Shown: in pieces, positions 1 to 64,000 of the stretch
How positions within the stretch are numbered: the stretch's first letter is position 1
Layout: every line of letters begins with the position of its first letter
DNA from: Planctomycetes bacterium GWF2_41_51
GTDB lineage: Bacteria; Planctomycetota; Phycisphaerae; Sedimentisphaerales; UBA12454
Direction: 5' to 3'
Length of the DNA: 64,000 nt
NCBI GenBank assembly: GCA_001825665.1
Contig: MHXZ01000070.1
Span: 1-64,000 of the forward strand
Made by a program: the position numbers and the translations under genes
The notes under the pieces: generated by a model
Seen by the model: the letters and a program-made list of their open reading frames with translations, nothing else
What the model was told of the DNA's origin: nothing
Database searches by the model: none

Positions 1-161
1 TGCCGTTCATTTCTTACCAGCAGCTCATCCTGCAATGCCAGTTCGAGGAACTCGGCATGGGTAAGATGGTTGCCTGCCGCTTCCTGTAATCGCACCTCCA
101 GCGACTGCGCAAGTCCCGAAAGCCGCAGATTCTTCATTGCTGTTTGTAATGATTGATTCAT
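1..161 (-). CDS. istB: IS21 helper ATPase IstB, N-terminal part
   Basis: The reading frame begins with ATG at 161 and runs off the left edge, giving 53 residues that start MNQSLQTAMKNLRLSGLAQS and continue with an EFLELALQDEL segment. This is the typical N-terminal helical region of IstB, the AAA+ ATPase that assists the IstA transposase in target selection. The Walker motifs lie beyond the window. The start is 37 bp after the istA stop codon, as expected for a translationally linked istA-istB operon. Confidence 0.85.
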   Translation of the reverse strand, partial: MNQSLQTAMKNLRLSGLAQSLEVRLQEAAGNHLTHAEFLELALQDELLVRNER

Positions 162-198
162 ACTGTTACATCCTTTCCTTTCTAAAAATTTGTTTTTG

Positions 199-1761
199 TT
201 AATGCATCGCCGCTTTTACAATAGCGCCATAATCTGACATATTCCGAATGATCGGATGTTCATCAATAAATGCGAATTCTTCCTGTTTTGAACCGCCATG
301 TTTAATCAATGTACGCAAGGTTCTGAGCCTGAACACCCCATGAGTTAATGCTGTCCCGCAGGCACTATCGACAGCATCCGCCGGGTACTTATGTGTCAGG
401 TTCATCAAGCCGGCCAAGACGCGTATGCCCTGTATTCCCCGAACAATCAGCATCTCTTTTGCCCACGCCTCGGCGGAGGGACCGATGAATTCAATACGTT
501 TGAGCAGCCACTGGGCGCCTCGTTCCACCGAAGATATTTTCTTTGCATGAATATGCTCGGATGCTGTCTGGAATTTGCCGACACTGACCTGAACATGTAC
601 AATAAGCTGCTCCATCCGGCTGTTGTAAATCCTAACCAGATGCCCATCCCATCGCGCCCATACCTTTCTGCCGACATATTCCGGCGGAACGGAATAATAC
701 GCCTGCTTTACTTCTATATGGCCGTCACGATGAACGCTTCGTTTTGCTTCTTCAAATGATGGGAATCTGCCGGCAGGCAATGGAAGCAATGCTTGTTTTT
801 CAACCTCGTTAAATACCCTCTCAACCTGCTGGCGAATCGTGCCGTGAATACGCTTGTCGGCAACATTGGTCTCCCAGTTCAAAAGATAGGCGTTTTGCTC
901 CGCAAGAGAACCAAAGCGTTTTCCTTTGAGGGCATTACTTTTAACATAGCCGATTCCATTTTCAATTTTTCCTTTATGTCGAGGGGTATAAGGCTTTGTA
1001 GGAAGAATAACGGTTCCGTAATGCCGACAGAAAGATTCGATCTTTGGATTCAGCTCAGGGTCATACCAGTCAGCAGTAGTTACAGCGGCCTTAAAATTAT
1101 CAATCACGAGGGTCTTTACCACGCCGCCAAAATGTATGAAGGCATTTTCCAAACATGAGAGAAAATTGTCGGCAGTCTGCCGAAAGACCGTCTCGCTGTA
1201 CCCCTTGCGAGAATGACTCAGAACAATTCGCAGCACATGACTGTTACGACGTTTTCCATCAGTACCAATCACCGGCGCAGCCGTGCCGAAATCAATCTGT
1301 GCCTCATCGCCGGGGTCGCATTCCATACGCCGAAACGGCAAAAGAGTTTCACTGCCGCCAAGACGCTTCACAAATCGCCGGACGCTGTAGTAACTGTCGG
1401 TATAGCCGTGTTCCGTCACCAAATCCTGGTATATCCGCTGGGCGGTCAGGCCAAGACTAATCTTGTTCTCTATGATCGAACGGTAGGGTTGACATCGGCT
1501 TGTTATACCTGGTGGCCGATTGGGAGGCGGGTCAGTTCCTGCTTTGGAGCCGATGGGCGCATTACTGGCTGGTTTTGAAATTGCATCCGAGCCGATGGGC
1601 GCATTGGTGGCTGGTTTTGGATTCAATTGTTCCAGCTCGAAGTATCGTGTAACCGTTTCACGGTCAATCCCCAACTCGCGGGCGATACGACGCTTCGGCC
1701 AACCGAGCTTCTTTAATGTTGTTATTCCGTTTACCATAGCCACTTTGATATGATTTGCCAT
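199..1761 (-). CDS. istA: IS21 transposase IstA
   Basis: This 520-aa protein is the DDE transposase of the IS21 element. It has an N-terminal helix-turn-helix (about residues 14-40) and an integrase core with candidate catalytic residues D157 (in QIDFG), D221 (in VIDN) and E267 (in GKIENGIGY). An upstream in-frame ATG at 1818 exists, but the start at 1761 is preferred because GGAG lies just before it (GGAGTGGGGAATG) and the homologous part begins there. Between the HTH and the core is an odd tandem repeat, KPATNAPIGS (residues 49-58) and KPASNAPIGS (63-72). Its DNA resembles the terminal repeats of the element. The gene looks intact. Confidence 0.9.
   Translation of the reverse strand: MANHIKVAMVNGITTLKKLGWPKRRIARELGIDRETVTRYFELEQLNPKPATNAPIGSDAISKPASNAPIGSKAGTDPPPNRPPGITSRCQPYRSIIENKISLGLTAQRIYQDLVTEHGYTDSYYSVRRFVKRLGGSETLLPFRRMECDPGDEAQIDFGTAAPVIGTDGKRRNSHVLRIVLSHSRKGYSETVFRQTADNFLSCLENAFIHFGGVVKTLVIDNFKAAVTTADWYDPELNPKIESFCRHYGTVILPTKPYTPRHKGKIENGIGYVKSNALKGKRFGSLAEQNAYLLNWETNVADKRIHGTIRQQVERVFNEVEKQALLPLPAGRFPSFEEAKRSVHRDGHIEVKQAYYSVPPEYVGRKVWARWDGHLVRIYNSRMEQLIVHVQVSVGKFQTASEHIHAKKISSVERGAQWLLKRIEFIGPSAEAWAKEMLIVRGIQGIRVLAGLMNLTHKYPADAVDSACGTALTHGVFRLRTLRTLIKHGGSKQEEFAFIDEHPIIRNMSDYGAIVKAAMH
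1547..1619 (-). repeat. 31-bp tandem repeat inside istA, 42-bp period
   Basis: Two 31-bp copies, 1547-1577 and 1589-1619, differ at two positions. On the plus strand they read gagccgatgggcgcatt followed by a tggctggttttg block. The period of 42 bp is exactly 14 codons, so the repeat keeps the reading frame. The tggctggttttg block is the same word that forms the terminal repeats at 1830-1874. Confidence 0.85.
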
Positions 1762-1829
1762 TCCCCACTCCTTAAATCCGAAAAGTATCGGACATAAGAA
1801 GCCTTCATAGCAAATCAAATTCTTCTAAA

Positions 1830-1874
1830 GTGGCTGGTTTTGATGCGCCCTCAGGTGGCTGGTTTTAAGCGCCC
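1830..1874 (-). repeat. IS21 terminal direct repeats
   Basis: Two direct copies of gtggctggtttt followed by a short spacer and gcgccc occupy 1830-1850 and 1855-1874, 25 bp apart. Multiple short terminal repeats that bind IstA are a known property of IS21-family ends, which supports this as the transposase-binding end. The transposase-binding role is inferred from the family. Confidence 0.75.
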
Positions 1875-1957
1875 TATGACATTTCAACCAACTGAGTATA
1901 ATCTGAAAGTCTTGAAATCCTGCTGTTGATGAAGCTTATTTTGTTTAATTGAGCCAT
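1874..1957 (-). pseudogene. Short reading frame interrupted by IS21 insertion
   Basis: A frame starts at ATG 1957, begins MAQLNKISFINSRIS and runs for 27 codons before stopping at a TAG (1874-1876) that lies inside the IS21 terminal repeat. A strong G-rich ribosome-binding site (AGGCAGGGGGG) lies upstream of the start. The simplest reading is that this is the 5' end of a host gene cut by the insertion, with the rest beyond the other end of the element. The product is not recognised, and the fragment is too short for a family call. Confidence 0.4.
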
Positions 1958-1987
1958 TTTGCATATCCCCCCTGCCTTTTTTTACGA

Positions 1988-2029
1988 AACAAGGCCTTCG
2001 CCCCAAGACCTTGGTGGCGAAGCCTTGTT
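1988..2029. repeat. 42-bp palindromic stem-loop
   Basis: aacaaggccttcgcc (1988-2002) pairs with ggcgaagccttgtt (2016-2029) with one bulged base. The apparent loop contains its own inverted repeat, ccaag/cttgg, so the whole unit can form one long hairpin. Neither side is followed by a convincing T tract, so it is listed as a palindromic repeat and not as a terminator. Confidence 0.6.
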
Positions 2030-2273
2030 AAAATTTAGAGGCACCTGTTTTTATATTTTGTGGTTGCACTGAAAAGTTGGCGAAATTGCTGGATTTGCTC
2101 CGGATGGGCCAGATTGATGTGTCATTTGTTTTTTGCTGCCTATTTCTTCTATATATCTCAACCAATAATTTTGGAAGGGTAAATTACTTTACATTTAAAA
2201 GGCATGCCCATAAGATAAATTTAGCATCTGTTATCGACGGAAAAATAACTACTTCCATTATTTTTCGCCCTCT

Positions 2274-2410
2274 CGACAACCAGTGGTTTGGCGATAACCA
2301 AATCAAGAGGTATTGCAGAATTCTCATTTATCACAGCCATTTCTGTATTATCACCATGAATAGTGCACCAACCGTGTGCACAAAGAAAACATCAGATGTT
2401 GCTACATAAA
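2274..2410 (-). pseudogene. Frameshifted remnant of a second copy of the gene at 5988
   Basis: On the minus strand this stretch encodes YVATSD in one frame and, after a shift, CAHGW...AVINENSAIPLDLVIAKP in another. These correspond to YIATKD and CAHGW...AVINENSAVPLDLVIAKP in the intact 316-aa protein at 5988-6938 (roughly its residues 245-290). Similarity is obvious at DNA level as well, for example tggtttggcgat and the following aaccaaatc. Nothing before or after this block is preserved, so it is a decayed internal fragment. The rest of 2030-2611 shows no gene I can support. Confidence 0.75.
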
Positions 2411-2547
2411 GCAAGTCATGGATACGAGTCTTGTATCGCCCATTGGATATCGTTTCGCGTACTCTCGCAAGCCTTTGCAAAATTTAGGCTTAAATCCAGC
2501 TTTGAAAAATTCAATTGCGATACCTTGCGAACCCCCGCGGCGCTATG

Positions 2548-2587
2548 CTGCAGCGCCTGGTGCAGCGCATCTTTTTCGGCGCTGCAG
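2548..2587. repeat. Perfect 10-bp inverted repeat with 20-nt loop
   Basis: ctgcagcgcc (2548-2557) and ggcgctgcag (2578-2587) are exact reverse complements in a local GC-rich patch just downstream of the polyol dehydrogenase stop codon. It could act as an mRNA 3'-end hairpin, but there is no following T run on the minus strand. Confidence 0.5.
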
Positions 2588-2611
2588 AGTTTGGACAAAA
2601 TTGGTCGGCTA

Positions 2612-3739
2612 TTATTCTGCATTTTTAACTTTGATTTTATCTTTTTTCAGTGTTTCAAAATACTTTATCCCAGCAGCAGCGGCTTTAGTCATATTAATAG
2701 GCACTATGCCTTGCTCAAGAGCCAATCGCATTGTTCCGAATATCCGATCATTTACTCCAAGTTTTCGCTCCGGGTCTCTGGCAGCTCTCTCTATCGTGTC
2801 ATCCAGATATGGATTTGTCATTCGCTCCAATAAATCTTCCGCATAATCTCGATACCCATCTTCCGTAAATAACGCATAATTCAATTGTGCATATTTCTTT
2901 ATTAATGCTGCGCCGGATTCTTTTATAAACGCGTTTCTGGCTATCTGCATTATCTCATTATCATTTTTTAATTCTGCCATCTTCTTATAACCTTTATAAG
3001 CTCCCAGGTACGCTAAAAGGGCGTGGATCGCATTATGACCAAAGAGTTTGGCTTCTTCAAACGGCAGTAAATCTTCTTTTTCAATGAAAACTTCGATGCC
3101 TGGTTCAAAATCTAAAATATTGCATTTTGTCACAAATATTTTATTAAAGTCTTCAACTAAAAACGCCCTGTCAATACCAGGTGCTATCGGCTTTAAATCT
3201 TTTTGCCGGATTTCATCCTTATCCGTTACCACCTGGCTCATTTTACCTATTACAGTATTTAGAACTTGAACGTTAGGTGGAAAGTTTTTTTTAATTTTAT
3301 TTTTTACAGCTTCTAATAACATTTCCGCTGCGTGATTGTTATTTTCAGCAGTGTAGATAACTGCAGGACAGTTTTTGCTTTCGAGAGCCGATGCAATCAA
3401 CTGTGCAACGCTGTTTTCTCCCGCATTATAGAAATTTACAGATGGGAGAGACGTTACAATCTCAGTTGAAGAAGATAAAGCGTCTAAAAGTTCTAATCTC
3501 GCGTTACTGTCAGCGGGATTGTAAATTTCTACGCCCTTTATTTCGATGTAGGTTATTCCGCCAGAGCCGGCGATATTTACATAATACTTTCCGTTATTTG
3601 TTCGAATCGCATCGACTAATTTCTGGTCAACTTCAGAAATTATGATTCGAGAGAAATTGCCGCTCTTGTATGCTTCATGAACAAATAATCCAGCCTGTAT
3701 AGGTCCGAAACCGAATCCTGTAAAGATATGATTTTTCAT
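2612..3739 (-). CDS. Mannitol dehydrogenase-family polyol dehydrogenase
   Basis: This 375-aa protein belongs to the long-chain mannitol (mannitol-1-phosphate/fructuronate) dehydrogenase family, which oxidises polyols or polyol phosphates with NAD(P). The N-terminus has a nucleotide-binding glycine-rich loop (FTGFGFGPIQAG), and the C-terminal domain carries the family Lys-Asn-His signature, K231, N236 and H239 in KLFGHNAIH. Length is close to mannitol-1-phosphate 5-dehydrogenase. It is the last gene of a compact cassette and follows the DUF4432 gene by 2 bp, so translation is probably coupled. The substrate cannot be read from sequence. With a kinase and an epimerase-like protein upstream, a sugar- or polyol-phosphate step is plausible. 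Confidence 0.85.
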   Translation of the reverse strand: MKNHIFTGFGFGPIQAGLFVHEAYKSGNFSRIIISEVDQKLVDAIRTNNGKYYVNIAGSGGITYIEIKGVEIYNPADSNARLELLDALSSSTEIVTSLPSVNFYNAGENSVAQLIASALESKNCPAVIYTAENNNHAAEMLLEAVKNKIKKNFPPNVQVLNTVIGKMSQVVTDKDEIRQKDLKPIAPGIDRAFLVEDFNKIFVTKCNILDFEPGIEVFIEKEDLLPFEEAKLFGHNAIHALLAYLGAYKGYKKMAELKNDNEIMQIARNAFIKESGAALIKKYAQLNYALFTEDGYRDYAEDLLERMTNPYLDDTIERAARDPERKLGVNDRIFGTMRLALEQGIVPINMTKAAAAGIKYFETLKKDKIKVKNAE

Positions 3740-3741
3740 AA

Positions 3742-4812
3742 TTACCCAATAGATGTAAATTCTCTGATTTGTTTTTGATCTGTGAGGACTGAAATCTTCA
3801 ACTCATATGTTTTGCTTTCACCAGGTTCAAGAAAAATAAGCTGCTTTTGCTCTCTTGCCTTTTTCTGACCTATCGGCGGATTAGTCCCGGGTTCAAGTGC
3901 AGTTACATATTCTCCCCGGCCCCAGTGCTGCCAATTAGTCAGCCATGGCAACTGTTTTTTATTGTACTGCATCGTAACAGCAAGATTCAGCCTGCTATTG
4001 TAAAAACCTATCCGGCACATGCCTTTTTCGTCAGCATCTACATCTATAAATCCGCAAGCCTCGCCGCCACCGCTGTGAGTGTCGAGGGGTTTTTGGCAGA
4101 TCTTATAATTTCCTTTCCCATTAAAAACCTCATTATCTGCTTTTGAACCGCGAGATTTGCATAAACCTTTATATATAATCTGAGTATCCTCATCAACAAG
4201 CGGCCAGCCAAAATTGCAGTGATAAAGCAGCATGTGCGGAACTGAAGTATTGCCGCGATTAATAACTTTATCACATATTCGTATCTGCGGACTGCCGAGT
4301 GTGCCTGATACCGTTCGCCTGAGTTTAAGATTTGGACCAAAGACTTTAGATTCTTCTATAACTGCTGTAATACTCATGTCCAGATTTCCCGTGGCCAAAT
4401 CCGGTTGAATGACAGATTCTATCGTTGCCGGGGTATTGCTGATTCTGCCATGCACACCGCGCGAACCATACTCATCGGTTTCGGGACCTCCGATATGACT
4501 TAAACCGCAGGTAGTCAGTAATCCACCCCCAAAACTGTAAAGCCATTCAAGTCCGTGGTCAGAATCCGGCCTTGGTGAAGCAGCACCTGTATGACTGAGC
4601 CATGCAAGGCTGTGCTGGTTATAAAAAGCATCAGCAATATCCATCGCTCTGTCTATGACTAACTTATATCTAAGGCCGCTGCCGGTATTTATCCATGCTA
4701 TGCGAGCTCCTTTACCAGGGCCATTATCCAGAACCGATGTTTCAATTCCGCCTATTTGCAAGTGGTTAGATATTTTTTCTGACCATGGATATTGTCTTTT
4801 AAAATCTTCCAT
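3742..4812 (-). CDS. DUF4432 aldose-1-epimerase-like protein
   Basis: This 356-aa protein resembles the DUF4432 branch of galactose-mutarotase-like beta-sandwich proteins. Segments typical of the family include an N-terminal ETSVLDNGPGKGARI stretch, VIDRAMDIADA, a central GGLLTTCGLSHIGGP and a C-terminal ALEPGTNPPIGQ. No signal peptide is seen, so it should be cytoplasmic. It sits 3 bp after the PfkB kinase gene and 2 bp before the dehydrogenase gene. A role in anomer or isomer interconversion of an imported sugar is inferred from fold and context; no reaction is established from sequence. Confidence 0.8.
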   Translation of the reverse strand: MEDFKRQYPWSEKISNHLQIGGIETSVLDNGPGKGARIAWINTGSGLRYKLVIDRAMDIADAFYNQHSLAWLSHTGAASPRPDSDHGLEWLYSFGGGLLTTCGLSHIGGPETDEYGSRGVHGRISNTPATIESVIQPDLATGNLDMSITAVIEESKVFGPNLKLRRTVSGTLGSPQIRICDKVINRGNTSVPHMLLYHCNFGWPLVDEDTQIIYKGLCKSRGSKADNEVFNGKGNYKICQKPLDTHSGGGEACGFIDVDADEKGMCRIGFYNSRLNLAVTMQYNKKQLPWLTNWQHWGRGEYVTALEPGTNPPIGQKKAREQKQLIFLEPGESKTYELKISVLTDQKQIREFTSIG

Positions 4813-4815
4813 TAC

Positions 4816-5973
4816 TCATTTTTCCCTTATAGCCTCAAGCATTTCTTTAAAAGGTTTTATATTGCTGTACCTGTCATTCAGAATCGCTTTGATATAATTT
4901 GAAGCAAATAAATTACCCATTTGGATTGATTCTTCAATATTTACTTTATCATTTCTGAATTCTTCTATATTTTTGGCAATATATGTAACAACCCCGGCCC
5001 GGAATGAATCACCGGCACCAACCAAATCCTTAACATCGCCGCCCATAAAACGTGATGTTACTTTTTCAGGGCCTGTGATCTTTCCGTAAGCATCTTTATA
5101 TATAACAAACGCTCCATCTTTCACCGTAACACCAAATACTCTGGCATTATTATTGGCATTCCAGAATTTTTTCGAAACAAACTTCAGAAAATTTAGAATA
5201 TAATCTTCCTGTGAAATATTTTCATATCTGCCCTTTTCGCCAAGCGTATTTTCAATCATTCTTGCTTCATCGTAAGATGTAAAAAAGATGTCGAGCTCGG
5301 GCAATAACGGCTCTAAAAGTTTATATTCAGGAATAGATGTTTTGGATTTTATCAACTGCAGAGGATTTCCTGTAAGTGTATGACTATCAATGATAGTAAC
5401 TATTTCCTTTGTTCTGCACCATTTGATGAAATCTGCAAGGTCTTTACCACCATTTGCATCACCTTTGTCTGAAAGGCCGGAGTACATATAAAAAACTATT
5501 TTAGGATTTAATTTTTCTACCGATTTTTTAAAATATTCAAAATCAAAATCATTATTTGCATTTGGAAAATATGCTATTCCGCCGCGTTCATGATTTACTT
5601 TTTCATAAATAAACGTCGTACCTGTCGGCAATTTCGGATGAATAAACGTATGCGACATATCAACGTTATATTTTGTCATCGTATCGTAGAAGTATCTGCC
5701 CTGAGCATCGAGACCATTGAATTCGCCTTTGCCGAGATTTACCCCGACGGCGGTCTTTAAACCTGCTTTGGCAATCAAGGGTGCGGTATTGCCCGGCCCG
5801 CCGGCTGTAACCATGCCATTATCAATCCATTGCTTATACTGCTTTTGAGTGTAAGCAGGCATATCGTCTGTTTTACACCTGGCAAGCCCGCCGGGACCGG
5901 CAAGCTTTTCGGTAAACTTAAATTTTCTGCTCCTGAAATCAGAAACGGCAGTATTTAGAATAAGTATATCCAC
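4816..5973 (-). CDS. PfkB-family carbohydrate kinase
   Basis: This 385-aa ribokinase/PfkB-family protein has an N-terminal glycine motif (AGGPGNTAPLIAKAG) and the C-terminal catalytic/anion-hole signature VGAGDSFRAG with base D322. It is longer than typical ribokinases (about 310 aa) and has additional segments around residues 145-280. It would phosphorylate a sugar or sugar alcohol in the cytoplasm using ATP. It is encoded 14 bp downstream of the unrecognised 316-aa gene and 3 bp upstream of the epimerase-like gene, within the 2612-9453 cassette. The exact substrate is unknown. Confidence 0.85.
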   Translation of the reverse strand: MDILILNTAVSDFRSRKFKFTEKLAGPGGLARCKTDDMPAYTQKQYKQWIDNGMVTAGGPGNTAPLIAKAGLKTAVGVNLGKGEFNGLDAQGRYFYDTMTKYNVDMSHTFIHPKLPTGTTFIYEKVNHERGGIAYFPNANNDFDFEYFKKSVEKLNPKIVFYMYSGLSDKGDANGGKDLADFIKWCRTKEIVTIIDSHTLTGNPLQLIKSKTSIPEYKLLEPLLPELDIFFTSYDEARMIENTLGEKGRYENISQEDYILNFLKFVSKKFWNANNNARVFGVTVKDGAFVIYKDAYGKITGPEKVTSRFMGGDVKDLVGAGDSFRAGVVTYIAKNIEEFRNDKVNIEESIQMGNLFASNYIKAILNDRYSNIKPFKEMLEAIREK

Positions 5974-5987
5974 AGTCAGATATTCCC

Positions 5988-6938
5988 TTATCCTTTAAAA
6001 AGTCCTGCAAGCAATGGTTTTCTCATTATCATTTGACCTCTTTTAAACCAATCTGTTGTCATATCAGCACTTCCTTTGGCAGGCATAAGTTCTTTAGCAT
6101 ATTCTTGGATTACCGGTGGTTTGGCGATTACCAAATCCAATGGAACTGCTGAATTTTCATTAATAACAGCTAATCCTTCGTTGTCGGGATGAATATTGGT
6201 CCAGCCATGAGCACATGGACCAAAATCTTTGGTAGCTATATATAATTTCTCGCCCTTATTGAGAACCACCGGCATCAAACCTTCAAATTCATCTTTGATA
6301 GCTTCTGGTATCCGAAACATCTCAACCATTTTTGCTCCCCTATTCCTTGCTGCCTTAAGATATGAACGAGACTTATTGACCGGATGTTCAAAGGCTTTGG
6401 GAGATATAAACGTGCAAACCTTACTTTTCATATGGTCGGTCATCATCGTAAAATCCTCGAACTTAGCGGGGATCATATCGATATAACCCTTTTCATTCCA
6501 TAAACTTTCAAATGTTCGTACAGGGTCTTCAATCATAACGTAAGTCCAATTCTTATCCCAGGTATCATTTGGAGGGCTGAAACCGGCAAGTACAGCTTTG
6601 GCATCAATTGTGCCGGCTGGGACATCTTTCTGGCCGGCATAGGTCTGCGAATCAAAGACAAATACATTATTATGACCATGCTGAGGAAGCAAAGGCGTTA
6701 CAAGGCCCTTATTGCACACCGCATCATTGATGCCGACATAAATGGCCAACACTGTTTCCGGAACTTCTGGTATCAGATGAGCAAGCTCCAAACTGTTAAT
6801 ATCCTCATCAGATGCAAAATAATTACCGCACTCTTTTAAATGACCGTAAGATTTTGTTAGAAATTCTCGGTACTCATGCTCTGTACAGGATGCGCTATCA
6901 AAAATAGTAATTTGTCGTTTAATTTCAGATGTGTTCAT
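5988..6938 (-). CDS. Conserved cytoplasmic protein of unknown function
   Basis: I do not recognise this 316-aa protein. It has no signal peptide or transmembrane segment and is fairly acidic. Conspicuous segments are PLLPQHGHNNVFVFDSQTYAG, FGPCAHGWTNIHPDNEG and ENSAVPLDLVIAKPPV, rich in His, Cys, Asp and Asn and therefore possibly active-site or metal-binding loops. The ATG at 6938 is chosen over a TTG two codons upstream because AAGGA lies nine bases before it. It is encoded between a GH38 mannosidase and a PfkB kinase with short gaps, so a catalytic role on the same sugar is likely. A decayed second copy lies at 2274-2410. Confidence 0.75.
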   Translation of the reverse strand: MNTSEIKRQITIFDSASCTEHEYREFLTKSYGHLKECGNYFASDEDINSLELAHLIPEVPETVLAIYVGINDAVCNKGLVTPLLPQHGHNNVFVFDSQTYAGQKDVPAGTIDAKAVLAGFSPPNDTWDKNWTYVMIEDPVRTFESLWNEKGYIDMIPAKFEDFTMMTDHMKSKVCTFISPKAFEHPVNKSRSYLKAARNRGAKMVEMFRIPEAIKDEFEGLMPVVLNKGEKLYIATKDFGPCAHGWTNIHPDNEGLAVINENSAVPLDLVIAKPPVIQEYAKELMPAKGSADMTTDWFKRGQMIMRKPLLAGLFKG

Positions 6939-6966
6939 TATCAAAAATCCTTAAAATATTACAATT

Positions 6967-9453
6967 TCAAACCGGTTTTTCCATAAGGTCTGTAAACTTG
7001 TGTGATTTACGGTTGATTTTTAGTGTCTTTATTTCAAATGCTCCTAATGTTAAATTTATCTTTTTATTTAAAGCAGGCAATATCAAAGTTGTCTTACGTT
7101 GATGCCCTGTCGGTTCAAAAAGCCTTATAATAATACTATTATCATTTTCCGCAAGTTTCATGGCCGTTATCTGCACTGCATTGTCACTTAGAATTGCAAA
7201 AGGCTTGTTTTTTTTACCTTTTCCGGAAGGAAAAAATGAAAGAGCATACGGTTTCTCATTTTTGCTCAGAGCTTCACGGTCTATAGCATTACGTCTTTCT
7301 CTTATTTTGCCGCCATTTAACCAGAAGTGAAAAAGATGTTCACCCTGGTCCATACGTGGAATAAAACGGCTTTCTTCAAAAATATTTTCTTTGCCTACAG
7401 CAGAATCAGCCGAATGTGCCGGTGACCGCAGCAGTGTCAATCTCAGATCTGACCCGGAAACATTGGAAGCATATGTACCGTCATTTATACACGTAAAAGC
7501 CATGCCCTTTTTAATAGAAGTTGCTGCTACCCATTTCTGAGCAACAGCTTCCGTCCCATCAATTGGAAGATTGTCAACACCGTAGGCAACCTGACCAAGA
7601 TAACTGTTTATTTCAAAGCACATAGGTACGGAAAGTTTAAGCATTTGATCTTTCTGATTCCAAAGAACACGCACTTCTACTTCAATTTCTGTCCCTTCTT
7701 CAGGCAGTTTATATCTCATAATAATAAATGACTGGTCGTAACATAGTATTGATTCAATAATAGTCCTGACATCACCTTTTTCGATAACTCTAACAGGATT
7801 TAATTCAGCTGAACTGTATCCCAATATTTTTGCTGTTATAGTTTTTGAAGCCAGCTTGAATTGACCTGCAATTTTGGTAAAACTGGTAACAGTCATACCC
7901 CAAGGATCAGCATTATCCTTTATAATAAGAGGTTTAAAACCGTCTCTTGCAATAAAATCTCTGCCTTTAATACGGTATTTATCAATTAAGCCGGTTCTTG
8001 TGCTGACTTCTACATGAATATCTCTATTGCGAAATACAAATTTACCATTCTTAGAATGCATTTTAGATACCGGCCTTTTGCTCAACCGGGTTACCAAGCA
8101 ATCAAAACGATTTATCTGAAAAGGCTCCAATTCAGCAGTAAACGCGATCCTTTTACGCCAATTGACTTTTAGATTGCTGATTTCTTTCTCCACTTGTGTT
8201 GGAAGCATGCAATTTGACTGATAGACTTTACTGTCATAAAATTTGTTGCTGCTATCAAAATCAGGAAGGTTAAACTCACATTCAACTATAGTCTTTATCT
8301 TGAAAGGATGTGGATTATAAACAAGGATTGGAATAAAACCTTTTCTGGCTTTGCGATGACTTTTCGAAAGTGCGAAAAATGCTTCAGTTTTAATCTCTCC
8401 AAGAATATCCAGACCATGACCCATTTTATTCATTGCATCCATTTCAGCAGGCGCAACACATGAACCGGGTAAAATATCGTGGAATTCTATAAATGCTAAA
8501 TCCTTGACAACTTTACGCAGACGATCCCTTGGATAATCCATCAATCCGGCAACCGATGCAGCCAAAGTCATTTTTTCAACCATATAGAGTTCGTTTTCCA
8601 ATAAGCGGTGTAACTGTTTAATCCTTATCATGGATGTGTAACAACCAGGCGCCCAGGGATTAAGACTTTGGGCCACTTTCGGAAAATTACGGGAAGAATC
8701 TTTCAACTCTTTGAAATACTTTTGTGGAGTAGAGTGCAGTATCTTTACAGCGTTAGTTCGGTCAATAAATTTATTGATATCCCTGATGTCTTTTCTGGAG
8801 GGACCACCACCATGATTTCCGACTCCCCACAAGACTATTCCGATTATTCCATCAATACGTTCGCCTAAATAAGTTCTAATCTTATTTTCTGCCTTACCAA
8901 GTGACGATGTGTATGGGAATTTAAATCGGCAGGCCAGTATTTCTGAACCATCAAAACCCTGCCAAATAAAATTCTCCGAAGGAAGCTTTAGATATTCCGG
9001 CGTGGGGCGACCGAACAAGTAAGAATCATAGCCACTTTTCGCCAGTATCTGTATTAACCCCCGGCTGTGACCAAATGGGTCAAAATTTATAGCAGTATTT
9101 ACATTAACGCCAAAGTATTTTTTGAAATAGTTCTTGCCTAAAAGTATTTGCCGTACAAATGATTCACCACTAAGCATATTGCAATCTGGCTGTAAATACC
9201 ATCCGCCCATAATATTCCATTGACCGGTTTTGACTAACTTCTGGATACGCTTGAATAAAAACGGTTCATATAGTCGTACCCATTCGTAAAGTACGGCCTC
9301 GTTATGATTAAAGATAAATGTTTCATTATTTTCACAAAGCTCTGCAGCAATTCGAAACGTGGAAAGAGCTTCCGCTGCACCTTCAGGCCACTGCCAAAGC
9401 CAAACGGGGTCCAAGTGTGCATTACAAATTAAATGGATTCTTCTTTTAACCAT
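6967..9453 (-). CDS. GH38 alpha-mannosidase
   Basis: This 828-aa protein is a glycoside hydrolase family 38 alpha-mannosidase. The N-terminal catalytic domain has the zinc ligands H13 and D15 in NAHLDPVWLW, the nucleophile/zinc-ligand D125 in NFDPFGHS, and the later FHDILPGS histidine segment. These are followed by the middle helical and C-terminal beta-sandwich domains. No signal peptide is evident, so it probably acts on imported oligosaccharides in the cytoplasm. It is the first gene of the compact cassette ending at 2612. Unlike the two larger GH38-like proteins of this window, its catalytic site is complete. Confidence 0.9.
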   Translation of the reverse strand: MVKRRIHLICNAHLDPVWLWQWPEGAAEALSTFRIAAELCENNETFIFNHNEAVLYEWVRLYEPFLFKRIQKLVKTGQWNIMGGWYLQPDCNMLSGESFVRQILLGKNYFKKYFGVNVNTAINFDPFGHSRGLIQILAKSGYDSYLFGRPTPEYLKLPSENFIWQGFDGSEILACRFKFPYTSSLGKAENKIRTYLGERIDGIIGIVLWGVGNHGGGPSRKDIRDINKFIDRTNAVKILHSTPQKYFKELKDSSRNFPKVAQSLNPWAPGCYTSMIRIKQLHRLLENELYMVEKMTLAASVAGLMDYPRDRLRKVVKDLAFIEFHDILPGSCVAPAEMDAMNKMGHGLDILGEIKTEAFFALSKSHRKARKGFIPILVYNPHPFKIKTIVECEFNLPDFDSSNKFYDSKVYQSNCMLPTQVEKEISNLKVNWRKRIAFTAELEPFQINRFDCLVTRLSKRPVSKMHSKNGKFVFRNRDIHVEVSTRTGLIDKYRIKGRDFIARDGFKPLIIKDNADPWGMTVTSFTKIAGQFKLASKTITAKILGYSSAELNPVRVIEKGDVRTIIESILCYDQSFIIMRYKLPEEGTEIEVEVRVLWNQKDQMLKLSVPMCFEINSYLGQVAYGVDNLPIDGTEAVAQKWVAATSIKKGMAFTCINDGTYASNVSGSDLRLTLLRSPAHSADSAVGKENIFEESRFIPRMDQGEHLFHFWLNGGKIRERRNAIDREALSKNEKPYALSFFPSGKGKKNKPFAILSDNAVQITAMKLAENDNSIIIRLFEPTGHQRKTTLILPALNKKINLTLGAFEIKTLKINRKSHKFTDLMEKPV

Positions 9454-9485
9454 TACAGCAGTATTTTATCCAACAAGTTTTATTA

Positions 9486-9513
9486 ATAATAAGGAACAAC
9501 TATTAATCTTCAA
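9486..9513 (-). promoter_or_regulatory. Possible sigma-70-type promoter for the GH38-to-dehydrogenase cassette
   Basis: On the minus strand TTGAAG (9508-9513) and TATTAT (9486-9491) are separated by 16 bp in an AT-rich 127-bp gap before the start codon at 9453. The match to consensus is fair, 4 of 6 and 5 of 6. In an AT-rich region this can occur by chance, and no Shine-Dalgarno sequence is obvious before the GH38 start. Confidence 0.3.
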
Positions 9514-9580
9514 TTTTTAGTTAATTTTATCTTAATTTACAAGAGTAATTCTTAAAAGTTATGAGGCTTTGGAATAATTT

Positions 9581-10783
9581 TTAACTCAAGACAGAATCGT
9601 TCGGACTTATCCAAAGTTTATGGCTTTCAGAAAATTTCCAACTACTGTCATTAAGACGGACATCAATCATTGGCATACATGATTTTATCATATCCGTTGT
9701 CGTTTTCCAATCCTTGATTCCGCTGACAGCATCCAGTACACAGACATTCTGGTAGCCAAGACAGGTCGCATATTTCAATGATTCCTCTATCGTTAGACCT
9801 TTGAGATAACCTGTTAAGAGACCTGCTATCGAGGAATCACCTGAGCCAGTGGCTGAGCCGAACTTTTCAACTTTAAAGGCTGGTGCCCATAATTCTCTAT
9901 CCGCCCAGTTATCAAGGTCGCCAGGTTTAGCTGCCCCTAAACCGTCAAAAATATCTTTGGAAGAAGTCTTTATATAAAAGCCTCTGTGCCCACTCTTCAG
10001 AGTAGTCATCTTTGCGCCCATTGACAGGATTTCGTCAGCAATCATCGAATACTGCTGAAGAGTTATAAAGTCAATTAAATCTGCATTATTATGCTCTGCT
10101 TTCATCTTAATAAAATCCTGCGGATAGAGCATGTAAAAAGTTTCTTCGATTGAAGGAACGTGAATATCGATATAAGGCAAAATATTTTCAAGTATCTTTC
10201 GCCATGGTGCTTTGCCGGAAGGTGAGGCAGGGTCGGGAAGGGTCATATCGCAGGATGTTGTCGCGCCGGTCTCCTTGGCGATTTTGAATATCTCGGCAAG
10301 CTCTTTGCCCTCATTGATAAACATCCTGTCCATTAATGGAGGATAACCCAAATGGAAATGCCTGCACTGGCTTATTAGTTTAGGGTCGAGGTTTTCTGGG
10401 CCGAAATAATTGTTCGTGCCGGGATTATGCAGAAATATACGGTCGATGCCAGGAGGGGCCACAACAACCGTGTAGGAACTGGCCTTGTTATTTAAGGAGT
10501 GGATGCCATCAGAATTGCCGCTGGCTTTGAGGAGATTTATAGTTAATTGACCTAAGACATCATCGCCGACACAGGCACAAAAACAAACTTTATTGCCGAG
10601 CGTCTTCATATTGATGCCCGTATTGGAGACCGGCCCGCCGGTGCTTATTTTAGCGTTTTCTACATTGACTAATTTACCAGGACACATAATTTCTTCAATT
10701 TGCCTTGCCCCGGTATCCGGGAACAGCGGGATTATATCCAGGCATAAATGTCCTGCTACCATTACATCATACTGTCGATTCAT
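9581..10783 (-). CDS. PfkB-family carbohydrate kinase
   Basis: This 400-aa PfkB/ribokinase-family sugar kinase has the N-terminal motif VAGHLCLDIIP, a glycine-rich STGGPVSNTGINMKTLG segment and the C-terminal ATGSGDSSIAGLL signature with catalytic D316. Here the usual GAGD is GSGD. The start at 10783 is chosen because AAGGAAGG lies five bases upstream and the conserved fold begins there; an upstream in-frame ATG at 10813 has no such site. It is only distantly similar to the kinase at 4816. It precedes the GH38 cassette and follows a URO-D family gene by 42 bp, so it probably belongs to the same transcription direction and sugar pathway. Substrate unknown. Confidence 0.85.
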   Translation of the reverse strand: MNRQYDVMVAGHLCLDIIPLFPDTGARQIEEIMCPGKLVNVENAKISTGGPVSNTGINMKTLGNKVCFCACVGDDVLGQLTINLLKASGNSDGIHSLNNKASSYTVVVAPPGIDRIFLHNPGTNNYFGPENLDPKLISQCRHFHLGYPPLMDRMFINEGKELAEIFKIAKETGATTSCDMTLPDPASPSGKAPWRKILENILPYIDIHVPSIEETFYMLYPQDFIKMKAEHNNADLIDFITLQQYSMIADEILSMGAKMTTLKSGHRGFYIKTSSKDIFDGLGAAKPGDLDNWADRELWAPAFKVEKFGSATGSGDSSIAGLLTGYLKGLTIEESLKYATCLGYQNVCVLDAVSGIKDWKTTTDMIKSCMPMIDVRLNDSSWKFSESHKLWISPNDSVLS

Positions 10784-10825
10784 AAAAACCTTCCTTTTAA
10801 ATGAGAATTTCAAAATACTTTTATA

Positions 10826-11914
10826 TTAATAGTGTGCTAATTCACGAGATAATTCCAAATATAGTTTGATTGCCTCCGGCGGTATATTCCATGGAATATG
10901 ATTGCCGATACACATCATGTAACCAGCACTCATTCGTGCCGTTTCGACCATAGATTCGACCATTTGACGAATTTGCGCAGGCTCATTTTCTGTCAGTATT
11001 CGGTTGTCGCCTTCCCCGGCAAGACAAATATTGGTATGCCTGCGGGCAATTGCTTTAAAGTCTGTATATGGTTCGGTCATAATCATCCGTGCGCCGCACG
11101 CTATAATATCATCCGCATAACGATCAAGGCATCCGTCTGAAACGAAAATGACTTTCTTGCCGGCAGTTTTAAGCATTGACCAGAATTCTTCGTAATACGG
11201 AAAAATGTATTTGTGCATCCACGACGGCGAACATACCGGGCCGCGAGTATTTACAATGTCATCGTGGCAACTGATGAAATTTACCGGCAGCCTGGCCATC
11301 GCTCGAAAGACACGGCGATTCAACTCGGCAAATTCCTCCATTATGCGGCCAAAGCGATTATCAAGGCAACATTCTAAAAACAACTCCCACCCAAACGTCA
11401 GCAGTGGCCACATGAACATTGTATTATAAAATCCGGCAACGCTAAATGAACCCTGTGGCGCAGTATCACCCCACTCTTTCGGATACTCGGCTCTAAATCG
11501 CTGATATAAAATCTCTTCGCTAGAAAAATCGTAATTCATAATCACGCCGGGCATGTCCGTAAAATCGGCCTTATCCAAAGGACTGAATGCAAAAACATCA
11601 TCGGCACTTTTGAAATGTGCCTCACCGTGCTCCCAACTCCAGCTCTGGCCATCGCCCCATCGAACTGTATGCGAATCCTGATTACCGTCTTTCACCTCAC
11701 CGGGCCTGGCAATAGGGTCATCAGTTTGTGGAACCGGTAAATCAAGTTCGGGATATAACCCTTTAAGCTTGATCCTGCATTGCCGAGGATGCTCAAAATA
11801 GTCTATTCCAGCAAGGTAGCTCTCCGCATCGGGACAGGACCAGTGTTCAAAATGGGGCATCTTCTCAGGATATCTACCCATAACTGCAAGGTAACGATTA
11901 TCAGGTTCCGACAT
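10826..11914 (-). CDS. URO-D family protein (methyltransferase-like), variant metal motif
   Basis: This 362-aa protein has the architecture of the uroporphyrinogen decarboxylase/MtaA-like TIM-barrel family. Recognisable segments are SPSWMHKYIFPYYEEFW (about residues 229-245), VIFVSDGC (255-262) and the C-terminal CIGNHIPWNIPPEAIKLYLEL. In zinc-dependent methyl-corrinoid methyltransferases of this family the position of VSDGC holds a His-X-Cys motif. Here the histidine is Val/Ser and a cysteine follows the glycine, so the metal site differs. No signal peptide. It is one of six such proteins in this window. It is not a haem-synthesis enzyme by context; the substrate is unknown. Confidence 0.75.
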   Translation of the reverse strand: MSEPDNRYLAVMGRYPEKMPHFEHWSCPDAESYLAGIDYFEHPRQCRIKLKGLYPELDLPVPQTDDPIARPGEVKDGNQDSHTVRWGDGQSWSWEHGEAHFKSADDVFAFSPLDKADFTDMPGVIMNYDFSSEEILYQRFRAEYPKEWGDTAPQGSFSVAGFYNTMFMWPLLTFGWELFLECCLDNRFGRIMEEFAELNRRVFRAMARLPVNFISCHDDIVNTRGPVCSPSWMHKYIFPYYEEFWSMLKTAGKKVIFVSDGCLDRYADDIIACGARMIMTEPYTDFKAIARRHTNICLAGEGDNRILTENEPAQIRQMVESMVETARMSAGYMMCIGNHIPWNIPPEAIKLYLELSRELAHY

Positions 11915-11974
11915 TCTTTAACCTTTCCACGCATAGTTTGATATACCAATCGTGAACATATACTAATATTTCAG

Positions 11975-13426
11975 TCATAGATTTTCTTCCTGCTTTTTCT
12001 TCCTTAACTGGTCTTGAATTTCAAGGATTTTGGCTTTATTAAGTGGATAAATAAACGACAGCACCAGTGCGACCCCAAGAAATATCACAGGAACAAAAGC
12101 TGTCATAAATCTCAGCCTGAAAATCGTCAGGTCGGATTGAGTCGGCAAACTGGCATTATAACATGTCCAACTCACCACATAACCACTGGCAATCATAATC
12201 AAGGATACCCCGGCCTTCATCAGAAAGCTGAATATCGCACCAAACATCCCCTCCCGTCTTCTGCCCGTGGACAGTTCATCAAGGTCACAAATATCAGCAA
12301 CCAAAGCAGGCAGTATGACCCAGCCACAAGTCATGCCCGGGCTCACCGTCAGGCCAAAGAACAGCTGAAGATAAGCATTTCGGGGCGTATAATAGAGCCA
12401 ACTGCTAACCATACCCACAATTACCAAAAACATCCCTGCCTGTAAAACCCGTCTTTTGCCGAATATGCGAGAAAATAAATTCACAATAGGCACAGAAAGA
12501 AAACCCGCTATACAAGATGTGTATAAACCATACATCATAAATTTCGAAGTTACGCTCTCATTGCCTGGAAGAACATAAGCCATATTAATGTAATATTGAA
12601 GCGGTACCGCAACGTACAACCCGGTAATTGCAAAAAGTATGATTCCGCACACAATCATGAAAGGCTTGTTTTTCAAGGTATATTTTATCGCGTCTAAAAA
12701 TGAAATCTTCTGCTGCTGGTGGACTCGTTCTTTGCAAAATATAGACGGTAAAATACCAAAACAAATCATTGCAATGCCAAATATGATGCCTACAACACGT
12801 ACTCCCTCGATCTTATTGTCGCCGAACCAAAAACACATTCTAAAGGCCAAAGGCAAAAAAAGCCCGCCGCCAAAATTCATAAAAAATGTTTTGAAAGACA
12901 TAACACTCGTACGGCCATCGTAGTCCGATGTCAATTCGAATCCCAAGCCGTTATAGGCCACAAAGAATACGGTGTAACTTGTGAAATATAAGATTGATAT
13001 CAAAGTAAAATAACAAAAAATCATTGTTTTGCTTAAGCCAGCCGGCGGCATCCATAGAAGCATACAAAGCAACCCGGTAATAATGGCCCCGATAAAAATA
13101 AACGGACGGCGTCGCCCCCATCTTGTTCGTGCATTATCGGATATATTTCCCATGAGTGGGTCGCTGATTGCATCCCAGAATCGCGGTAAACCAACTGCCA
13201 AGCCAATTAAACGAGCGTCAATCCCAAGCCCGGCCTGATAAATCGGATATGCCAAACTAAATATAATATTTGACATAAGCACTTCGCCGCCGCCACCCAT
13301 TCCATAAGCAACTTTTTCTAAAAAAGACAATTTCTTTGTTGCCTTTACTGGTTTTGAGATGCACGTTTTTTCCACAAATTGGCTTTCTTCATTTAAATGG
13401 TTACTTCCCATTTCACATCCGCACAT
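11975..13426 (-). CDS. MelB-type (GPH family) sugar:cation symporter
   Basis: This 483-aa polytopic membrane protein belongs to the glycoside-pentoside-hexuronide:cation symporter family. It has about 12 hydrophobic segments and the family signature RFWDAISDPLMG with acidic residues D85 and D89, followed by RTRWGRRRPF (about 101-109). It would import a glycoside or oligosaccharide with sodium or protons. The N-terminal 30 residues precede the conserved part, so the true start could be the ATG at 13411, where GGATG is suitably spaced. It lies between two URO-D family genes. Confidence 0.85.
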   Translation of the reverse strand: MCGCEMGSNHLNEESQFVEKTCISKPVKATKKLSFLEKVAYGMGGGGEVLMSNIIFSLAYPIYQAGLGIDARLIGLAVGLPRFWDAISDPLMGNISDNARTRWGRRRPFIFIGAIITGLLCMLLWMPPAGLSKTMIFCYFTLISILYFTSYTVFFVAYNGLGFELTSDYDGRTSVMSFKTFFMNFGGGLFLPLAFRMCFWFGDNKIEGVRVVGIIFGIAMICFGILPSIFCKERVHQQQKISFLDAIKYTLKNKPFMIVCGIILFAITGLYVAVPLQYYINMAYVLPGNESVTSKFMMYGLYTSCIAGFLSVPIVNLFSRIFGKRRVLQAGMFLVIVGMVSSWLYYTPRNAYLQLFFGLTVSPGMTCGWVILPALVADICDLDELSTGRRREGMFGAIFSFLMKAGVSLIMIASGYVVSWTCYNASLPTQSDLTIFRLRFMTAFVPVIFLGVALVLSFIYPLNKAKILEIQDQLRKKKQEENL

Positions 13427-13486
13427 AAAATCGTTGTATATTCGTCAACGCGAATTGACGGCGTTTTGGCTTATCTGGATAAAAGA

Positions 13487-14443
13487 TTACAACGAACGTG
13501 GTAATTCCTCACAACAAGAGCGGTATTCGTCCAACATAATCCGGTAGCTTTCCGGCGGCATTCCGGCAAATATACAATTGGACGTTGAAAAGATATACTT
13601 CTTTCCAACACCGCCGTGTTTCATACAGTATCGAACCGCTCCTCTTATTTCTTCTTCATTCGTATCCTGCAATAAATTACAGGCGACATTGCCCATTAGC
13701 AGCCATTTAGGGAATTGCCCTCTGACCATCTTAATGTCCATGTGAGCCTGCGGATCCACAGACTGGTATCCGTCAATTCCTGTCGAGTAGAGTTGCTCCA
13801 ACAAAAGCCGTAAGTCACCATCCGAATGAAGAATGACCGGTGTTTTTAAGTCATGAATCACACTCACAATTTCCGTCATATACGGTGTTATAAACTCCCG
13901 GAAATGCGAGGGTGAAATAAACGGACCACTGTTATAACCAAAATCTGTATTTTGTATGATAAAATCCACTCCTGCATCCACCTGTCGCTTTGATAGTTCT
14001 TTGGCCGCTTGGCATTTGGCTTTTGCTTTGGCATGCATTTCAGCAGGACGTTCAAAAAGCATTACTGTAAAATCCATAATTTCACTGCCTACAGGCATCC
14101 AGAATACCCCGTCGCTACTAAAAGAGAATACCAAGGCTCTATCTCCTATCGCCTCTTTTAGACAAGTGATTGAAAGAATTGAATCAATACCTTCTTCGTA
14201 ACATAACGCCGGAACAGCCGACCATCCAAGTTCGTCAACCAGATGGGAACATAATTCAATATGAAATTGCTGCATTGCCTTCTGTCGATCTGCGGAGCTG
14301 GCATATAAACCTTTCTTTACCGTCTGCCAGTCCATACCGAACACTTCCTTTTCAAGCTGAAAAACAAGTTCAAAATGAGGAGGGATATCGGGGATTTGTC
14401 CCTCTAATAATATCTGCAATCGCTGTTTATTATTCAACGCCAA
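13487..14443 (-). CDS. URO-D family protein, HSDGD variant
   Basis: This 318-aa cytoplasmic protein of the uroporphyrinogen decarboxylase/MtaA-like superfamily contains ISPSHFREFITPYMTEIV, PVILHSDGD (H206, D208, D210), LLMGNVACNLLQD and a C-terminal GMPPESYRIMLDEY helix. The position where zinc methyltransferases carry His-X-Cys reads His-Ser-Asp, so the metal-site cysteine is replaced by aspartate. The gene follows a URO-D paralogue and precedes the MelB-type symporter. The reaction is unknown; methyl transfer is only one of the options for the family. Confidence 0.75.
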   Translation of the reverse strand: MALNNKQRLQILLEGQIPDIPPHFELVFQLEKEVFGMDWQTVKKGLYASSADRQKAMQQFHIELCSHLVDELGWSAVPALCYEEGIDSILSITCLKEAIGDRALVFSFSSDGVFWMPVGSEIMDFTVMLFERPAEMHAKAKAKCQAAKELSKRQVDAGVDFIIQNTDFGYNSGPFISPSHFREFITPYMTEIVSVIHDLKTPVILHSDGDLRLLLEQLYSTGIDGYQSVDPQAHMDIKMVRGQFPKWLLMGNVACNLLQDTNEEEIRGAVRYCMKHGGVGKKYIFSTSNCIFAGMPPESYRIMLDEYRSCCEELPRSL

Positions 14444-14524
14444 TTTCCTTATTCATATTTATCCCATTTATGTCTCATACAGTTCACACAAAGTAAAAAA
14501 GTTTATACCGGCGAATATAGAAAA

Positions 14525-15628
14525 TCAGTAGGTGCATTTTCTTGCTTCATCGGCGAAAGCCATGAGCAGTTCAGGTTCTGCATCAAAAAAATGATCCGAG
14601 GGGCTTAAAATAAATGCCCCATTCTGACCAGCTGCCTCAAAGCATCTCCTAACTTCTGCTCGGGTTTGCTCCTGGCCGCAATCTTTGAAAAAATGAAACT
14701 GATCAAATCCACCAATCATACAAATGTCGGAGGGAACACGTTTTCTGGCATTAGCCAAATCAACATCACCACCCATTCCCGGCGGGGTAAAGGTTTCCAT
14801 GGCATCCGGTTTCATGGCTGCGATATTTTCCAGTATCGGCATCATCCCTCCACAGGTATGATAGACAATTCGCTGGCTAATACCATGAGCCAATCGAATC
14901 AATTCCATGTCATAAGGAGCAACGTATTCATCAAAAATCGCTGGAGATATCACAGTGGAAGAGGCATCGCCACCACCTAATTCTAAAATGTCATATTTTG
15001 CACCTTTGAGAGAGGCGATATATTCTTTTTTGCGTTTCTGCAGTATTTTCAAAAACGTGTGCACCCATTGAGGGTCATCGAAGGTCGCCATAATCAGCTT
15101 TTCTATTCCAAACAGGCAGGCCGCGTCCTGCCACGTCCCCGGCTGGCCGAACAGGTCAAAACTGCATATACTGCCGCGAATCAGCTTATCGGCATTGTTA
15201 TCTGCGATGCTGTTGACCGACTCCACATCGCAAACAGGAGATGGAACATATTGGCCAATCAGATCAATATCTTTCTTATCTTTCACAAGGCGTTCCGTCA
15301 CCCAGCAGGTATATTCATTGTACTGGATAACCGTGGCGAGATTACCTGCCGGCGTAACAATGGTATAGCGAATAGTTCGATAATCATGGCCGGGGATTTC
15401 CTGTTCTTCGATCCGCCAGTTGTCGGACGGTTCATTTTTGACCGGCCCCGCCCAGATAATCGCATCAAGCCCGAAATGGTCGAAGAATTCGATATCCGAG
15501 GCCCCATTCATATACTCATTAAGAAAATACGACATCAGATGATGCGTCGTTACGGGCAACCTGTCCGGCACACCGCCGTCAATCGCGGTCAGCATACGCT
15601 CTCTGGAAGTTAAAGAAGCCAGAGCCAT
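14525..15628 (-). CDS. URO-D family protein with partial HxC zinc motif
   Basis: This 367-aa member of the uroporphyrinogen decarboxylase/MtaA-like superfamily has the N-terminal TSRERMLTAIDGGVPDRLPV segment, a central ISPAIFDEYVAPYDMEL, RIVYHTCGG with H257 and C259, and a C-terminal ILSPSDHFFDAEPELLMAF. The His-X-Cys half of the zinc site is present. The distal cysteine found in MtaA/MtbA is replaced by a serine-aspartate (SPSDHFF) segment, which is shared in spirit with ASDYLFYDIP of the paralogue at 19645. It starts 6 bp after the large GH38-like gene, suggesting direct co-translation. Confidence 0.78.
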   Translation of the reverse strand: MALASLTSRERMLTAIDGGVPDRLPVTTHHLMSYFLNEYMNGASDIEFFDHFGLDAIIWAGPVKNEPSDNWRIEEQEIPGHDYRTIRYTIVTPAGNLATVIQYNEYTCWVTERLVKDKKDIDLIGQYVPSPVCDVESVNSIADNNADKLIRGSICSFDLFGQPGTWQDAACLFGIEKLIMATFDDPQWVHTFLKILQKRKKEYIASLKGAKYDILELGGGDASSTVISPAIFDEYVAPYDMELIRLAHGISQRIVYHTCGGMMPILENIAAMKPDAMETFTPPGMGGDVDLANARKRVPSDICMIGGFDQFHFFKDCGQEQTRAEVRRCFEAAGQNGAFILSPSDHFFDAEPELLMAFADEARKCTY

Positions 15629-15634
15629 AATTTA

Positions 15635-18508
15635 TTAGTCCTGTTTTTTCGGTTTTATTTCAATCGTTACAATTTTTTGAGGCCCTGCGTTTACAGGAAC
15701 TTCATATTCCGTTGTCAACTCAATTTCTTTCATTCGCTCTTCATCGAGGTTGGTTTCCCATGCGTTAGACGGCGGCACCGCAAATTTAAGAGCACCTTGC
15801 TGGTTTTCTTTGGTTGGATTATAAATACGAATAATATATGTATCATGGTCTTCTGTTTTCTTAATAGCAGAAAAACGCAATGCGCTGTTGGTAATCTCAA
15901 ACAGAGACATCTGATTGTCTGAGAGTACGCCGTTATGTTGGCGGGTCTGGATGATTCGCGTTGGAACATTGAATAATTCTGCACATAATGGTATATTTGC
16001 ATCCTGCCAATTGCCGGGGTGAGGATAAATTGCATATCGCGCGGTATGCCGTCCTAAAGACTGCCCGCCCTTTTGTGAAGGAAAGACCGAACCAACACGG
16101 GTTTCCGTACATATCCAATTCTGCACGGAACGTACGAGAGAAAATGCCACAGTACGTTCCGGCGTATCAAGCACTTCATATTCCGTAAAACCGTCATTAA
16201 GGAAAGCAATGCCATCTTCACCGTCACTAACGTCAACAAAATTATTCTGCGGCAGCGTAGCCATATCCGGCCATACACTATCTTCCGCCGGCCCCTGCGA
16301 ACGAATGGGGCGGCTATCAACCGCAAAATGTCCTCCCACATCAGCCGCAACAGCAGTGTCGAGTCCTGTTGGAAGTATAACACGAAGACAATGGTCTTCA
16401 TGACGGTTTTCAAACTGAATATCAACATGGGCGTATCGCTGGCCGGACTTTAATGTAACCGCTGCCTGTATTGTCATTTCGGTTAATTCACCGCTTCGAC
16501 ACTGTTGTTCCCTGATGCCTGAACGTGGTAATAACATTGTTATTTCACTTACCAGGGTGGACTGGAGCGGGCCTGAATTTTCACTCCAGATGCGAGCAGA
16601 ACAGCCCAGTGAAGTGTGCACCTGGTCGTACATCGGCCGCTTATTGATCCAATAATCCCCTATTTCGCCTCGGTCTTCATAATAGTTAAGATTGCAATAT
16701 GTCTTTTCGTGCTGCTTGTCAGTCAGGTCAAATGTGCCATTACAGTTCATTTTAATTCTGATAAATTCGTTTTCAATTGTATCCGGAGATTTAAGCAATG
16801 TGCTTGTGCGTGCCTGTGAATTACTCCACTCTCCAGATTTTGTGCGACCATCTTTGTTTAAGCCCACGCGAAATACTTTATAACCTGCCGGAGGAAGCTG
16901 ACCCGTGTCAAAAAACACACGGTGGCTTTGACAATTAAAAGGAAATGCCCGCGTGTGCAGTTGGGCAACAGGATAAGTTTTCGTTTCTCGTCCCAGCCAC
17001 TGAGTCGGCACCACATTACCATCTACATCAAATAACACAAGTCCTTCCGGCTCGTACGGCCAGCCCGGATTGCGAGGAGAATTATCCGGCAAATTAATCC
17101 ATGCTTCCACCACTTCCCGGCGGGCATACGGCATGGAATTAAAAACGACAATCAGTATATCATCGGGACTGAATCTACTCAGGTCAATTTTAGATATGAT
17201 ATCCTGCATCGCCCTGTTACCCAGCGACTGCGATAATTCAACGACCTGCTCAAGGCGATTGATAACATCCCGAACCGTTTTGTCCTGGGTAACGCCATTG
17301 ATTGAGTCATGCGGATGAGATTTTAATAAATAAAGCCATGCCTGTTCAATAAATTGAGACGGAAAAGAGAATCCGCTCATCGAGGCCAATACACAAAGCG
17401 GCTCGGCAAAACGGATTAACATATTCTGAGCGTGCTTGTTAAGCCGTTTAACCGTTATGGACGTTGTCAGGGCATTACCTGTAAGAGGGCCGGCGGGACC
17501 GTCACGCAGTTCTCCTTTTACAATTTCGAGTTTCAAACGATCAATTTTTTGCCTCATTAATTCCACATACCTGGTCATCGTGGTATGTATCCATTCACGA
17601 TCAGAGGCCTTATCAACTTCATTAAGTCGCTTCACCATTTCCGGGAACAACGGCTGAGACGCAGAATAATCACAGCCGTTCATCATCAGCCGGTCATTTT
17701 CCAGCAAGCTGTCCCGCATCGTTTCCCAGCAGTCCTCAATAACCTCAGAGGTAATATATTCAGGATGCCAGTGAGTCGGAACATCGAGCTGAAAATGATC
17801 CTGCTCCTTCTGTTCCGGGTCTGCCCGATGATAAGCAACTCCACCTTTTGACCAGTTGTATTCCCAACCGGTTCCTTCATGAAGAATATTAAACAATGCG
17901 CTTAGATGTATCTTAAAATAAAAATTCTGACGTCCTAATTCACCGAAACGCGTCGTAAGTAATTCACTGCCGTCCGGCGCCTGCCATAAAAACTCGCAAT
18001 GCGGTGCACGATGTTTACCAACTCGTTTGCCTATCATAGCTACATCAATACCGAACTCCGCGTAAATTTGTGGAAGCTGGGCAATCTGTCCCCATCCGAA
18101 CGGGGTATAACCCACGTTGAAAACAGCACCCAGTTTCTTCGCTGCTCTATTTCCATACAATAAATTACGGATTAATGCCTCTCCATCCACAGGATATTCA
18201 TCCGGCAAAATAAGCCATGGGCCGATTTCTAATTTCCCCGAACGAACTAAAGATTTAACACGGTCAGCCATTTCAGGTTTTACTTCCAGGTAATCCAACA
18301 CGGGGATTACCTGGCCATCTAAAAGAAAACCGGGATACACATCAGATTCGAGCAAATCAATCAACTCGTCCATAAAGTCCACGAGCATCAGCCGCGTTTC
18401 CCAAATCGGATAACGCCATTCACGGTCCCAATGAGCATGTGAGACAATATGTCCAATACGTTGTTTTTGCTTTCCCTCGGTTTTTTTCTGATATTTATCT
18501 TTATCCAT
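15635..18508 (-). CDS. Large GH38-family protein lacking the nucleophile aspartate
   Basis: This 957-aa cytoplasmic protein is clearly of the MngB-type GH38 fold. Evidence is SHAHWDREWR with zinc ligands H26 and D28, FLLDGQVIPVLDYLEVKPE, GPWLILPDEYPVDGEALIRN and a later LKSHPHDSINGV histidine segment, plus the C-terminal beta domains. The nucleophile block is GYTPFGWGQIAQLPQIY. Aligned with the family pattern GYLPDSFG-x3-Q-(L/M)-P, the aspartate that is both nucleophile and zinc ligand is replaced by F137. Canonical retaining mannosidase chemistry is therefore doubtful. It is flanked on both sides by URO-D family genes (6-bp and 14-bp gaps), and a similar but not identical paralogue is at 27044. 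Confidence 0.85.
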   Translation of the reverse strand: MDKDKYQKKTEGKQKQRIGHIVSHAHWDREWRYPIWETRLMLVDFMDELIDLLESDVYPGFLLDGQVIPVLDYLEVKPEMADRVKSLVRSGKLEIGPWLILPDEYPVDGEALIRNLLYGNRAAKKLGAVFNVGYTPFGWGQIAQLPQIYAEFGIDVAMIGKRVGKHRAPHCEFLWQAPDGSELLTTRFGELGRQNFYFKIHLSALFNILHEGTGWEYNWSKGGVAYHRADPEQKEQDHFQLDVPTHWHPEYITSEVIEDCWETMRDSLLENDRLMMNGCDYSASQPLFPEMVKRLNEVDKASDREWIHTTMTRYVELMRQKIDRLKLEIVKGELRDGPAGPLTGNALTTSITVKRLNKHAQNMLIRFAEPLCVLASMSGFSFPSQFIEQAWLYLLKSHPHDSINGVTQDKTVRDVINRLEQVVELSQSLGNRAMQDIISKIDLSRFSPDDILIVVFNSMPYARREVVEAWINLPDNSPRNPGWPYEPEGLVLFDVDGNVVPTQWLGRETKTYPVAQLHTRAFPFNCQSHRVFFDTGQLPPAGYKVFRVGLNKDGRTKSGEWSNSQARTSTLLKSPDTIENEFIRIKMNCNGTFDLTDKQHEKTYCNLNYYEDRGEIGDYWINKRPMYDQVHTSLGCSARIWSENSGPLQSTLVSEITMLLPRSGIREQQCRSGELTEMTIQAAVTLKSGQRYAHVDIQFENRHEDHCLRVILPTGLDTAVAADVGGHFAVDSRPIRSQGPAEDSVWPDMATLPQNNFVDVSDGEDGIAFLNDGFTEYEVLDTPERTVAFSLVRSVQNWICTETRVGSVFPSQKGGQSLGRHTARYAIYPHPGNWQDANIPLCAELFNVPTRIIQTRQHNGVLSDNQMSLFEITNSALRFSAIKKTEDHDTYIIRIYNPTKENQQGALKFAVPPSNAWETNLDEERMKEIELTTEYEVPVNAGPQKIVTIEIKPKKQD

Positions 18509-18522
18509 AAATTACCTCTTTA

Positions 18523-19564
18523 TTAGTATTTTACGATTTCATGGGTACATTCAATGAATGCATCCACATTTTCAGGTTTTGCCCCGGCAGAAATAGCTCC
18601 GCCGGTACAAAGCACAAACCTCTGGTTTTGATTAGCATTTTCGAAACAATACCTTGCCGCAGACTTGACATCCTGCGGCGTCCCTTCAATCATTGCCTTA
18701 ATCGGATGTATATTCCCGCCAAGAATAACTTTCGGCAAAGCCTTGCGAAACTCCTTAATATCGATATTCGGTGAAAACCCCATCAATTCATCAATATGAA
18801 GATGATCCAACATGCCAATCCCTGCAGGAATTATATCACCATCCGTATGAAGACTGCAAAGCACCTGGTTTTTATATTTCTTGAAAATATCGCCGGTATA
18901 GAATGACAAATTCATCGAAAAGCTCCGGTGGCAGGTATGCGCAGTAATCTTCGCCTATGTCAATTTTATCAAAAAGATTATTATGCGAACTCATCGATGA
19001 AAATGTTTTTTCGACAAACTCAAGCCAACTGAGCGTTCTTTCATGCAAGAAATCAAATATCTTTTTTACACAGGCAGGATTATCATAAAAATCCGTAAAA
19101 AACTTTTCAGTTCCTCGAAAGATGGAAAACAAGTCCATGGCACCGGTTGAGCCGAAGTAATAATTCACCTGCTTATGTCTCGGCAGGCGTTGATTGAAAA
19201 AGTGAACCCCTTCGAGAAGTCGTTTGACGCCGTTAACTTCTGAAAACGGCTTCTGGCAATAGTATTTATCAAAATTATCCAAACCCGGACCTAATATCCG
19301 ATGAGCCGGCAAGTCAGAGCAATCCGTAGCAAAGGCTTCAATATCAAAATATATATCCAATATGCCGACATCAACAGAGAAATCACGCATATCACAAAAA
19401 CGATCATTTACACTTTTTTGAGCTTCAAACATTGTCTCGAAATCGGCAAAATATCGCGCCGGGCTTACCCCGGTGAAGGAACAAACAAACGTATCGTCAA
19501 GCCAAAGCCTGAAAGGAGCAAAATCCACCTTTTCACCCCGAATCAATTTTCTGTATCTATTCAC
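18523..19564 (-). pseudogene. Frameshifted URO-D family gene
   Basis: Two overlapping frames together give one full-length uroporphyrinogen decarboxylase-like protein of about 345 aa. The first (19564-18872, GTG start) ends ...PPELFDEFVILY and then drifts into nonsense RRYFQEI. The second (open from about 18915 to 18523) continues with YTGDIFKKYKNQVLCSLHTDGDIIP and the C-terminal AISAGAKPENVDAFIE. The shift is at about 18898-18905, where a family member would read FV-x-PYTGDIF. The motif HTDGD matches the HSDGD variant at 13487. Either the gene is inactivated by a small indel or the assembly has an error. Confidence 0.8.
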
Positions 19565-19644
19565 ATTCTCTTTTAAAAAATCTCTGCCAATACTAATCGA
19601 AACCTTCTAATTTTTAGTTTATCATGCAATATCTTAACATACTA

Positions 19645-20760
19645 CTAACGGTTCTTGTATTTTCTTACTGTCTGAACAGATGCCTTCACATTCTCCAATG
19701 GAATATCATAAAAAAGATAATCTGATGCTGCTACCATGTGTTTTGCGCCTCTTGTCGCTTCCAAAACTCTCAGTGTCTCCATTTCTACCTGTTCAGTAGT
19801 GCCTGTCAAAAGAACATCAAGCCCTATATTACCTCGAGTACACATTTGCGGGTTAAGTATTTTTCTGGCCTTTGCCAGATCGGGAACATTCCCCACCGGA
19901 GGCGGAGATAGTGTTTCGAACAGATCTATTCCCATCCTGTTATAATATCCGTTTGATAAGAACGGCTCAATTGGAGAACAAATATGACTGTAAACCAGCC
20001 CTTTTACGTCATGTACCGCCTGGGTTATCATCTGTGAATCTGGAATTATAAATTCCTCATAAATCCGGGGAGAAAGCATTTCAACTCCCGGTGCCCCAAG
20101 AAAAATAAAGTCTGTATCACAAGCAAAAACTGCTTTAATCACGTCAATATTGATATCACGAATCAAATTACAAGTCTTACGATACTGCTGCGGCTCCAGC
20201 ATTGCCAGTAAAACCAGGTTATCGACAGAAAGCAATCCCATTAATTCAAATGGCTGGATATTCCACTGAATTGAAACAGGTCCATAACTGTGAACCTTTT
20301 CCAATAGAGGACCAATCAATTCACTCATATATTTTACTGATTTACCATATTGTTGAACGTACCAGTCAACAATCCTAAAAACATTCGCACTATCTGATGT
20401 CAAAGGATATATAATAGGGGTTGTGCCATGTTTTTTTTGCTCTTTCAGTTTCCAATGAATTGTTCCGTATGGAGTTTCTAACAATCGGCTAATAATTCTT
20501 TCACTGTCTGTACTTTCGAAGCTATCCTGCCATGCCAGTTCAGGAACCATCAGACCAAATTCCGGCAAACAAACATTAAACAACGGTTCGCATTCAACAA
20601 TCTGATATGCCTGGATAGTATCATCGATTGTTCCTTCACTGACCCATTCTTTTCCGACTAATTTACAATCAAAGCCCGCACCTGCCCCGATTTGAAACGA
20701 AACGAATGGCTCGCTTCCTCCATGTTTGACATATTCAACAAACTTTTCTCTTGCCTTCAT
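19645..20760 (-). CDS. URO-D family protein with partial HxC zinc motif
   Basis: This 371-aa member of the uroporphyrinogen decarboxylase/MtaA-like superfamily has LSPRIYEEFIIPDSQMI (about 229-245), GLVYSHICSP with H259 and C261, LFETLSPPPVGNVPDLAKAR and a C-terminal ASDYLFYDIPLENVKASV. The His-X-Cys half of the zinc site is present, while the distal cysteine is replaced by the ASDYLF segment, as in the 14525 protein. It lies 40 bp downstream of the GH-A lipoprotein gene and 80 bp upstream of the frameshifted paralogue. Confidence 0.78.
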   Translation of the reverse strand: MKAREKFVEYVKHGGSEPFVSFQIGAGAGFDCKLVGKEWVSEGTIDDTIQAYQIVECEPLFNVCLPEFGLMVPELAWQDSFESTDSERIISRLLETPYGTIHWKLKEQKKHGTTPIIYPLTSDSANVFRIVDWYVQQYGKSVKYMSELIGPLLEKVHSYGPVSIQWNIQPFELMGLLSVDNLVLLAMLEPQQYRKTCNLIRDINIDVIKAVFACDTDFIFLGAPGVEMLSPRIYEEFIIPDSQMITQAVHDVKGLVYSHICSPIEPFLSNGYYNRMGIDLFETLSPPPVGNVPDLAKARKILNPQMCTRGNIGLDVLLTGTTEQVEMETLRVLEATRGAKHMVAASDYLFYDIPLENVKASVQTVRKYKNR

Positions 20761-20800
20761 AATATTTGTATCCTCTCTATATCATATGCCATCTTTTTAA

Positions 20801-21985
20801 TCATTTTGAGGAATTTAACAGCCCATTAAAATAATACCACGCTGGCGATTTGGAACCGTCCGGCCTTAATAACCAAAAACCTTTCATATCATGATTTTTC
20901 TTAACCGGAAGCTTGGTTTCTGCCTTTACCAGTTCATTACAATACAATTGCCAGTAAATAATATATGGACAATCAAAACCCAGTGCCGTATTTACTGCTT
21001 GCGACAATACGTTTTCTTCATTGTCTCCACCATAAAGATTCTCTGGCCAGCCAAACTCCCCAAGATAAACATTCTTATCTCCAAATGCTTCACTGTCGGG
21101 CATCTTCTCAGCGATAAACTCTAATGAGCGACGGAAAACATTCGGATCCTTCCATTCTTCGACTGATGAATCCCACGCAGAATATGAAACCAGATCAAGG
21201 TTTGTAAATGGAAGCACCTTGTTTACCATATTGGGCCTGCCTTCATTCATAGAAGCGACAACCCGATTAACCTCCGCTGCATGATAAACATGAACGCCAT
21301 TACATTCAACTTCCAACCTTGCTTTGTTAACCCCAGCCTGCCGTGCATTAATCCAGATAATCATATTATTCAACGCTTCTTCCCTTGGATCAATATTAGG
21401 GTCTATTTTATCTCGTACCATCCAATCCCCTTCCCAATGCTGCAAGACAAACGTTTTACCTGTACCACGATACGTCGTCAAAAGATATTTTGTCAATTCA
21501 TAAAATTGTCTTTCTTCGTCTTTTTGGTTTTCTTCAGTAATCCCATTCCGCCAATAATCATCCGGATGTCCCAAGGAAGTTACAACCAGAACATATGTTG
21601 TAAAAGGTTTATTAAACAACTTTTTGAAATATGGTAATTGTGCGCCTTCGACAAGACTTTCCACCTTGGGCCAGTTGGAATTATAGGAATACATTGATTC
21701 CGGATGCTCATGTCTTTTTCCATAAAACCAAATCTTAATGACACGAGAGCCCAATGTTAAAATCTGGTCCGCTCCTTCATTCAAGTAGTCTTTGTCAGTT
21801 AGGTAATATTTTCCTGCAACGTGTGTTACCCCCACAATATCGCGAAGTTCTTTTGTCACCCCAGTAGGCTGTTTTGCCTCCATAACAGAAGCATTGTCTT
21901 TTTTGTCGCATCCCATTAGTATAAATCCTCCCAAAATAATGGTTGAATATATGAGGCCCTTTATTTCTTTTTGAACACTTAACAT
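20801..21985 (-). CDS. Secreted lipoprotein, clan GH-A-like glycosidase
   Basis: This 394-aa protein has an N-terminal hydrophobic segment ending in a lipobox (LMGC, C26), so it is probably anchored to a membrane. The mature part looks like a single (beta/alpha)8 barrel. It includes ILTLGSRVIKIWF, FVLQHWEGDWMVRD (E185), VHVYHAAEVNRV (E238) and NVYLGEFGWPENLYG (E310). E310 is the natural candidate for the nucleophile of a clan GH-A hydrolase; the acid/base cannot be fixed from one sequence. A close paralogue lies at 38433 in which the lipobox is lost. Family number and substrate are not recognised. Confidence 0.65.
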   Translation of the reverse strand: MLSVQKEIKGLIYSTIILGGFILMGCDKKDNASVMEAKQPTGVTKELRDIVGVTHVAGKYYLTDKDYLNEGADQILTLGSRVIKIWFYGKRHEHPESMYSYNSNWPKVESLVEGAQLPYFKKLFNKPFTTYVLVVTSLGHPDDYWRNGITEENQKDEERQFYELTKYLLTTYRGTGKTFVLQHWEGDWMVRDKIDPNIDPREEALNNMIIWINARQAGVNKARLEVECNGVHVYHAAEVNRVVASMNEGRPNMVNKVLPFTNLDLVSYSAWDSSVEEWKDPNVFRRSLEFIAEKMPDSEAFGDKNVYLGEFGWPENLYGGDNEENVLSQAVNTALGFDCPYIIYWQLYCNELVKAETKLPVKKNHDMKGFWLLRPDGSKSPAWYYFNGLLNSSK

Positions 21986-22045
21986 TTACTAATTCCTCTG
22001 CTTACCTGCCTATTTCTATATCATTTCATACCAAACAATAATAAC

Positions 22046-24994
22046 TTATTTAATTTTTAACCCTGTAACTTTTTTGGAATCTACATTATGCCAAAATTCA
22101 TCCTTGATTTCTTTATAGGCCCCTACAATACCTCCGGGCTTCCAATTTTGTGGATAACAAACCCAGACTTCCGAAGCAGGAACAGATTTCATATTCTTGA
22201 ATTTTGGAGCAAACTCTCGTATAACTCGAGTAATCGGCCGATCCGTTCCATCAGGATTAACTATGCCGTAATCACTATTCTCGATTGTTCGAACACCACC
22301 CGGATACCACCAAAAGGCAACACCATTTGCATGACCTTTCAGTAGCATGCTCAGCAAGTCACGATAACAGACAGCTCCCTTTTCTTGAAGTTTCAATGGA
22401 GACTCCATAGTCATTGTATCACAAACAGAATATCCGATCTCCGGCCAGAATACAGGTAATTCAGGTGCAACCATTCTCGCGTAAGCATTTGTAAAAATAC
22501 CCTCGCGAACCTTCTCCCATGGCCCTATACGTCCATAAGCCTCAGGCTCCATAACATCTACCGCATTGACCAATCCTTTGAAATCGTAGGGTACTATGGG
22601 ATTATATACAAATGTTGGATCACCGGAAAACTGCATACGAAAACTGACCAAATGATTGGGGTCTATACCGCGAATATAGTTGCGGGCGATACTGTATCGA
22701 CTATTTAAAATAGTATTCAGAAAAACGGAGTAATCACCCAGCATCTTGTTCCATTTGCCGGATTGATACCATTGCTCATGCGTCGGAGGCATTGCCAATC
22801 CGCTTGCCTTTTCTATTTCCGGCTGGTATCCCCATGCCTTAACAGCCGCCTCCAGAGTAGTGTATTTATTAGTCAGCCATTTATCCCAGTCTCTAATGGT
22901 ATCAGGAAAATCATAATATCCGGCCTGAAATCTATATTCCCACGAAAGATCATATAGAAAAACAGAGCGGTTTATCGCCAACTGATTTTTCTCTATGAGT
23001 TCTTTTACCATAGACACCTGAAAATCAAGTTTGGGCATAACATTTCGAAAAGAAACATCCAAATGCAGATTATGGTTCTCACATCTGCGTAAAAAATCGA
23101 TAAAATTCCAACTATCGATATCACTGTTATAGATAAATACACATACGGTATTCAGGCCTAAATCAACAATATGTGAAAGGTCTCTGTCAATAACATAAGG
23201 GTCATAAGCCTCGGAGGAAAACCAATGCTCAAATGCATGGGAGTCCTCAGGCTCTCTGGCAATTCCCGACGATGGCATGTAATTTACGCCATAGGGATGC
23301 CATAATTTATCAGCAAGGTAAAATTCGCCTTTTTTAGCAGTTATCCATCCCAAATTCTCGTTTGGCTGCCAGATCCAGAAATCATGCTCGAACTGATCGA
23401 CAAGAATTCCTTCTTTCGTAATTAGCGATGCTATAACATGATAAGAACTATTTTTCTGGAACGAGGCAGCTTTTCCAAGTAATTCATCTAATTGTTGAGA
23501 AGGTTCTTTAGTAAAGTCTTCAAAAATTTTCTTTTTATTTATCACATCGGTTACCGTCAACTTTACCTGTAAGTCCTTCTGCAATTTATTAATGATTGCG
23601 CTGGCACCTACACGAATGTCCTGTTCAGGGAAGTATGTAAACTGAGTACTTCCTCCTTCCCAAAGGAAATTTCCGTCCAGCATTCTTTTTGTAAGTTTAA
23701 CGATAAATCGAACCGCGTCTTTTTGAAGATAAAATGCCGATTTATCAATGGCAAATCCGGCCCACATATGTTCGAGTTTACGATCAAATCGAAGAGCTGC
23801 AATCGTTCCGCGATATTGACCTGTTTGTGAAGTTGCTTCTAAAAGAGGAATCCAGCGATGAGTATGCTCCTTTCCCCAACCGATGGACCTAACTCGCGGG
23901 TGAAATGCCTGTATCTTGTCAGGCACATAAAACTGTTTTTCACCTGTTAGTAATTTTTGATTGGGTGAAACGGTGATTTTTCTCACATCTGAACAAGGAT
24001 AAGTAAGATAACCAGGATAAAGCAGTTCTCTGTGTTTAAAATCAATATTCCAAGCTTCCGGTTCACATTGCATACGATTACAAAGACTAATATTACTAAT
24101 CCAGAATTCATGATTTGCAAAATCGGAAAAGTCGGGGCGTCGGATTTCTCCGCAGGCAAACCGCTTAATCTTAGAAGTATCGAGAACTCTGCCTCCCTCA
24201 TTGGGTATGGGTTCATGGAAACGGTTAGGGCTTCTTAACGTAAAATCTTTTACAGGGATGACGTATTGTCCCCATTCTTTGCTCAAAGGTATTTCATCTG
24301 CCCAGATTGAACCGTCCATTTCCTCAAATACTACGGACATCCGTAAAGTTTGCTTCCTTCCTTTAGCTTCAAAAATGATATAATCTTGTTTTTGTAATTT
24401 CACATCTGATAGAATTGGCGAAAAAAGCAGCTCATAGTCATCCACAGAGCTAATGGACATATGAAGACATAAACCCTTTTGTGGGTCCTTTGCAATTTCC
24501 GCAGTTATTTTATGCTGCCTAGTGGAAGTCCTGCGAATCCAATACTGCAGACTCATTTTGAGGTAATCACGCAGTAAATTTCCGTCCGAAGTTTCTGCGT
24601 ACTTAGCAAGATAGTCTTGTTTAGTCAACCACTTGCCATCGTACATGGTCATAGGTTTTCTAAAAAGAGTTCCTCCGAGAGAGAGTAACCTCCCTCCTTT
24701 TTGTAAATATTCATCGATGGCCGGGGCTGATTCGACAGGCAGTATCCCGCAGTCTGTCAGAATTAGCAGAGAATCATCCTGTATTTTACCAAGAACCTGA
24801 CGTTTTAAATTCGCCGGACAGAGTTCATGTGTACTCAAACCGTCCTCGCGACAGGCTTTAGCGATTACCTTTCCAACTGAAGCGTCGGCGTCGGGTAAAT
24901 CATTGACTAAAACCCACACATCGGATTTCGACAATGGACAAACAACTGCTAAAATAAATGCTATAAACGCTAAGTAAGTATTTTTAAAATTCAT
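22046..24994 (-). CDS. Large secreted clan GH-A (beta-galactosidase-like) protein
   Basis: This 982-aa protein has a signal peptide (about residues 1-24). The N-terminal part (about 25-110, ILTDCGILPVESAPAIDEYL...GGRLLSLGG) looks like the Rossmann/glutamine-amidotransferase-like domain used in GH42-type proteins. A beta-sandwich middle region follows, and a C-terminal TIM barrel begins near WHPYGVNYMPSSG. Candidate catalytic acids are E686 in DLSWEYRFQ and E852 in VFWPEIGYSV, in the order expected for a retaining clan GH-A enzyme. It starts 11 bp after the sodium:solute symporter gene, suggesting that hydrolysis and uptake are coupled. The exact GH family is uncertain. Confidence 0.7.
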   Translation of the reverse strand: MNFKNTYLAFIAFILAVVCPLSKSDVWVLVNDLPDADASVGKVIAKACREDGLSTHELCPANLKRQVLGKIQDDSLLILTDCGILPVESAPAIDEYLQKGGRLLSLGGTLFRKPMTMYDGKWLTKQDYLAKYAETSDGNLLRDYLKMSLQYWIRRTSTRQHKITAEIAKDPQKGLCLHMSISSVDDYELLFSPILSDVKLQKQDYIIFEAKGRKQTLRMSVVFEEMDGSIWADEIPLSKEWGQYVIPVKDFTLRSPNRFHEPIPNEGGRVLDTSKIKRFACGEIRRPDFSDFANHEFWISNISLCNRMQCEPEAWNIDFKHRELLYPGYLTYPCSDVRKITVSPNQKLLTGEKQFYVPDKIQAFHPRVRSIGWGKEHTHRWIPLLEATSQTGQYRGTIAALRFDRKLEHMWAGFAIDKSAFYLQKDAVRFIVKLTKRMLDGNFLWEGGSTQFTYFPEQDIRVGASAIINKLQKDLQVKLTVTDVINKKKIFEDFTKEPSQQLDELLGKAASFQKNSSYHVIASLITKEGILVDQFEHDFWIWQPNENLGWITAKKGEFYLADKLWHPYGVNYMPSSGIAREPEDSHAFEHWFSSEAYDPYVIDRDLSHIVDLGLNTVCVFIYNSDIDSWNFIDFLRRCENHNLHLDVSFRNVMPKLDFQVSMVKELIEKNQLAINRSVFLYDLSWEYRFQAGYYDFPDTIRDWDKWLTNKYTTLEAAVKAWGYQPEIEKASGLAMPPTHEQWYQSGKWNKMLGDYSVFLNTILNSRYSIARNYIRGIDPNHLVSFRMQFSGDPTFVYNPIVPYDFKGLVNAVDVMEPEAYGRIGPWEKVREGIFTNAYARMVAPELPVFWPEIGYSVCDTMTMESPLKLQEKGAVCYRDLLSMLLKGHANGVAFWWYPGGVRTIENSDYGIVNPDGTDRPITRVIREFAPKFKNMKSVPASEVWVCYPQNWKPGGIVGAYKEIKDEFWHNVDSKKVTGLKIK

Positions 24995-25005
24995 CTGAAT
25001 TTCCC

Positions 25006-27000
25006 TTAAATAGTAACGTCAACAGTTTTATCTATTATTTGTTTCTGCTCGTTTTTAATTTCTCCGGGGGGTAATTTTTGATACCAAAAAATATATAGTC
25101 CTATCATAGAAATTACGAAAATCACAAATGTTACAATAAAAGACTTGTATGTTCCTACGAGCAACTGCATCGGCATTAACAGGATTGTAACCTGCCAGAA
25201 AAACGCGAACGGCAGCGAAATTAAATCGTTCCTGTTTTCAGACCCAGCTCTGGCTTGCTCCTGTTCAGATAAGATATATTTGAGTTTTCCCCATAAGCCA
25301 AAGGGCTTTACCTTACGATAATAATTTTTTAACACTTCCGGCTCTGTCGGTTTGGTTAAATACGTCCCGATAATACTCGCGATTAACCCTATCGTTATGG
25401 CAAAAAGGAGTTGGTATTTTTCGGGCCATCCAGGCCAGAAGACACGCTGAACGATTGAAGCTATCATCCCAAAGAAAGTGCCAATCGCAAAACCATACCC
25501 ATTAAAACGCCACCAGTACATACGCAGCGCGAACGGTATGATCATTCCGCCGCCCAGACTCATCGTAATCCAGCCCCAAATATCATTTATGCTCTTACTC
25601 GCATATGCCATCAAAAAGGCTAAAACTACCAACAGTACACCGCAACAATAACTTGCCAGAATCAATTCACGGTTTTGGGCTTTGGGACGTATGTATGCCT
25701 GGTAAATATCACGTGTAAAAAACCCTGTCCCCATATTCAAAAAGGCGTTAATTGTGGACATAGCCGCCGCCAGCAAGCCGACCAATAATAATCCACGAAT
25801 TCCAGTGGGTATGCAAGTAAACAGCACCGAAGGCATAATTCTTTCGGGATTTATACCACCGTTATAATTGACAAGGTACAGTTTCGACGACCAACTGCTC
25901 CCCAGCAACGATTTAAGGTTTTGAATCAACTGCTGTGGATACTCTGTGGTGTGATTTGAAATATTGGAAATCAGTCCGGCCCATTCATTCTCTTTCACGT
26001 TAGGCAGATAGGTTTTAATGATATCTGCGGTGCGAGACAATACGGAATGGTCAGGAAACCAATCCCTGACAAGAAAAAGACCAAGAATAACAAAAGCTAT
26101 CATAAGAACCCACCGAATAGCCATCAGCCAGCCACATAAAAAACTTAATAAACCGCATTCGCGGTCGTTGCGAGCCCCGAAATATCTGGGATCATAACCG
26201 TATCCAAGACCCTGTATAATCGTCTTAGCAAGGTAAAACATGGTAATTGCAAATAAACCGTTATATTGTTCGTAACCTTTCGGCATAATCGTGTGGAAAC
26301 TGGGCAGAGAACTACACCATTGGTTATTACCAGTAACCTGACATGCGAGGGCTGCTATGTCACCGTTACCATGAATCTTGATCACAGCCATGATAGTAAC
26401 AGAAATAACGCCGATTATCACAAGCGACATTTGAAATATGTCTGTTACAACAACACCGTAAAACCCGGCGATTACTGTATATAATGTTGTAACTATCACA
26501 AGAAATAATGTGCAAACCCAGGGCTGAAACGGAAAGAATGTTGACAGAAATAAACCGGCCCCAATAAAAGAATACGCCAAAATACCAAGTACTGAAATTA
26601 AAATAGCAACCGCCGAAAGAATCCGGGCAAGATGCGCACCTCTGTCCTGACCAAACCGGAATTTCATCCATTCGGCAACCGTCATACATCCGCTTCGTCG
26701 ATGCCACTTTCCGAGCCACAGCATACAAAATATAAGAACCAACGCGGCCCCGCCCCTGAACTCTACAAACAATCCCCTCGGGCCAAGCATAAAAAGAAAT
26801 GCGGTGATAATCATCGTACCGGTCATATCCAGCCATGCCGCCATACCTGTAACACCCAATGCCCACCACGGTATCTTACGCCCACCCAAAAAATAGTCAT
26901 CCAGACTGTTGGCAGCGCGATTCTTAAGGTACAACGATATCACAATAAGAATGAGTAGATACCCTATTATTATTGCTATATCAACAGGATGTAAGGACAT
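25006..27000 (-). CDS. Sodium:solute symporter family transporter (large form)
   Basis: This 664-aa polytopic membrane protein of the SSS family begins with a hydrophobic helix (DIAIIIGYLLILIVISLYL) followed by the family-typical DDYFLGGRKIPWWALG and a SMLATxM-like GMAAWLDMTGT. About 14 hydrophobic segments follow, with a longer cytoplasmic C-terminus. The start at ATG 27000 is chosen because GGAG lies six bases upstream; an upstream TTG would put that ribosome site inside the gene. It lies between the GH-A enzyme at 22046 and the large GH38-like protein at 27044. Sugar or sugar-acid import is likely; the substrate is not predictable. Confidence 0.88.
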   Translation of the reverse strand: MSLHPVDIAIIIGYLLILIVISLYLKNRAANSLDDYFLGGRKIPWWALGVTGMAAWLDMTGTMIITAFLFMLGPRGLFVEFRGGAALVLIFCMLWLGKWHRRSGCMTVAEWMKFRFGQDRGAHLARILSAVAILISVLGILAYSFIGAGLFLSTFFPFQPWVCTLFLVIVTTLYTVIAGFYGVVVTDIFQMSLVIIGVISVTIMAVIKIHGNGDIAALACQVTGNNQWCSSLPSFHTIMPKGYEQYNGLFAITMFYLAKTIIQGLGYGYDPRYFGARNDRECGLLSFLCGWLMAIRWVLMIAFVILGLFLVRDWFPDHSVLSRTADIIKTYLPNVKENEWAGLISNISNHTTEYPQQLIQNLKSLLGSSWSSKLYLVNYNGGINPERIMPSVLFTCIPTGIRGLLLVGLLAAAMSTINAFLNMGTGFFTRDIYQAYIRPKAQNRELILASYCCGVLLVVLAFLMAYASKSINDIWGWITMSLGGGMIIPFALRMYWWRFNGYGFAIGTFFGMIASIVQRVFWPGWPEKYQLLFAITIGLIASIIGTYLTKPTEPEVLKNYYRKVKPFGLWGKLKYILSEQEQARAGSENRNDLISLPFAFFWQVTILLMPMQLLVGTYKSFIVTFVIFVISMIGLYIFWYQKLPPGEIKNEQKQIIDKTVDVTI

Positions 27001-27043
27001 ATTTATCTCCAACACAAAGAATTAAAGAAACTAAAACATATAA

Positions 27044-29932
27044 TCATAGTGCGATAAACAAAGTAACGATCTCTTTTTTTCTGAGCCGTAAAAGCCATGT
27101 ATCATTTTTCTGCGCCAACTGCTCTCCTCGACGTTCTTCGTCCAAACTTACCTTCGTAATTGAACTAGGCTCAAAAGCCAGCTTAATGAAACCATTGACA
27201 GGATCGCTATTGCTATTCCAGAGACGTAAAATGTAATTATTCACACCTTCTACTTTATAGAATGCTGAAACATGAATGTGTTCATTCGGCGTTATTGACA
27301 AAAATGAATGGCATGCGGGAAGTGTCCCAGATTTCGGTACTCCCTGAATAACCCGTTGTGGTATTTTAAAATCTTCCGCTTCAGCAATCATATGCCCCTT
27401 TTCCCATCCCCCATCATGTATATAAATTGCATACTCAAAATCAATCGACCCTATACAATGTTGGCCCGATTGCCGTTCATATTCTTCAGATGTCATTAAG
27501 CCACGGTTGGCTCGCATATAGGCTCGATGTGTCCTTAACAGGGTAATAGCTAAGGTGCGGCGAGGATCGTCAATCACTTCATATTCGTTTAACCCCTTGC
27601 TAAGGAAAGTAATCCCATTCTTTCCATCTGTCAAAGAAACAAACTTTTTCATTGGTTGCGTAGGATAATGTCCCTCTGCGTTATCGCCTGTACGATACCA
27701 TTGAATATTTCGGCTAACAATATCAAAAGGTGCATCAACAGACACGTTATCTGTTTTAATATCAGTCGGAAACATAACACGCAGACGATGATCTCGCGCG
27801 GCATTGTCTATTCGAGTCTTTATTTCAAGCTTTTTTGCACCTTTACATAAAGTCAAAAAAGTTCTAACCGGTAACGGCACCATCTTTGTTGAACGATTCC
27901 GACCATCTAAATCTGCTTCAACAGGGATATTAATGGTCAGGTCAATTTGCCATGTTGCTCGCAGTGTATTGTTTTCCAGTAACGTCAAAACAGTCGAGTT
28001 ACAAAGAGTGGTTATAGTATAGTCTCTTAAAGGCTTTTTATCCAGGTGGGCAATTCCGATACTGCCGCTATCACAAAAATAATGCATTCCTTTAATACAC
28101 CTTTGGGTTTGCTTATCGGTAATATCAAATGTTCCATTGGAATTAATAGTTACCCGAATAAATTCATTTTGAAGAACACCGTCCGGTTGCGCTATCAGAT
28201 TCCGATCTGGTCCAATCTGTGGCTCAAAAACATATCTTCGCTTGCACGGGCGTAACGCATATGTTCGATACCCAAATGCAGGAATAGTAACATTTACGAG
28301 AATTCTATAACGTAGCATATTTTTATAAGCTGCTGCATTGGAATCAAGCTTCCGCTCAACCTCTATATCAATGGTTTCTTTTTCCAGTATCTCATATTCT
28401 ATTACATTATTTGCTTCATCAACGATATCAAATTGCTGATATGTCACCTTTTGATCGGGATCAGCTTCATCTCGTATTGGACCAGCTCCTGAACATGGTT
28501 CACAAATCATATCACCACAACTAATATTCGGAACATCAATAACAACCTTTTGGACACCACTTTTACTGATAGGTAAGGTATTAAAAATTGTAATCGTGAT
28601 ATCCCTTTCCTTAAAGACAGACGCAGTATTCAGCTTACTCCATATCTCCTCACATGCTTTTCGGCTGCACTCACGTGCAATACTACATACCGCACGAAAA
28701 CGTGCAGGGTTATCTTTATGGGCATCTTCAATCGCAGCACCGCAAATACTGTCATGAGCATGATTTTTCAAAAGTTCAAGCCATGCTCGATTAAACAAAC
28801 TGTGTTCATACGAACCACCTATTATTGAAGATAAACTCGAAAGAGGCTCAGCAACATTAATCAGCTCAACTTCAGCTTCATCATTCATCAACTTCAAAGG
28901 AATGCGGGAAGAGTGAGTCATACCGTATAAGCCATTAAAACAAACTTCTATCGCAGTATATCGCATCTCACCTTTTAGAATCGATAGTTTTTGCGACTCA
29001 ATTCCTTTTTTAATAGCTTTAACATAATCGTCCAGTGAAGTCTGCTGAACAAAATATTTATCCTGAACTTCATTAATTGCTTTTATTAAATCTGGAAGTT
29101 TCGAATAAGGACAGGCATTGTCTTCCATATCTAGCGCCAGGAGATTATTACCAATAATCTGAGGAGATGCTTGTTTAACAAAATGTTTCAAAGCTTTCAA
29201 AATTTCAGTTTTATCATTGTTAAACTCTATTCCTTCATTCTTTAACTGAAATGCTGTTTCGTACATTTTGTCATCAGCCATATGTACGGGCCATTCCTGT
29301 GACACCCACTTAGTTTGGACATCTCGAGGTATTTTATTAAGTACTAATTCATAATGAATAAAGAAAAACCAATTCGTACGTGTTGCCTCATCGAAACAAC
29401 GAATATGATATATTTGTGTACCATCAGCCCCTTCCCACAGGCAAATAGGCGGCACCTGATGTTTATTAGTCCCACGATAAGTCAAAGCTGTATCAATGCC
29501 AAATCCGGAATAAATCTGCGGCAGCTGAGATATCTGCCCATAAGAAGTAGCAGTATAACCTGTGCTTATAGAACCGCCGAATTTATCTGCATATCGCTTA
29601 CCGATAAGAAGATTTCTTATCAGTGCCTCTGGAGCTACAGTTGACATTTCTGGAAGCGTATACCATTTAACCGTAAATAACCGTCCCTGTTGTATTAACC
29701 TCCGAAGTCGTTCAGCATTCTCAGGACGCACTGCTAAATAGTCCTCAATTACAATGGTCCCCCCATCCAGATGGAAACATAAATAGTTCTTATTCTTTTC
29801 CAGTATCTCCAACAATTCATCCATCAGTTCAGTCAATCGCAACAAAGATTGATCCGCAGTGTAACGCCATTCCCTGTCCCAATGGGTACCCGAAATAACA
29901 TGAATGATTGCCTTCTCTTTTGAGTTACTCAT
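27044..29932 (-). CDS. Second large GH38-family protein lacking the nucleophile aspartate
   Basis: This 962-aa cytoplasmic protein has the MngB-type GH38 architecture. It shows SGTHWDREWR with zinc ligands H17 and D19, FHLDGGTIVIEDYLAVRPE, KWYTLPEMSTVAPEALIRN and LKNHAHDSICGA. The nucleophile block reads GYTATSYGQISQLPQIY. The aspartate expected at the fifth position is T129, and the preceding proline is alanine. It is paralogous to the 957-aa protein at 15635 along its whole length but diverged. It is followed at 25006 by a symporter and preceded at 30012 by the URO-D protein with a complete zinc motif. Confidence 0.85.
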   Translation of the reverse strand: MSNSKEKAIIHVISGTHWDREWRYTADQSLLRLTELMDELLEILEKNKNYLCFHLDGGTIVIEDYLAVRPENAERLRRLIQQGRLFTVKWYTLPEMSTVAPEALIRNLLIGKRYADKFGGSISTGYTATSYGQISQLPQIYSGFGIDTALTYRGTNKHQVPPICLWEGADGTQIYHIRCFDEATRTNWFFFIHYELVLNKIPRDVQTKWVSQEWPVHMADDKMYETAFQLKNEGIEFNNDKTEILKALKHFVKQASPQIIGNNLLALDMEDNACPYSKLPDLIKAINEVQDKYFVQQTSLDDYVKAIKKGIESQKLSILKGEMRYTAIEVCFNGLYGMTHSSRIPLKLMNDEAEVELINVAEPLSSLSSIIGGSYEHSLFNRAWLELLKNHAHDSICGAAIEDAHKDNPARFRAVCSIARECSRKACEEIWSKLNTASVFKERDITITIFNTLPISKSGVQKVVIDVPNISCGDMICEPCSGAGPIRDEADPDQKVTYQQFDIVDEANNVIEYEILEKETIDIEVERKLDSNAAAYKNMLRYRILVNVTIPAFGYRTYALRPCKRRYVFEPQIGPDRNLIAQPDGVLQNEFIRVTINSNGTFDITDKQTQRCIKGMHYFCDSGSIGIAHLDKKPLRDYTITTLCNSTVLTLLENNTLRATWQIDLTINIPVEADLDGRNRSTKMVPLPVRTFLTLCKGAKKLEIKTRIDNAARDHRLRVMFPTDIKTDNVSVDAPFDIVSRNIQWYRTGDNAEGHYPTQPMKKFVSLTDGKNGITFLSKGLNEYEVIDDPRRTLAITLLRTHRAYMRANRGLMTSEEYERQSGQHCIGSIDFEYAIYIHDGGWEKGHMIAEAEDFKIPQRVIQGVPKSGTLPACHSFLSITPNEHIHVSAFYKVEGVNNYILRLWNSNSDPVNGFIKLAFEPSSITKVSLDEERRGEQLAQKNDTWLLRLRKKEIVTLFIAL

Positions 29933-30011
29933 TTAATTCTTTTCCTTTGTTATAAACATCATAAGTTACTTATTTTCGATAATATTTAATAAGATATGCA
30001 AAACTCAGATT

Positions 30012-31034
30012 TTAAAAGTTTTTACAAGCTTTAATCATCTCGTATATATTTTCAGGTGGTGTTCCAGCAGGAATTGCACATCCGGCATTCAAAATAAAAC
30101 GGGGAGAATCAGCATAGATTCTCAAAAGTTCATTGACTTTCTCGCTGACTTTAGAAACGGTTCCCATTGCAAGTATTTTGCTCGGATCTATGTTTCCACA
30201 AAAAACCAGTTTACCCGAACATTTTTGATGAATTAAGTTAATATCAGTTTTAAAGTCCAATTCAATAACATCGGCACCAACTGTTGTCATGTCGTCAATA
30301 ATCTTGTCCGCACAGCCGCAAATATGCAGAAGATAAGGTTTGTTCAGACGATGCGCATGTTTGGCAATTGCTTTTTCATAAGGCAACGCAAATTTGCGAT
30401 ACATCTCAGGAGAGATAATATCTGGACTAGCCATGCTATCACCGTTTGAAAGCATATCCACTCCTGTTTGGCTCATCAACTCAATAAATTGTAATGTTAT
30501 TTGCATTGAAAATACAAGAAGTTGATGTATATATTTTTCATTTTGAGGTTCAGATAACTCTATCAACCAATCTTGAACTCCTCGTATCATACTAGCTAAT
30601 GAAAATGGAGCTTGATCACAATTTCCGCGTATGTAAACAACACCATTGGTCTGTTTGGTAATAATCTTACAAGCTTCAAGCCATATTTGTACTCTTTCGT
30701 TCTTGGAAATATCTGGAACTTCTATTTCTTGAATAGCTTCGAGACAGCTTATACGAGACCCTTTCACACGCGCGGGTTCATATTCGGGAAAATCTACCGG
30801 CACACCAACAGCACCTGCTAAAGTACAGGTATCAACGTCGATAACTACACCGTCATATTTATATTTTTCCACCGCATTCAGATGTACCTTGGCGATTGTT
30901 TCAGGGCATGACCGATACTGAACCATACTAACGTTAGACTCATGAACTGCCATCATAAAATTGTGTAGCATAACCGGCGTTCTATCCGGTATGTCCCCGG
31001 CAAGCACGGCTTGAATACGCTCTTTACTATTCAC
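30012..31034 (-). CDS. MtaA/MtbA-like methyltransferase (URO-D family), full zinc motif
   Basis: This 340-aa protein is the most canonical URO-D family member in the window. It starts MNSKERIQAVLAGDIPDRTP, carries ISPEMYRKFALPYEKAI, and has LLHICG with H237 and C239 and a distal C319 in NAGCAIPAGTPPENI. This His-X-Cys...Cys arrangement is the zinc site of methyl-corrinoid:thiol methyltransferases such as MtaA and MtbA. It would therefore be expected to move a methyl group from a corrinoid protein to a thiol. No corrinoid-binding protein gene is seen in the window. It starts upstream of the large GH38-like gene by 79 bp in the same direction. Confidence 0.82.
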   Translation of the reverse strand: MNSKERIQAVLAGDIPDRTPVMLHNFMMAVHESNVSMVQYRSCPETIAKVHLNAVEKYKYDGVVIDVDTCTLAGAVGVPVDFPEYEPARVKGSRISCLEAIQEIEVPDISKNERVQIWLEACKIITKQTNGVVYIRGNCDQAPFSLASMIRGVQDWLIELSEPQNEKYIHQLLVFSMQITLQFIELMSQTGVDMLSNGDSMASPDIISPEMYRKFALPYEKAIAKHAHRLNKPYLLHICGCADKIIDDMTTVGADVIELDFKTDINLIHQKCSGKLVFCGNIDPSKILAMGTVSKVSEKVNELLRIYADSPRFILNAGCAIPAGTPPENIYEMIKACKNF

Positions 31035-31081
31035 TTTATCAATCCTTTAAAATGCTGCAATATGTCGTTATCATTACCTTC

Positions 31082-32356
31082 TTAACAAGGATTATATTCA
31101 ACAGTGAAATTCACTCCGCCATCTGTTGAAACGGCTCGATAGATTTCGAAGTTGCCACTGCCTGCGTATTGTCTGAAAAATGCATATACATTACCGCCAG
31201 CTTCGATAAGAGTCGTACGTCCGGGATCTGTAAAAGCCCCTTGTCGTGTAGTGCCTGAAAATGTAATATGCTGTGCTGTACTTAATTCCGCCTCTTCGTT
31301 CCATAAGTTACCAATGCCGACCGGGAGGGCGGTTACGATTGTGCGAGGGCCGCTGACATACTCGTAGTGGAATACACCTTCACCGCCATAAGCCGTAACA
31401 TTTCCATACGTTGTTATATCTGTAACTGTGCCGCCAAGGCTAAGTGCACCGCCTGTTATATCCAGGGTACTCCCGGATTTTACAGAAAGATTTGTACCTG
31501 ATAGCTTTATCAAACCACCATTGAGATGAACAACACCCGACGAGTACGGATTAGCAGCAGTACCTAACCATAAGAAACCAAGATCCATCTCGCCGCCATC
31601 CATGGTAACTGTAGCGCTGCCGACATTGCCTACAACAAGGCCGCCATTAGCAGTGTTTATAAGACCATTGGTCATCCACAACGTGCATGTAGTGCCGGTA
31701 GCATTAGCCATGTATATAGAGTTATAGCTCCCTGCCTGATTCAATATACTGCCACCACAAAGATTAAGTTTCCCGTCACCCAATCGGCCGATGGTTAGAT
31801 TTCCGCCAAAATTTACCGTACCTGAATAGAGGTACATCTGACCATTGCTGCCGCTGGAATACCCCAAATTTAAAGCATACGGCTCGAATACAGTACTTGC
31901 TCCGGTAATATTCAACTTTCCTATTGATCCTGATGCCGCACCTATCTCCGTGTAAGAACTGGCCGTTACCCAGGCCGTTTTGACAAAAGCACCATTGGTA
32001 AGACTGGTGGTGCAATTGTACCCATTAGCAGAAGCACCCAGCCAGAAGTGACCTTTAACATTAAGCGTCGAACCGCTTCCATCGATGTTCAAATAACACG
32101 TTCCAGCCGGGCGATAAGAATGACCGGCGTATATGGCATCTGTTTGGGCAGTTGTCGTAGAATCAATGAGACACGTATTACTGCCGCCTATAATGACACT
32201 TCCGCTCCCATAGCCGGGGACGCCCGTAGGATACCAATTACCCGCTGTCTTCCATAGATGGTCGCCCGTAGTATCCCTGAATTCTACGGCGCCGTATGCG
32301 TTATGCACCAAGCTAACCATCACCAAAACACCTATACACATTACTCTCTTACTCAT
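31082..32356 (-). CDS. Secreted beta-helix-like protein, probably truncated before a sialidase-like domain
   Basis: This 424-aa protein has a signal peptide (about 1-23, ending HNAYG). About 300 residues of short Gly/Asn-rich repeats follow (for example LNITGAS, LYLYSGTVNFGG-like turns, LNLCGGSILN, VTMDGGEMDLG), as in secreted beta-helical planctomycete proteins. From about residue 345 the composition changes: GRTTLIEAGGNVYAFFRQ and FEIYRAVSTDGGVNFT (S410-T418) look like the first strand and Asp-box of a sialidase/BNR propeller. The protein then stops at 424, far too short for a propeller. It appears to be a truncated version of a longer enzyme or adhesin. Confidence 0.6.
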   Translation of the reverse strand: MSKRVMCIGVLVMVSLVHNAYGAVEFRDTTGDHLWKTAGNWYPTGVPGYGSGSVIIGGSNTCLIDSTTTAQTDAIYAGHSYRPAGTCYLNIDGSGSTLNVKGHFWLGASANGYNCTTSLTNGAFVKTAWVTASSYTEIGAASGSIGKLNITGASTVFEPYALNLGYSSGSNGQMYLYSGTVNFGGNLTIGRLGDGKLNLCGGSILNQAGSYNSIYMANATGTTCTLWMTNGLINTANGGLVVGNVGSATVTMDGGEMDLGFLWLGTAANPYSSGVVHLNGGLIKLSGTNLSVKSGSTLDITGGALSLGGTVTDITTYGNVTAYGGEGVFHYEYVSGPRTIVTALPVGIGNLWNEEAELSTAQHITFSGTTRQGAFTDPGRTTLIEAGGNVYAFFRQYAGSGNFEIYRAVSTDGGVNFTVEYNPC

Positions 32357-32543
32357 TTTGACATCCTTTCAATAAAACACACAAACTAAGCCATTTAGGC
32401 ATGGCCACAAATTACTTCTGCACCATTTCAAAATCTAAACATAACTACTTTCTCTCTATGTGACTGCCTCGATATCTGTGATAAATTTTATTGCTTTAGT
32501 CATGATATTCTTTCAGAACAAGATTTAATATTTTAGTGTTATA

Positions 32544-34346
32544 TTAGTCACCATGAAAAGCACTAGCGGGAAGAGGTGGTAATCCGACCGCTTTACGTAA
32601 CACGACCATTGACCAACACCACCATACGGATTGTTCTCCGTTTCCAGGATCCTGTAAAACCCAGATTTTACTATTAGAATCGTAATTAAAGGCTTCGGCA
32701 TAGAGCTTCGTGGAATTAACTTTCTCAATAAAATCTAACATATTGCAAACCCGATCATACTCTTTCGCCTTAAGACAATAAACCATATCCCATCCTAATG
32801 CCTTGCCTATAATTTGATTTGACATCTGACGACCGAATCTATCTTTATATCCTTCAGGAAGCCATTCACTTGATGTTACACGAGGACCATCCCATTTTAT
32901 TTGCGCTACCCTGTGCCATGTATCAATAGTATTCCTGAAAATCGTGCTATTTACACTTTTCCAGCTGGATGGGATTGGAGCAAGATTAACCCAACTCAAT
33001 CCAGGGAAAGGTTCAGGTTCTCGTCCTGTCGGTAAAAGCATTTCCAGATAAATCTTTTTCCCTTCAAAATCACGTACCATATTCTTATTAATATTTGCAT
33101 TAAGTGTATTTAAACGCGACGACCACAAATTCACATGCTTCAAATCTCCTCGACGTTGAGCGATTGGTATTAAATTTTCCAATGCTGAAGCGACGAATGA
33201 CTGTGTTAAAAAATCATAGGTATGCCAGAAACTGCCATCTCGTGAGTGCTCAAACATTATATTACAAACAACACCGGGTTGTGGCCTGCAAGTTGTGTGA
33301 AAAGACAAATAAGGCGAATCCGTTGAGTGATCCATAAGCCTTGCAATAATATTGTAAGTGTCATCCTCAAACTTTGTATGACCTCTCTGTTGGGCGAGCA
33401 TGCCCCATACCATCAATATATGGGCCTGACCATCAACTTCATCGCCATCACTGATAAGACGGATTTTCTCTTCCGATACCGAGTGCTTCAAATTTCCATA
33501 GTCTAAAACTATTGATAATGTTTTATCAGGATATGGATTTTCAATTTGTCCCTCTTTTTTATAAGCGACCAAAAAACAACTTCCTTCCGGTTTTTCCCGC
33601 GCAAACAATGTAGGCGTTCCTTTATCATCTGGGCACGAGAAGTGAATTTTATAAACCTGCCCCTGCAATAACTTGACCGGCTCTGAGAACTCAATTCGAA
33701 CCCAACTATTGATAATATCTCTACGTATAGCTAAACTTGACTTAGCCCTAACTGTGCCGTTCGTGTCGGTTATATTAATGTCTATGCACTGTGGGTTCGT
33801 TCGATATGCAAAAATATTACAAAAAACTTCAATTGCCGTTAGCATTTCTGAACCAGCAACAAATGTCTGATTGGCACCCAAGCCATTATTTAATTGAGCA
33901 AAAGAGATTGAAGTATCAAGACAGGCCGGTGTATGAGAATACGGCAAAGGTGTTATTGTTTTTTCTCGATGTCCTATGACATGAGCAATTCTACTCATTT
34001 TATTATCAATCGTTCCTTGGATGCAATAGGCAATTAGCTTTTCGGTGCGGTCATATTCTCCAACTTCAAGCAATAATCGTCCAAAACCTCCAACTGTTCG
34101 GGGAAACATACCAGGATATACCCCATTTAAAGACTCATGAAAATATCCATCTGGTTCTATCCGGTTAACCAGACTTGCATAAGTTTCTTTCAAAAGTGTC
34201 TGATGAAAGTCTGATGAAAGTCTTTCTCTGATTGCATTAAGGTTATTTGTGGAATTTGAATCGTGTACATTCTCACCAAAGCTATTTGAAAAAGATAATA
34301 ATAGTATTAGATGGATACAAAATAATACAAAAGTCTTAATGCCCAT
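32544..34346 (-). CDS. Secreted six-hairpin glycosidase-like protein
   Basis: This 600-aa protein has a signal peptide (about 1-24). It contains ESLNGVYPGMFPRTVGGFGRLLLE, a central jelly-roll-like insertion (about 170-290) and a helical half with GQAHILMVWGMLAQQRGH, FEHSRDGSFWHTYDFLTQSF and GEQSVWWCWSMVVLRKA. This pattern of aromatic-rich helices fits an (alpha/alpha)6-barrel glycoside hydrolase or related enzyme. The exact family is not recognised. It is encoded between the truncated beta-helix protein and the GH2 gene (51 bp apart) and is probably periplasmic or extracellular. Confidence 0.55.
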   Translation of the reverse strand: MGIKTFVLFCIHLILLLSFSNSFGENVHDSNSTNNLNAIRERLSSDFHQTLLKETYASLVNRIEPDGYFHESLNGVYPGMFPRTVGGFGRLLLEVGEYDRTEKLIAYCIQGTIDNKMSRIAHVIGHREKTITPLPYSHTPACLDTSISFAQLNNGLGANQTFVAGSEMLTAIEVFCNIFAYRTNPQCIDINITDTNGTVRAKSSLAIRRDIINSWVRIEFSEPVKLLQGQVYKIHFSCPDDKGTPTLFAREKPEGSCFLVAYKKEGQIENPYPDKTLSIVLDYGNLKHSVSEEKIRLISDGDEVDGQAHILMVWGMLAQQRGHTKFEDDTYNIIARLMDHSTDSPYLSFHTTCRPQPGVVCNIMFEHSRDGSFWHTYDFLTQSFVASALENLIPIAQRRGDLKHVNLWSSRLNTLNANINKNMVRDFEGKKIYLEMLLPTGREPEPFPGLSWVNLAPIPSSWKSVNSTIFRNTIDTWHRVAQIKWDGPRVTSSEWLPEGYKDRFGRQMSNQIIGKALGWDMVYCLKAKEYDRVCNMLDFIEKVNSTKLYAEAFNYDSNSKIWVLQDPGNGEQSVWWCWSMVVLRKAVGLPPLPASAFHGD

Positions 34347-34397
34347 TTAAATTTTCCTTAAAAATAAATTAAATAGAATTTGGTTTAAATGTTCTTT

Positions 34398-37300
34398 TTA
34401 TTTTTTATATATTCCTATTCCTGAAACTAAAGCTAACTGTTTTTCAAAAGATGGCTGAAACTTAATTTCAACTGTACTTTTTTTCTTCTGCGTATACTTG
34501 AAACATAATGTTGCAGTTCCGTGTTTCATTAATCTTACAATCCGTCCCATTTTCGAATCATTACAGAGAATATTTATTGGCGGAACAATATCACTCGAAT
34601 ACGGATCCTTATAGTTGCCACTTATATCACCAGCAATAATTCTAAAAATATAAGTCCCTTCAGGTAAATCAATGAGAAACGACCTTTGTGAACCGAAAAA
34701 CGCATTATAATCTGCGAGAAGAGGATTCATTATTCTACCAGAATCAGAATATAATTCAGGCTGTTTCGGATTCCATCCAAATCCCGTTTCATTTTCGTAT
34801 TTATCTGTGCCAGTAACCCTAATAGCCCCATCGGCAACAGGGGAATTTTTGGTTCCAAAATCAAACAAGTATATTTTCTCCATACTGTCCAAATTTAAAC
34901 CAACCGTAACCATGTAAGAGCTTTGCCATAATCCATTCTCGAACACAAAAACTGCTGGTGGAAGCTCTCCCATATAAGGTGCCGCAAGATGCCTCTTAAA
35001 ACTAAGTTCTTTTGTTTGGCCTGGGTTAAGCAAAATGGCCTGTTTAAAAGATTCGACTGAACTATCTATAGCCACATCCTGCAATACAGGATCAATGATC
35101 TCACCACTTATTTTTCTTTCTGTAGAATTAATTATGGTTAGCTCAACGTTTAAAGTATTACCATCCTGAATTGACGCCTTTTTATTTACTGTTAATATCT
35201 TCTTTATAACCCAATTATCAGGGTTTAACATACGATTAAAAATATAACTTGCGACAGGGTCTATTCCATATCGATCGACCAAAAGTAATTGACTGAAAAG
35301 AAGCTTGCCCTTCCCAACGGGCTTCAATAAAACTGCCGTACAATTTTGCCATGTACCACATGTCATTACAGTTTCATCTTTATCCCATTTGTTAATTACA
35401 GTTTCAACAACATAGTTTGAACCGCCATACCATTCAAATAGGTCATTACGCATTAACCCGTCTGTAAATAAATTCTCATTTAAATTTTGCGCATAAATAC
35501 ATTTAAGAGTGTAAGAATTCAAAAGCTCAATCTTGAAAGGAAGCCAGTTAAAATCGCACTTTGTAATAGTACTTTTACGTTCGACTTCATCATGTGAAAT
35601 GGCAATTTTTACAAAATAATTATCACTGATATCAAAAGCTTCTGATCCCGCTTGGCCAGAAGCTGCCTGATTAAGGACTAAAACATTCCCGCCATTATTG
35701 AGAAAATTATCAATATCAGATTTAGCCTTTGACAAATCCGAGTCAGAAGAGTAGGCACCAACAACTAATAAATCCGCAGGATCAAGCAGTTCACCTGGAG
35801 ACCAGCTTTGATAATTCAAACCTGTAGATTCGAGAGCTAAAGCTGTCTTGCCGAGTTTGTCATATAGTTTAATCTTAGATTTCATGTCAGGTCTGTCTTC
35901 AGGAAGAACCTCGATTGGCAGATAGTCATAGTTTATTAAATCATTTGCATCAAGCATCATCACATAGAGAAATACTTTTTCTCTTTTTTCGACTTTAGGC
36001 AATGTGAGATTTATAGCACCTACTAATTCACGTGAGTTAGAGTTAATTAACTTTCGCGACTTATCCTCATTGAGAATCTTACCGCCATTATCAACTATTA
36101 GGATACGAAACTGCGCATCAATTGATCCGTCATAATCATTATAAACCCAAAGATTCATTCCCTGCAGTTCCGAACCACTATAAAAACGGCGACCTTTATA
36201 TTGTATGTTAACTCGTTGCGGTGCGCTGGCCTGGGCCAAAGCAAAATAAGCTTCTTTAGGACGCCGATTAGAATCGACAATGGCCTTAGGCCAAGCTACC
36301 GGACCTGGATCAATCAAATGAAAATGAGTATAGCCACTGATATCAGGGCGGCGACGTAATACATCAGTTAAAGACTTTGTGGCATACGCCTGATAGGCTT
36401 GACTACGAACAATCCAATCACAAGGACGAATACTTTCACCGATATATCCTGTCATAGTTGGTAATTGAAGCGGTTCGCCCAAATAAGTAAGTCCACGATA
36501 ACAAGGCCGCTCCAGAGGTATTCTTCGGACATCCCATAAGTCATCTGATGCTTTCGGAGATTCCCATGGGGTAAATGATTCCTTCCATGTTTCCCAGTCC
36601 GGATAAGCGGTACTTCCATATTCCGAAAGGAATTTTTTGTCCTCAGGTGTGAATTTAAAGGTTCTCTTTGGCTCTTCCGTACAATAATCTGCATAAAATG
36701 GTGTTTTCACATACCATCCAAAATACCAATGATCATCACTAATCCCCCACCATTCTTTATTCGCATTACTACTACTACTGAAAACACCTGGGGCGGTAAA
36801 TCCTGATGAGCCGCAATATAAACGGGTTGAATCGATCGCCCGGCCATAACGTACCAATTCTTTAATGGCGGGAGGTATCTGCGTTACAGGCGCAAAAATT
36901 TGTGACTCATTAATAAACTGCCAAATTACAATTGAAGGATGATTATATAACTGATCAGCTGCTTCCTTAAATTGTCGTTTTGCTTCCTCGGTATAAATTG
37001 GTATCATATCAGTGGCACCGCCGGAAAAACCTTCTGACGCATTCATGGTCATATCCGTATAGACCATCAAGCCGTACATATCCGCATATTTATAAAAGTA
37101 ATCAGGAAGAACATGCAGGTGGGGTCTTGCGATATCCAAATTTGCGGCTTTGAAAAGCAGAATATCTTTAATTATAGACTGTTCATCATGTCGTACGGAT
37201 GCTAACCAGAAATTGCCAAAAGCACCCGAACCGCGGAAATATTTTGGTTTTTTATTAAGCAAAAACGTACCGTCATCCGTTTGCTCAATCCATCTCATCC

Positions 37301-38348
37301 CAAACGTTCGCTCCGAACTATCCACCACATTCCCGCCGACATCTTTCACTATCACTCTTGCAGTATATAAAAAAGGTTCATCCGGAGTCCAATACTTTGG
37401 CTTGATAAGTTGGCAGGTAAAAGCTTCAATTGCTTCTTTTGAAACACGGATATGCTGCTTAACAGAAACAGGCTCACCTTTAAAGTTGCGAGGATATATT
37501 TGAACCTCAACATCTAAATCTCCGATCCGTGATTTTTTATTAACAAGGCGAACTTCAACTTCGGCAACGTCAGGCCAACAAGGCGTAGCTTTTATGGAAT
37601 CTAAATATATATTCGACCGCCCGATCAGCTTTACAGGTTGGTAGATTCCGGCAGCATTGCTGAATTGAACAACACCACGCTCCTTATGAAAGGCAACGGT
37701 GCCCATACCATCCCCCTGAAAACTATCTTGTTGACCATCCTGACTGACAGGGTTGTCAACACGAACAGCAAGGACATTACCCGAAGGTTTTATAAAATCC
37801 GTGATATCAAATTCAAAATGACCAAAATTACCAGTATGTTCACCAATATAATGTTCATTAAGAAACACTCTCGCTCCATAGTCAACTGCATCAAAATGCA
37901 ATATAATTCGATCGGACGACCATTCAGGTGCATCAAAAGTTGTTCGATACCAACCTAATGCAAATTCACGGTAATCAGGTAATTTTTGTTCAGACCAGCC
38001 TTTTTCATCTATTTCTGCGGCAAACCAGCGTTCTAATTCGCCCATTGCATTGGCATCCTCCTTAAACATCCAGACCAAAGCTGAAGACAAATCTTTCTCG
38101 GGACGTTCAAATTGAGCAGGCAGAACATGATTCTCAGTAAAAGGTCTGTAATGCTCTTGCTTTTGTTTTATCCGTTCTTTGAGCTCTTCATCAGTGGTCA
38201 ATGGTTTAGGAAGCCGTGTTCCATCACTGAAATTTAGAGGGAATTTTGTACACCACACCATCTCCATATCCTGGTCCGCGTAAAGAACATTACCGATGGG
38301 AAAGATAAAACAAATAATAAAAATTTGACAAAAAATAATAGATTTCAT
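34398..38348 (-). CDS. Secreted multidomain GH2 beta-galactosidase-like enzyme
   Basis: This 1316-aa protein has a signal peptide (start at ATG 38348 with AGGAG upstream). It carries a GH2 sugar-binding domain (FALGWYRTTFDAPEWSSDRI, VLAVRVDNPVSQDG), an immunoglobulin-like domain and a TIM barrel with acid/base E481 (WQFINES) and nucleophile E576 (FLSEYGST). The rest is unusual. A Rossmann-like segment (LLVVGAYSSD...GGNVLVLNQ) follows the barrel, and a C-terminal galactose-binding-like module starts at FDFGTKNSPVADG, resembling the N-terminal domain of rhamnogalacturonan acetylesterases. A paralogue with the same architecture is at 49759. It is likely to release a beta-linked sugar, probably galactose. 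Confidence 0.82.
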   Translation of the reverse strand: MKSIIFCQIFIICFIFPIGNVLYADQDMEMVWCTKFPLNFSDGTRLPKPLTTDEELKERIKQKQEHYRPFTENHVLPAQFERPEKDLSSALVWMFKEDANAMGELERWFAAEIDEKGWSEQKLPDYREFALGWYRTTFDAPEWSSDRIILHFDAVDYGARVFLNEHYIGEHTGNFGHFEFDITDFIKPSGNVLAVRVDNPVSQDGQQDSFQGDGMGTVAFHKERGVVQFSNAAGIYQPVKLIGRSNIYLDSIKATPCWPDVAEVEVRLVNKKSRIGDLDVEVQIYPRNFKGEPVSVKQHIRVSKEAIEAFTCQLIKPKYWTPDEPFLYTARVIVKDVGGNVVDSSERTFGMRWIEQTDDGTFLLNKKPKYFRGSGAFGNFWLASVRHDEQSIIKDILLFKAANLDIARPHLHVLPDYFYKYADMYGLMVYTDMTMNASEGFSGGATDMIPIYTEEAKRQFKEAADQLYNHPSIVIWQFINESQIFAPVTQIPPAIKELVRYGRAIDSTRLYCGSSGFTAPGVFSSSSNANKEWWGISDDHWYFGWYVKTPFYADYCTEEPKRTFKFTPEDKKFLSEYGSTAYPDWETWKESFTPWESPKASDDLWDVRRIPLERPCYRGLTYLGEPLQLPTMTGYIGESIRPCDWIVRSQAYQAYATKSLTDVLRRRPDISGYTHFHLIDPGPVAWPKAIVDSNRRPKEAYFALAQASAPQRVNIQYKGRRFYSGSELQGMNLWVYNDYDGSIDAQFRILIVDNGGKILNEDKSRKLINSNSRELVGAINLTLPKVEKREKVFLYVMMLDANDLINYDYLPIEVLPEDRPDMKSKIKLYDKLGKTALALESTGLNYQSWSPGELLDPADLLVVGAYSSDSDLSKAKSDIDNFLNNGGNVLVLNQAASGQAGSEAFDISDNYFVKIAISHDEVERKSTITKCDFNWLPFKIELLNSYTLKCIYAQNLNENLFTDGLMRNDLFEWYGGSNYVVETVINKWDKDETVMTCGTWQNCTAVLLKPVGKGKLLFSQLLLVDRYGIDPVASYIFNRMLNPDNWVIKKILTVNKKASIQDGNTLNVELTIINSTERKISGEIIDPVLQDVAIDSSVESFKQAILLNPGQTKELSFKRHLAAPYMGELPPAVFVFENGLWQSSYMVTVGLNLDSMEKIYLFDFGTKNSPVADGAIRVTGTDKYENETGFGWNPKQPELYSDSGRIMNPLLADYNAFFGSQRSFLIDLPEGTYIFRIIAGDISGNYKDPYSSDIVPPINILCNDSKMGRIVRLMKHGTATLCFKYTQKKKSTVEIKFQPSFEKQLALVSGIGIYKK

Positions 38349-38432
38349 AATCACTCCTGACCGTTTACATGAAAAATTAAACATACTCTGTGTCTTTTCT
38401 ATTGATTCTTTTAAATTTCGATTTTTTTGTAT

Positions 38433-39617
38433 TTAAGGTTGTTTTTTGCCATTTTCAGCAGGATTTAATAAATTAGAGAAATAATGCCAAAGCCATGATT
38501 TAGAACCATCCGGCCTTATAAGCCAGAAACCTCGAACATCCTCGTTATTGTGTATCGGCGGGCTCTTTTCCGAACTGCCTAAATCATTACAATACAACTG
38601 CCAATAAACAATGTAGGGACAACCCCAATTAATCGCTGTCGTTACAGCCTGTGGCACTGCTTTCTTGACACCCTCAATACCATAAAGATTTTCCGGCCAA
38701 CCAAATTCGCCCAAATAGACATTTCTATTTCCAAAAACTTCGCTGTCAACCACCTTTTCGGCTATATAATCTAAAGCTTTTTTGAAACTTTCGGGGTTGT
38801 TCCAGTCCTCTACGGCTGAATCCCATGCTGAATAAGAAATCAAGTCTACTCTGATATGCGGTAATACATGCGTAACCATATTTGTTCTGCCCTGCTCCAT
38901 AGATGATACCACCCTGTTAACCTCCGCGGCATGATAGACATTCACTCCATCACATCCTATCTCTTGTCTTGCCTTGTTGACGCCAGCCTGCCGTGCATTG
39001 AGCCAAATAACCATATTAGCAAGAGACTCGGGTTTGGGATCAATATCTGGATCAACTTTGTCACGAACCATCCAGTCTCCTTCCCAGTGTTGTAAGATAA
39101 ATGTTTTTCCGCTACCGGCATATTTATTTAAAAGGTATTTTGTCAGTTCATAGAATTGTTTTGTTTCGTCTTCGGCCTGTTGGTCTGTAATGCCGTTACG
39201 CCAGTAGTCTTCCACTCTGCCAAGAGAGGTAACCACAAGAATATAGGTTGAAAAAGGTTTGTTGAAAAGTGCCTGAAAATAGGGAAGTTGTGCGCCCTCA
39301 ACAAGTGTATTCACTTCCGGCCAATCAGAATTATAACTATAGACATTTTTGGGATGTTCATGCCTTTTTGCATAAAACCAAATTTTAATTACTCGGGATC
39401 CTAAAGCCAAAATCTGATCGGCGCCCTCATTCAAGTAATCTCTTTTTGTCAGGCAATATTTACCGGCGACGTGTGTTACGCCCAGAATATCGCGCAGCGC
39501 CTTTGTTTTCTGTACGTCGTCCCCAGCAGCCCGTGCCTCGTACTCTCGATTAAAGCACATTAGAATTCCTCCCAGTAAAATTACACTCAAGCAAATTTTT
39601 GTTGTTTTAGTAAACAT
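38433..39617 (-). CDS. Secreted clan GH-A-like glycosidase, paralogue of the 20801 lipoprotein
   Basis: This 394-aa protein is highly similar along its length to the lipoprotein at 20801. It has the same HWEGDWMVRD, VNVYHAAEVNRVV and NVYLGEFGWPENLYG segments and the same C-terminal GFWLIRPDGSKS. Its N-terminus differs: the hydrophobic segment is followed by CFNREYEARAAG, without a canonical lipobox, so it may be cleaved by signal peptidase I and released. It follows the GH2 gene in the same direction; the IS110 element lies upstream. Substrate not recognised; the paralogue pair suggests that the substrate is met in two places. Confidence 0.65.
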   Translation of the reverse strand: MFTKTTKICLSVILLGGILMCFNREYEARAAGDDVQKTKALRDILGVTHVAGKYCLTKRDYLNEGADQILALGSRVIKIWFYAKRHEHPKNVYSYNSDWPEVNTLVEGAQLPYFQALFNKPFSTYILVVTSLGRVEDYWRNGITDQQAEDETKQFYELTKYLLNKYAGSGKTFILQHWEGDWMVRDKVDPDIDPKPESLANMVIWLNARQAGVNKARQEIGCDGVNVYHAAEVNRVVSSMEQGRTNMVTHVLPHIRVDLISYSAWDSAVEDWNNPESFKKALDYIAEKVVDSEVFGNRNVYLGEFGWPENLYGIEGVKKAVPQAVTTAINWGCPYIVYWQLYCNDLGSSEKSPPIHNNEDVRGFWLIRPDGSKSWLWHYFSNLLNPAENGKKQP

Positions 39618-39969
39618 TCGCAGCTTTCAATTCAAATACAGCAATATCAAAACCGTCCGACAATCGGATAATCTCCTTTAGAACATCTCTGTTATGAGGC
39701 CATCGTTCAAGTAAAAAATAAAATATTTTGCTCTTTTACATTTTAATATGACGCACCTTTCCTATGCAAGGTCATTTTGCTCATTCTGTTATTCGTGCTC
39801 GAAGCACATGTTAATGGTTCGTTTTCTATAAACAACCGCCACAATCTAAAAATCGTGCTTTATCGCACAGAGATACCCGCGTGGTCGGTTGGCATAGTGA
39901 GCTTTCAACCTTTTCTCATTTTCCCAACTTTTAAAATTATCTGACTTCGGTTGGGGGGTGATGAATTAT
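39618..39969 (-). other. 352-bp intergenic region with several hairpins, possible IS110 end/ncRNA
   Basis: No gene is supported here. The stretch contains small stem-loops: gtgct/agcac (39795-39799 and 39803-39807), gtgc/gcac (39855-39858 and 39865-39868) and ggttg/caacc (39887-39891 and 39906-39910). It lies directly downstream of the IS110 transposase and upstream of the 39617 gene, so it must hold one end of the element. In one branch of the IS110 family (IS1111-like) a structured guide RNA is encoded downstream of the transposase, so this is a candidate. The group assignment is not certain. Confidence 0.35.
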
Positions 39970-41050
39970 TTACTTTTTCGGATCATATACATGGTCGCTT
40001 ATCAGCATCGTCCACAAGTGGCCTGACAACTTTCGAGCCATTGCCGTGATCGCTTTTTGGGCAATGCCGCCGCAATTTTTCAACAGCCGGTAATAAATCT
40101 TCTTTGCTTGAATATCAACGGCAATCCATCGCCAGGAAGCCTGAATCAAATTACTTCGGAGCCTCGCATTGGATGCTTTATTGACCGAACCGTAAGTAGA
40201 ACGTTCTCCGCTTTGTTTGATTTTGGGACACAGCCCGAGATATTTATAAACCTCACGAGTGCTGTTGAAATTGCGATAATGAAACAACTCGGTTGCAAAT
40301 TGGCAGGCGACAACAATACCAACGCCCGGATGTGTCTTCAAAAGTGCAATTCGTTGAGCAAGTAAACCTTTATCGAGATGCTCGGCCAGCAACTTATCGA
40401 GTTCTTTGACTCGCAGCGTATAATAATCCGAGATCATAGAGCAATTCATCAAGCGATAAACGTAGTGTAGCTGATGTTTTTACTTGTCTTAATGCCGCAA
40501 TGCCCAAACGACTCCAGTGATCCAATCCGACAGGTTCAGATATATCATGCATTGTTAAAAATGATTTTATCTGTGTCTTGACACGTGAAAGATTTCGCAC
40601 CTGTCGATAACGCATTCTGAAAAGCTGTCGATCCGCCTCTTGTCTGAGTGTCGGTATCTGAACAGCTTTTAATAGGTCTTTGGCGGCATATTGAGCCAGT
40701 TTGCGACTGTCAAGTTTATCAGTTTTATCTTCTTGTCCGCAAGGTCTTGGAATTCTTGATGTGGCGACAACTGCGACAGGGATAGCTTGTTTGTTCAGAT
40801 GCCTTGCCAGCCCATAACCGGTTGGACCAGTCTCGTAAACGACCTGCTGTAGAGCCGGTGTTAATGGTAGAAGTTTTTGCCTCAAATTTTCTTTGTTTGA
40901 AGGCATAACAAAATCAATCGCCGGCGCGTCATTTAAATAAAACGCGACATGATAAGACTTTTTATGTACATCGACGCCGACGTACAGCTTGTCATCTGCG
41001 GTTAATTTAACGTTCTTGTAAAATGTATTAACTTTTGTTAGGGTACTCAT
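39970..41050 (-). pseudogene. IS110-family transposase split by a frameshift
   Basis: Two overlapping frames encode the halves of one IS110-family DEDD transposase. The N-terminal half (41050-40394, 218 aa) has D in YVGVDVHKKSYHV, E in VYETGPTGYGLARHL and the aspartates in KTDKLDSRKLAQ. The C-terminal half (ending 39970) has the LKTHPGVGIVVACQF segment and the serine-containing SGERSTYGSVNKASNARLR. The coding phase changes within the overlap 40394-40452, about where SLDELL meets SMISDYYTLRVKELDKLL. An inactivating single-base indel is the simplest explanation; programmed frameshifting is not a usual feature of this family. Exact element ends are not determined. Confidence 0.85.
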
Positions 41051-41121
41051 TGGCCATCCTTTCCATAATGTAAGAAAAATCGTTTCAATACATTATAAGG
41101 ACTTGTTGATGGCCTTCATAT

Positions 41122-41230
41122 TATCTAAAAATGCGACTTGTCACTGCGAGCGAAGCGAAACAATTTCGTTTTTAATGCAAAAATAGAGATTGCTTCGTCG
41201 TAAGACTCCTCGCAATGACCTTTTTAGATA
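41122..41230. repeat. 109-bp palindromic repeat element
   Basis: The unit is bounded by perfect 10-bp inverted ends, tatctaaaaa (41122-41131) and tttttagata (41221-41230). Inside, gtcactgcgag (41140-41150) pairs with ctcgcaatgac (41209-41219), and cgaagcgaaacaat pairs in part with attgcttcg. The core closely resembles the tgtcattgcgagcgaagcgaa...gcaatct repeats scattered in many unrelated bacterial genomes, which look like small non-autonomous mobile elements. It ends 10 bp before the stop codon of the gene at 41241 and lies upstream of the IS110 transposase. Confidence 0.75.
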
Positions 41231-41240
41231 CCCTTTAGTA

Positions 41241-44192
41241 TTACTCGGAAAGCAGTGAACGGAACGACTGGATATTTTGTGTCCAACCGTATTTATGGGG
41301 TGTCAGATAATAGTCTCCACTTTTCCATTCCTGTCCCGCTTTAATATTCACATAATGCGAAAACATCAACCGTAGTTCCAATGTTTTTTCCAACAGGTGC
41401 ATCATGATGATATCATTCGGATCTTTCTGTAATTTTTTCGAGAAGACAGCAAAGCCACCACCCTTTTCGCTACTTAGATCCATCCATGGAATAATGGTAT
41501 TACAAGGATACTGCACAAAGTTGTTTCTTACCGCATAGAAATTGTCATCAGCTAAAGGATGCATCAAAACAAAAGGTTTAGAGATATTTGGCGTACTGTT
41601 GATATCAGCGGTCGTGTGGAAGCCCAATTGTGATGCATTTAATGGAACTACGCCGAAAAAATCGGGAAAAATCACTTGTCGTATTGTATTTTCAGATTGG
41701 TTATTAATTTGGCAAGTCATTATTATTGACTTATCATCCTTAGCTACTTTTAAAGTTACCGTTGCAGATATCTTGCCGGGGACAGGAAAAAAAGACCTGC
41801 TGGAAGTAAGTTCCCCCCAGTAAAGTGTAATACTATCTTCGTTTTTAGTAATTTTTACATCTTTCGAAAAGTGTGGAGCCACACGCAATGGTTCGAATTT
41901 TTCGATTGGATACGCCAAGTCGAATATACAGGCCTGTTTACGATCAGCACTTATAAATGTTCCCACTTCAGGAGAAGACATGCTCAGAATACCGCCGGTT
42001 TGCGAATCGAAGACCATATTGATATTATTCAAGGTGATCTGGACATTCGTCGGCGGAGCAACAGTTTTTTCGGCAGCCATTAGGCTGGAATTTTTTATTA
42101 TTTCATACAAAACAATATCTGAGCTTTTTAATACGCCGGTTTCGAGATTGATGTCTGGTTTTTCAGCCTTAATCACATCAATAACATTTCCATCTCCATT
42201 GTACTTTTTGACGGTATATACACCGTCTTTCCCAATCCACGGAGATACATCACATTGCAATTGAATATTTTGTTCGTTAGGTTTATTAAGAACAAAAATA
42301 AGCACGGATTCAGGAAGAACATAGGCACTTATATTAGCATTTTTACAAGCATTGGTTAGTATGCAATCAGCTATACCGGTACCATCTATAAAATATTCCA
42401 AAAATTGTTTCCGTAATTTGCTGCATTGCTTAAGTGCACCACTTAGTTCAGGATGATTCACAATATAATCTGTTCCGTCCGGACCATCTAATTTGCTGGT
42501 CCAGACATTCACAAATATATTATTGATGCAACAGTATTTTGTAATGTCAGCGGAGGCGTTTATATTCCAGTTAAATCGCATGTACGGCCGTAAGATGTTG
42601 ACAACCGGACGAAGGTCGAGATTGGCCACCCAGTAATGTGACCAGTTCCATGTATAATCAAGGTACTCACAGTCAAGCTCGAGATTGTAATGTTCTTCAC
42701 CACAAAGTGTTGAGTTGGGATCAAATTGTTTTGCCGTCTCACGAACCTTCTGTATTAATTCAAGCAGATGATTATCTTCAGTGGAATCGAAAACATCCCA
42801 TCCAATGGAAAGCCCTTTCTCGGAGATTGCAGCACAACTTTCGAGGACTTCACGTCGCCATAGTTCGTTAGTCCTTGGAACCATTACCCCCTGTAGCCCT
42901 CGCGCATAAGGCGGTCGAAACATGGGGACTAATTCGGGGTGATAGGTCCAGTTATCTGTATCGTTTAGGACAAATTTCACTCCATATTTATGGGCAGTTT
43001 TTTTAACAGCTAAGCCAAATGAAATAAAACCGGAAATATCGACGCCCATCTCCCTGCACTTTTTTACGGCATCAAAAAACTCCTGTTCTGTGCCGATGAT
43101 AGCAAATGGTTTGGGGATAGGTAGCTCGAAAGCTGGTGCCCATGACCATAAGACCATTTCTCTCAATCCATGAGCCTTGCTTTCCTGAGCTAACTTCGGT
43201 AAATCATCGGCTTTCCATGTAGCATCCTGACGGTCATAAGGCTGGTTCTGATTCATCCATAAGCTTCGGAAGCCAATATCTTCTGCTATGTGTTTTGGTA
43301 GTTGCCACCGCTGCTTAACGTTTTTCCGTATCCATTTGCGATATGGAATAACTCCATTAGCCCATCCATATTTATGTGGGGTCAGGACATATTCACAACT
43401 TTGCCAGCATCCACCAGGTGCAACTTCAACACTATGTACACAACTTAACTGTAATTTACCTGTGGATGAGGATAATACTTGTCGAAGTTTGGCACGGGGT
43501 TCCCATCCCCATCTTTTGGGAAAAATGCTAATTCCCCTCTTAAGACTTCCAATATCAAACCAGCGTAATCCCATCGAGGAATCTGAAGGGACTAATCCGC
43601 CGGTTCTATATTCAACAGGTGTATCGGGTGTGAGCTGCAAAAATGGTTTGGATGTTAATGTAGATGTTGTAAGCTGCATCTCATTTCTGTCGTCAAAAGC
43701 GATGATGCCTTTAAAATCAGGAAACAATACCTGCTTTATGGTTTTTTTGGATTGATTTTCGATTTGGCACTGCATTATTATAGAATTATCTTCCGGAGAG
43801 GTTTTGAATATTACAGTTGTGCTAATCGGACTGTCAATTTCATCCGATTTTTCATTAGCGAGATTACGCCATTGTATTTTTACGCCGCTTTCGATTTGAG
43901 TTATTTGTGCTTTTCCTGAGAATTTTGGCAGCAGTTCAACGGTTTGTCCATTTTCAGCAGCATAGCTTATTCCGATTATGCCTGCATTTTCAGCATCGGC
44001 AATAAGGATGTCGCCTGTTTCAGGATAAGACAACTTTATGATATTCCCATTTTGCGGGTCAAAAGATATATTTAACCCATTCAGCGTTACTGCCGTTAAT
44101 TCCTGCGTACTAACATTGGCATTGTCTTGTCCGCATGCTAGGAAAGTACAATAAACTGAAACAAAAACCATCAAATATACTATTTTATACAT
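41241..44192 (-). CDS. Secreted DUF6259-like TIM-barrel protein with duplicated beta module
   Basis: This 983-aa protein begins with a hydrophobic segment ending near a lipobox-like FLAC. Residues 35-293 form a beta-sandwich module (NGLNISFDPQNGNIIKLSYP ... YVLTPHKYGWANG). A TIM barrel follows (about 300-600, FRSLWMNQNQPYDRQDATW, IGWDVFDSTEDNH, LCGEEHYNLELDC), then a short beta region. A second copy of the first module occupies 719-983 (NNINMVFDSQTGGILSMSSP ... YYLTPHKYGWTQN) and is not followed by a barrel. Overall this fits DUF6259-type glycoside-hydrolase-like proteins. The structure suggests a fusion of two tandem genes with the second truncated near the repeat at 41122. Confidence 0.65.
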   Translation of the reverse strand: MYKIVYLMVFVSVYCTFLACGQDNANVSTQELTAVTLNGLNISFDPQNGNIIKLSYPETGDILIADAENAGIIGISYAAENGQTVELLPKFSGKAQITQIESGVKIQWRNLANEKSDEIDSPISTTVIFKTSPEDNSIIMQCQIENQSKKTIKQVLFPDFKGIIAFDDRNEMQLTTSTLTSKPFLQLTPDTPVEYRTGGLVPSDSSMGLRWFDIGSLKRGISIFPKRWGWEPRAKLRQVLSSSTGKLQLSCVHSVEVAPGGCWQSCEYVLTPHKYGWANGVIPYRKWIRKNVKQRWQLPKHIAEDIGFRSLWMNQNQPYDRQDATWKADDLPKLAQESKAHGLREMVLWSWAPAFELPIPKPFAIIGTEQEFFDAVKKCREMGVDISGFISFGLAVKKTAHKYGVKFVLNDTDNWTYHPELVPMFRPPYARGLQGVMVPRTNELWRREVLESCAAISEKGLSIGWDVFDSTEDNHLLELIQKVRETAKQFDPNSTLCGEEHYNLELDCEYLDYTWNWSHYWVANLDLRPVVNILRPYMRFNWNINASADITKYCCINNIFVNVWTSKLDGPDGTDYIVNHPELSGALKQCSKLRKQFLEYFIDGTGIADCILTNACKNANISAYVLPESVLIFVLNKPNEQNIQLQCDVSPWIGKDGVYTVKKYNGDGNVIDVIKAEKPDINLETGVLKSSDIVLYEIIKNSSLMAAEKTVAPPTNVQITLNNINMVFDSQTGGILSMSSPEVGTFISADRKQACIFDLAYPIEKFEPLRVAPHFSKDVKITKNEDSITLYWGELTSSRSFFPVPGKISATVTLKVAKDDKSIIMTCQINNQSENTIRQVIFPDFFGVVPLNASQLGFHTTADINSTPNISKPFVLMHPLADDNFYAVRNNFVQYPCNTIIPWMDLSSEKGGGFAVFSKKLQKDPNDIIMMHLLEKTLELRLMFSHYVNIKAGQEWKSGDYYLTPHKYGWTQNIQSFRSLLSE

Positions 44193-44250
44193 TTTTAGTT
44201 TTCTCCTAACAAAGTATTTAATTTATTTAGGCATATTTGAAGTATTCGAC

Positions 44251-44440
44251 TTACTTTGTGTTAAAATCCGGCACATTAAAATTCTGTGTCCCTTGTTTGC
44301 CTCCGGTATATACCAGCACTTTTCCGGACAGCGTCAATATTGGTGAATGGAATAGCTTTGAAAGCATAATTAATAGCTTCCATTGTTGTACCCTTATAAC
44401 AATGAGAAAGTGTATCTAATGCTCGTTGCTGTGAAACCAT
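44251..44440 (-). other. Intergenic remnant with two short overlapping coding-like frames
   Basis: The 319-bp gap between two secreted-enzyme genes holds two short frames that look coding-like in composition but belong to no full gene. One is 54 codons, 44440-44276, starting MVSQQRALDTLSHCYKGTT. The other is a different phase, 44367-44251, starting MLSKLFHSPILTLSGK and ending NFNVPDFNTK. No good ribosome-binding site precedes either. They probably represent a decayed gene tail. I do not recognise the family, and the remainder of 44193-44511 is featureless. Confidence 0.3.
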
Positions 44441-44511
44441 TTACCACATGCCTACCCCGGTGTAGCCAGAAACAATCATTTTATTTTTCAATAAGCAGTT
44501 ATTGATACCTT

Positions 44512-46944
44512 TTATTGTTGATTTGCAACGCTATCACAAATAAATACAACAAATGAACCTTTACCGAAAACACTGAGACATGGCCCGCCTTTGGATATCC
44601 GAAAATCAAAAGGCATGCTTTTGCCAAACTTATCTCGTACTTTAATCATTTCCTTTTTCACATAATCGTTGAAACGCAAAACGGCCTTGCCGTAACCCGA
44701 CATATGATATTCAATCCCTTTGGTAACAGATTTTAAAGTACATAATTCAAATGGTGTGTACTTTAGAACCGGACCCGCCTTTGGGCCATTAAGTAAAATT
44801 ACGTTATGATTACCTTCCTTCATCAGGGCAGTAGGAATTTTCAAAGTATGTGGAACAGGTTTGCCGTCAAAAACAATACCGATGGATTCAGGTGATGATT
44901 GTTTATCGCCATTGCCATCTTTGCCCTCTGTGCTGATTGCAAAAACGGCCTTTCGAAACTCCAATCCATTTACATGTTTAATATAGGCAGAAGGCATTAT
45001 ACATAAACCATTAAAATCAAGCGATGTGATGAAAGACACAACTGCCGCCATATAGGCACCACTAGTCCATGGATAAGGAAGGTGTATCTGGGCATCTGTG
45101 CGCTCACATAACGCTCCCTTCATATAATACAGAGCATCCATATTATTTTGAGTGTTCCAAGATACCTTATTGACAGCCTTATGAATTTTGTCCAATAGAA
45201 AGTACCCTTTATCACATTCTCCAGCGGCAACGTATTGATGGGCAACTTGAGCAATATTCGGCGCAAAATATAAATTTTTTCCCTCACCTCCGAATGTGTT
45301 ATAAACTCGGTTCAATATGTAATCAAGCGTCTGAAAAGACTTTTGTGGATCCGGTGACATTGGGAAAAAAGTAAGGTTAAAGATCGTACTCATACTGCCG
45401 TCATACCATTTACAACTATAATCCAAATCTAATTCCTCGGTTCGGCCGTTCGCTAATTGAAGGACAGCCCAAATGTAATGTCCCTTCTGTGGCTTCCATA
45501 GATATTTGTCTATTGCTACGGCGAGATTTTCAGCAAAAAACAGGTGCTTGGCACATTGATCGGTTTTCCCTAAAGCCTCAGCCATTTCAGCCAACATTAG
45601 ATGTACTGCGTACATAATATTATTCTGGCCTATGCTCGAATATGTCACAGGGCCGCAAGGGTCTTCGGGCCATGTTTCTGCCCAAAATCTTTCCGACTCT
45701 TTTGTTCGTATAACCGGGGACTCCACAACATAGAGATCCATATAAAGCTGTTTTTCAGGATCAAATGAATTTTCCCGCAAAAAATCACATGCGCTGTTTA
45801 AAACCGAATACCATTGACCCAAATGCTTTTGGTCGGCATTCAGTTTCCATTGGGCATAAACTGCCAGTGTGGCAAAAAAAGCACCATCCGATTCACACTT
45901 GAACTCCTGACCACGCGGAAACGTTTGAAAAGTCAACCACTCTATCCCGTTATCAATAACCGGTACAGGATTGTTCATCACATAGGGTGTCCATCGAGCC
46001 AGTGGCCGACCATTCCCGCTTAAAGCCGTCCAAATCGTCGAAACACCTGAATCACGCACCCAGAAGTTCAAATATTCGTCCAAGGCCGCATAAGAACCGC
46101 CGAACGGATATGACATTGAAAGATAACCTCGCTTGGCCATCGTGAAGTTTTTTACCAGCATCGCGTCGCCTTCTATTTGAACAGGTCGCGTTAGTGTCTC
46201 TATCCATTTCTTTGTTGATTTCACAACGCTTTTTATATCTGAAAGGGAACTGGCAACTTTTGCCAATTCATCAAGCGATTGAGCCCAGCAAATTGAAACT
46301 CCATCCGCCATCACACTGTTACCATCACCCACATTAACGTCTTGATTATAAAAAACCAAACCGCAATAAACAGTTGCGCCATTATATTCACTTTTTGCTA
46401 TCCAGTATTTTTTGTTAAATTCCAACTTATTTCGATCAAAATGAATTCGCACCGGCTCCGGTTCAGCAATAATGGTAATTGCAGGCCGATCAAGAACATA
46501 TACCTTGATCATCCCATTCTGATAATGATATGAGAGTTCGAACGGATCATACTCAATTGTATTTAAACCTGTATTATATTTCAGATGTTCAGCCTGTGAT
46601 CGTTTTTCTTCCGGCCATCCGGTTTCAATCGTAAGCCAGCCAAAAGGTTCTTGTAGTGAATTCCAACTATGAAACTTGTGGTCAAGCGATGAGGGGCGTG
46701 GCACGATTCCCAGAGCAATGCTAAGAATATCCTCTTGGCGAACACGCAGTCGTGCACCGTATGGACTCGATAGTCGCGTTTCCGTTGGTTTGTCCACGAA
46801 ATTTTTATTCAACAAAGAGGATGAAGCTTGGATAGTTGATAATATTGGGATTTTCAACGGCGCTCCACATACAACTTGAGTTGTGGCAAAAACACAAATT
46901 GTTACCGTTAAGTAATTTAGCTTTAAAAGAAAGTTAAGTTTCAT
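44512..46944 (-). CDS. Secreted (alpha/alpha)6-barrel glycosidase-like protein
   Basis: This 810-aa protein has a signal peptide (about 1-27, ending VVCG) and a start with AAGGA nine bases upstream. An N-terminal beta-sandwich (about 30-250) precedes a helical toroid with YLSMSYPFGGSYAALDEYLNFWVRDSG, ESDGAFFATLAVYAQWK, KWYDGSMSTIFNLTFFP and PYPWTSGAYMAAVVSF, and a C-terminal beta domain. This layout is that of six-hairpin glycosidases such as GH63/GH78/GH95-like enzymes. The acidic-aromatic segments around residues 300-480 would hold the catalytic acids. The family is not fixed; it is exported and lies in the second group of secreted enzymes. Confidence 0.55.
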   Translation of the reverse strand: MKLNFLLKLNYLTVTICVFATTQVVCGAPLKIPILSTIQASSSLLNKNFVDKPTETRLSSPYGARLRVRQEDILSIALGIVPRPSSLDHKFHSWNSLQEPFGWLTIETGWPEEKRSQAEHLKYNTGLNTIEYDPFELSYHYQNGMIKVYVLDRPAITIIAEPEPVRIHFDRNKLEFNKKYWIAKSEYNGATVYCGLVFYNQDVNVGDGNSVMADGVSICWAQSLDELAKVASSLSDIKSVVKSTKKWIETLTRPVQIEGDAMLVKNFTMAKRGYLSMSYPFGGSYAALDEYLNFWVRDSGVSTIWTALSGNGRPLARWTPYVMNNPVPVIDNGIEWLTFQTFPRGQEFKCESDGAFFATLAVYAQWKLNADQKHLGQWYSVLNSACDFLRENSFDPEKQLYMDLYVVESPVIRTKESERFWAETWPEDPCGPVTYSSIGQNNIMYAVHLMLAEMAEALGKTDQCAKHLFFAENLAVAIDKYLWKPQKGHYIWAVLQLANGRTEELDLDYSCKWYDGSMSTIFNLTFFPMSPDPQKSFQTLDYILNRVYNTFGGEGKNLYFAPNIAQVAHQYVAAGECDKGYFLLDKIHKAVNKVSWNTQNNMDALYYMKGALCERTDAQIHLPYPWTSGAYMAAVVSFITSLDFNGLCIMPSAYIKHVNGLEFRKAVFAISTEGKDGNGDKQSSPESIGIVFDGKPVPHTLKIPTALMKEGNHNVILLNGPKAGPVLKYTPFELCTLKSVTKGIEYHMSGYGKAVLRFNDYVKKEMIKVRDKFGKSMPFDFRISKGGPCLSVFGKGSFVVFICDSVANQQ

Positions 46945-47254
46945 ATTATGCTATCCTTGATTTTCGCGTTTCTGGACGATTATCTGATGTTCCTGAACCA
47001 ATGACCGAGATGCAGCTCCTTCGACCTTTTATCGCGATAATAGTCCGATTTACCTGAATTAATTATGTAAACAATATTATAAACCAAAATCAAAAAGTAT
47101 AATTTGTTTTAATTTTTTTTGAGTCATACACAACCAATAACAGTCTCCCGATCCATCGCTTATTTACATAAGCCTCTGTCAGCACATTAGACTATATATT
47201 TTGACATTGAAACCTTTACCACAGATTTCCAAATTTTTATAAACCGCAGCAAAA
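46945..47254. other. 310-bp intergenic region, no gene seen
   Basis: The stretch is AT-rich and lies upstream of the six-hairpin gene, so it probably holds that gene's promoter. A TTTATAATA word occurs on the minus strand around 47070, without a convincing -35 at the right distance. A small gcttat/ataagc hairpin lies near 47160, close after the GH89-like gene. I cannot support any coding region, RNA or clear terminator. Confidence 0.4.
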
Positions 47255-49696
47255 TTATTTTTGCGGAACATTAAAATTGGGCACAGAAACAGCGTCATCT
47301 TTCTTCTCTTGGCTGTTTTTTTCAGTTGTCGCTGTCGATTGGTCAAGCGACATAGCCAGTTTATAGCCATCAACAATTGCTTGAACCGTTGTGCCTTCGT
47401 AAACACGGTCTTTCGGGAATTTACCAAAGTTGCTTCTCCAGTTATTGTCCACATCGGTTATTTGTTGTGCGATATCACCCCGATTTAAAGTATTTACGCT
47501 TTTTTCCATTCGCTGACGCATTTCATCGAAATAGCTTTTCATTCGAGGTTTATAATGATAAACCATCTGCTCGAAATTATCTGTTGAAGCGTAATTATCA
47601 TTGATGGAGTGCTGACACATCATCCGAGTCGCCAGAGGATTAGTGCCGGGTACACTTCTAAAAGCTCTTATCATTTCAAAATAGGAATAATCCGGACGAG
47701 TTGAAAGTATTTGTTCTATTGCATCAAGGCATTGCATCGCTTTGTTTGCATTTGCTTCAAAATCGGGCTTGTCTCCTTTTTTGAACGCCTCAAAGGTAAG
47801 AATTGTAAAGTAGTTTGACTGCAATCCTAAAAGGGCTTTGGTATAAATTAACATATCGTTTTCATAGAGCTTGTTTTCATTTTGACCGGTTTTCTCGTTG
47901 AGTGCAATCGTAACAGCATCTTTGAGAAGTGTGATCTGATTCGGCAGTTTCGGCTTCACGCTTTCGGCGCCGACCATCACATCATCAAATGGAGGCGAAA
48001 CATCCGGCCACCATCGTATCCCCATTGTCTGATAGTACATATTATTCATGTTTCCTGAATCAGAATATACGGCCTGGATTATTTTCTGGGTGCAACTAAG
48101 CATGTTAGGCAGTGACTTTCGGCCATACCGCGTCAAACAATATTTTTTAATAAATTCCCCATAATCGACTTCTTTGGTGTTCCAGGATAGTTCTGTAACC
48201 ATTTGACGAAGCAGAAGATTATGACCATGTGATTCACCCATATTGAATATACCAATCAGGTTTTTTGCCTCCGGTGTTTTAGCGACTGTTGTTATGGCAT
48301 TGTTCAAATTTTCGAGATTGCCGAACAACTGGTCGTCCCCCTGATTGCCATGCAAAAGACCCCATAACCATTTTTTACCATAGAAATAGCCGGTTTTTTC
48401 GTATTGAGAGCTAAAGTTTGCTGCCATATCCCAAATTATTGTGTCGTCAGGCATCGATTCGATATATTTTCGCCGTCTTTCTTCTGTCCACATCTTCATC
48501 GGATTGGCGGTAAAATCCCATACATCAATGAACTGTCGAGCCTGTGGGTCAAATGAGTGTATAATTTTTCTGGAAGTCATTATATTATCTAATTTTACCT
48601 GTACAGCCTGATTGGGATCTTCCGCACCGGCAGATTCCATATAAGGCGTACAATGCCATAAATGGTCTGTTCCGTAAAGATTTATAATTTCTTTTATGAA
48701 CCCTGTACCGTATTTTTTAGCTTCTTCTGATGTGGGTACGAGAAAATCTCCTTCATAGTTAACAGACCCAATATAAGGCAGGTCGGGATGTTTAACTCTG
48801 AACTGTTTTGGTACCTGTCCGATGTCGGAAATACGATATATTATTTTTATGCCCCTTTTGCGGGCATAACTGAACCAGTCCTGAAGCCATTTTGTTCTGT
48901 ACTCAGGCGGATAGTCCCAACTCTGCGGCCAGCCGGCGGCATAGTTTTCTTCAGGTACGAGATTATAATCGTACACTTTTTTGGCAACCAGTCCGCTGGT
49001 GTCCGGATAGGCCGACATAAGCCAAAGAGTTTGGTTGTTTTTCTTCTTTGATAACCATGATACAAAAGATTCCATTTCATCAAGTCTTGCAAATCTCGCA
49101 AAGTATTTATTTAATCCCCAGTTCCATGAGGTATTACCGTAATAATAAGCCCTGTCGCTGAATTGGGGTTTGGTTTTTCGGGAAACATTACAAAAAACGA
49201 TAGAACTTTGTGACGGGACATACTCTCCATCCGCAAAGAAACCAACATCACAGAAGTTTTCGAGATAATCGTAAACACTATATAAAGTTGATACTCCCGT
49301 ATTGCCGGCCAGCACGAGATAATTTTTTTGATCGTGCTTAACAGACTGTATGATAAAACCTTCCTGGCCTAAATCAGTCATATCAACAGTCAGAAGTTTT
49401 TTATTTATCAACTCATTTACAACAGGATTTTTATCCGGGCCGCCGATGAGTGTGATATTTTTCGAATCAAAATCCTGTCGAGATGCAGCCAAAACAGAGA
49501 TTCGACTACGACTCATTTTATAAAAATAATCATGAAGCTCTGCAGCAGCATAATTATATCTCCAAGAGTCGTTGGAGTCTGTACATTGATTCGTATCAGG
49601 TTTTAATACGACTATTTCACGGATATTGGCCCGGTCGACCTGCGCGTTAACTGAAGTTATAAACATACATAAAAACACCAAAATGAAATTTTTCAT
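47255..49696 (-). CDS. Secreted GH89-like alpha-N-acetylglucosaminidase
   Basis: This 813-aa protein has a signal peptide (about 1-18). An N-terminal domain (RYNYAAAELHDYFYKMS...TLIGGP) resembles the mixed alpha/beta domain found before GH89 and GH20 barrels. The barrel contains NTSWNWGLNKYFARFARLDE, HCTPYMESAGAEDP (E354) and IFNMGESHGHNLLLRQM (E488), and a helical C-terminal domain follows with VDYGEFIKKYCLTRYG. The order and setting of E354 and E488 match the two catalytic glutamates of NAGLU-type enzymes, but the sequence is divergent and the assignment is tentative. The C-terminal 30 residues are low complexity. It would remove terminal alpha-GlcNAc from a glycan outside the cytoplasm. 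Confidence 0.6.
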   Translation of the reverse strand: MKNFILVFLCMFITSVNAQVDRANIREIVVLKPDTNQCTDSNDSWRYNYAAAELHDYFYKMSRSRISVLAASRQDFDSKNITLIGGPDKNPVVNELINKKLLTVDMTDLGQEGFIIQSVKHDQKNYLVLAGNTGVSTLYSVYDYLENFCDVGFFADGEYVPSQSSIVFCNVSRKTKPQFSDRAYYYGNTSWNWGLNKYFARFARLDEMESFVSWLSKKKNNQTLWLMSAYPDTSGLVAKKVYDYNLVPEENYAAGWPQSWDYPPEYRTKWLQDWFSYARKRGIKIIYRISDIGQVPKQFRVKHPDLPYIGSVNYEGDFLVPTSEEAKKYGTGFIKEIINLYGTDHLWHCTPYMESAGAEDPNQAVQVKLDNIMTSRKIIHSFDPQARQFIDVWDFTANPMKMWTEERRRKYIESMPDDTIIWDMAANFSSQYEKTGYFYGKKWLWGLLHGNQGDDQLFGNLENLNNAITTVAKTPEAKNLIGIFNMGESHGHNLLLRQMVTELSWNTKEVDYGEFIKKYCLTRYGRKSLPNMLSCTQKIIQAVYSDSGNMNNMYYQTMGIRWWPDVSPPFDDVMVGAESVKPKLPNQITLLKDAVTIALNEKTGQNENKLYENDMLIYTKALLGLQSNYFTILTFEAFKKGDKPDFEANANKAMQCLDAIEQILSTRPDYSYFEMIRAFRSVPGTNPLATRMMCQHSINDNYASTDNFEQMVYHYKPRMKSYFDEMRQRMEKSVNTLNRGDIAQQITDVDNNWRSNFGKFPKDRVYEGTTVQAIVDGYKLAMSLDQSTATTEKNSQEKKDDAVSVPNFNVPQK

Positions 49697-49743
49697 AAAT
49701 ACTCCTTCTAGTAATAGTTTTGTTGGTTTTAAGCGACATAGCC

Positions 49744-49762
49744 GTAAGTTGTTACAACTTAC
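49744..49762. repeat. Perfect 8-bp hairpin spanning the GH2 stop codon
   Basis: gtaagttg (49744-49751) and caacttac (49755-49762) are exact reverse complements around a 3-nt loop, and the second arm contains the stop codon of the GH2 gene. It may stabilise the mRNA end. No T tract follows, so it is not called a terminator. Confidence 0.45.
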
Positions 49763-52700
49763 TCATCATTCATGATTAAATTTTGATAAATTTCAATGGC
49801 AGAAACCCCGAACATCTGATGTACAAAAGATGGACGAAATTCAATCGCTATAGGACCTTCATTTTTATGTGAGATTGTAAACACTAAAGTAGCTGTTTTT
49901 GAGGGAATCATTCTAATAATGCGTCCAACCGGTTGTTGGTCGCAGAGAATATTAACCGGCGGGAAACAATCCGTGTCATAAGGGTCTTGCCATGTTTGGC
50001 CCCGTACGCTATTTGCGGATATTCTGAAAGTGTATTCTCCCGTGGGCATGTGAATCTTGAATGTTTTGTTGCCCATGAAAGCGTTAAAATCACACAGCAA
50101 AGGAGTTTCTTTCCATATAACGATGTTACTACAACCCCCTTTTCCGTCCCACCCGAATCCCAGACTCTCGGAGTACACCGTTTCATTGGTTATACATGTA
50201 GCGCCATCGGCAAGCGGAGAACCATTACTTCCAAAATCAAATGTTCGTATCAGCTTAATCTCGTCAGAAAGGATGCCAACAGTGACTAATTCGGAACTGG
50301 TCCATAGCCCATCTTCAAAGACCAATACCGCAGGGGGAAGGTCTCCGGAAAATACCTCATCTAAAGACCTTTTAAATTCAAATTTCTGCGACTCGCCGGG
50401 TTTCAAACTAATATCTTGTTTAAAGGGCTGTACGGAATTTTTGGCGGGGCAATCTTGCATAACAGGGTCCACAATGCTTGCATGTAAAACTTTATTCGTT
50501 GGATTCGAAGCAGTCAGTTTTACCGTCAATTCTTTACCATCTTTTGTGAGCACAGCCGATTTACTTATTGTGGGTCCCGGAAGCTTTTTCCAATTAACCG
50601 GATCGAGCATTTTCTGCAGGATATGGCTGGCAACGGGATCCACTCCGTAACGATTAACCAACAGCAATTGGCTGAGCAACACATTACCTTGCCCTACTTT
50701 TTTGAGCAAAACTGCTGACGAATTTTGCCAGTTTCCACAGGTTATTAATGTTTCATCATCGTCACGCTGTTCTATGGGATTTTCAAAAGCAAAATTATAG
50801 CCGCCATGCCACTCAAAAAGATCGTCCCTGCTTAAATCTTCAGTAAGTGCATTTCGCCCCAGATTTTGAACATAAGCAGATTGAATTGTATCAGATCGGA
50901 TAAACGATATTTTGAATGGAAGCCAACTGATGTTACATTCAGGAGTATTCTGCTTTGGTTCTGTTATTGTTGAAATTTGTGCCGCAATTTTTGCGAGATA
51001 ATCATTATTTAAATCAAATGCAGTGGAACCTCTTTGCCCTGGAGTTGCCTGGTTAAGCACAAGCACATTACCACCTTTTTTAAGGAATTCGTTAATTGTT
51101 TCCTTTGACTGAACTAAGGCAGTATCTGAAGAATATGCTCCGATTATCAAAAGTGATACGTCTGTCAGCGGCTGTCCCGGTTTCCAGTTGCTGTATTCCA
51201 ATCCAAGGTGTTTTAATACGCCGGCGGTGTTCCCGACTACATCGTAAAGAGCAATCGGTTTTTTTATCAGTGGCATATCTTCTTTGGGAAACACCTCGAA
51301 TGGTAAACAGTCATAATTCACTAAGCCGGTTTCGTTCGAGAGCGTAGCATACATAAATATTTTTTGCCGTGTTGATACAACAGGCAGTTTTAGGTCTATC
51401 TTGTCGATCATTATACGGGTTGCCGGCTCAATATCTTTTGTCCATTTTTTTTCTGCCAGGATATTTCCTGATTCATCAGCGATAAACACCCGCAATACTC
51501 CACGTATGGGGTCTGGTCGGTCATTATAGACCCACAGATAGGAATCCTGGATGTTTGTTCCGCTATAAAAACGTCTTCCCTGATATTGAATGTTAACTCG
51601 TTGCGGAGCGCAGGCTTGAGCCAACGCGAAATATGCCTCTTTGGGTCGTCTCTTGTTGTCCACGACTGCTTTTGGCCAGGTTATCGGGCCGGGATCGATA
51701 AGGTGAAAGTGACAATAGCCGTTTATATCCGGCCGTCGTCGAAGCACATCCGTTGAGGATTTTACCTGATAGGCCTGATAGGCCTGGCTTCTTTTTATCC
51801 AATCCGATGGGCGTACGCATCCGCCGTAATATCGGACGGCTTGTGATAGTTGGAGTGGTTCCGACATATAAGTAATACCGCGATATACCGGCCGCATCAT
51901 AGGGATGCGCCTGACATCCCAGATGTCATCCTCGGAGGCGGGTACTTCCCAAGGCGTGAATGAATCCTGCCAGGTTTGCCAGTCGGGATACCCCGTAGAA
52001 CCATACTCACTCAGCATCTTTTTGTCGTCGGGAGTGTATTGAATTGTTTTTTGGGGTGCTTCTGTAACAAAATCGGCATAAAACGGCGTTTTTACATACC
52101 AGCCATAATACCAGTGATGGTCACTGAATCCCCACCATTCTTTGTTGGACTTAGCGATCAGACTGTATGATGCTGTAAACCCGGAATTGCCGCAGACGAG
52201 CCGGGTCGGGTCGATTTGGCGGCTATACCGCACAAATTCTTTAATAACCGGCGGCATATCGCCGGCCCATTGCGATTCATTGATGAATTCCCAAAAGATA
52301 ATAGATGGATGGTTATAAAATGATTCGACGGTATCTTTAAATTGCCGTTTGATTTCCTCCGCATACATAGGCAGCATATCTGTTCGCTTTCCGACAAAAC
52401 CTTCCTGAGCATTCAGGGGCATATCGGTGTAAAGCATTAGTCCATACATATCAGCATATTGGTAAAACCATTCCGGAAGTGTGTGAATATGCGTCCGTGC
52501 CATGTCCAAATTAGCGGCTTTGTAGAGAAGAATATCTCTCACAACCGCATCAGCGTCCTGATGTAACGTTGGCAGCCAGAAATCTCCAAAAGCTCCCGAT
52601 CCGCGCATGTAGTATGGTCGATTGTTGAGGAGAAAGGTACCGTCGTCTGATTGTGAAATCCACCGCATTCCAAATGTTTTATCGATACAATCCAGAACCT

Positions 52701-53745
52701 TTCCTTTTTCATCCTCCAATGTAACCCTTACGGTGTAAAGATATGGACAATCAGGGGTCCAGTAGCGAACATCAGGGACTTTGCAAGGGACAATTTCCTG
52801 ATTTCCTTTTGAAATCTGCAATGGAAGATTCTTTGACATCTCCTGGCTTTCAAAATTACGCGGAGCAACTAAAATTTTCAATTGAAGTTTTTTTTGATTT
52901 TCAAGAATATTTGTAAGGTTGACCTCTATTTTTGCGGTATCCGGCCACTGAGGCGTTACTTTAATATTCGTGACATAGATGGACGAACGCCCGATTAGCT
53001 TAACCGGTTGATAAATCCCCGCGGCATTACTGAATTGCACTACTCCTCTAAGGTCGCTGTATGCGACGATCGCCTCGCCGTCACCCTGAAAACTATGTTG
53101 TTCACCATCCCAGCATTGGGGATTGTCCACCCGTACCGCCAGTACATTGCCGGTAGGCTTTAAAAAATCCGTAACGTCAAACTCAAAGGGCAGGTAATAG
53201 CCGGTATGCTCGCCGATATACTTGTCGTTCAGATACACCCTGGCGCCATAATCAACAGCATCGAAATGCAGTATGACTCGGTCCGCAGACCAAGAAGGCG
53301 CATCGAAAGTTGTACGGTACCAGCCCAGCGCAAATTCACGATGGTCAGGCAATTTTACAGAAGTCCAGTCATCTTCAGATGTGTCGATTGCAAACCAACG
53401 CTGGTTTTCCCCTTTTGCTTCAGTATCGTCTTTGAATTTCCAGGAAAGTGAAGATAGGAGTTGTTCCGGTCTTTCAAATTCAGAGGGCGATAGAAGGTTT
53501 TCTGTAAAAGGAGCGTACTTTTGATTTAATAAATCGATTCTTTTCTGCAATTCAACATCATCTGCGAAAGGGGCAGGCAACTGGGTACCGTCATTAAATT
53601 GCAGCGGAAATTTCGAATTCCACATCCATTCATTAAACCCCCATGCATTGGTATGGACAGCCCCCAGGATTACCAATAAAAAAAATGAATGACAAATCGT
53701 TTTTCTGCATAATTTTTGGGATGTATAATTTGTTTTCACCGCCAT
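49759..53745 (-). CDS. Secreted multidomain GH2 beta-galactosidase-like enzyme, second paralogue
   Basis: This 1328-aa protein is a full-length paralogue of the GH2 enzyme at 34398. It has the same order: signal peptide, sugar-binding domain (FALGWYRTTFDAPSWSADRV), Ig-like domain, TIM barrel with E490 (WEFINES) and E580 (MLSEYGST), Rossmann-like insert (LLIIGAYSSD...GGNVLVLNQ) and C-terminal FDFGSNGSPLADG galactose-binding-like module. The start at ATG 53745 is preferred because AAGGA lies seven bases upstream and the residues after it form the signal peptide; 26 upstream in-frame codons do not. It lies next to the sialate O-acetylesterase. Both copies look active, which suggests related but different linkages. 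Confidence 0.82.
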   Translation of the reverse strand: MAVKTNYTSQKLCRKTICHSFFLLVILGAVHTNAWGFNEWMWNSKFPLQFNDGTQLPAPFADDVELQKRIDLLNQKYAPFTENLLSPSEFERPEQLLSSLSWKFKDDTEAKGENQRWFAIDTSEDDWTSVKLPDHREFALGWYRTTFDAPSWSADRVILHFDAVDYGARVYLNDKYIGEHTGYYLPFEFDVTDFLKPTGNVLAVRVDNPQCWDGEQHSFQGDGEAIVAYSDLRGVVQFSNAAGIYQPVKLIGRSSIYVTNIKVTPQWPDTAKIEVNLTNILENQKKLQLKILVAPRNFESQEMSKNLPLQISKGNQEIVPCKVPDVRYWTPDCPYLYTVRVTLEDEKGKVLDCIDKTFGMRWISQSDDGTFLLNNRPYYMRGSGAFGDFWLPTLHQDADAVVRDILLYKAANLDMARTHIHTLPEWFYQYADMYGLMLYTDMPLNAQEGFVGKRTDMLPMYAEEIKRQFKDTVESFYNHPSIIFWEFINESQWAGDMPPVIKEFVRYSRQIDPTRLVCGNSGFTASYSLIAKSNKEWWGFSDHHWYYGWYVKTPFYADFVTEAPQKTIQYTPDDKKMLSEYGSTGYPDWQTWQDSFTPWEVPASEDDIWDVRRIPMMRPVYRGITYMSEPLQLSQAVRYYGGCVRPSDWIKRSQAYQAYQVKSSTDVLRRRPDINGYCHFHLIDPGPITWPKAVVDNKRRPKEAYFALAQACAPQRVNIQYQGRRFYSGTNIQDSYLWVYNDRPDPIRGVLRVFIADESGNILAEKKWTKDIEPATRIMIDKIDLKLPVVSTRQKIFMYATLSNETGLVNYDCLPFEVFPKEDMPLIKKPIALYDVVGNTAGVLKHLGLEYSNWKPGQPLTDVSLLIIGAYSSDTALVQSKETINEFLKKGGNVLVLNQATPGQRGSTAFDLNNDYLAKIAAQISTITEPKQNTPECNISWLPFKISFIRSDTIQSAYVQNLGRNALTEDLSRDDLFEWHGGYNFAFENPIEQRDDDETLITCGNWQNSSAVLLKKVGQGNVLLSQLLLVNRYGVDPVASHILQKMLDPVNWKKLPGPTISKSAVLTKDGKELTVKLTASNPTNKVLHASIVDPVMQDCPAKNSVQPFKQDISLKPGESQKFEFKRSLDEVFSGDLPPAVLVFEDGLWTSSELVTVGILSDEIKLIRTFDFGSNGSPLADGATCITNETVYSESLGFGWDGKGGCSNIVIWKETPLLCDFNAFMGNKTFKIHMPTGEYTFRISANSVRGQTWQDPYDTDCFPPVNILCDQQPVGRIIRMIPSKTATLVFTISHKNEGPIAIEFRPSFVHQMFGVSAIEIYQNLIMNDE

Positions 53746-53960
53746 CGTTTTGTCCTTAAAACTAAACACAGAGTTACTATTCATGGGTATTTGTACAGTA
53801 TTGGGTAACACACCCAATATCAATTACCAATCTTTACTTGGTCATTGCCTTGTCCGGCTTTGTCAGTATCGCAACCATCAGCTCTTTTTCATAATATCGT
53901 ATTGGACTATAACAGCTACAAATGCAGCAGGCCTCGCCTATCTCTATTTTGCCGCCGCTG

Positions 53961-55544
53961 CTATTTTTTACCATCTGTTACACCTGGCCAGTCGTCGGTG
54001 CGGAATGGCGAAGCGGGCAGACCTGTTTCATCAGACAAGGTGCAATTTTCGGGATTGTCCGACCATGCATATCGAACTGCGACCGGTTCGTTGACATCCG
54101 GACTCCACACAGCAATCATTTGTTTTTCTGCGTGAGCATTCGGATGGCCGGGCATCAAAACACCGCCTTTAAATATCTTTGCCTGCGCAGGTACAAATTT
54201 GCGATCAGAACCGGCAATAGTGAAACCCTTAAGCTCGTCGCCTTTGACTTTGCAGAACGTATCAAACTCAAGAACTATCTTGTTGCCTTGTATATTCATT
54301 TGCTGATACATCGGGCCGGAATATTGCAGTCCTTTATAGCCGTAGGTTTTCGCAAGTGCCCAGAGGGAGAGGCGGCGGCCGACTTCCTGCTTGTTCTTCG
54401 GATGGATATTGTTTGCCTCGCCGATGTCGATGATGACGGCCATACCGGTATTAGACATTTTTTTAACGGTCAAGAGCTGTGCATCGCGGAGTTCGGCCCA
54501 GGAATCTTTTTTCATGTCGTATGGGGAAATGTCAAAACTGGCAATCTGCACGAACAGGAAAGCAAAATCACCCTGGTGCCATTGCGCCCGCCAGTCGGCA
54601 ATGAGTGTGGGGAAGAGCTTGCGATATTGGTATGAGCGATCGGTGTTGCTTTCACCTTGATACCATATTACACCTTTGATGCCATACGGTATGACCGATG
54701 CGATCATGCCATTAAAAAGCAACGATGCGCCATTGGGGTTCATTTCACCAAATGGCACGGCCGCTTTCGGAGGTTCGGGTTTGCCGGCTTTTTGGGCGTC
54801 ATTCGCATCCTTTTGCCATTGTGCCAAAGCCTTGTCATAATCAGCCTTCCCATTGGGGTACTTCTTTATCAGTTCCTCATACCGTTGAATGATCGGGGCA
54901 AAGTCAGGCTCAGCTTTGATCGCCGGCATCGACATCCAAGCTTCTGCAATTGTGCCGCCCCATGCGCTGTCGATCAGGCCGACAGGCTGGTTGAGTTCCT
55001 TGTGCAGTTCACGCCCAAAGAAATATGCAACAGCCGAGAATGAGGAAATCGTTTGGGGCGAACATTCAATCCAGCTGCCGTTGCAATCGGTGAGCGGCTT
55101 GTGGGATATGGCCTTTGCGACGGTAAACAAACGTATAAGAGGGTATCGGGCGTTGTTAATTTCCTCGGAAGCGTTAAGTACACCGTTCACAGGCATTTCC
55201 ATATTTGACTGGCCTGAACCGAGCCAGACCTGGCCGACAAGGATATTCTTTATGATAATGGTATTTTTGCTGGCAACGGTCATTTCGAAGGAGGTGTCGG
55301 ATGGTTTCATCGCTACCAGTTTCACCATCCATTTGCCGTCTGCGCCGGCGGTGGCTGTTTGTTTTTGGCTGCCGATGGTTACAGTTATGGTTTCCTTCGG
55401 ATCGGCCCAGCCCCAGATGGGGACATGAACATCGGCCTGGATTACCATATTGTCGGAGATGATGGCGGGTAGACGAACGTCAGCTGTTGCAAGTGACGCA
55501 ATGATAATAACAAAAGAAAGTGGAACAATTATCCATGTGTTCAT
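53961..55544 (-). CDS. Sialate O-acetylesterase-like SGNH esterase
   Basis: This 527-aa secreted protein has a signal peptide (about 1-20). It carries an N-terminal beta domain (RLPAIISDNMVIQADVHVPI), block I GSGQSNMEMPV with catalytic S113, GVIWYQGESN, and the C-terminal ANNIHPKNKQEVGRRL with H381. This is the sialate 9-O-acetylesterase family, which removes acetyl groups from sialic acids or from other O-acetylated glycans in planctomycetes and Bacteroidetes. The ATG at 55544 is chosen because GGAG lies eight bases upstream. The in-frame stretch above it is a transporter remnant (55605-55678). Deacetylation would prepare the glycan for the GH2 enzyme. Confidence 0.88.
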   Translation of the reverse strand: MNTWIIVPLSFVIIIASLATADVRLPAIISDNMVIQADVHVPIWGWADPKETITVTIGSQKQTATAGADGKWMVKLVAMKPSDTSFEMTVASKNTIIIKNILVGQVWLGSGQSNMEMPVNGVLNASEEINNARYPLIRLFTVAKAISHKPLTDCNGSWIECSPQTISSFSAVAYFFGRELHKELNQPVGLIDSAWGGTIAEAWMSMPAIKAEPDFAPIIQRYEELIKKYPNGKADYDKALAQWQKDANDAQKAGKPEPPKAAVPFGEMNPNGASLLFNGMIASVIPYGIKGVIWYQGESNTDRSYQYRKLFPTLIADWRAQWHQGDFAFLFVQIASFDISPYDMKKDSWAELRDAQLLTVKKMSNTGMAVIIDIGEANNIHPKNKQEVGRRLSLWALAKTYGYKGLQYSGPMYQQMNIQGNKIVLEFDTFCKVKGDELKGFTIAGSDRKFVPAQAKIFKGGVLMPGHPNAHAEKQMIAVWSPDVNEPVAVRYAWSDNPENCTLSDETGLPASPFRTDDWPGVTDGKK

Positions 55545-55604
55545 TTCTGAATCTCCATGACTAAAATCATTTTTCTTAATCAACAACAGTATTGTTAGAA
55601 CCCT

Positions 55605-55678
55605 GGGCTTTATCAGTGAACCAACCACCATCGCAACGGCAGTGAGCAGATACGTCAGAATGCCGGAATAATATTTGT
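55605..55678 (-). pseudogene. C-terminal remnant of a sodium:solute symporter
   Basis: On the minus strand this stretch encodes YYSGILTYLLTAVAMVVGSL and IKP directly after. The intact symporter at 55861-57363 ends with the same segment, differing at one residue (I for the first V of MVV). No transporter sequence precedes it except a few codons. It lies between the 45-aa protein gene and the esterase, which suggests that a second symporter gene was deleted or that the tail was duplicated by recombination. Confidence 0.8.
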
Positions 55679-55703
55679 ACCCTACTACAATACTTGACCA
55701 TTT

Positions 55704-55841
55704 TTATAAGGATTTTTTCAACTCTTCAAGCATGTGTTTAATATCCACAATCCCATTAAAGGCAACATAGACAGTAACTGTGGAATACCAAATAACACAC
55801 ACAGCAGTCAGGCAAAACCAGAACCAGTGTTCGGTAATCAT
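55704..55841 (-). CDS. Small single-pass membrane protein paired with the symporter
   Basis: This 45-aa frame begins MITEHWFWFCLTAVCVIWYS, has one clear hydrophobic helix (about residues 6-28) and ends with a charged tail, IKHMLEELKKSL. A good ribosome-binding site (GGAG, eight bases before the ATG) precedes it. The start is 19 bp after the stop codon of the sodium:solute symporter, as for a translationally linked partner. Small accessory membrane proteins encoded beside SSS transporters are known in several bacteria; a stabilising or regulatory subunit is inferred. It may extend the function of the symporter only. Confidence 0.7.
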   Translation of the reverse strand: MITEHWFWFCLTAVCVIWYSTVTVYVAFNGIVDIKHMLEELKKSL

Positions 55842-55860
55842 TTTTTATCTCCAATAAAAA

Positions 55861-57363
55861 TCATTTAACATCTGCTTTTATATGCTGCGGCTTTATCAAT
55901 GAGCCAACTATCATCGCAACAGCAGTAAGCAAATACGTTAGAATACCGGAATAATATGGACCAATAGTTTTAGCAAAACCTTTAGTAACTGGTACTTTTT
56001 CAAAAACCAAAAAGAGTATTGGAACAACGGCACCGATTATGATTGCACCGGCGGCCCCCCAACTATTGGCCTTTTTCCAGTAACAGCAGGCAATTAAAAG
56101 CACTGATATACTCGACAGATAAATCGTTCCCGTAACACCAATATATGTCCAAAGGTCGCCTTCCAGCTTATACCACAAACCAAATACAAGCAAAAACAAT
56201 CCTATGCACGCCACTATCATACGGTTCCACAGTAATCCTCTTCTTTCAGACCATTTGTTTTTCCTGAATGGTGCCATAATATCATTGTATATTACACCAC
56301 CCCATGTGAGCATATATGAGGAATCTGTTGACATATCCGCCGCCAGCATCGCCGCGACAAGCAATCCCATTAAGCCTATCGGAACAAACGTGCTCAAAAA
56401 TACAGGCATTCCATACAGAGACGATTGTTCTTTCATTGCCGCAGAAAGCAATGTCATACTATCAGGTTTTAACATAGCAAGCGCAGCTATACCCCAAATT
56501 CCCGGTATCAGGAAACGGCAGACAAAGAAAAAGGCTGTTCTGGTATATACCATCTGGCCTGTTTTTGTATCCTTTGCAGAAAGCACTCTGGCGATGGTGG
56601 TTTGCCACGTCAAAACTGCCGCAAGATTAAGAAACGCAAAAAATAATACGTATTCCCAGCCCATATCTTTATTTACAAATGGATTGAATCCGCCTGCTCC
56701 ATAATGTAATTCAACGGTACTAACCAGGTTAGACCAGCCGACTCTTGCAAGTATAAGAATTGTAACGACAACAAGACCAAGACTCATCACTATAAATTGT
56801 AGAAAGTCGGTTATTAAAACGGAAAGCATTCCGCCAAGGATAGTATATACCGCTACTGCGATTAGTAAAACAGTCATTGTAATCTCAAGGTATTTGACGT
56901 TAAGACCCGATACGAGCACAAGAAATTCGCCTCCGACACGTAGAAACACGCCCATATTAAGCAAACCGCCAAGCACAATTACCACACCGGCAGCCCAGCG
57001 AATGCGGGGACCGAAACGTTTTTCCAATAATTCGGGAATAGTAATTACACCTGAATCCCGAAGAGGCTTAATACAAAAACCAGTAATCCCAACAAAGAAC
57101 ATCGATAGTGCCATAAGTATGCCTGGTGTCACTCCTGCGAATCCATATTTGTACCCGTTTTGCGCGGTATACATACAGGTAACAATGCCAAACTCGGTAG
57201 CAGCAAGCGAGGCAATGCCAAGATAGATATTCATTTCACGCCCAGCCACAAGAAAATGCTCTACTTTGCCAACATATTTGCGAACCATAATTCCGGCAAT
57301 CATCGTCCCAAGAAGATAACAACCGATTATACTGCCATCCAAAAACCAAGAAAAATGTATCAT
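55861..57363 (-). CDS. Sodium:solute symporter family transporter
   Basis: This 500-aa polytopic membrane protein of the SSS family starts MIHFSWFLDGSIIGCYLLGT with AAAGG seven bases upstream of the ATG. It contains VEHFLVAGREMNIYLGIASL and the conserved ATEFGIVTCMYT, RFGPRIRWAAG, and a central MLAADMSTDSSYMLTWGG. About 13 hydrophobic segments are visible. It is smaller than the other SSS protein of the window (25006) and is not a close paralogue. Downstream genes are a 45-aa membrane protein and the esterase, so it probably imports sugars released by the secreted enzymes. Confidence 0.9.
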   Translation of the reverse strand: MIHFSWFLDGSIIGCYLLGTMIAGIMVRKYVGKVEHFLVAGREMNIYLGIASLAATEFGIVTCMYTAQNGYKYGFAGVTPGILMALSMFFVGITGFCIKPLRDSGVITIPELLEKRFGPRIRWAAGVVIVLGGLLNMGVFLRVGGEFLVLVSGLNVKYLEITMTVLLIAVAVYTILGGMLSVLITDFLQFIVMSLGLVVVTILILARVGWSNLVSTVELHYGAGGFNPFVNKDMGWEYVLFFAFLNLAAVLTWQTTIARVLSAKDTKTGQMVYTRTAFFFVCRFLIPGIWGIAALAMLKPDSMTLLSAAMKEQSSLYGMPVFLSTFVPIGLMGLLVAAMLAADMSTDSSYMLTWGGVIYNDIMAPFRKNKWSERRGLLWNRMIVACIGLFLLVFGLWYKLEGDLWTYIGVTGTIYLSSISVLLIACCYWKKANSWGAAGAIIIGAVVPILFLVFEKVPVTKGFAKTIGPYYSGILTYLLTAVAMIVGSLIKPQHIKADVK

Positions 57364-57702
57364 ATAAAAACCTTTACACCTATTATTTCCAAATTCCTAC
57401 TACAATCACTCATTATTAAATCCAGTTAAACTCCGTCCCTGTCGGCTACAATAAAGCCTGTCTTAAAGATTCTTATCGCTTTCAAAAATCTACTGACTTG
57501 GACAGCTACGAAATAGTTTTGCTTCGATCAATTAACATGCAATCCGATGTCCATGCCGAACTATGGCAGAAAACTTTTCGTGTCAGTAGCTAATTAACCT
57601 TTGCATAGTACAAAGTTATACCAAAATCTCTTTACTTGGGCCGATTAGTATAGTTAAAACCACTTTGTGTTTTTAATTCATAAGATGAACTTTCATCAGG
57701 TA
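57364..57702. other. 339-bp intergenic region, no gene seen
   Basis: This AT-rich gap lies between the symporter start and the prepilin-like gene end, so it must hold the symporter promoter and possibly a 3' end of the gene at 57703. I see no coding region, no repeat shared with the rest of the window and no strong terminator hairpin. Confidence 0.4.
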
Positions 57703-58614
57703 TTAATCCATCCCAATTTGACCGCCTATAACCCATTCTACATGCTGATCGCCAAACAAAGCTGTACTTCCACCATATTTTCCCTTGCGATGACTTCCAT
57801 AGTTGCCTATACGACCATAATTATTGTCATTGTTGAAAAGCAGTCGCTCACCAGCATTGCAACTAAGAATGGTTACCTCCGATAGGCTGCCGGCTTTAAG
57901 AGAATTGCCCTCAAAGTCCTTAAATTGCTGCGCACCACCTGTTAATTTGATAGGTACAATGGTATCAGGGCGAAGAAGACTCCAACGCGATTCCTTAGGT
58001 CTATAGAGAGGAAGCTGGGCGTATTTGAGTGAGCCACCATAGGGATGTTCCGGATAAAAAACCCGTCCCTTATAAAGACTATGCAACCATGTTGAGTAAC
58101 TCTCCCATACGCCGATATTATTTGAGACTCCAAATACTTTTGAACCTAATATGACTGTAGATGTGACTGTCGAATACCCTGTACTCCTATTACCTCTCGC
58201 ATAAGGGCACATAAAATATTTTGGCGCATACCTACTCAAATATTCTTCAAGTTGCGGAAACCACCACGCTTTATCCGGACTTAGATTACTGGGCAATGGA
58301 GTTGTCAGACCACAATAGTTGCGTAATGCCACAGAAAGTAAACAATATTTTACCGGAATCTCATACCAAGGACTTACACCAACCGTAAGTGGCATGACAT
58401 CATTGTTACCCGCAGAATACGCATTCAAAACTAATCCGATTTGCTTTGTATTGGCGATACAGGTCAGCAGCCTGGCTTGTTCCCTGGCTTTTGAAAGTGT
58501 CGGCATCAGAATAGCGAGTAATAACGCAATTATGGAAATTACAACCAGAAGTTCCACCAAAGTAAAACCCCAGTGATTATTGTAACCTGAAATTCTCGGT
58601 CTATCGCATTTCAT
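57703..58614 (-). CDS. Prepilin-like secreted protein (type II secretion/DUF1559-like)
   Basis: This 303-aa protein has a prepilin leader. After a short basic N-terminus comes the cleavage/methylation signal [20 protein letters not shown] with cleavage after the glycine, followed by a hydrophobic helix and [20 protein letters not shown]. The C-terminus has [21 protein letters not shown], a variant of the H-X9-DG motif typical of the large planctomycete pseudopilin-like family. The start at 58614 is chosen by alignment to the paralogue at 61381; a longer in-frame extension exists. It is very similar to that paralogue in the first half. Confidence 0.82.
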
Positions 58615-58740
58615 AATTTTAATTTTTACAAAAATGAGGCAACTGAGCTCTTTAGAATACGAGTTCGCAAGTAACAAATAGCTCATCCTTGATATAGTTC
58701 GTAAATATCTGAGAAATCTTCTTCATTGGGGAACATTCCT

Positions 58741-61113
58741 TTACTTTAACCAATTTTCAGCTAATCTGAATAAATCTTTTGTATCGACTTTGCCATCGCA
58801 ATTAATGTCTGCAATTGAACAATAGTCATCGGGATGCCAATACAAAAGACCATTAGCCTGTTCATAAACATCGCTTGCTCCATCGTTATCTGTATCTATA
58901 TAAGTCTCATTAGTTGAAACAATAATCTCTTTTTTCCATTCGATATTGTTCTTCTCTCGGAACCATGCAACGCCATCTTGTACCATATCATAGTACAAAT
59001 CATATTTGCCGCCTGTTGCCGGCGCTGCAATATTGGCTGTAAACATTACCGTGGCGCCGGGCAATACAGATTCACCACCCGGAATCAGTATCCTTGGTTT
59101 GGCGTTATAATCCGCAAGATTCGGTTCTGTGCCCGATGGCACAATCGCATACCCAAGACGATACGATGAGGCCTCGCTCCATGTATCCCAGCCATCATTA
59201 CGAACTGCTATTGTAACTGGATAAGTTTGTCCGAGAGCCATAATCCTTGGGATAGTGTCAGATACCCATGCCGTCCGGTAATTATTGGAACCGCCAAGAT
59301 AATAACGAAGAAGATAATTAAAAGTGTACATATCGAGGAATCTGTGGTTATTGGGAGAATCGGCATAACTATCCTCTAAAACTTTGACATCACTTGGACT
59401 ATATGCTGATGTCCAGTAATTGAAGTGTACACCTGAAGGATAATCCGGGAATGTTTCGGTTCCGTGAGTGTTGGTCCAACCAATTATCGGTACATTATCA
59501 AGAAGAAAAGGACTCGCTATATAAACCCATACACCAGCACCTATCCCGTCCCCATGGGCAGGAATTGCGGTCTCGTAGTCTGCAGTACTCAGATTTCCTT
59601 TAGCGGGGTTGGCCAACCAGCCGGCAATCGAATAATCCACTAATCTGTTGTGGTCCTTATTGTGCTTAATCCATACATCAACGATACTGGGGTATCCGGA
59701 AGGCGAACGAGTGCCATACAGTAGTGACGGACATACAACCCCGGCTCCCCCATAGCTATTACAGAAAAAGTCTTTCGGAGTTTTATGACGATAATAATAG
59801 TCAAACTGGACACTGCCTCTGTCCATCAGATTTGAGTTAAGCTCCCAATGCATATTCACATTGCCTCTGTTAGGGTCAGCGTAATATGCACTCATTGTAT
59901 ATGAGGCCCAGGCAGGTCCGTCATACCCAAGAACTCGAATTAAATTATAATTTCCTTCAACAACATTTCCATTACCATCGATTAGCCCCTGTGCAACCAT
60001 ATCAGAATATGTTGGAGGAGGATTTTGTATATAACGTCGTTCTTTAATAGCGGCAAGTAAACCGTCATTAAAAGAGGCGTTGACCATACAGGAAGGAAGA
60101 GGCGCATCGCCCTCGATATACGCATTGTAAGTGATAAAAATCGTATTGAGCGTTGTTTCAGATTGACTGATGGTGTGAATACTGGGCGTACCCCTTGTTA
60201 CCACATTTGTATATTTAATGTCCCAATTTAAAAACCCACAAAGTTTTATCATTTCTTTTTGACCTGTTTGTGTATTACAGGCATTTAAAATGCTCAGTAA
60301 AGTATTTCTATCCGCTCCCAGGGTCTGCGTTGGGTCATCATTTGGAGCTTCATCTGCCCATGGCGAAAGTTCAAAGCAGAAACCTTTCTTTTTTATTGCA
60401 TAATCCAGATTAAATAATTGCGACCTAAGGCCGTCACTCTCATCAATGCCCCACAAATCAAGGGTATAAAGCAAAACAGTCGGGTCGCATTTGCCCGTAT
60501 CGATATATTTTTCTTTTGCCCATATATAAGCGTCGCATTTGGCGCTTCCGGTCGACGGCGTTGAAGTCTGCCAGATTGTACCTGTCCCAGTAAATTTACC
60601 CGTTAAATCAAACAATACCGGCAACTTCGGACCATCCGCGTCATTAACCAGATAGTTATACATTGAACCGGCCGATGTGTCTTTGCGAACAGCTATACCG
60701 TTCTCCACGCCCGCAACTGTGGTGGCGACAAGACTGGTGGAAATGACGCCGGTAGTCGTATTACCGTCATAAAGCACAACGCCATTAATACGGTCACGAA
60801 ATAAGTCGATTAATGCTCCCAGACCAATGTCAGTCGTTTTCCATCCTTCGCATAATCCTCCGGATTCTACCACACGGTCATACCATGGGTCGTTCCAAAT
60901 CTTTATAAAAACGCGAGGAGCATCCCTGTTAACAAGACCTTGTACACACGACGCTACATGGGCTATATCGTATCTTGGTCCATTTGCCATATAGTGAATA
61001 TAGTTTAAATCAAGCACATATATTGTGGGCTTGGCGGCATAAACTGTCGTCGTCATCCAACACAAAGCCAGAAGAATAAATGCAACAATATTCAACAACC
61101 GCTTGTAGCTCAT
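58741..61113 (-). CDS. Secreted GxGYxYP-like protein with dockerin-type C-terminus
   Basis: This 790-aa protein has a signal peptide (about 1-26). The N-terminal part resembles the GxGYxYP putative glycoside hydrolase family (PTIYVLDLNYIH and VQGLVNRDAPRVFIKIW). A beta domain follows after about residue 640 (TAWVSDTIPRIMALGQTYPV). The end carries DTDNDGASDVYEQ, a calcium-binding thrombospondin-3-like segment, and DINCDGKVDTKDLFRLAENW, one dockerin-like EF-hand. The EF-hand tail marks export and perhaps attachment to a surface complex. Enzyme function is only suggested by the family and not confirmed by known active-site residues. Confidence 0.62.
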   Translation of the reverse strand: MSYKRLLNIVAFILLALCWMTTTVYAAKPTIYVLDLNYIHYMANGPRYDIAHVASCVQGLVNRDAPRVFIKIWNDPWYDRVVESGGLCEGWKTTDIGLGALIDLFRDRINGVVLYDGNTTTGVISTSLVATTVAGVENGIAVRKDTSAGSMYNYLVNDADGPKLPVLFDLTGKFTGTGTIWQTSTPSTGSAKCDAYIWAKEKYIDTGKCDPTVLLYTLDLWGIDESDGLRSQLFNLDYAIKKKGFCFELSPWADEAPNDDPTQTLGADRNTLLSILNACNTQTGQKEMIKLCGFLNWDIKYTNVVTRGTPSIHTISQSETTLNTIFITYNAYIEGDAPLPSCMVNASFNDGLLAAIKERRYIQNPPPTYSDMVAQGLIDGNGNVVEGNYNLIRVLGYDGPAWASYTMSAYYADPNRGNVNMHWELNSNLMDRGSVQFDYYYRHKTPKDFFCNSYGGAGVVCPSLLYGTRSPSGYPSIVDVWIKHNKDHNRLVDYSIAGWLANPAKGNLSTADYETAIPAHGDGIGAGVWVYIASPFLLDNVPIIGWTNTHGTETFPDYPSGVHFNYWTSAYSPSDVKVLEDSYADSPNNHRFLDMYTFNYLLRYYLGGSNNYRTAWVSDTIPRIMALGQTYPVTIAVRNDGWDTWSEASSYRLGYAIVPSGTEPNLADYNAKPRILIPGGESVLPGATVMFTANIAAPATGGKYDLYYDMVQDGVAWFREKNNIEWKKEIIVSTNETYIDTDNDGASDVYEQANGLLYWHPDDYCSIADINCDGKVDTKDLFRLAENWLK

Positions 61114-61335
61114 TCTTTTTCTCCTATAACATTTATAAATAATTGCTGATATCGTATGATAAACAATCTATTACTCCGCGGCTTCACACCGCACCCTAAC
61201 GGGTTGTGCAGGTGTTTTGGATCGCGGGAGCTGTAAATGAAGACCGAAAGTAGCCAGACAGTTACTGAACACATCTACAAACAAAATTCCTTTTTCATAT
61301 TGGCAATGTCAGTGATCCAACGATGTCGCTGCCTG

Positions 61336-61368
61336 TTTATACCCCAGGCCAAATACGAGCAAAAATAA
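61336..61368 (-). pseudogene. Short symporter-like remnant
   Basis: The minus strand encodes LFLLVFGLGYK. The intact symporter at 55861 has LFLLVFGLWYK, and about 27 of 33 bases match, including some similarity beyond with a one-base gap. The stretch lies in the 267-bp gap directly downstream of the prepilin-like gene at 61381 and contains no other part of the transporter. Coincidence cannot be excluded for so short a match. The remaining gap 61114-61335 shows nothing else I can support. Confidence 0.35.
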
Positions 61369-61380
61369 CTTTCTCAAGTA

Positions 61381-62313
61381 CTAATGTAATCCAATTTGAG
61401 TTCCAATAACCCATTCTACGTGCTGATCAGCAAATAAACTTGGACTTCCACCATAAACACCTTTTTTATGGCTCTTATAATTAATTATGCGACCATAATA
61501 TGAACCGGAAGTAAAAGCCAATTGTTCAGCGGCCATACAATTTAAAATACTTAGCTCCGCCGGGCTGCTCGCTTTAAGAGAACCGCTGCCGCTCTCAAAA
61601 TCAACGAATTGCTTGGCACCTATAAGTTTGATAGGTGATACAGTTTCTATGTGATTAATAGCCCAACGGGTGGCATTGGGTTTGTAGAGAGGAAGCTCCG
61701 CGAATTTAAGTGAGCCGTGAGGAGGGCCGTATGGATGTTCAGGGTAAATATTATATCCTTTGGATAAACTATGAAGCCAAGTCCCATAACTCTCTCCTTC
61801 ACCGGAATAATTCGTAACTCCAAATATCTTACCTCCCTTTGTGCCGGTTAGCGTAACTGACGATTCAGAAATGGTGACTTTATCCCGCCCCCGTACATAC
61901 GGACAAATAAAATATTTCGGTGCGTACATATTTAAATATTTTTCGAGTTGAGGGTAATACCACGCCCTATCCGGACTTAGATCACTGGGCAAGGGAGTTT
62001 TCAGACCGCAATAGTTGCGTAATGCCACAGAAAGTAAACAATACTTTACCGGAACCTGAAACCAGGGACTTTGACCAACCATAAGTGGCATGACATCATT
62101 GTTACCGGCAGAATACGCATTCAAAACTAATCCGATTTGCTTTGTATTGGCGATACACATCACCAGCTTAGCTTGTTCCCTGGCTTTTGAAAGTGCTGGC
62201 ATCAGTATGGCAAGTAATAATGCAATTATGGAAATTACAACCAGAAGTTCCACTAAAGTAAAACCCCAGCAACTATTCTTACTCGAAATTCTCGGTCTAT
62301 TACTTTTCATCAT
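61381..62313 (-). CDS. Prepilin-like secreted protein, near-duplicate of 57703
   Basis: This 310-aa protein has the prepilin leader [20 protein letters not shown] and the [20 protein letters not shown] helix. The end has [21 protein letters not shown]. The first 110 or so residues and the DNA below them are nearly identical to the gene at 57703, while the rest is moderately diverged, so the pair arose by recent duplication or gene conversion. It is cleaved after the glycine of the leader by a prepilin peptidase. It lies between two dockerin-tailed secreted proteins, in a group with 57703. Confidence 0.82.
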
Positions 62314-62417
62314 AAAACTGCCCTATCTAAATAATATCGTTAATATCGCATATAGCCTTATAATCATAATCAGTCGACATCACAGTCCCTAATAAAATGC
62401 CGTATTTTCATTATGAT

Positions 62418-63842
62418 TTATTTCATCCAGTTCTCTGCCAAGATAGCAAAATCTGCGAAGTTAACTTTTCCATCATCGTTGATATCACCCTGTTTGGGAA
62501 CATAAAATACTCCGACTTCACCTTCCGCCGCATATAATATGTCGGGAACGCCATCGCCATTAACATCTACTATTTTTACATCATAATAGTTTCGGCCAGT
62601 ATCAAGTACCTGCGATGCAAAATTATTTGCAGCACTGTCCCAAGAATATATAGTCAGTGTAGGGAGCGTGCCATAAGCAGCTATTACAAACTCATCCAAA
62701 CCATCATTGTTCAAATCACCGGTCGCTATACGCCGAATGTATCGGTTGTCAACACCATAGTTAACAGTAGTTTGTACTGCATAGTAAGCAGCACTTGAAT
62801 CGCCTGCTTTCCAATGAGTAAGGTTGTTAATATGAATTTCCCATGCTGTTTGCGGGTTGACCGGAACAAAATGTGCACCACCGGGGTCTTCATTATGAAG
62901 TGAACCACCCGCAATTGTCTCAGGGCCATACCATGGGTCATTGACATCACCGGGCGTAGTTTCTGGTCGAACATTACCGACAGCCGCACTGCGAAAATAG
63001 TGTTTGGGATAATAAGTCGGCCAGTTTTGATAGCTATCTGAAGCCGCGGGCTTGCTTAAATTTAAAACCTGATAATAAACGGGCCAGACTAACTCATTCC
63101 CCGCAGTTGTAAGGTAGTTATCTGCTATCACTAAATCATAAGGCAAATTCGTTTTAATACTTCCCGTATATTTTTCTGTCTTATACCAGTAGCCTGGAAG
63201 CGCCGGATTGGGTTTGTAAATAAAGAATCCAACAACGTGAGCTTCATTCCAGTCATCATTAAAGCCGAAATAGACCTCACCGTCAGCGCCAGCACCAACT
63301 GTAGAAGTCTGATCCAAGTTTCCTATTGCAATACAGCCATTATCGACAGTAGCCCTGTTATAATATAACGGAGCATAATTTGAGGTAACGTCCGACATTC
63401 GCTGAGCATGCCAGCCGTACGTTGGACCTGCCTCAGTTCTGAAATAAACCCGTTTGATCGACGCCTCCGCCGTGTGGTCGTAGTCCGCCGTAAGATAGTA
63501 TATCTGCCTTCCAATATTTGGATCAGTATCCACATTACCACATTCCAAGTCTAAATACGGAACGGTACCACTATCAAGAACCGTGCTGGACCAAGAATTG
63601 GATATTTTAGAAAACTGTGTCAAATCGCCAATTCCGCTGACGCTGTCATATGAAACGGTATAAACCTCCGCTCCGGTTTCTAAAGGGTCGGATTCACTTA
63701 AGCAAACACCATAGTAATTGACATCCGGCGTATTAGCGATTACTTTTTTCTCATATGTCACCGGAGAATAGGCTGAATAGACACAATTGCTTACTGCCAG
63801 TATTATAACCGCAAACAAATTTATTTTCTTAACAAGCTTCAT
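62418..63842 (-). CDS. Secreted FG-GAP/VCBS-like protein with dockerin-type tail
   Basis: This 474-aa protein has a signal peptide (about 1-23). Central beta repeats of FG-GAP/VCBS type are seen, for example TGDLNNDGLDEFVIAAYG and IVDVNGDGVPDILYAAEG, which form calcium-binding propeller blades. The last 24 residues are GDINDDGKVNFADFAILAEN followed by WMK, one dockerin-like EF-hand. No catalytic motif is evident, so binding or structural roles on a surface are more likely than hydrolysis. It is encoded upstream of the prepilin-like pair in the same direction. No function can be assigned beyond an extracellular calcium-dependent protein. Confidence 0.7.
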   Translation of the reverse strand: MKLVKKINLFAVIILAVSNCVYSAYSPVTYEKKVIANTPDVNYYGVCLSESDPLETGAEVYTVSYDSVSGIGDLTQFSKISNSWSSTVLDSGTVPYLDLECGNVDTDPNIGRQIYYLTADYDHTAEASIKRVYFRTEAGPTYGWHAQRMSDVTSNYAPLYYNRATVDNGCIAIGNLDQTSTVGAGADGEVYFGFNDDWNEAHVVGFFIYKPNPALPGYWYKTEKYTGSIKTNLPYDLVIADNYLTTAGNELVWPVYYQVLNLSKPAASDSYQNWPTYYPKHYFRSAAVGNVRPETTPGDVNDPWYGPETIAGGSLHNEDPGGAHFVPVNPQTAWEIHINNLTHWKAGDSSAAYYAVQTTVNYGVDNRYIRRIATGDLNNDGLDEFVIAAYGTLPTLTIYSWDSAANNFASQVLDTGRNYYDVKIVDVNGDGVPDILYAAEGEVGVFYVPKQGDINDDGKVNFADFAILAENWMK

Positions 63843-63932
63843 TTTTAATTCTCCAATCCTGTATATTTTAATTATGATCCCTTGGACTATCCTTGCTTAT
63901 AAAACATAAAAAAAACAATTACTAAACCAATG

Positions 63933-63960
63933 CCGGGGGCACTCTAATTCGTGCCCCCGG
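63933..63960 (-). terminator. Rho-independent-like terminator of an upstream gene outside the window
   Basis: ccgggggcac (63933-63942) and gtgcccccgg (63951-63960) form a perfect 10-bp GC-rich stem with an 8-nt loop. On the minus strand the stem is followed, after about 16 bases, by a run of eight T residues. This suits termination of a minus-strand gene that would start beyond the right edge. The delayed T run makes it less than ideal. Confidence 0.6.
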
Positions 63961-64000
63961 TGATAAGATTTTACGTTATTTTTTAAACCTTCTTAAAAAA

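Follow-up and report, generated by a model that had tools for sequence, protein, structure and literature searches.

The closest described systems are methyltransferases of the URO-D superfamily. The CoM methyltransferases MtaA, MtbA and MtsA and the bacterial Mlp proteins (type 1 mlp clusters, PMC10418091) share the fold of the proteins studied here. A second group comprises the O-demethylase and dehalogenase MT1s OdmB/VdmB, MtvB, MtoB and CdmB, barrel proteins in which the Cys ligands are replaced or zinc is absent; CdmB demonstrates that a URO-D MT1 can function without zinc (PMC13222342). According to a published rule, S-methyltransferases keep a His-Cys-Cys site, while O-methyltransferases swap Cys for a carboxylate or lose it (PMC10418091). 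In CmuA, the URO-D domain is fused to a corrinoid domain.

Many glycans of algae, plants and microbes are capped by methyl ethers. The characterised removal of sugar methyl ethers in the literature searched is aerobic, the 6-O-methyl-galactose demethylation of marine bacteria by a cytochrome P450 (PMC10033563). Like the route proposed here, it strips a methyl ether from a sugar of glycan origin; however, it is oxidative and uses unrelated enzymes, whereas the URO-D route would be anaerobic and would retain the methyl group. No report of a sugar-demethylating use of URO-D proteins was found in the open-access literature searched (subscription papers and most preprints were outside its scope).

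Six URO-D genes in a glycan locus

The window (the whole stretch of DNA analysed, 64,000 nt) contains a co-directional glycan locus. An earlier reading of the letters alone (the original prediction) had placed in it six URO-D paralogues, named here by their first coordinate, among GH38 proteins, kinases and sugar symporters. All six coordinates were right, and the neighbours proved to be three GH38 proteins, two PfkB kinases, and MFS_2 and SSF symporters, together with a GH2 protein, a mannitol-dehydrogenase-like protein and a DUF4432 protein (Pfam). The features, with their Pfam E values, are as follows.

2612..3739, minus strand: mannitol-1-phosphate dehydrogenase-like protein (Mannitol_dh_C), 1.1e-24; NCBIfam match below cut-off
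3742..4812, minus strand: DUF4432 protein, presumably of galactose-mutarotase-like fold, 2.4e-93
4816..5973, minus strand: PfkB-family sugar kinase, 6.9e-15
6967..9453, minus strand: GH38 alpha-mannosidase-family protein, 1.8e-53
9581..10813, minus strand: PfkB-family sugar kinase, 1.8e-22
10826..11914, minus strand: URO-D paralogue 10826, V-S-D-G-C, 3.5e-13
11975..13426, minus strand: MFS_2 sugar symporter, 3e-70
13487..14443, minus strand: URO-D paralogue 13487, H-S-D-G-D, 1.9e-28
14525..15628, minus strand: URO-D paralogue 14525, conserved HTCGGMM type, 9e-20
15635..18508, minus strand: GH38 protein, 2e-26
18523..19564, minus strand: URO-D paralogue 18523, H-T-D-G-D, frameshift-split, 7.4e-14 (C-terminal ORF 18523-18915)
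19645..20760, minus strand: URO-D paralogue 19645, H-I-C-S, distal Asp, 1.2e-19
22046..24994, minus strand: weak GH42-like protein, 982 aa, 7.4e-5
25006..27015, minus strand: SSF sodium:solute symporter, 1.8e-33
27044..29932, minus strand: GH38 protein, 5.4e-23
30012..31034, minus strand: URO-D paralogue 30012, full His-Cys-Cys, MtaA/Mlp-like, 7.4e-65
34398..38384, minus strand: GH2 protein, 5.3e-14

The PF01208 gathering cut-off was passed by the five full-length URO-D genes and by the C-terminal half of the split one. The latter, 18523, is a single gene whose two ORFs, 18872-19564 and 18523-18915, lie in different frames and share 44 bases; it is thus frameshifted in this assembly. Homologues of the GH38 protein at 6967..9453 lie close to 14525-type genes in other phyla, and an 81% identical copy of the PfkB kinase at 9581..10813 is found close to the 14525-type gene of one such locus (L100). 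As the original prediction had stated, no corrinoid protein is encoded here: a Pfam profile search of the window found no B12-binding_2 domain.

The observation goes far beyond chance: the genome yielded 71 URO-D hits in 4.83 Mb (about 67 genes), four more URO-D genes lie on the same contig just beyond the window, at 71-83 kb, and counts in relatives ranged from 0 to many. The paralogues are highly divergent, mostly 12-27% identical to 30012. Neighbourhoods read from about 70 stretches of the assembly showed about one URO-D gene per glycan locus and no URO-D/corrinoid fusion among the loci read. The enrichment of neighbours (SSF, Gfo/Idh and GH38) was modest, owing to a small, unmatched background.

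Metal sites and predicted folds

Only 30012 among the six carries the His-X-Cys...Cys zinc ligands. Its site, H237-I-C239...C319, aligned with the Zn ligands of MtaA (4AY7), as predicted. Three other members of the genome retain His-Cys-Cys (C29_33228, C103_53658 and C125_58669), a site that all four share with MtaA, MtbA, MtsA and Mlp, while most of the rest have His, Asp or Asn at the distal position. However, 30012 differs from those described enzymes in lying in a glycan locus without a corrinoid protein or RACo, and it scored 159.9 bits with TIGR01463, the MtaA/CmuA model; the other window proteins scored at most 67, all below the cut-off of 235.4 bits.

The H-X-C claimed for 14525 and 19645 is indeed kept (HTCGG and HICS, respectively), but the loss of the distal Cys to an S-D segment required refinement: that position aligned with the Asp of S-D, giving a His-Cys-Asp site. 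The motifs HSDGD in 13487, HTDGD in 18523 and VSDGC in 10826 were found as described, the distal residue being Asn in the first and last of these and Gly in 18523; 10826 has no zinc-site His. These changes fit the published S- versus O-methyltransferase rule and were counted in favour of methyl transfer. Judged by the same residues, a thiol-side (S-methyl) role is more likely for 30012 than sugar demethylation.

The AF2 models of 14525 (pLDDT 94) and 13487 (pLDDT 85.6) both had MtaA as their best PDB match. The models carry no metal, and only ligand residues were compared.

Corrinoid partners at home and in other phyla

A search of the rest of the genome for corrinoid and C1 partners was successful. 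Partners expected of a corrinoid MT1 system are present elsewhere in the genome: a single corrinoid protein (contig C14), RACo (C67/C68), a MetF-pterin methyltransferase (MT2) fusion (C78), and FTHFS and CODH/ACS. Neither the corrinoid protein nor RACo is linked to the window, and in this genome none of the six URO-D genes has a linked corrinoid gene. The corrinoid protein is a constant feature of the order, even of genomes that lack URO-D, and so has another job, probably in methionine metabolism. Its number does not scale with that of URO-D genes; one relative (G007, incomplete assembly) gave 27 or more URO-D hits but, apart from a regulator type, no corrinoid protein. A ratio of 67:1 is unlike known acetogens. 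This lack of scaling was first read as evidence against methyl transfer, a reading overturned by the corrinoid operons of other phyla, although it stays a caveat. Extra corrinoid proteins in same-order relatives, examined for adjacent URO-D genes, were rejected as support, being regulator-like, MttB-associated or near CODH/ACS instead.

The loci of other phyla lend strong support to methyl transfer. The 14525 type is conserved at 56-79% identity across more than 10 phyla (80 relatives). In 9 of the 80 loci fetched, a corrinoid protein lies within 8 kb, against 0.6 expected (Poisson P about 2e-8), and GH38 is close by in about 20. Locus L118 is a complete operon of sugar ABC permeases, a 14525-type gene, a corrinoid protein, a Pterin_bind MT2 and RACo. 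Locus L162 combines a corrinoid protein, Met_synt_B12 and S-methyl_trans (homocysteine methyltransferase) with PfkB, RbsD, Lyx_isomer (lyxose-isomerase-family), three URO-D genes and GH31.

Other branches showed similar links. Locus L192 contains a URO-D 54% identical to C90_4795 of this genome, a corrinoid protein, MT2, MetF, a sugar transporter and GH2, and locus L201 a URO-D, a corrinoid protein and fucose isomerase. The gene set of the OdmB/VdmB, MtvB, MtoB and CdmB systems (corrinoid protein, RACo-type activator and pterin-binding MT2) thus recurs in full in L118, whereas L192 has it minus RACo. Fusions as in CmuA occur in both orders, URO-D followed by B12-binding domains in L205, near sugar ABC genes, and the reverse in L244, although both are in other phyla. 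Orthologues of the C29 type adjoin a corrinoid protein in five relatives. The corrinoid-linked members fall inside the radiation of this genome, within no fewer than five of its branches (99-100 SH-aLRT).

No close relative of 10826, 13487, 18523 or 19645 was directly corrinoid-linked. Close relatives of 13487 lie in GH38 loci of Clostridiales and of a Sedimentisphaerales MAG, two Clostridiales loci carrying 14525-type, 13487-type and GH38 genes together. Among the 50 genomes searched for the 13487 type, no corrinoid neighbour was found, while GH38 and 14525-type neighbours recurred; a 641-aa 13487-like protein (L241) has no corrinoid domain.

A proposed sugar O-demethylation and its alternatives

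Since close relatives in other phyla lie in B12 methyl-transfer operons with sugar genes, the window proteins probably serve to demethylate sugars. We put at roughly 0.6 the probability that the URO-D paralogues, above all the 14525 type, are substrate-specific MT1s passing sugar O-methyl groups to one shared corrinoid hub; 14525 itself is proposed as a corrinoid-dependent sugar O-demethylase, an activity that is inferred. Sequences, motifs, fold prediction, genome partners and the operons of close relatives are the observations behind this; catalysis, hub docking, direction and substrate are deduced. The sugar-specific C1 step of the original prediction therefore gains support from corrinoid operons in which close relatives occur alongside sugar transporters, isomerases and glycosidases, but remains unproven for the window proteins. 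None of the conditions set for refuting the original prediction was fulfilled: the six fall outside HemE, both predicted structures resemble MtaA most closely, and corrinoid and C1 partners exist in the genome.

In the proposed scheme, MFS and SSF would import the glycan-derived sugar, GH38 and GH2 would cleave the glycan and PfkB would phosphorylate the sugar. The MT1s would strip its methyl decoration, moving the O-methyl group to Co(I) of the corrinoid protein. Many such spokes would share the single protein on C14, reactivated by RACo, and the MetF-pterin methyltransferase fusion would hand the methyl group to folate, from where it would reach methionine or CODH/ACS. Described MT1s of this kind have a corrinoid gene of their own and take aryl methyl ethers or chloromethane as substrates, whereas the present proteins have sugar genes as partners, and one unlinked corrinoid protein would serve about 67 genes. 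O-methyl-mannose is the leading guess for the substrate, on circumstantial evidence: GH38, the lyxose-isomerase-family gene and PfkB in relatives, and the natural occurrence of methylated oligomannosides, known from Chlorella and mosses.

More tentatively, and with somewhat less than even confidence, these proteins may represent a class of corrinoid-dependent sugar O-demethylases that is widespread but undescribed, and by which anaerobes of many phyla use methylated glycans as a source of both sugar and C1 units, with about 67 substrate-specific methyltransferases sharing one hub in this genome. If true, an anaerobic corrinoid route would tie glycan degradation to C1 metabolism, and a very large unannotated share of the URO-D superfamily would gain a function; it also raises the question of whether one corrinoid protein can serve dozens of methyltransferases.

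The strongest alternative, unlikely but not negligible, is that the divergent paralogues kept the barrel and acquired cobalamin-free chemistry, as sugar or sugar-acid isomerases, lyases or decarboxylases, leaving only the few His-Cys-Cys members as methyltransferases. Their extreme divergence, the variable ligands (10826 lacking even the His), a URO-D number that does not track the single corrinoid gene of the order, and a GH, Gfo/Idh and SSF context that suits any sugar step are all compatible with it. However, several divergent branches contain corrinoid operons and fusions, and these cover His-Cys-Asp and distal-His types, not just His-Cys-Cys.

Less probable still is corrinoid methyl transfer from a donor other than a sugar ether, such as a methyl glycoside, methanol, or a methoxy-aromatic or methyl-thio compound that comes free along with the glycan. 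Known URO-D MT1s do use aryl methyl ethers, chloromethane and thiols (PMC8630106, PMC13222342, PMC10418091), and 30012-like relatives occur in mlp-like clusters with a corrinoid protein and RACo (L204 and L207), but neither the recurrent coupling to sugar importers, isomerases, kinases and glycosidases nor the distribution of about one URO-D gene per glycan locus in this genome is what such donors would suggest.

Haem synthesis by HemE-type decarboxylases, with which the window proteins share only Pfam family and fold while differing in active-site residues, can be discarded on score and tree, as the original prediction had anticipated. With TIGR01464 (cut-off, 302.95 bits), the best of the window proteins tested, 30012, reached 101.5 bits, and both HemE references were separated from all window proteins at 99-100 SH-aLRT. 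None of the approximately 67 URO-D genes is a HemE; the best in this genome scored 219 bits, whereas the likely true HemE of other genomes appeared as single hits of 350-496 bits.

The six URO-D genes and the family in the genome

The six uroporphyrinogen decarboxylase family genes (URO-D, PF01208) originally predicted, 10826, 13487, 14525, 18523, 19645 and 30012 (named by start position), were all present at the predicted coordinates, and Pfam matches bore out their family membership. Gene 18523 did not stand as a single protein, being frameshifted and split over two ORFs. The metal motifs claimed for the six proteins proved correct upon sequence inspection and alignment. When aligned with MtaA (reference 4AY7), the position of the distal Cys was occupied by Asp in 14525 and 19645, by Asn in 13487 and 10826, and by Gly in 18523. 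All six genes lie within a run of minus-strand genes (2612-39617) with intergenic gaps of 2 to 187 bases, which also holds three GH38 genes, two PfkB kinases, MFS and SSF symporters, GH2, a mannitol-dehydrogenase-like protein and DUF4432. Four further URO-D genes were found on the opposite strand of the same contig, just beyond the window (contig C70, 71301-83267; locus L008), and the window edge carries the following feature.

199-1818, minus strand: transposase with rve and Mu-transpos_C_2 domains (Pfam)

The genome of the organism (4.83 Mb in 138 contigs, 95.6% complete) yielded 71 URO-D matches, corresponding to approximately 67 genes, and at least one additional weaker member was detected (contig C119, 7188-8309). 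These genes are dispersed over glycan loci, mostly one or a few per locus, in the company of SSF symporters, Gfo/Idh oxidoreductases, GH38, sulfatases and regulators. At one of the loci examined (L017, 9667-12261), an SSF symporter is fused to an N-acetylneuraminate-epimerase-like Kelch propeller. The first ligand position was His in 57 of the 67 aligned rows (one of them fragmentary). At the second, 35 rows had Cys and 27 had Asp, and the distal residue was His (26 rows), Asp (9), Asn (9) or Cys (4).

HemE identity was ruled out for every URO-D gene of the genome by profile scores and trees. AlphaFold2 models of 14525 (pLDDT of 94) and 13487 (85.6) had MtaA as the best PDB match by E-value, in keeping with the MtaA-like nature originally proposed, but HemE structures came a close second. 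Since they rank just after MtaA, a methyltransferase cannot be separated from a decarboxylase by fold alone.

URO-D S-methyltransferases carry a His-Cys-Cys zinc site, while in the O-methyltransferases one or both Cys residues are swapped for carboxylates or lost (Kountz and Balskus, PMC10418091); CdmB is active without zinc (PMC13222342). If this ligand rule is applied to the motifs of the window proteins, 30012, with His-Cys-Cys, would be a thiol-side enzyme, and 10826, 13487, 14525, 18523 and 19645 would be O-type methyltransferases, assignments for which there are no assay data.

Corrinoid and C1 partners outside the window

The original prediction had left methyl transfer unproven, with no corrinoid protein or MetF/MetH-type partner in the window. 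A genome-wide search did find both corrinoid and folate C1 partners, on contigs other than that of the window. Contig C14 encodes one stand-alone corrinoid protein with a DxHxxG cobalt motif, together with one degenerate B12-domain protein. There are two genes for the corrinoid activator RACo, one of them inside a CODH/ACS cluster, and FTHFS and two homocysteine S-methyltransferases are also encoded. Two of these loci are organized as follows.

Contig C68, 34001-54000 (L006): CODH/ACS cluster with a CdhD subunit, a CooS-like protein, RACo and DUF3786
Contig C78, region of 17372 (L057, 1255-3405): fusion of MTHFR, DUF5981 and pterin-binding methyltransferase

In the first, a protein of 1170 amino acids joins ACS (CdhC, ACS_CODH_B_C) to a CdhD-like domain. 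In the second, a single polypeptide of more than 700 residues comprises MTHFR, its C-terminal zinc domain and the pterin-binding methyltransferase.

The corrinoid protein was near-constant among 59 relatives of the order and was retained even by those without URO-D matches, while URO-D numbers varied, from 0 upward among the matches listed. Thus, the corrinoid protein is likely to work in methionine synthesis regardless, and the one on C14 could in addition act as a hub shared by the URO-D proteins. Such a hub is inferred from the fact that a single corrinoid gene is conserved and no others are present. In five relatives, a His-Cys-Cys URO-D gene of the type found on contig C29 adjoins the corrinoid protein.

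Most relatives possess a stand-alone corrinoid protein plus RACo without a full-length MetH, an arrangement that suggests a split methionine synthase; two genomes (G015 and G050) encode full MetH instead.

The 14525 type in other phyla and its possible substrate

A scan for the subfamily of 14525, characterized by a conserved HTCGGMM motif and proposed to comprise corrinoid-dependent sugar O-demethylases, retrieved 80 loci (56 to 79% identity) from more than 10 phyla, as judged by record titles, almost all of them from MAGs, as were most genomes in the analysis. A stand-alone corrinoid protein lay within 8 kb in 9 of the 80 loci; the expectation, calculated from how densely B12-binding_2 domains of every kind occur in 30 of these genomes, was 0.6. 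In L118, the 14525-type gene is part of a complete methyltransferase operon downstream of sugar permeases. L162 combines a corrinoid protein, a methionine-synthase activation-like protein and a homocysteine methyltransferase with PfkB, RbsD, a lyxose-isomerase family protein, GH31 and three URO-D genes. Two Clostridiales loci contain GH38 together with 14525-type and 13487-type genes, the same combination as in the window, and L100 retains GH38, SSF and PfkB around the 14525-type gene.

The GH38 genes, together with the isomerase and PfkB of the related loci, point to O-methyl-mannose as the substrate, which remains a guess. Methylated oligomannosidic N-glycans occur in Chlorella and mosses, according to two reports (PMC6344472 and PMC8773788).

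Other URO-D branches linked to corrinoid proteins

When the surroundings of corrinoid proteins were fetched in the genomes of the 14525-type scan, other URO-D branches showed such a linkage as well. L192 contains a URO-D protein 54% identical to C90_4795, another URO-D of the genome under study, along with a corrinoid protein, a pterin-binding methyltransferase (MT2), MetF, a sugar transporter and GH2; the C78 fusion can be aligned with two proteins of this operon, its separate MetF and its MT2. A corrinoid-linked relative of C5_1802 was found in L193, and a corrinoid-linked URO-D gene stands beside a fucose isomerase homologue in L201. URO-D and corrinoid domains are fused in L205 (7428-9380) and, in the opposite order, in L244 (899-2710).

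A joint tree placed these corrinoid-linked proteins within the 14525, C90_4795, C5_1802, C29 and C20_32096 branches with SH-aLRT supports of 99 to 100, although this was a quick tree containing long branches. For 10826, 13487, 18523 and 19645, a link to corrinoid may be supposed from family membership and co-occurrence only.

The two fusions belong to two genomes in the Chloroflexota part of the scan. A further composite protein, of 641 amino acids (L241, 6257-8182), consists of a 13487-like URO-D domain and an additional, non-corrinoid part.
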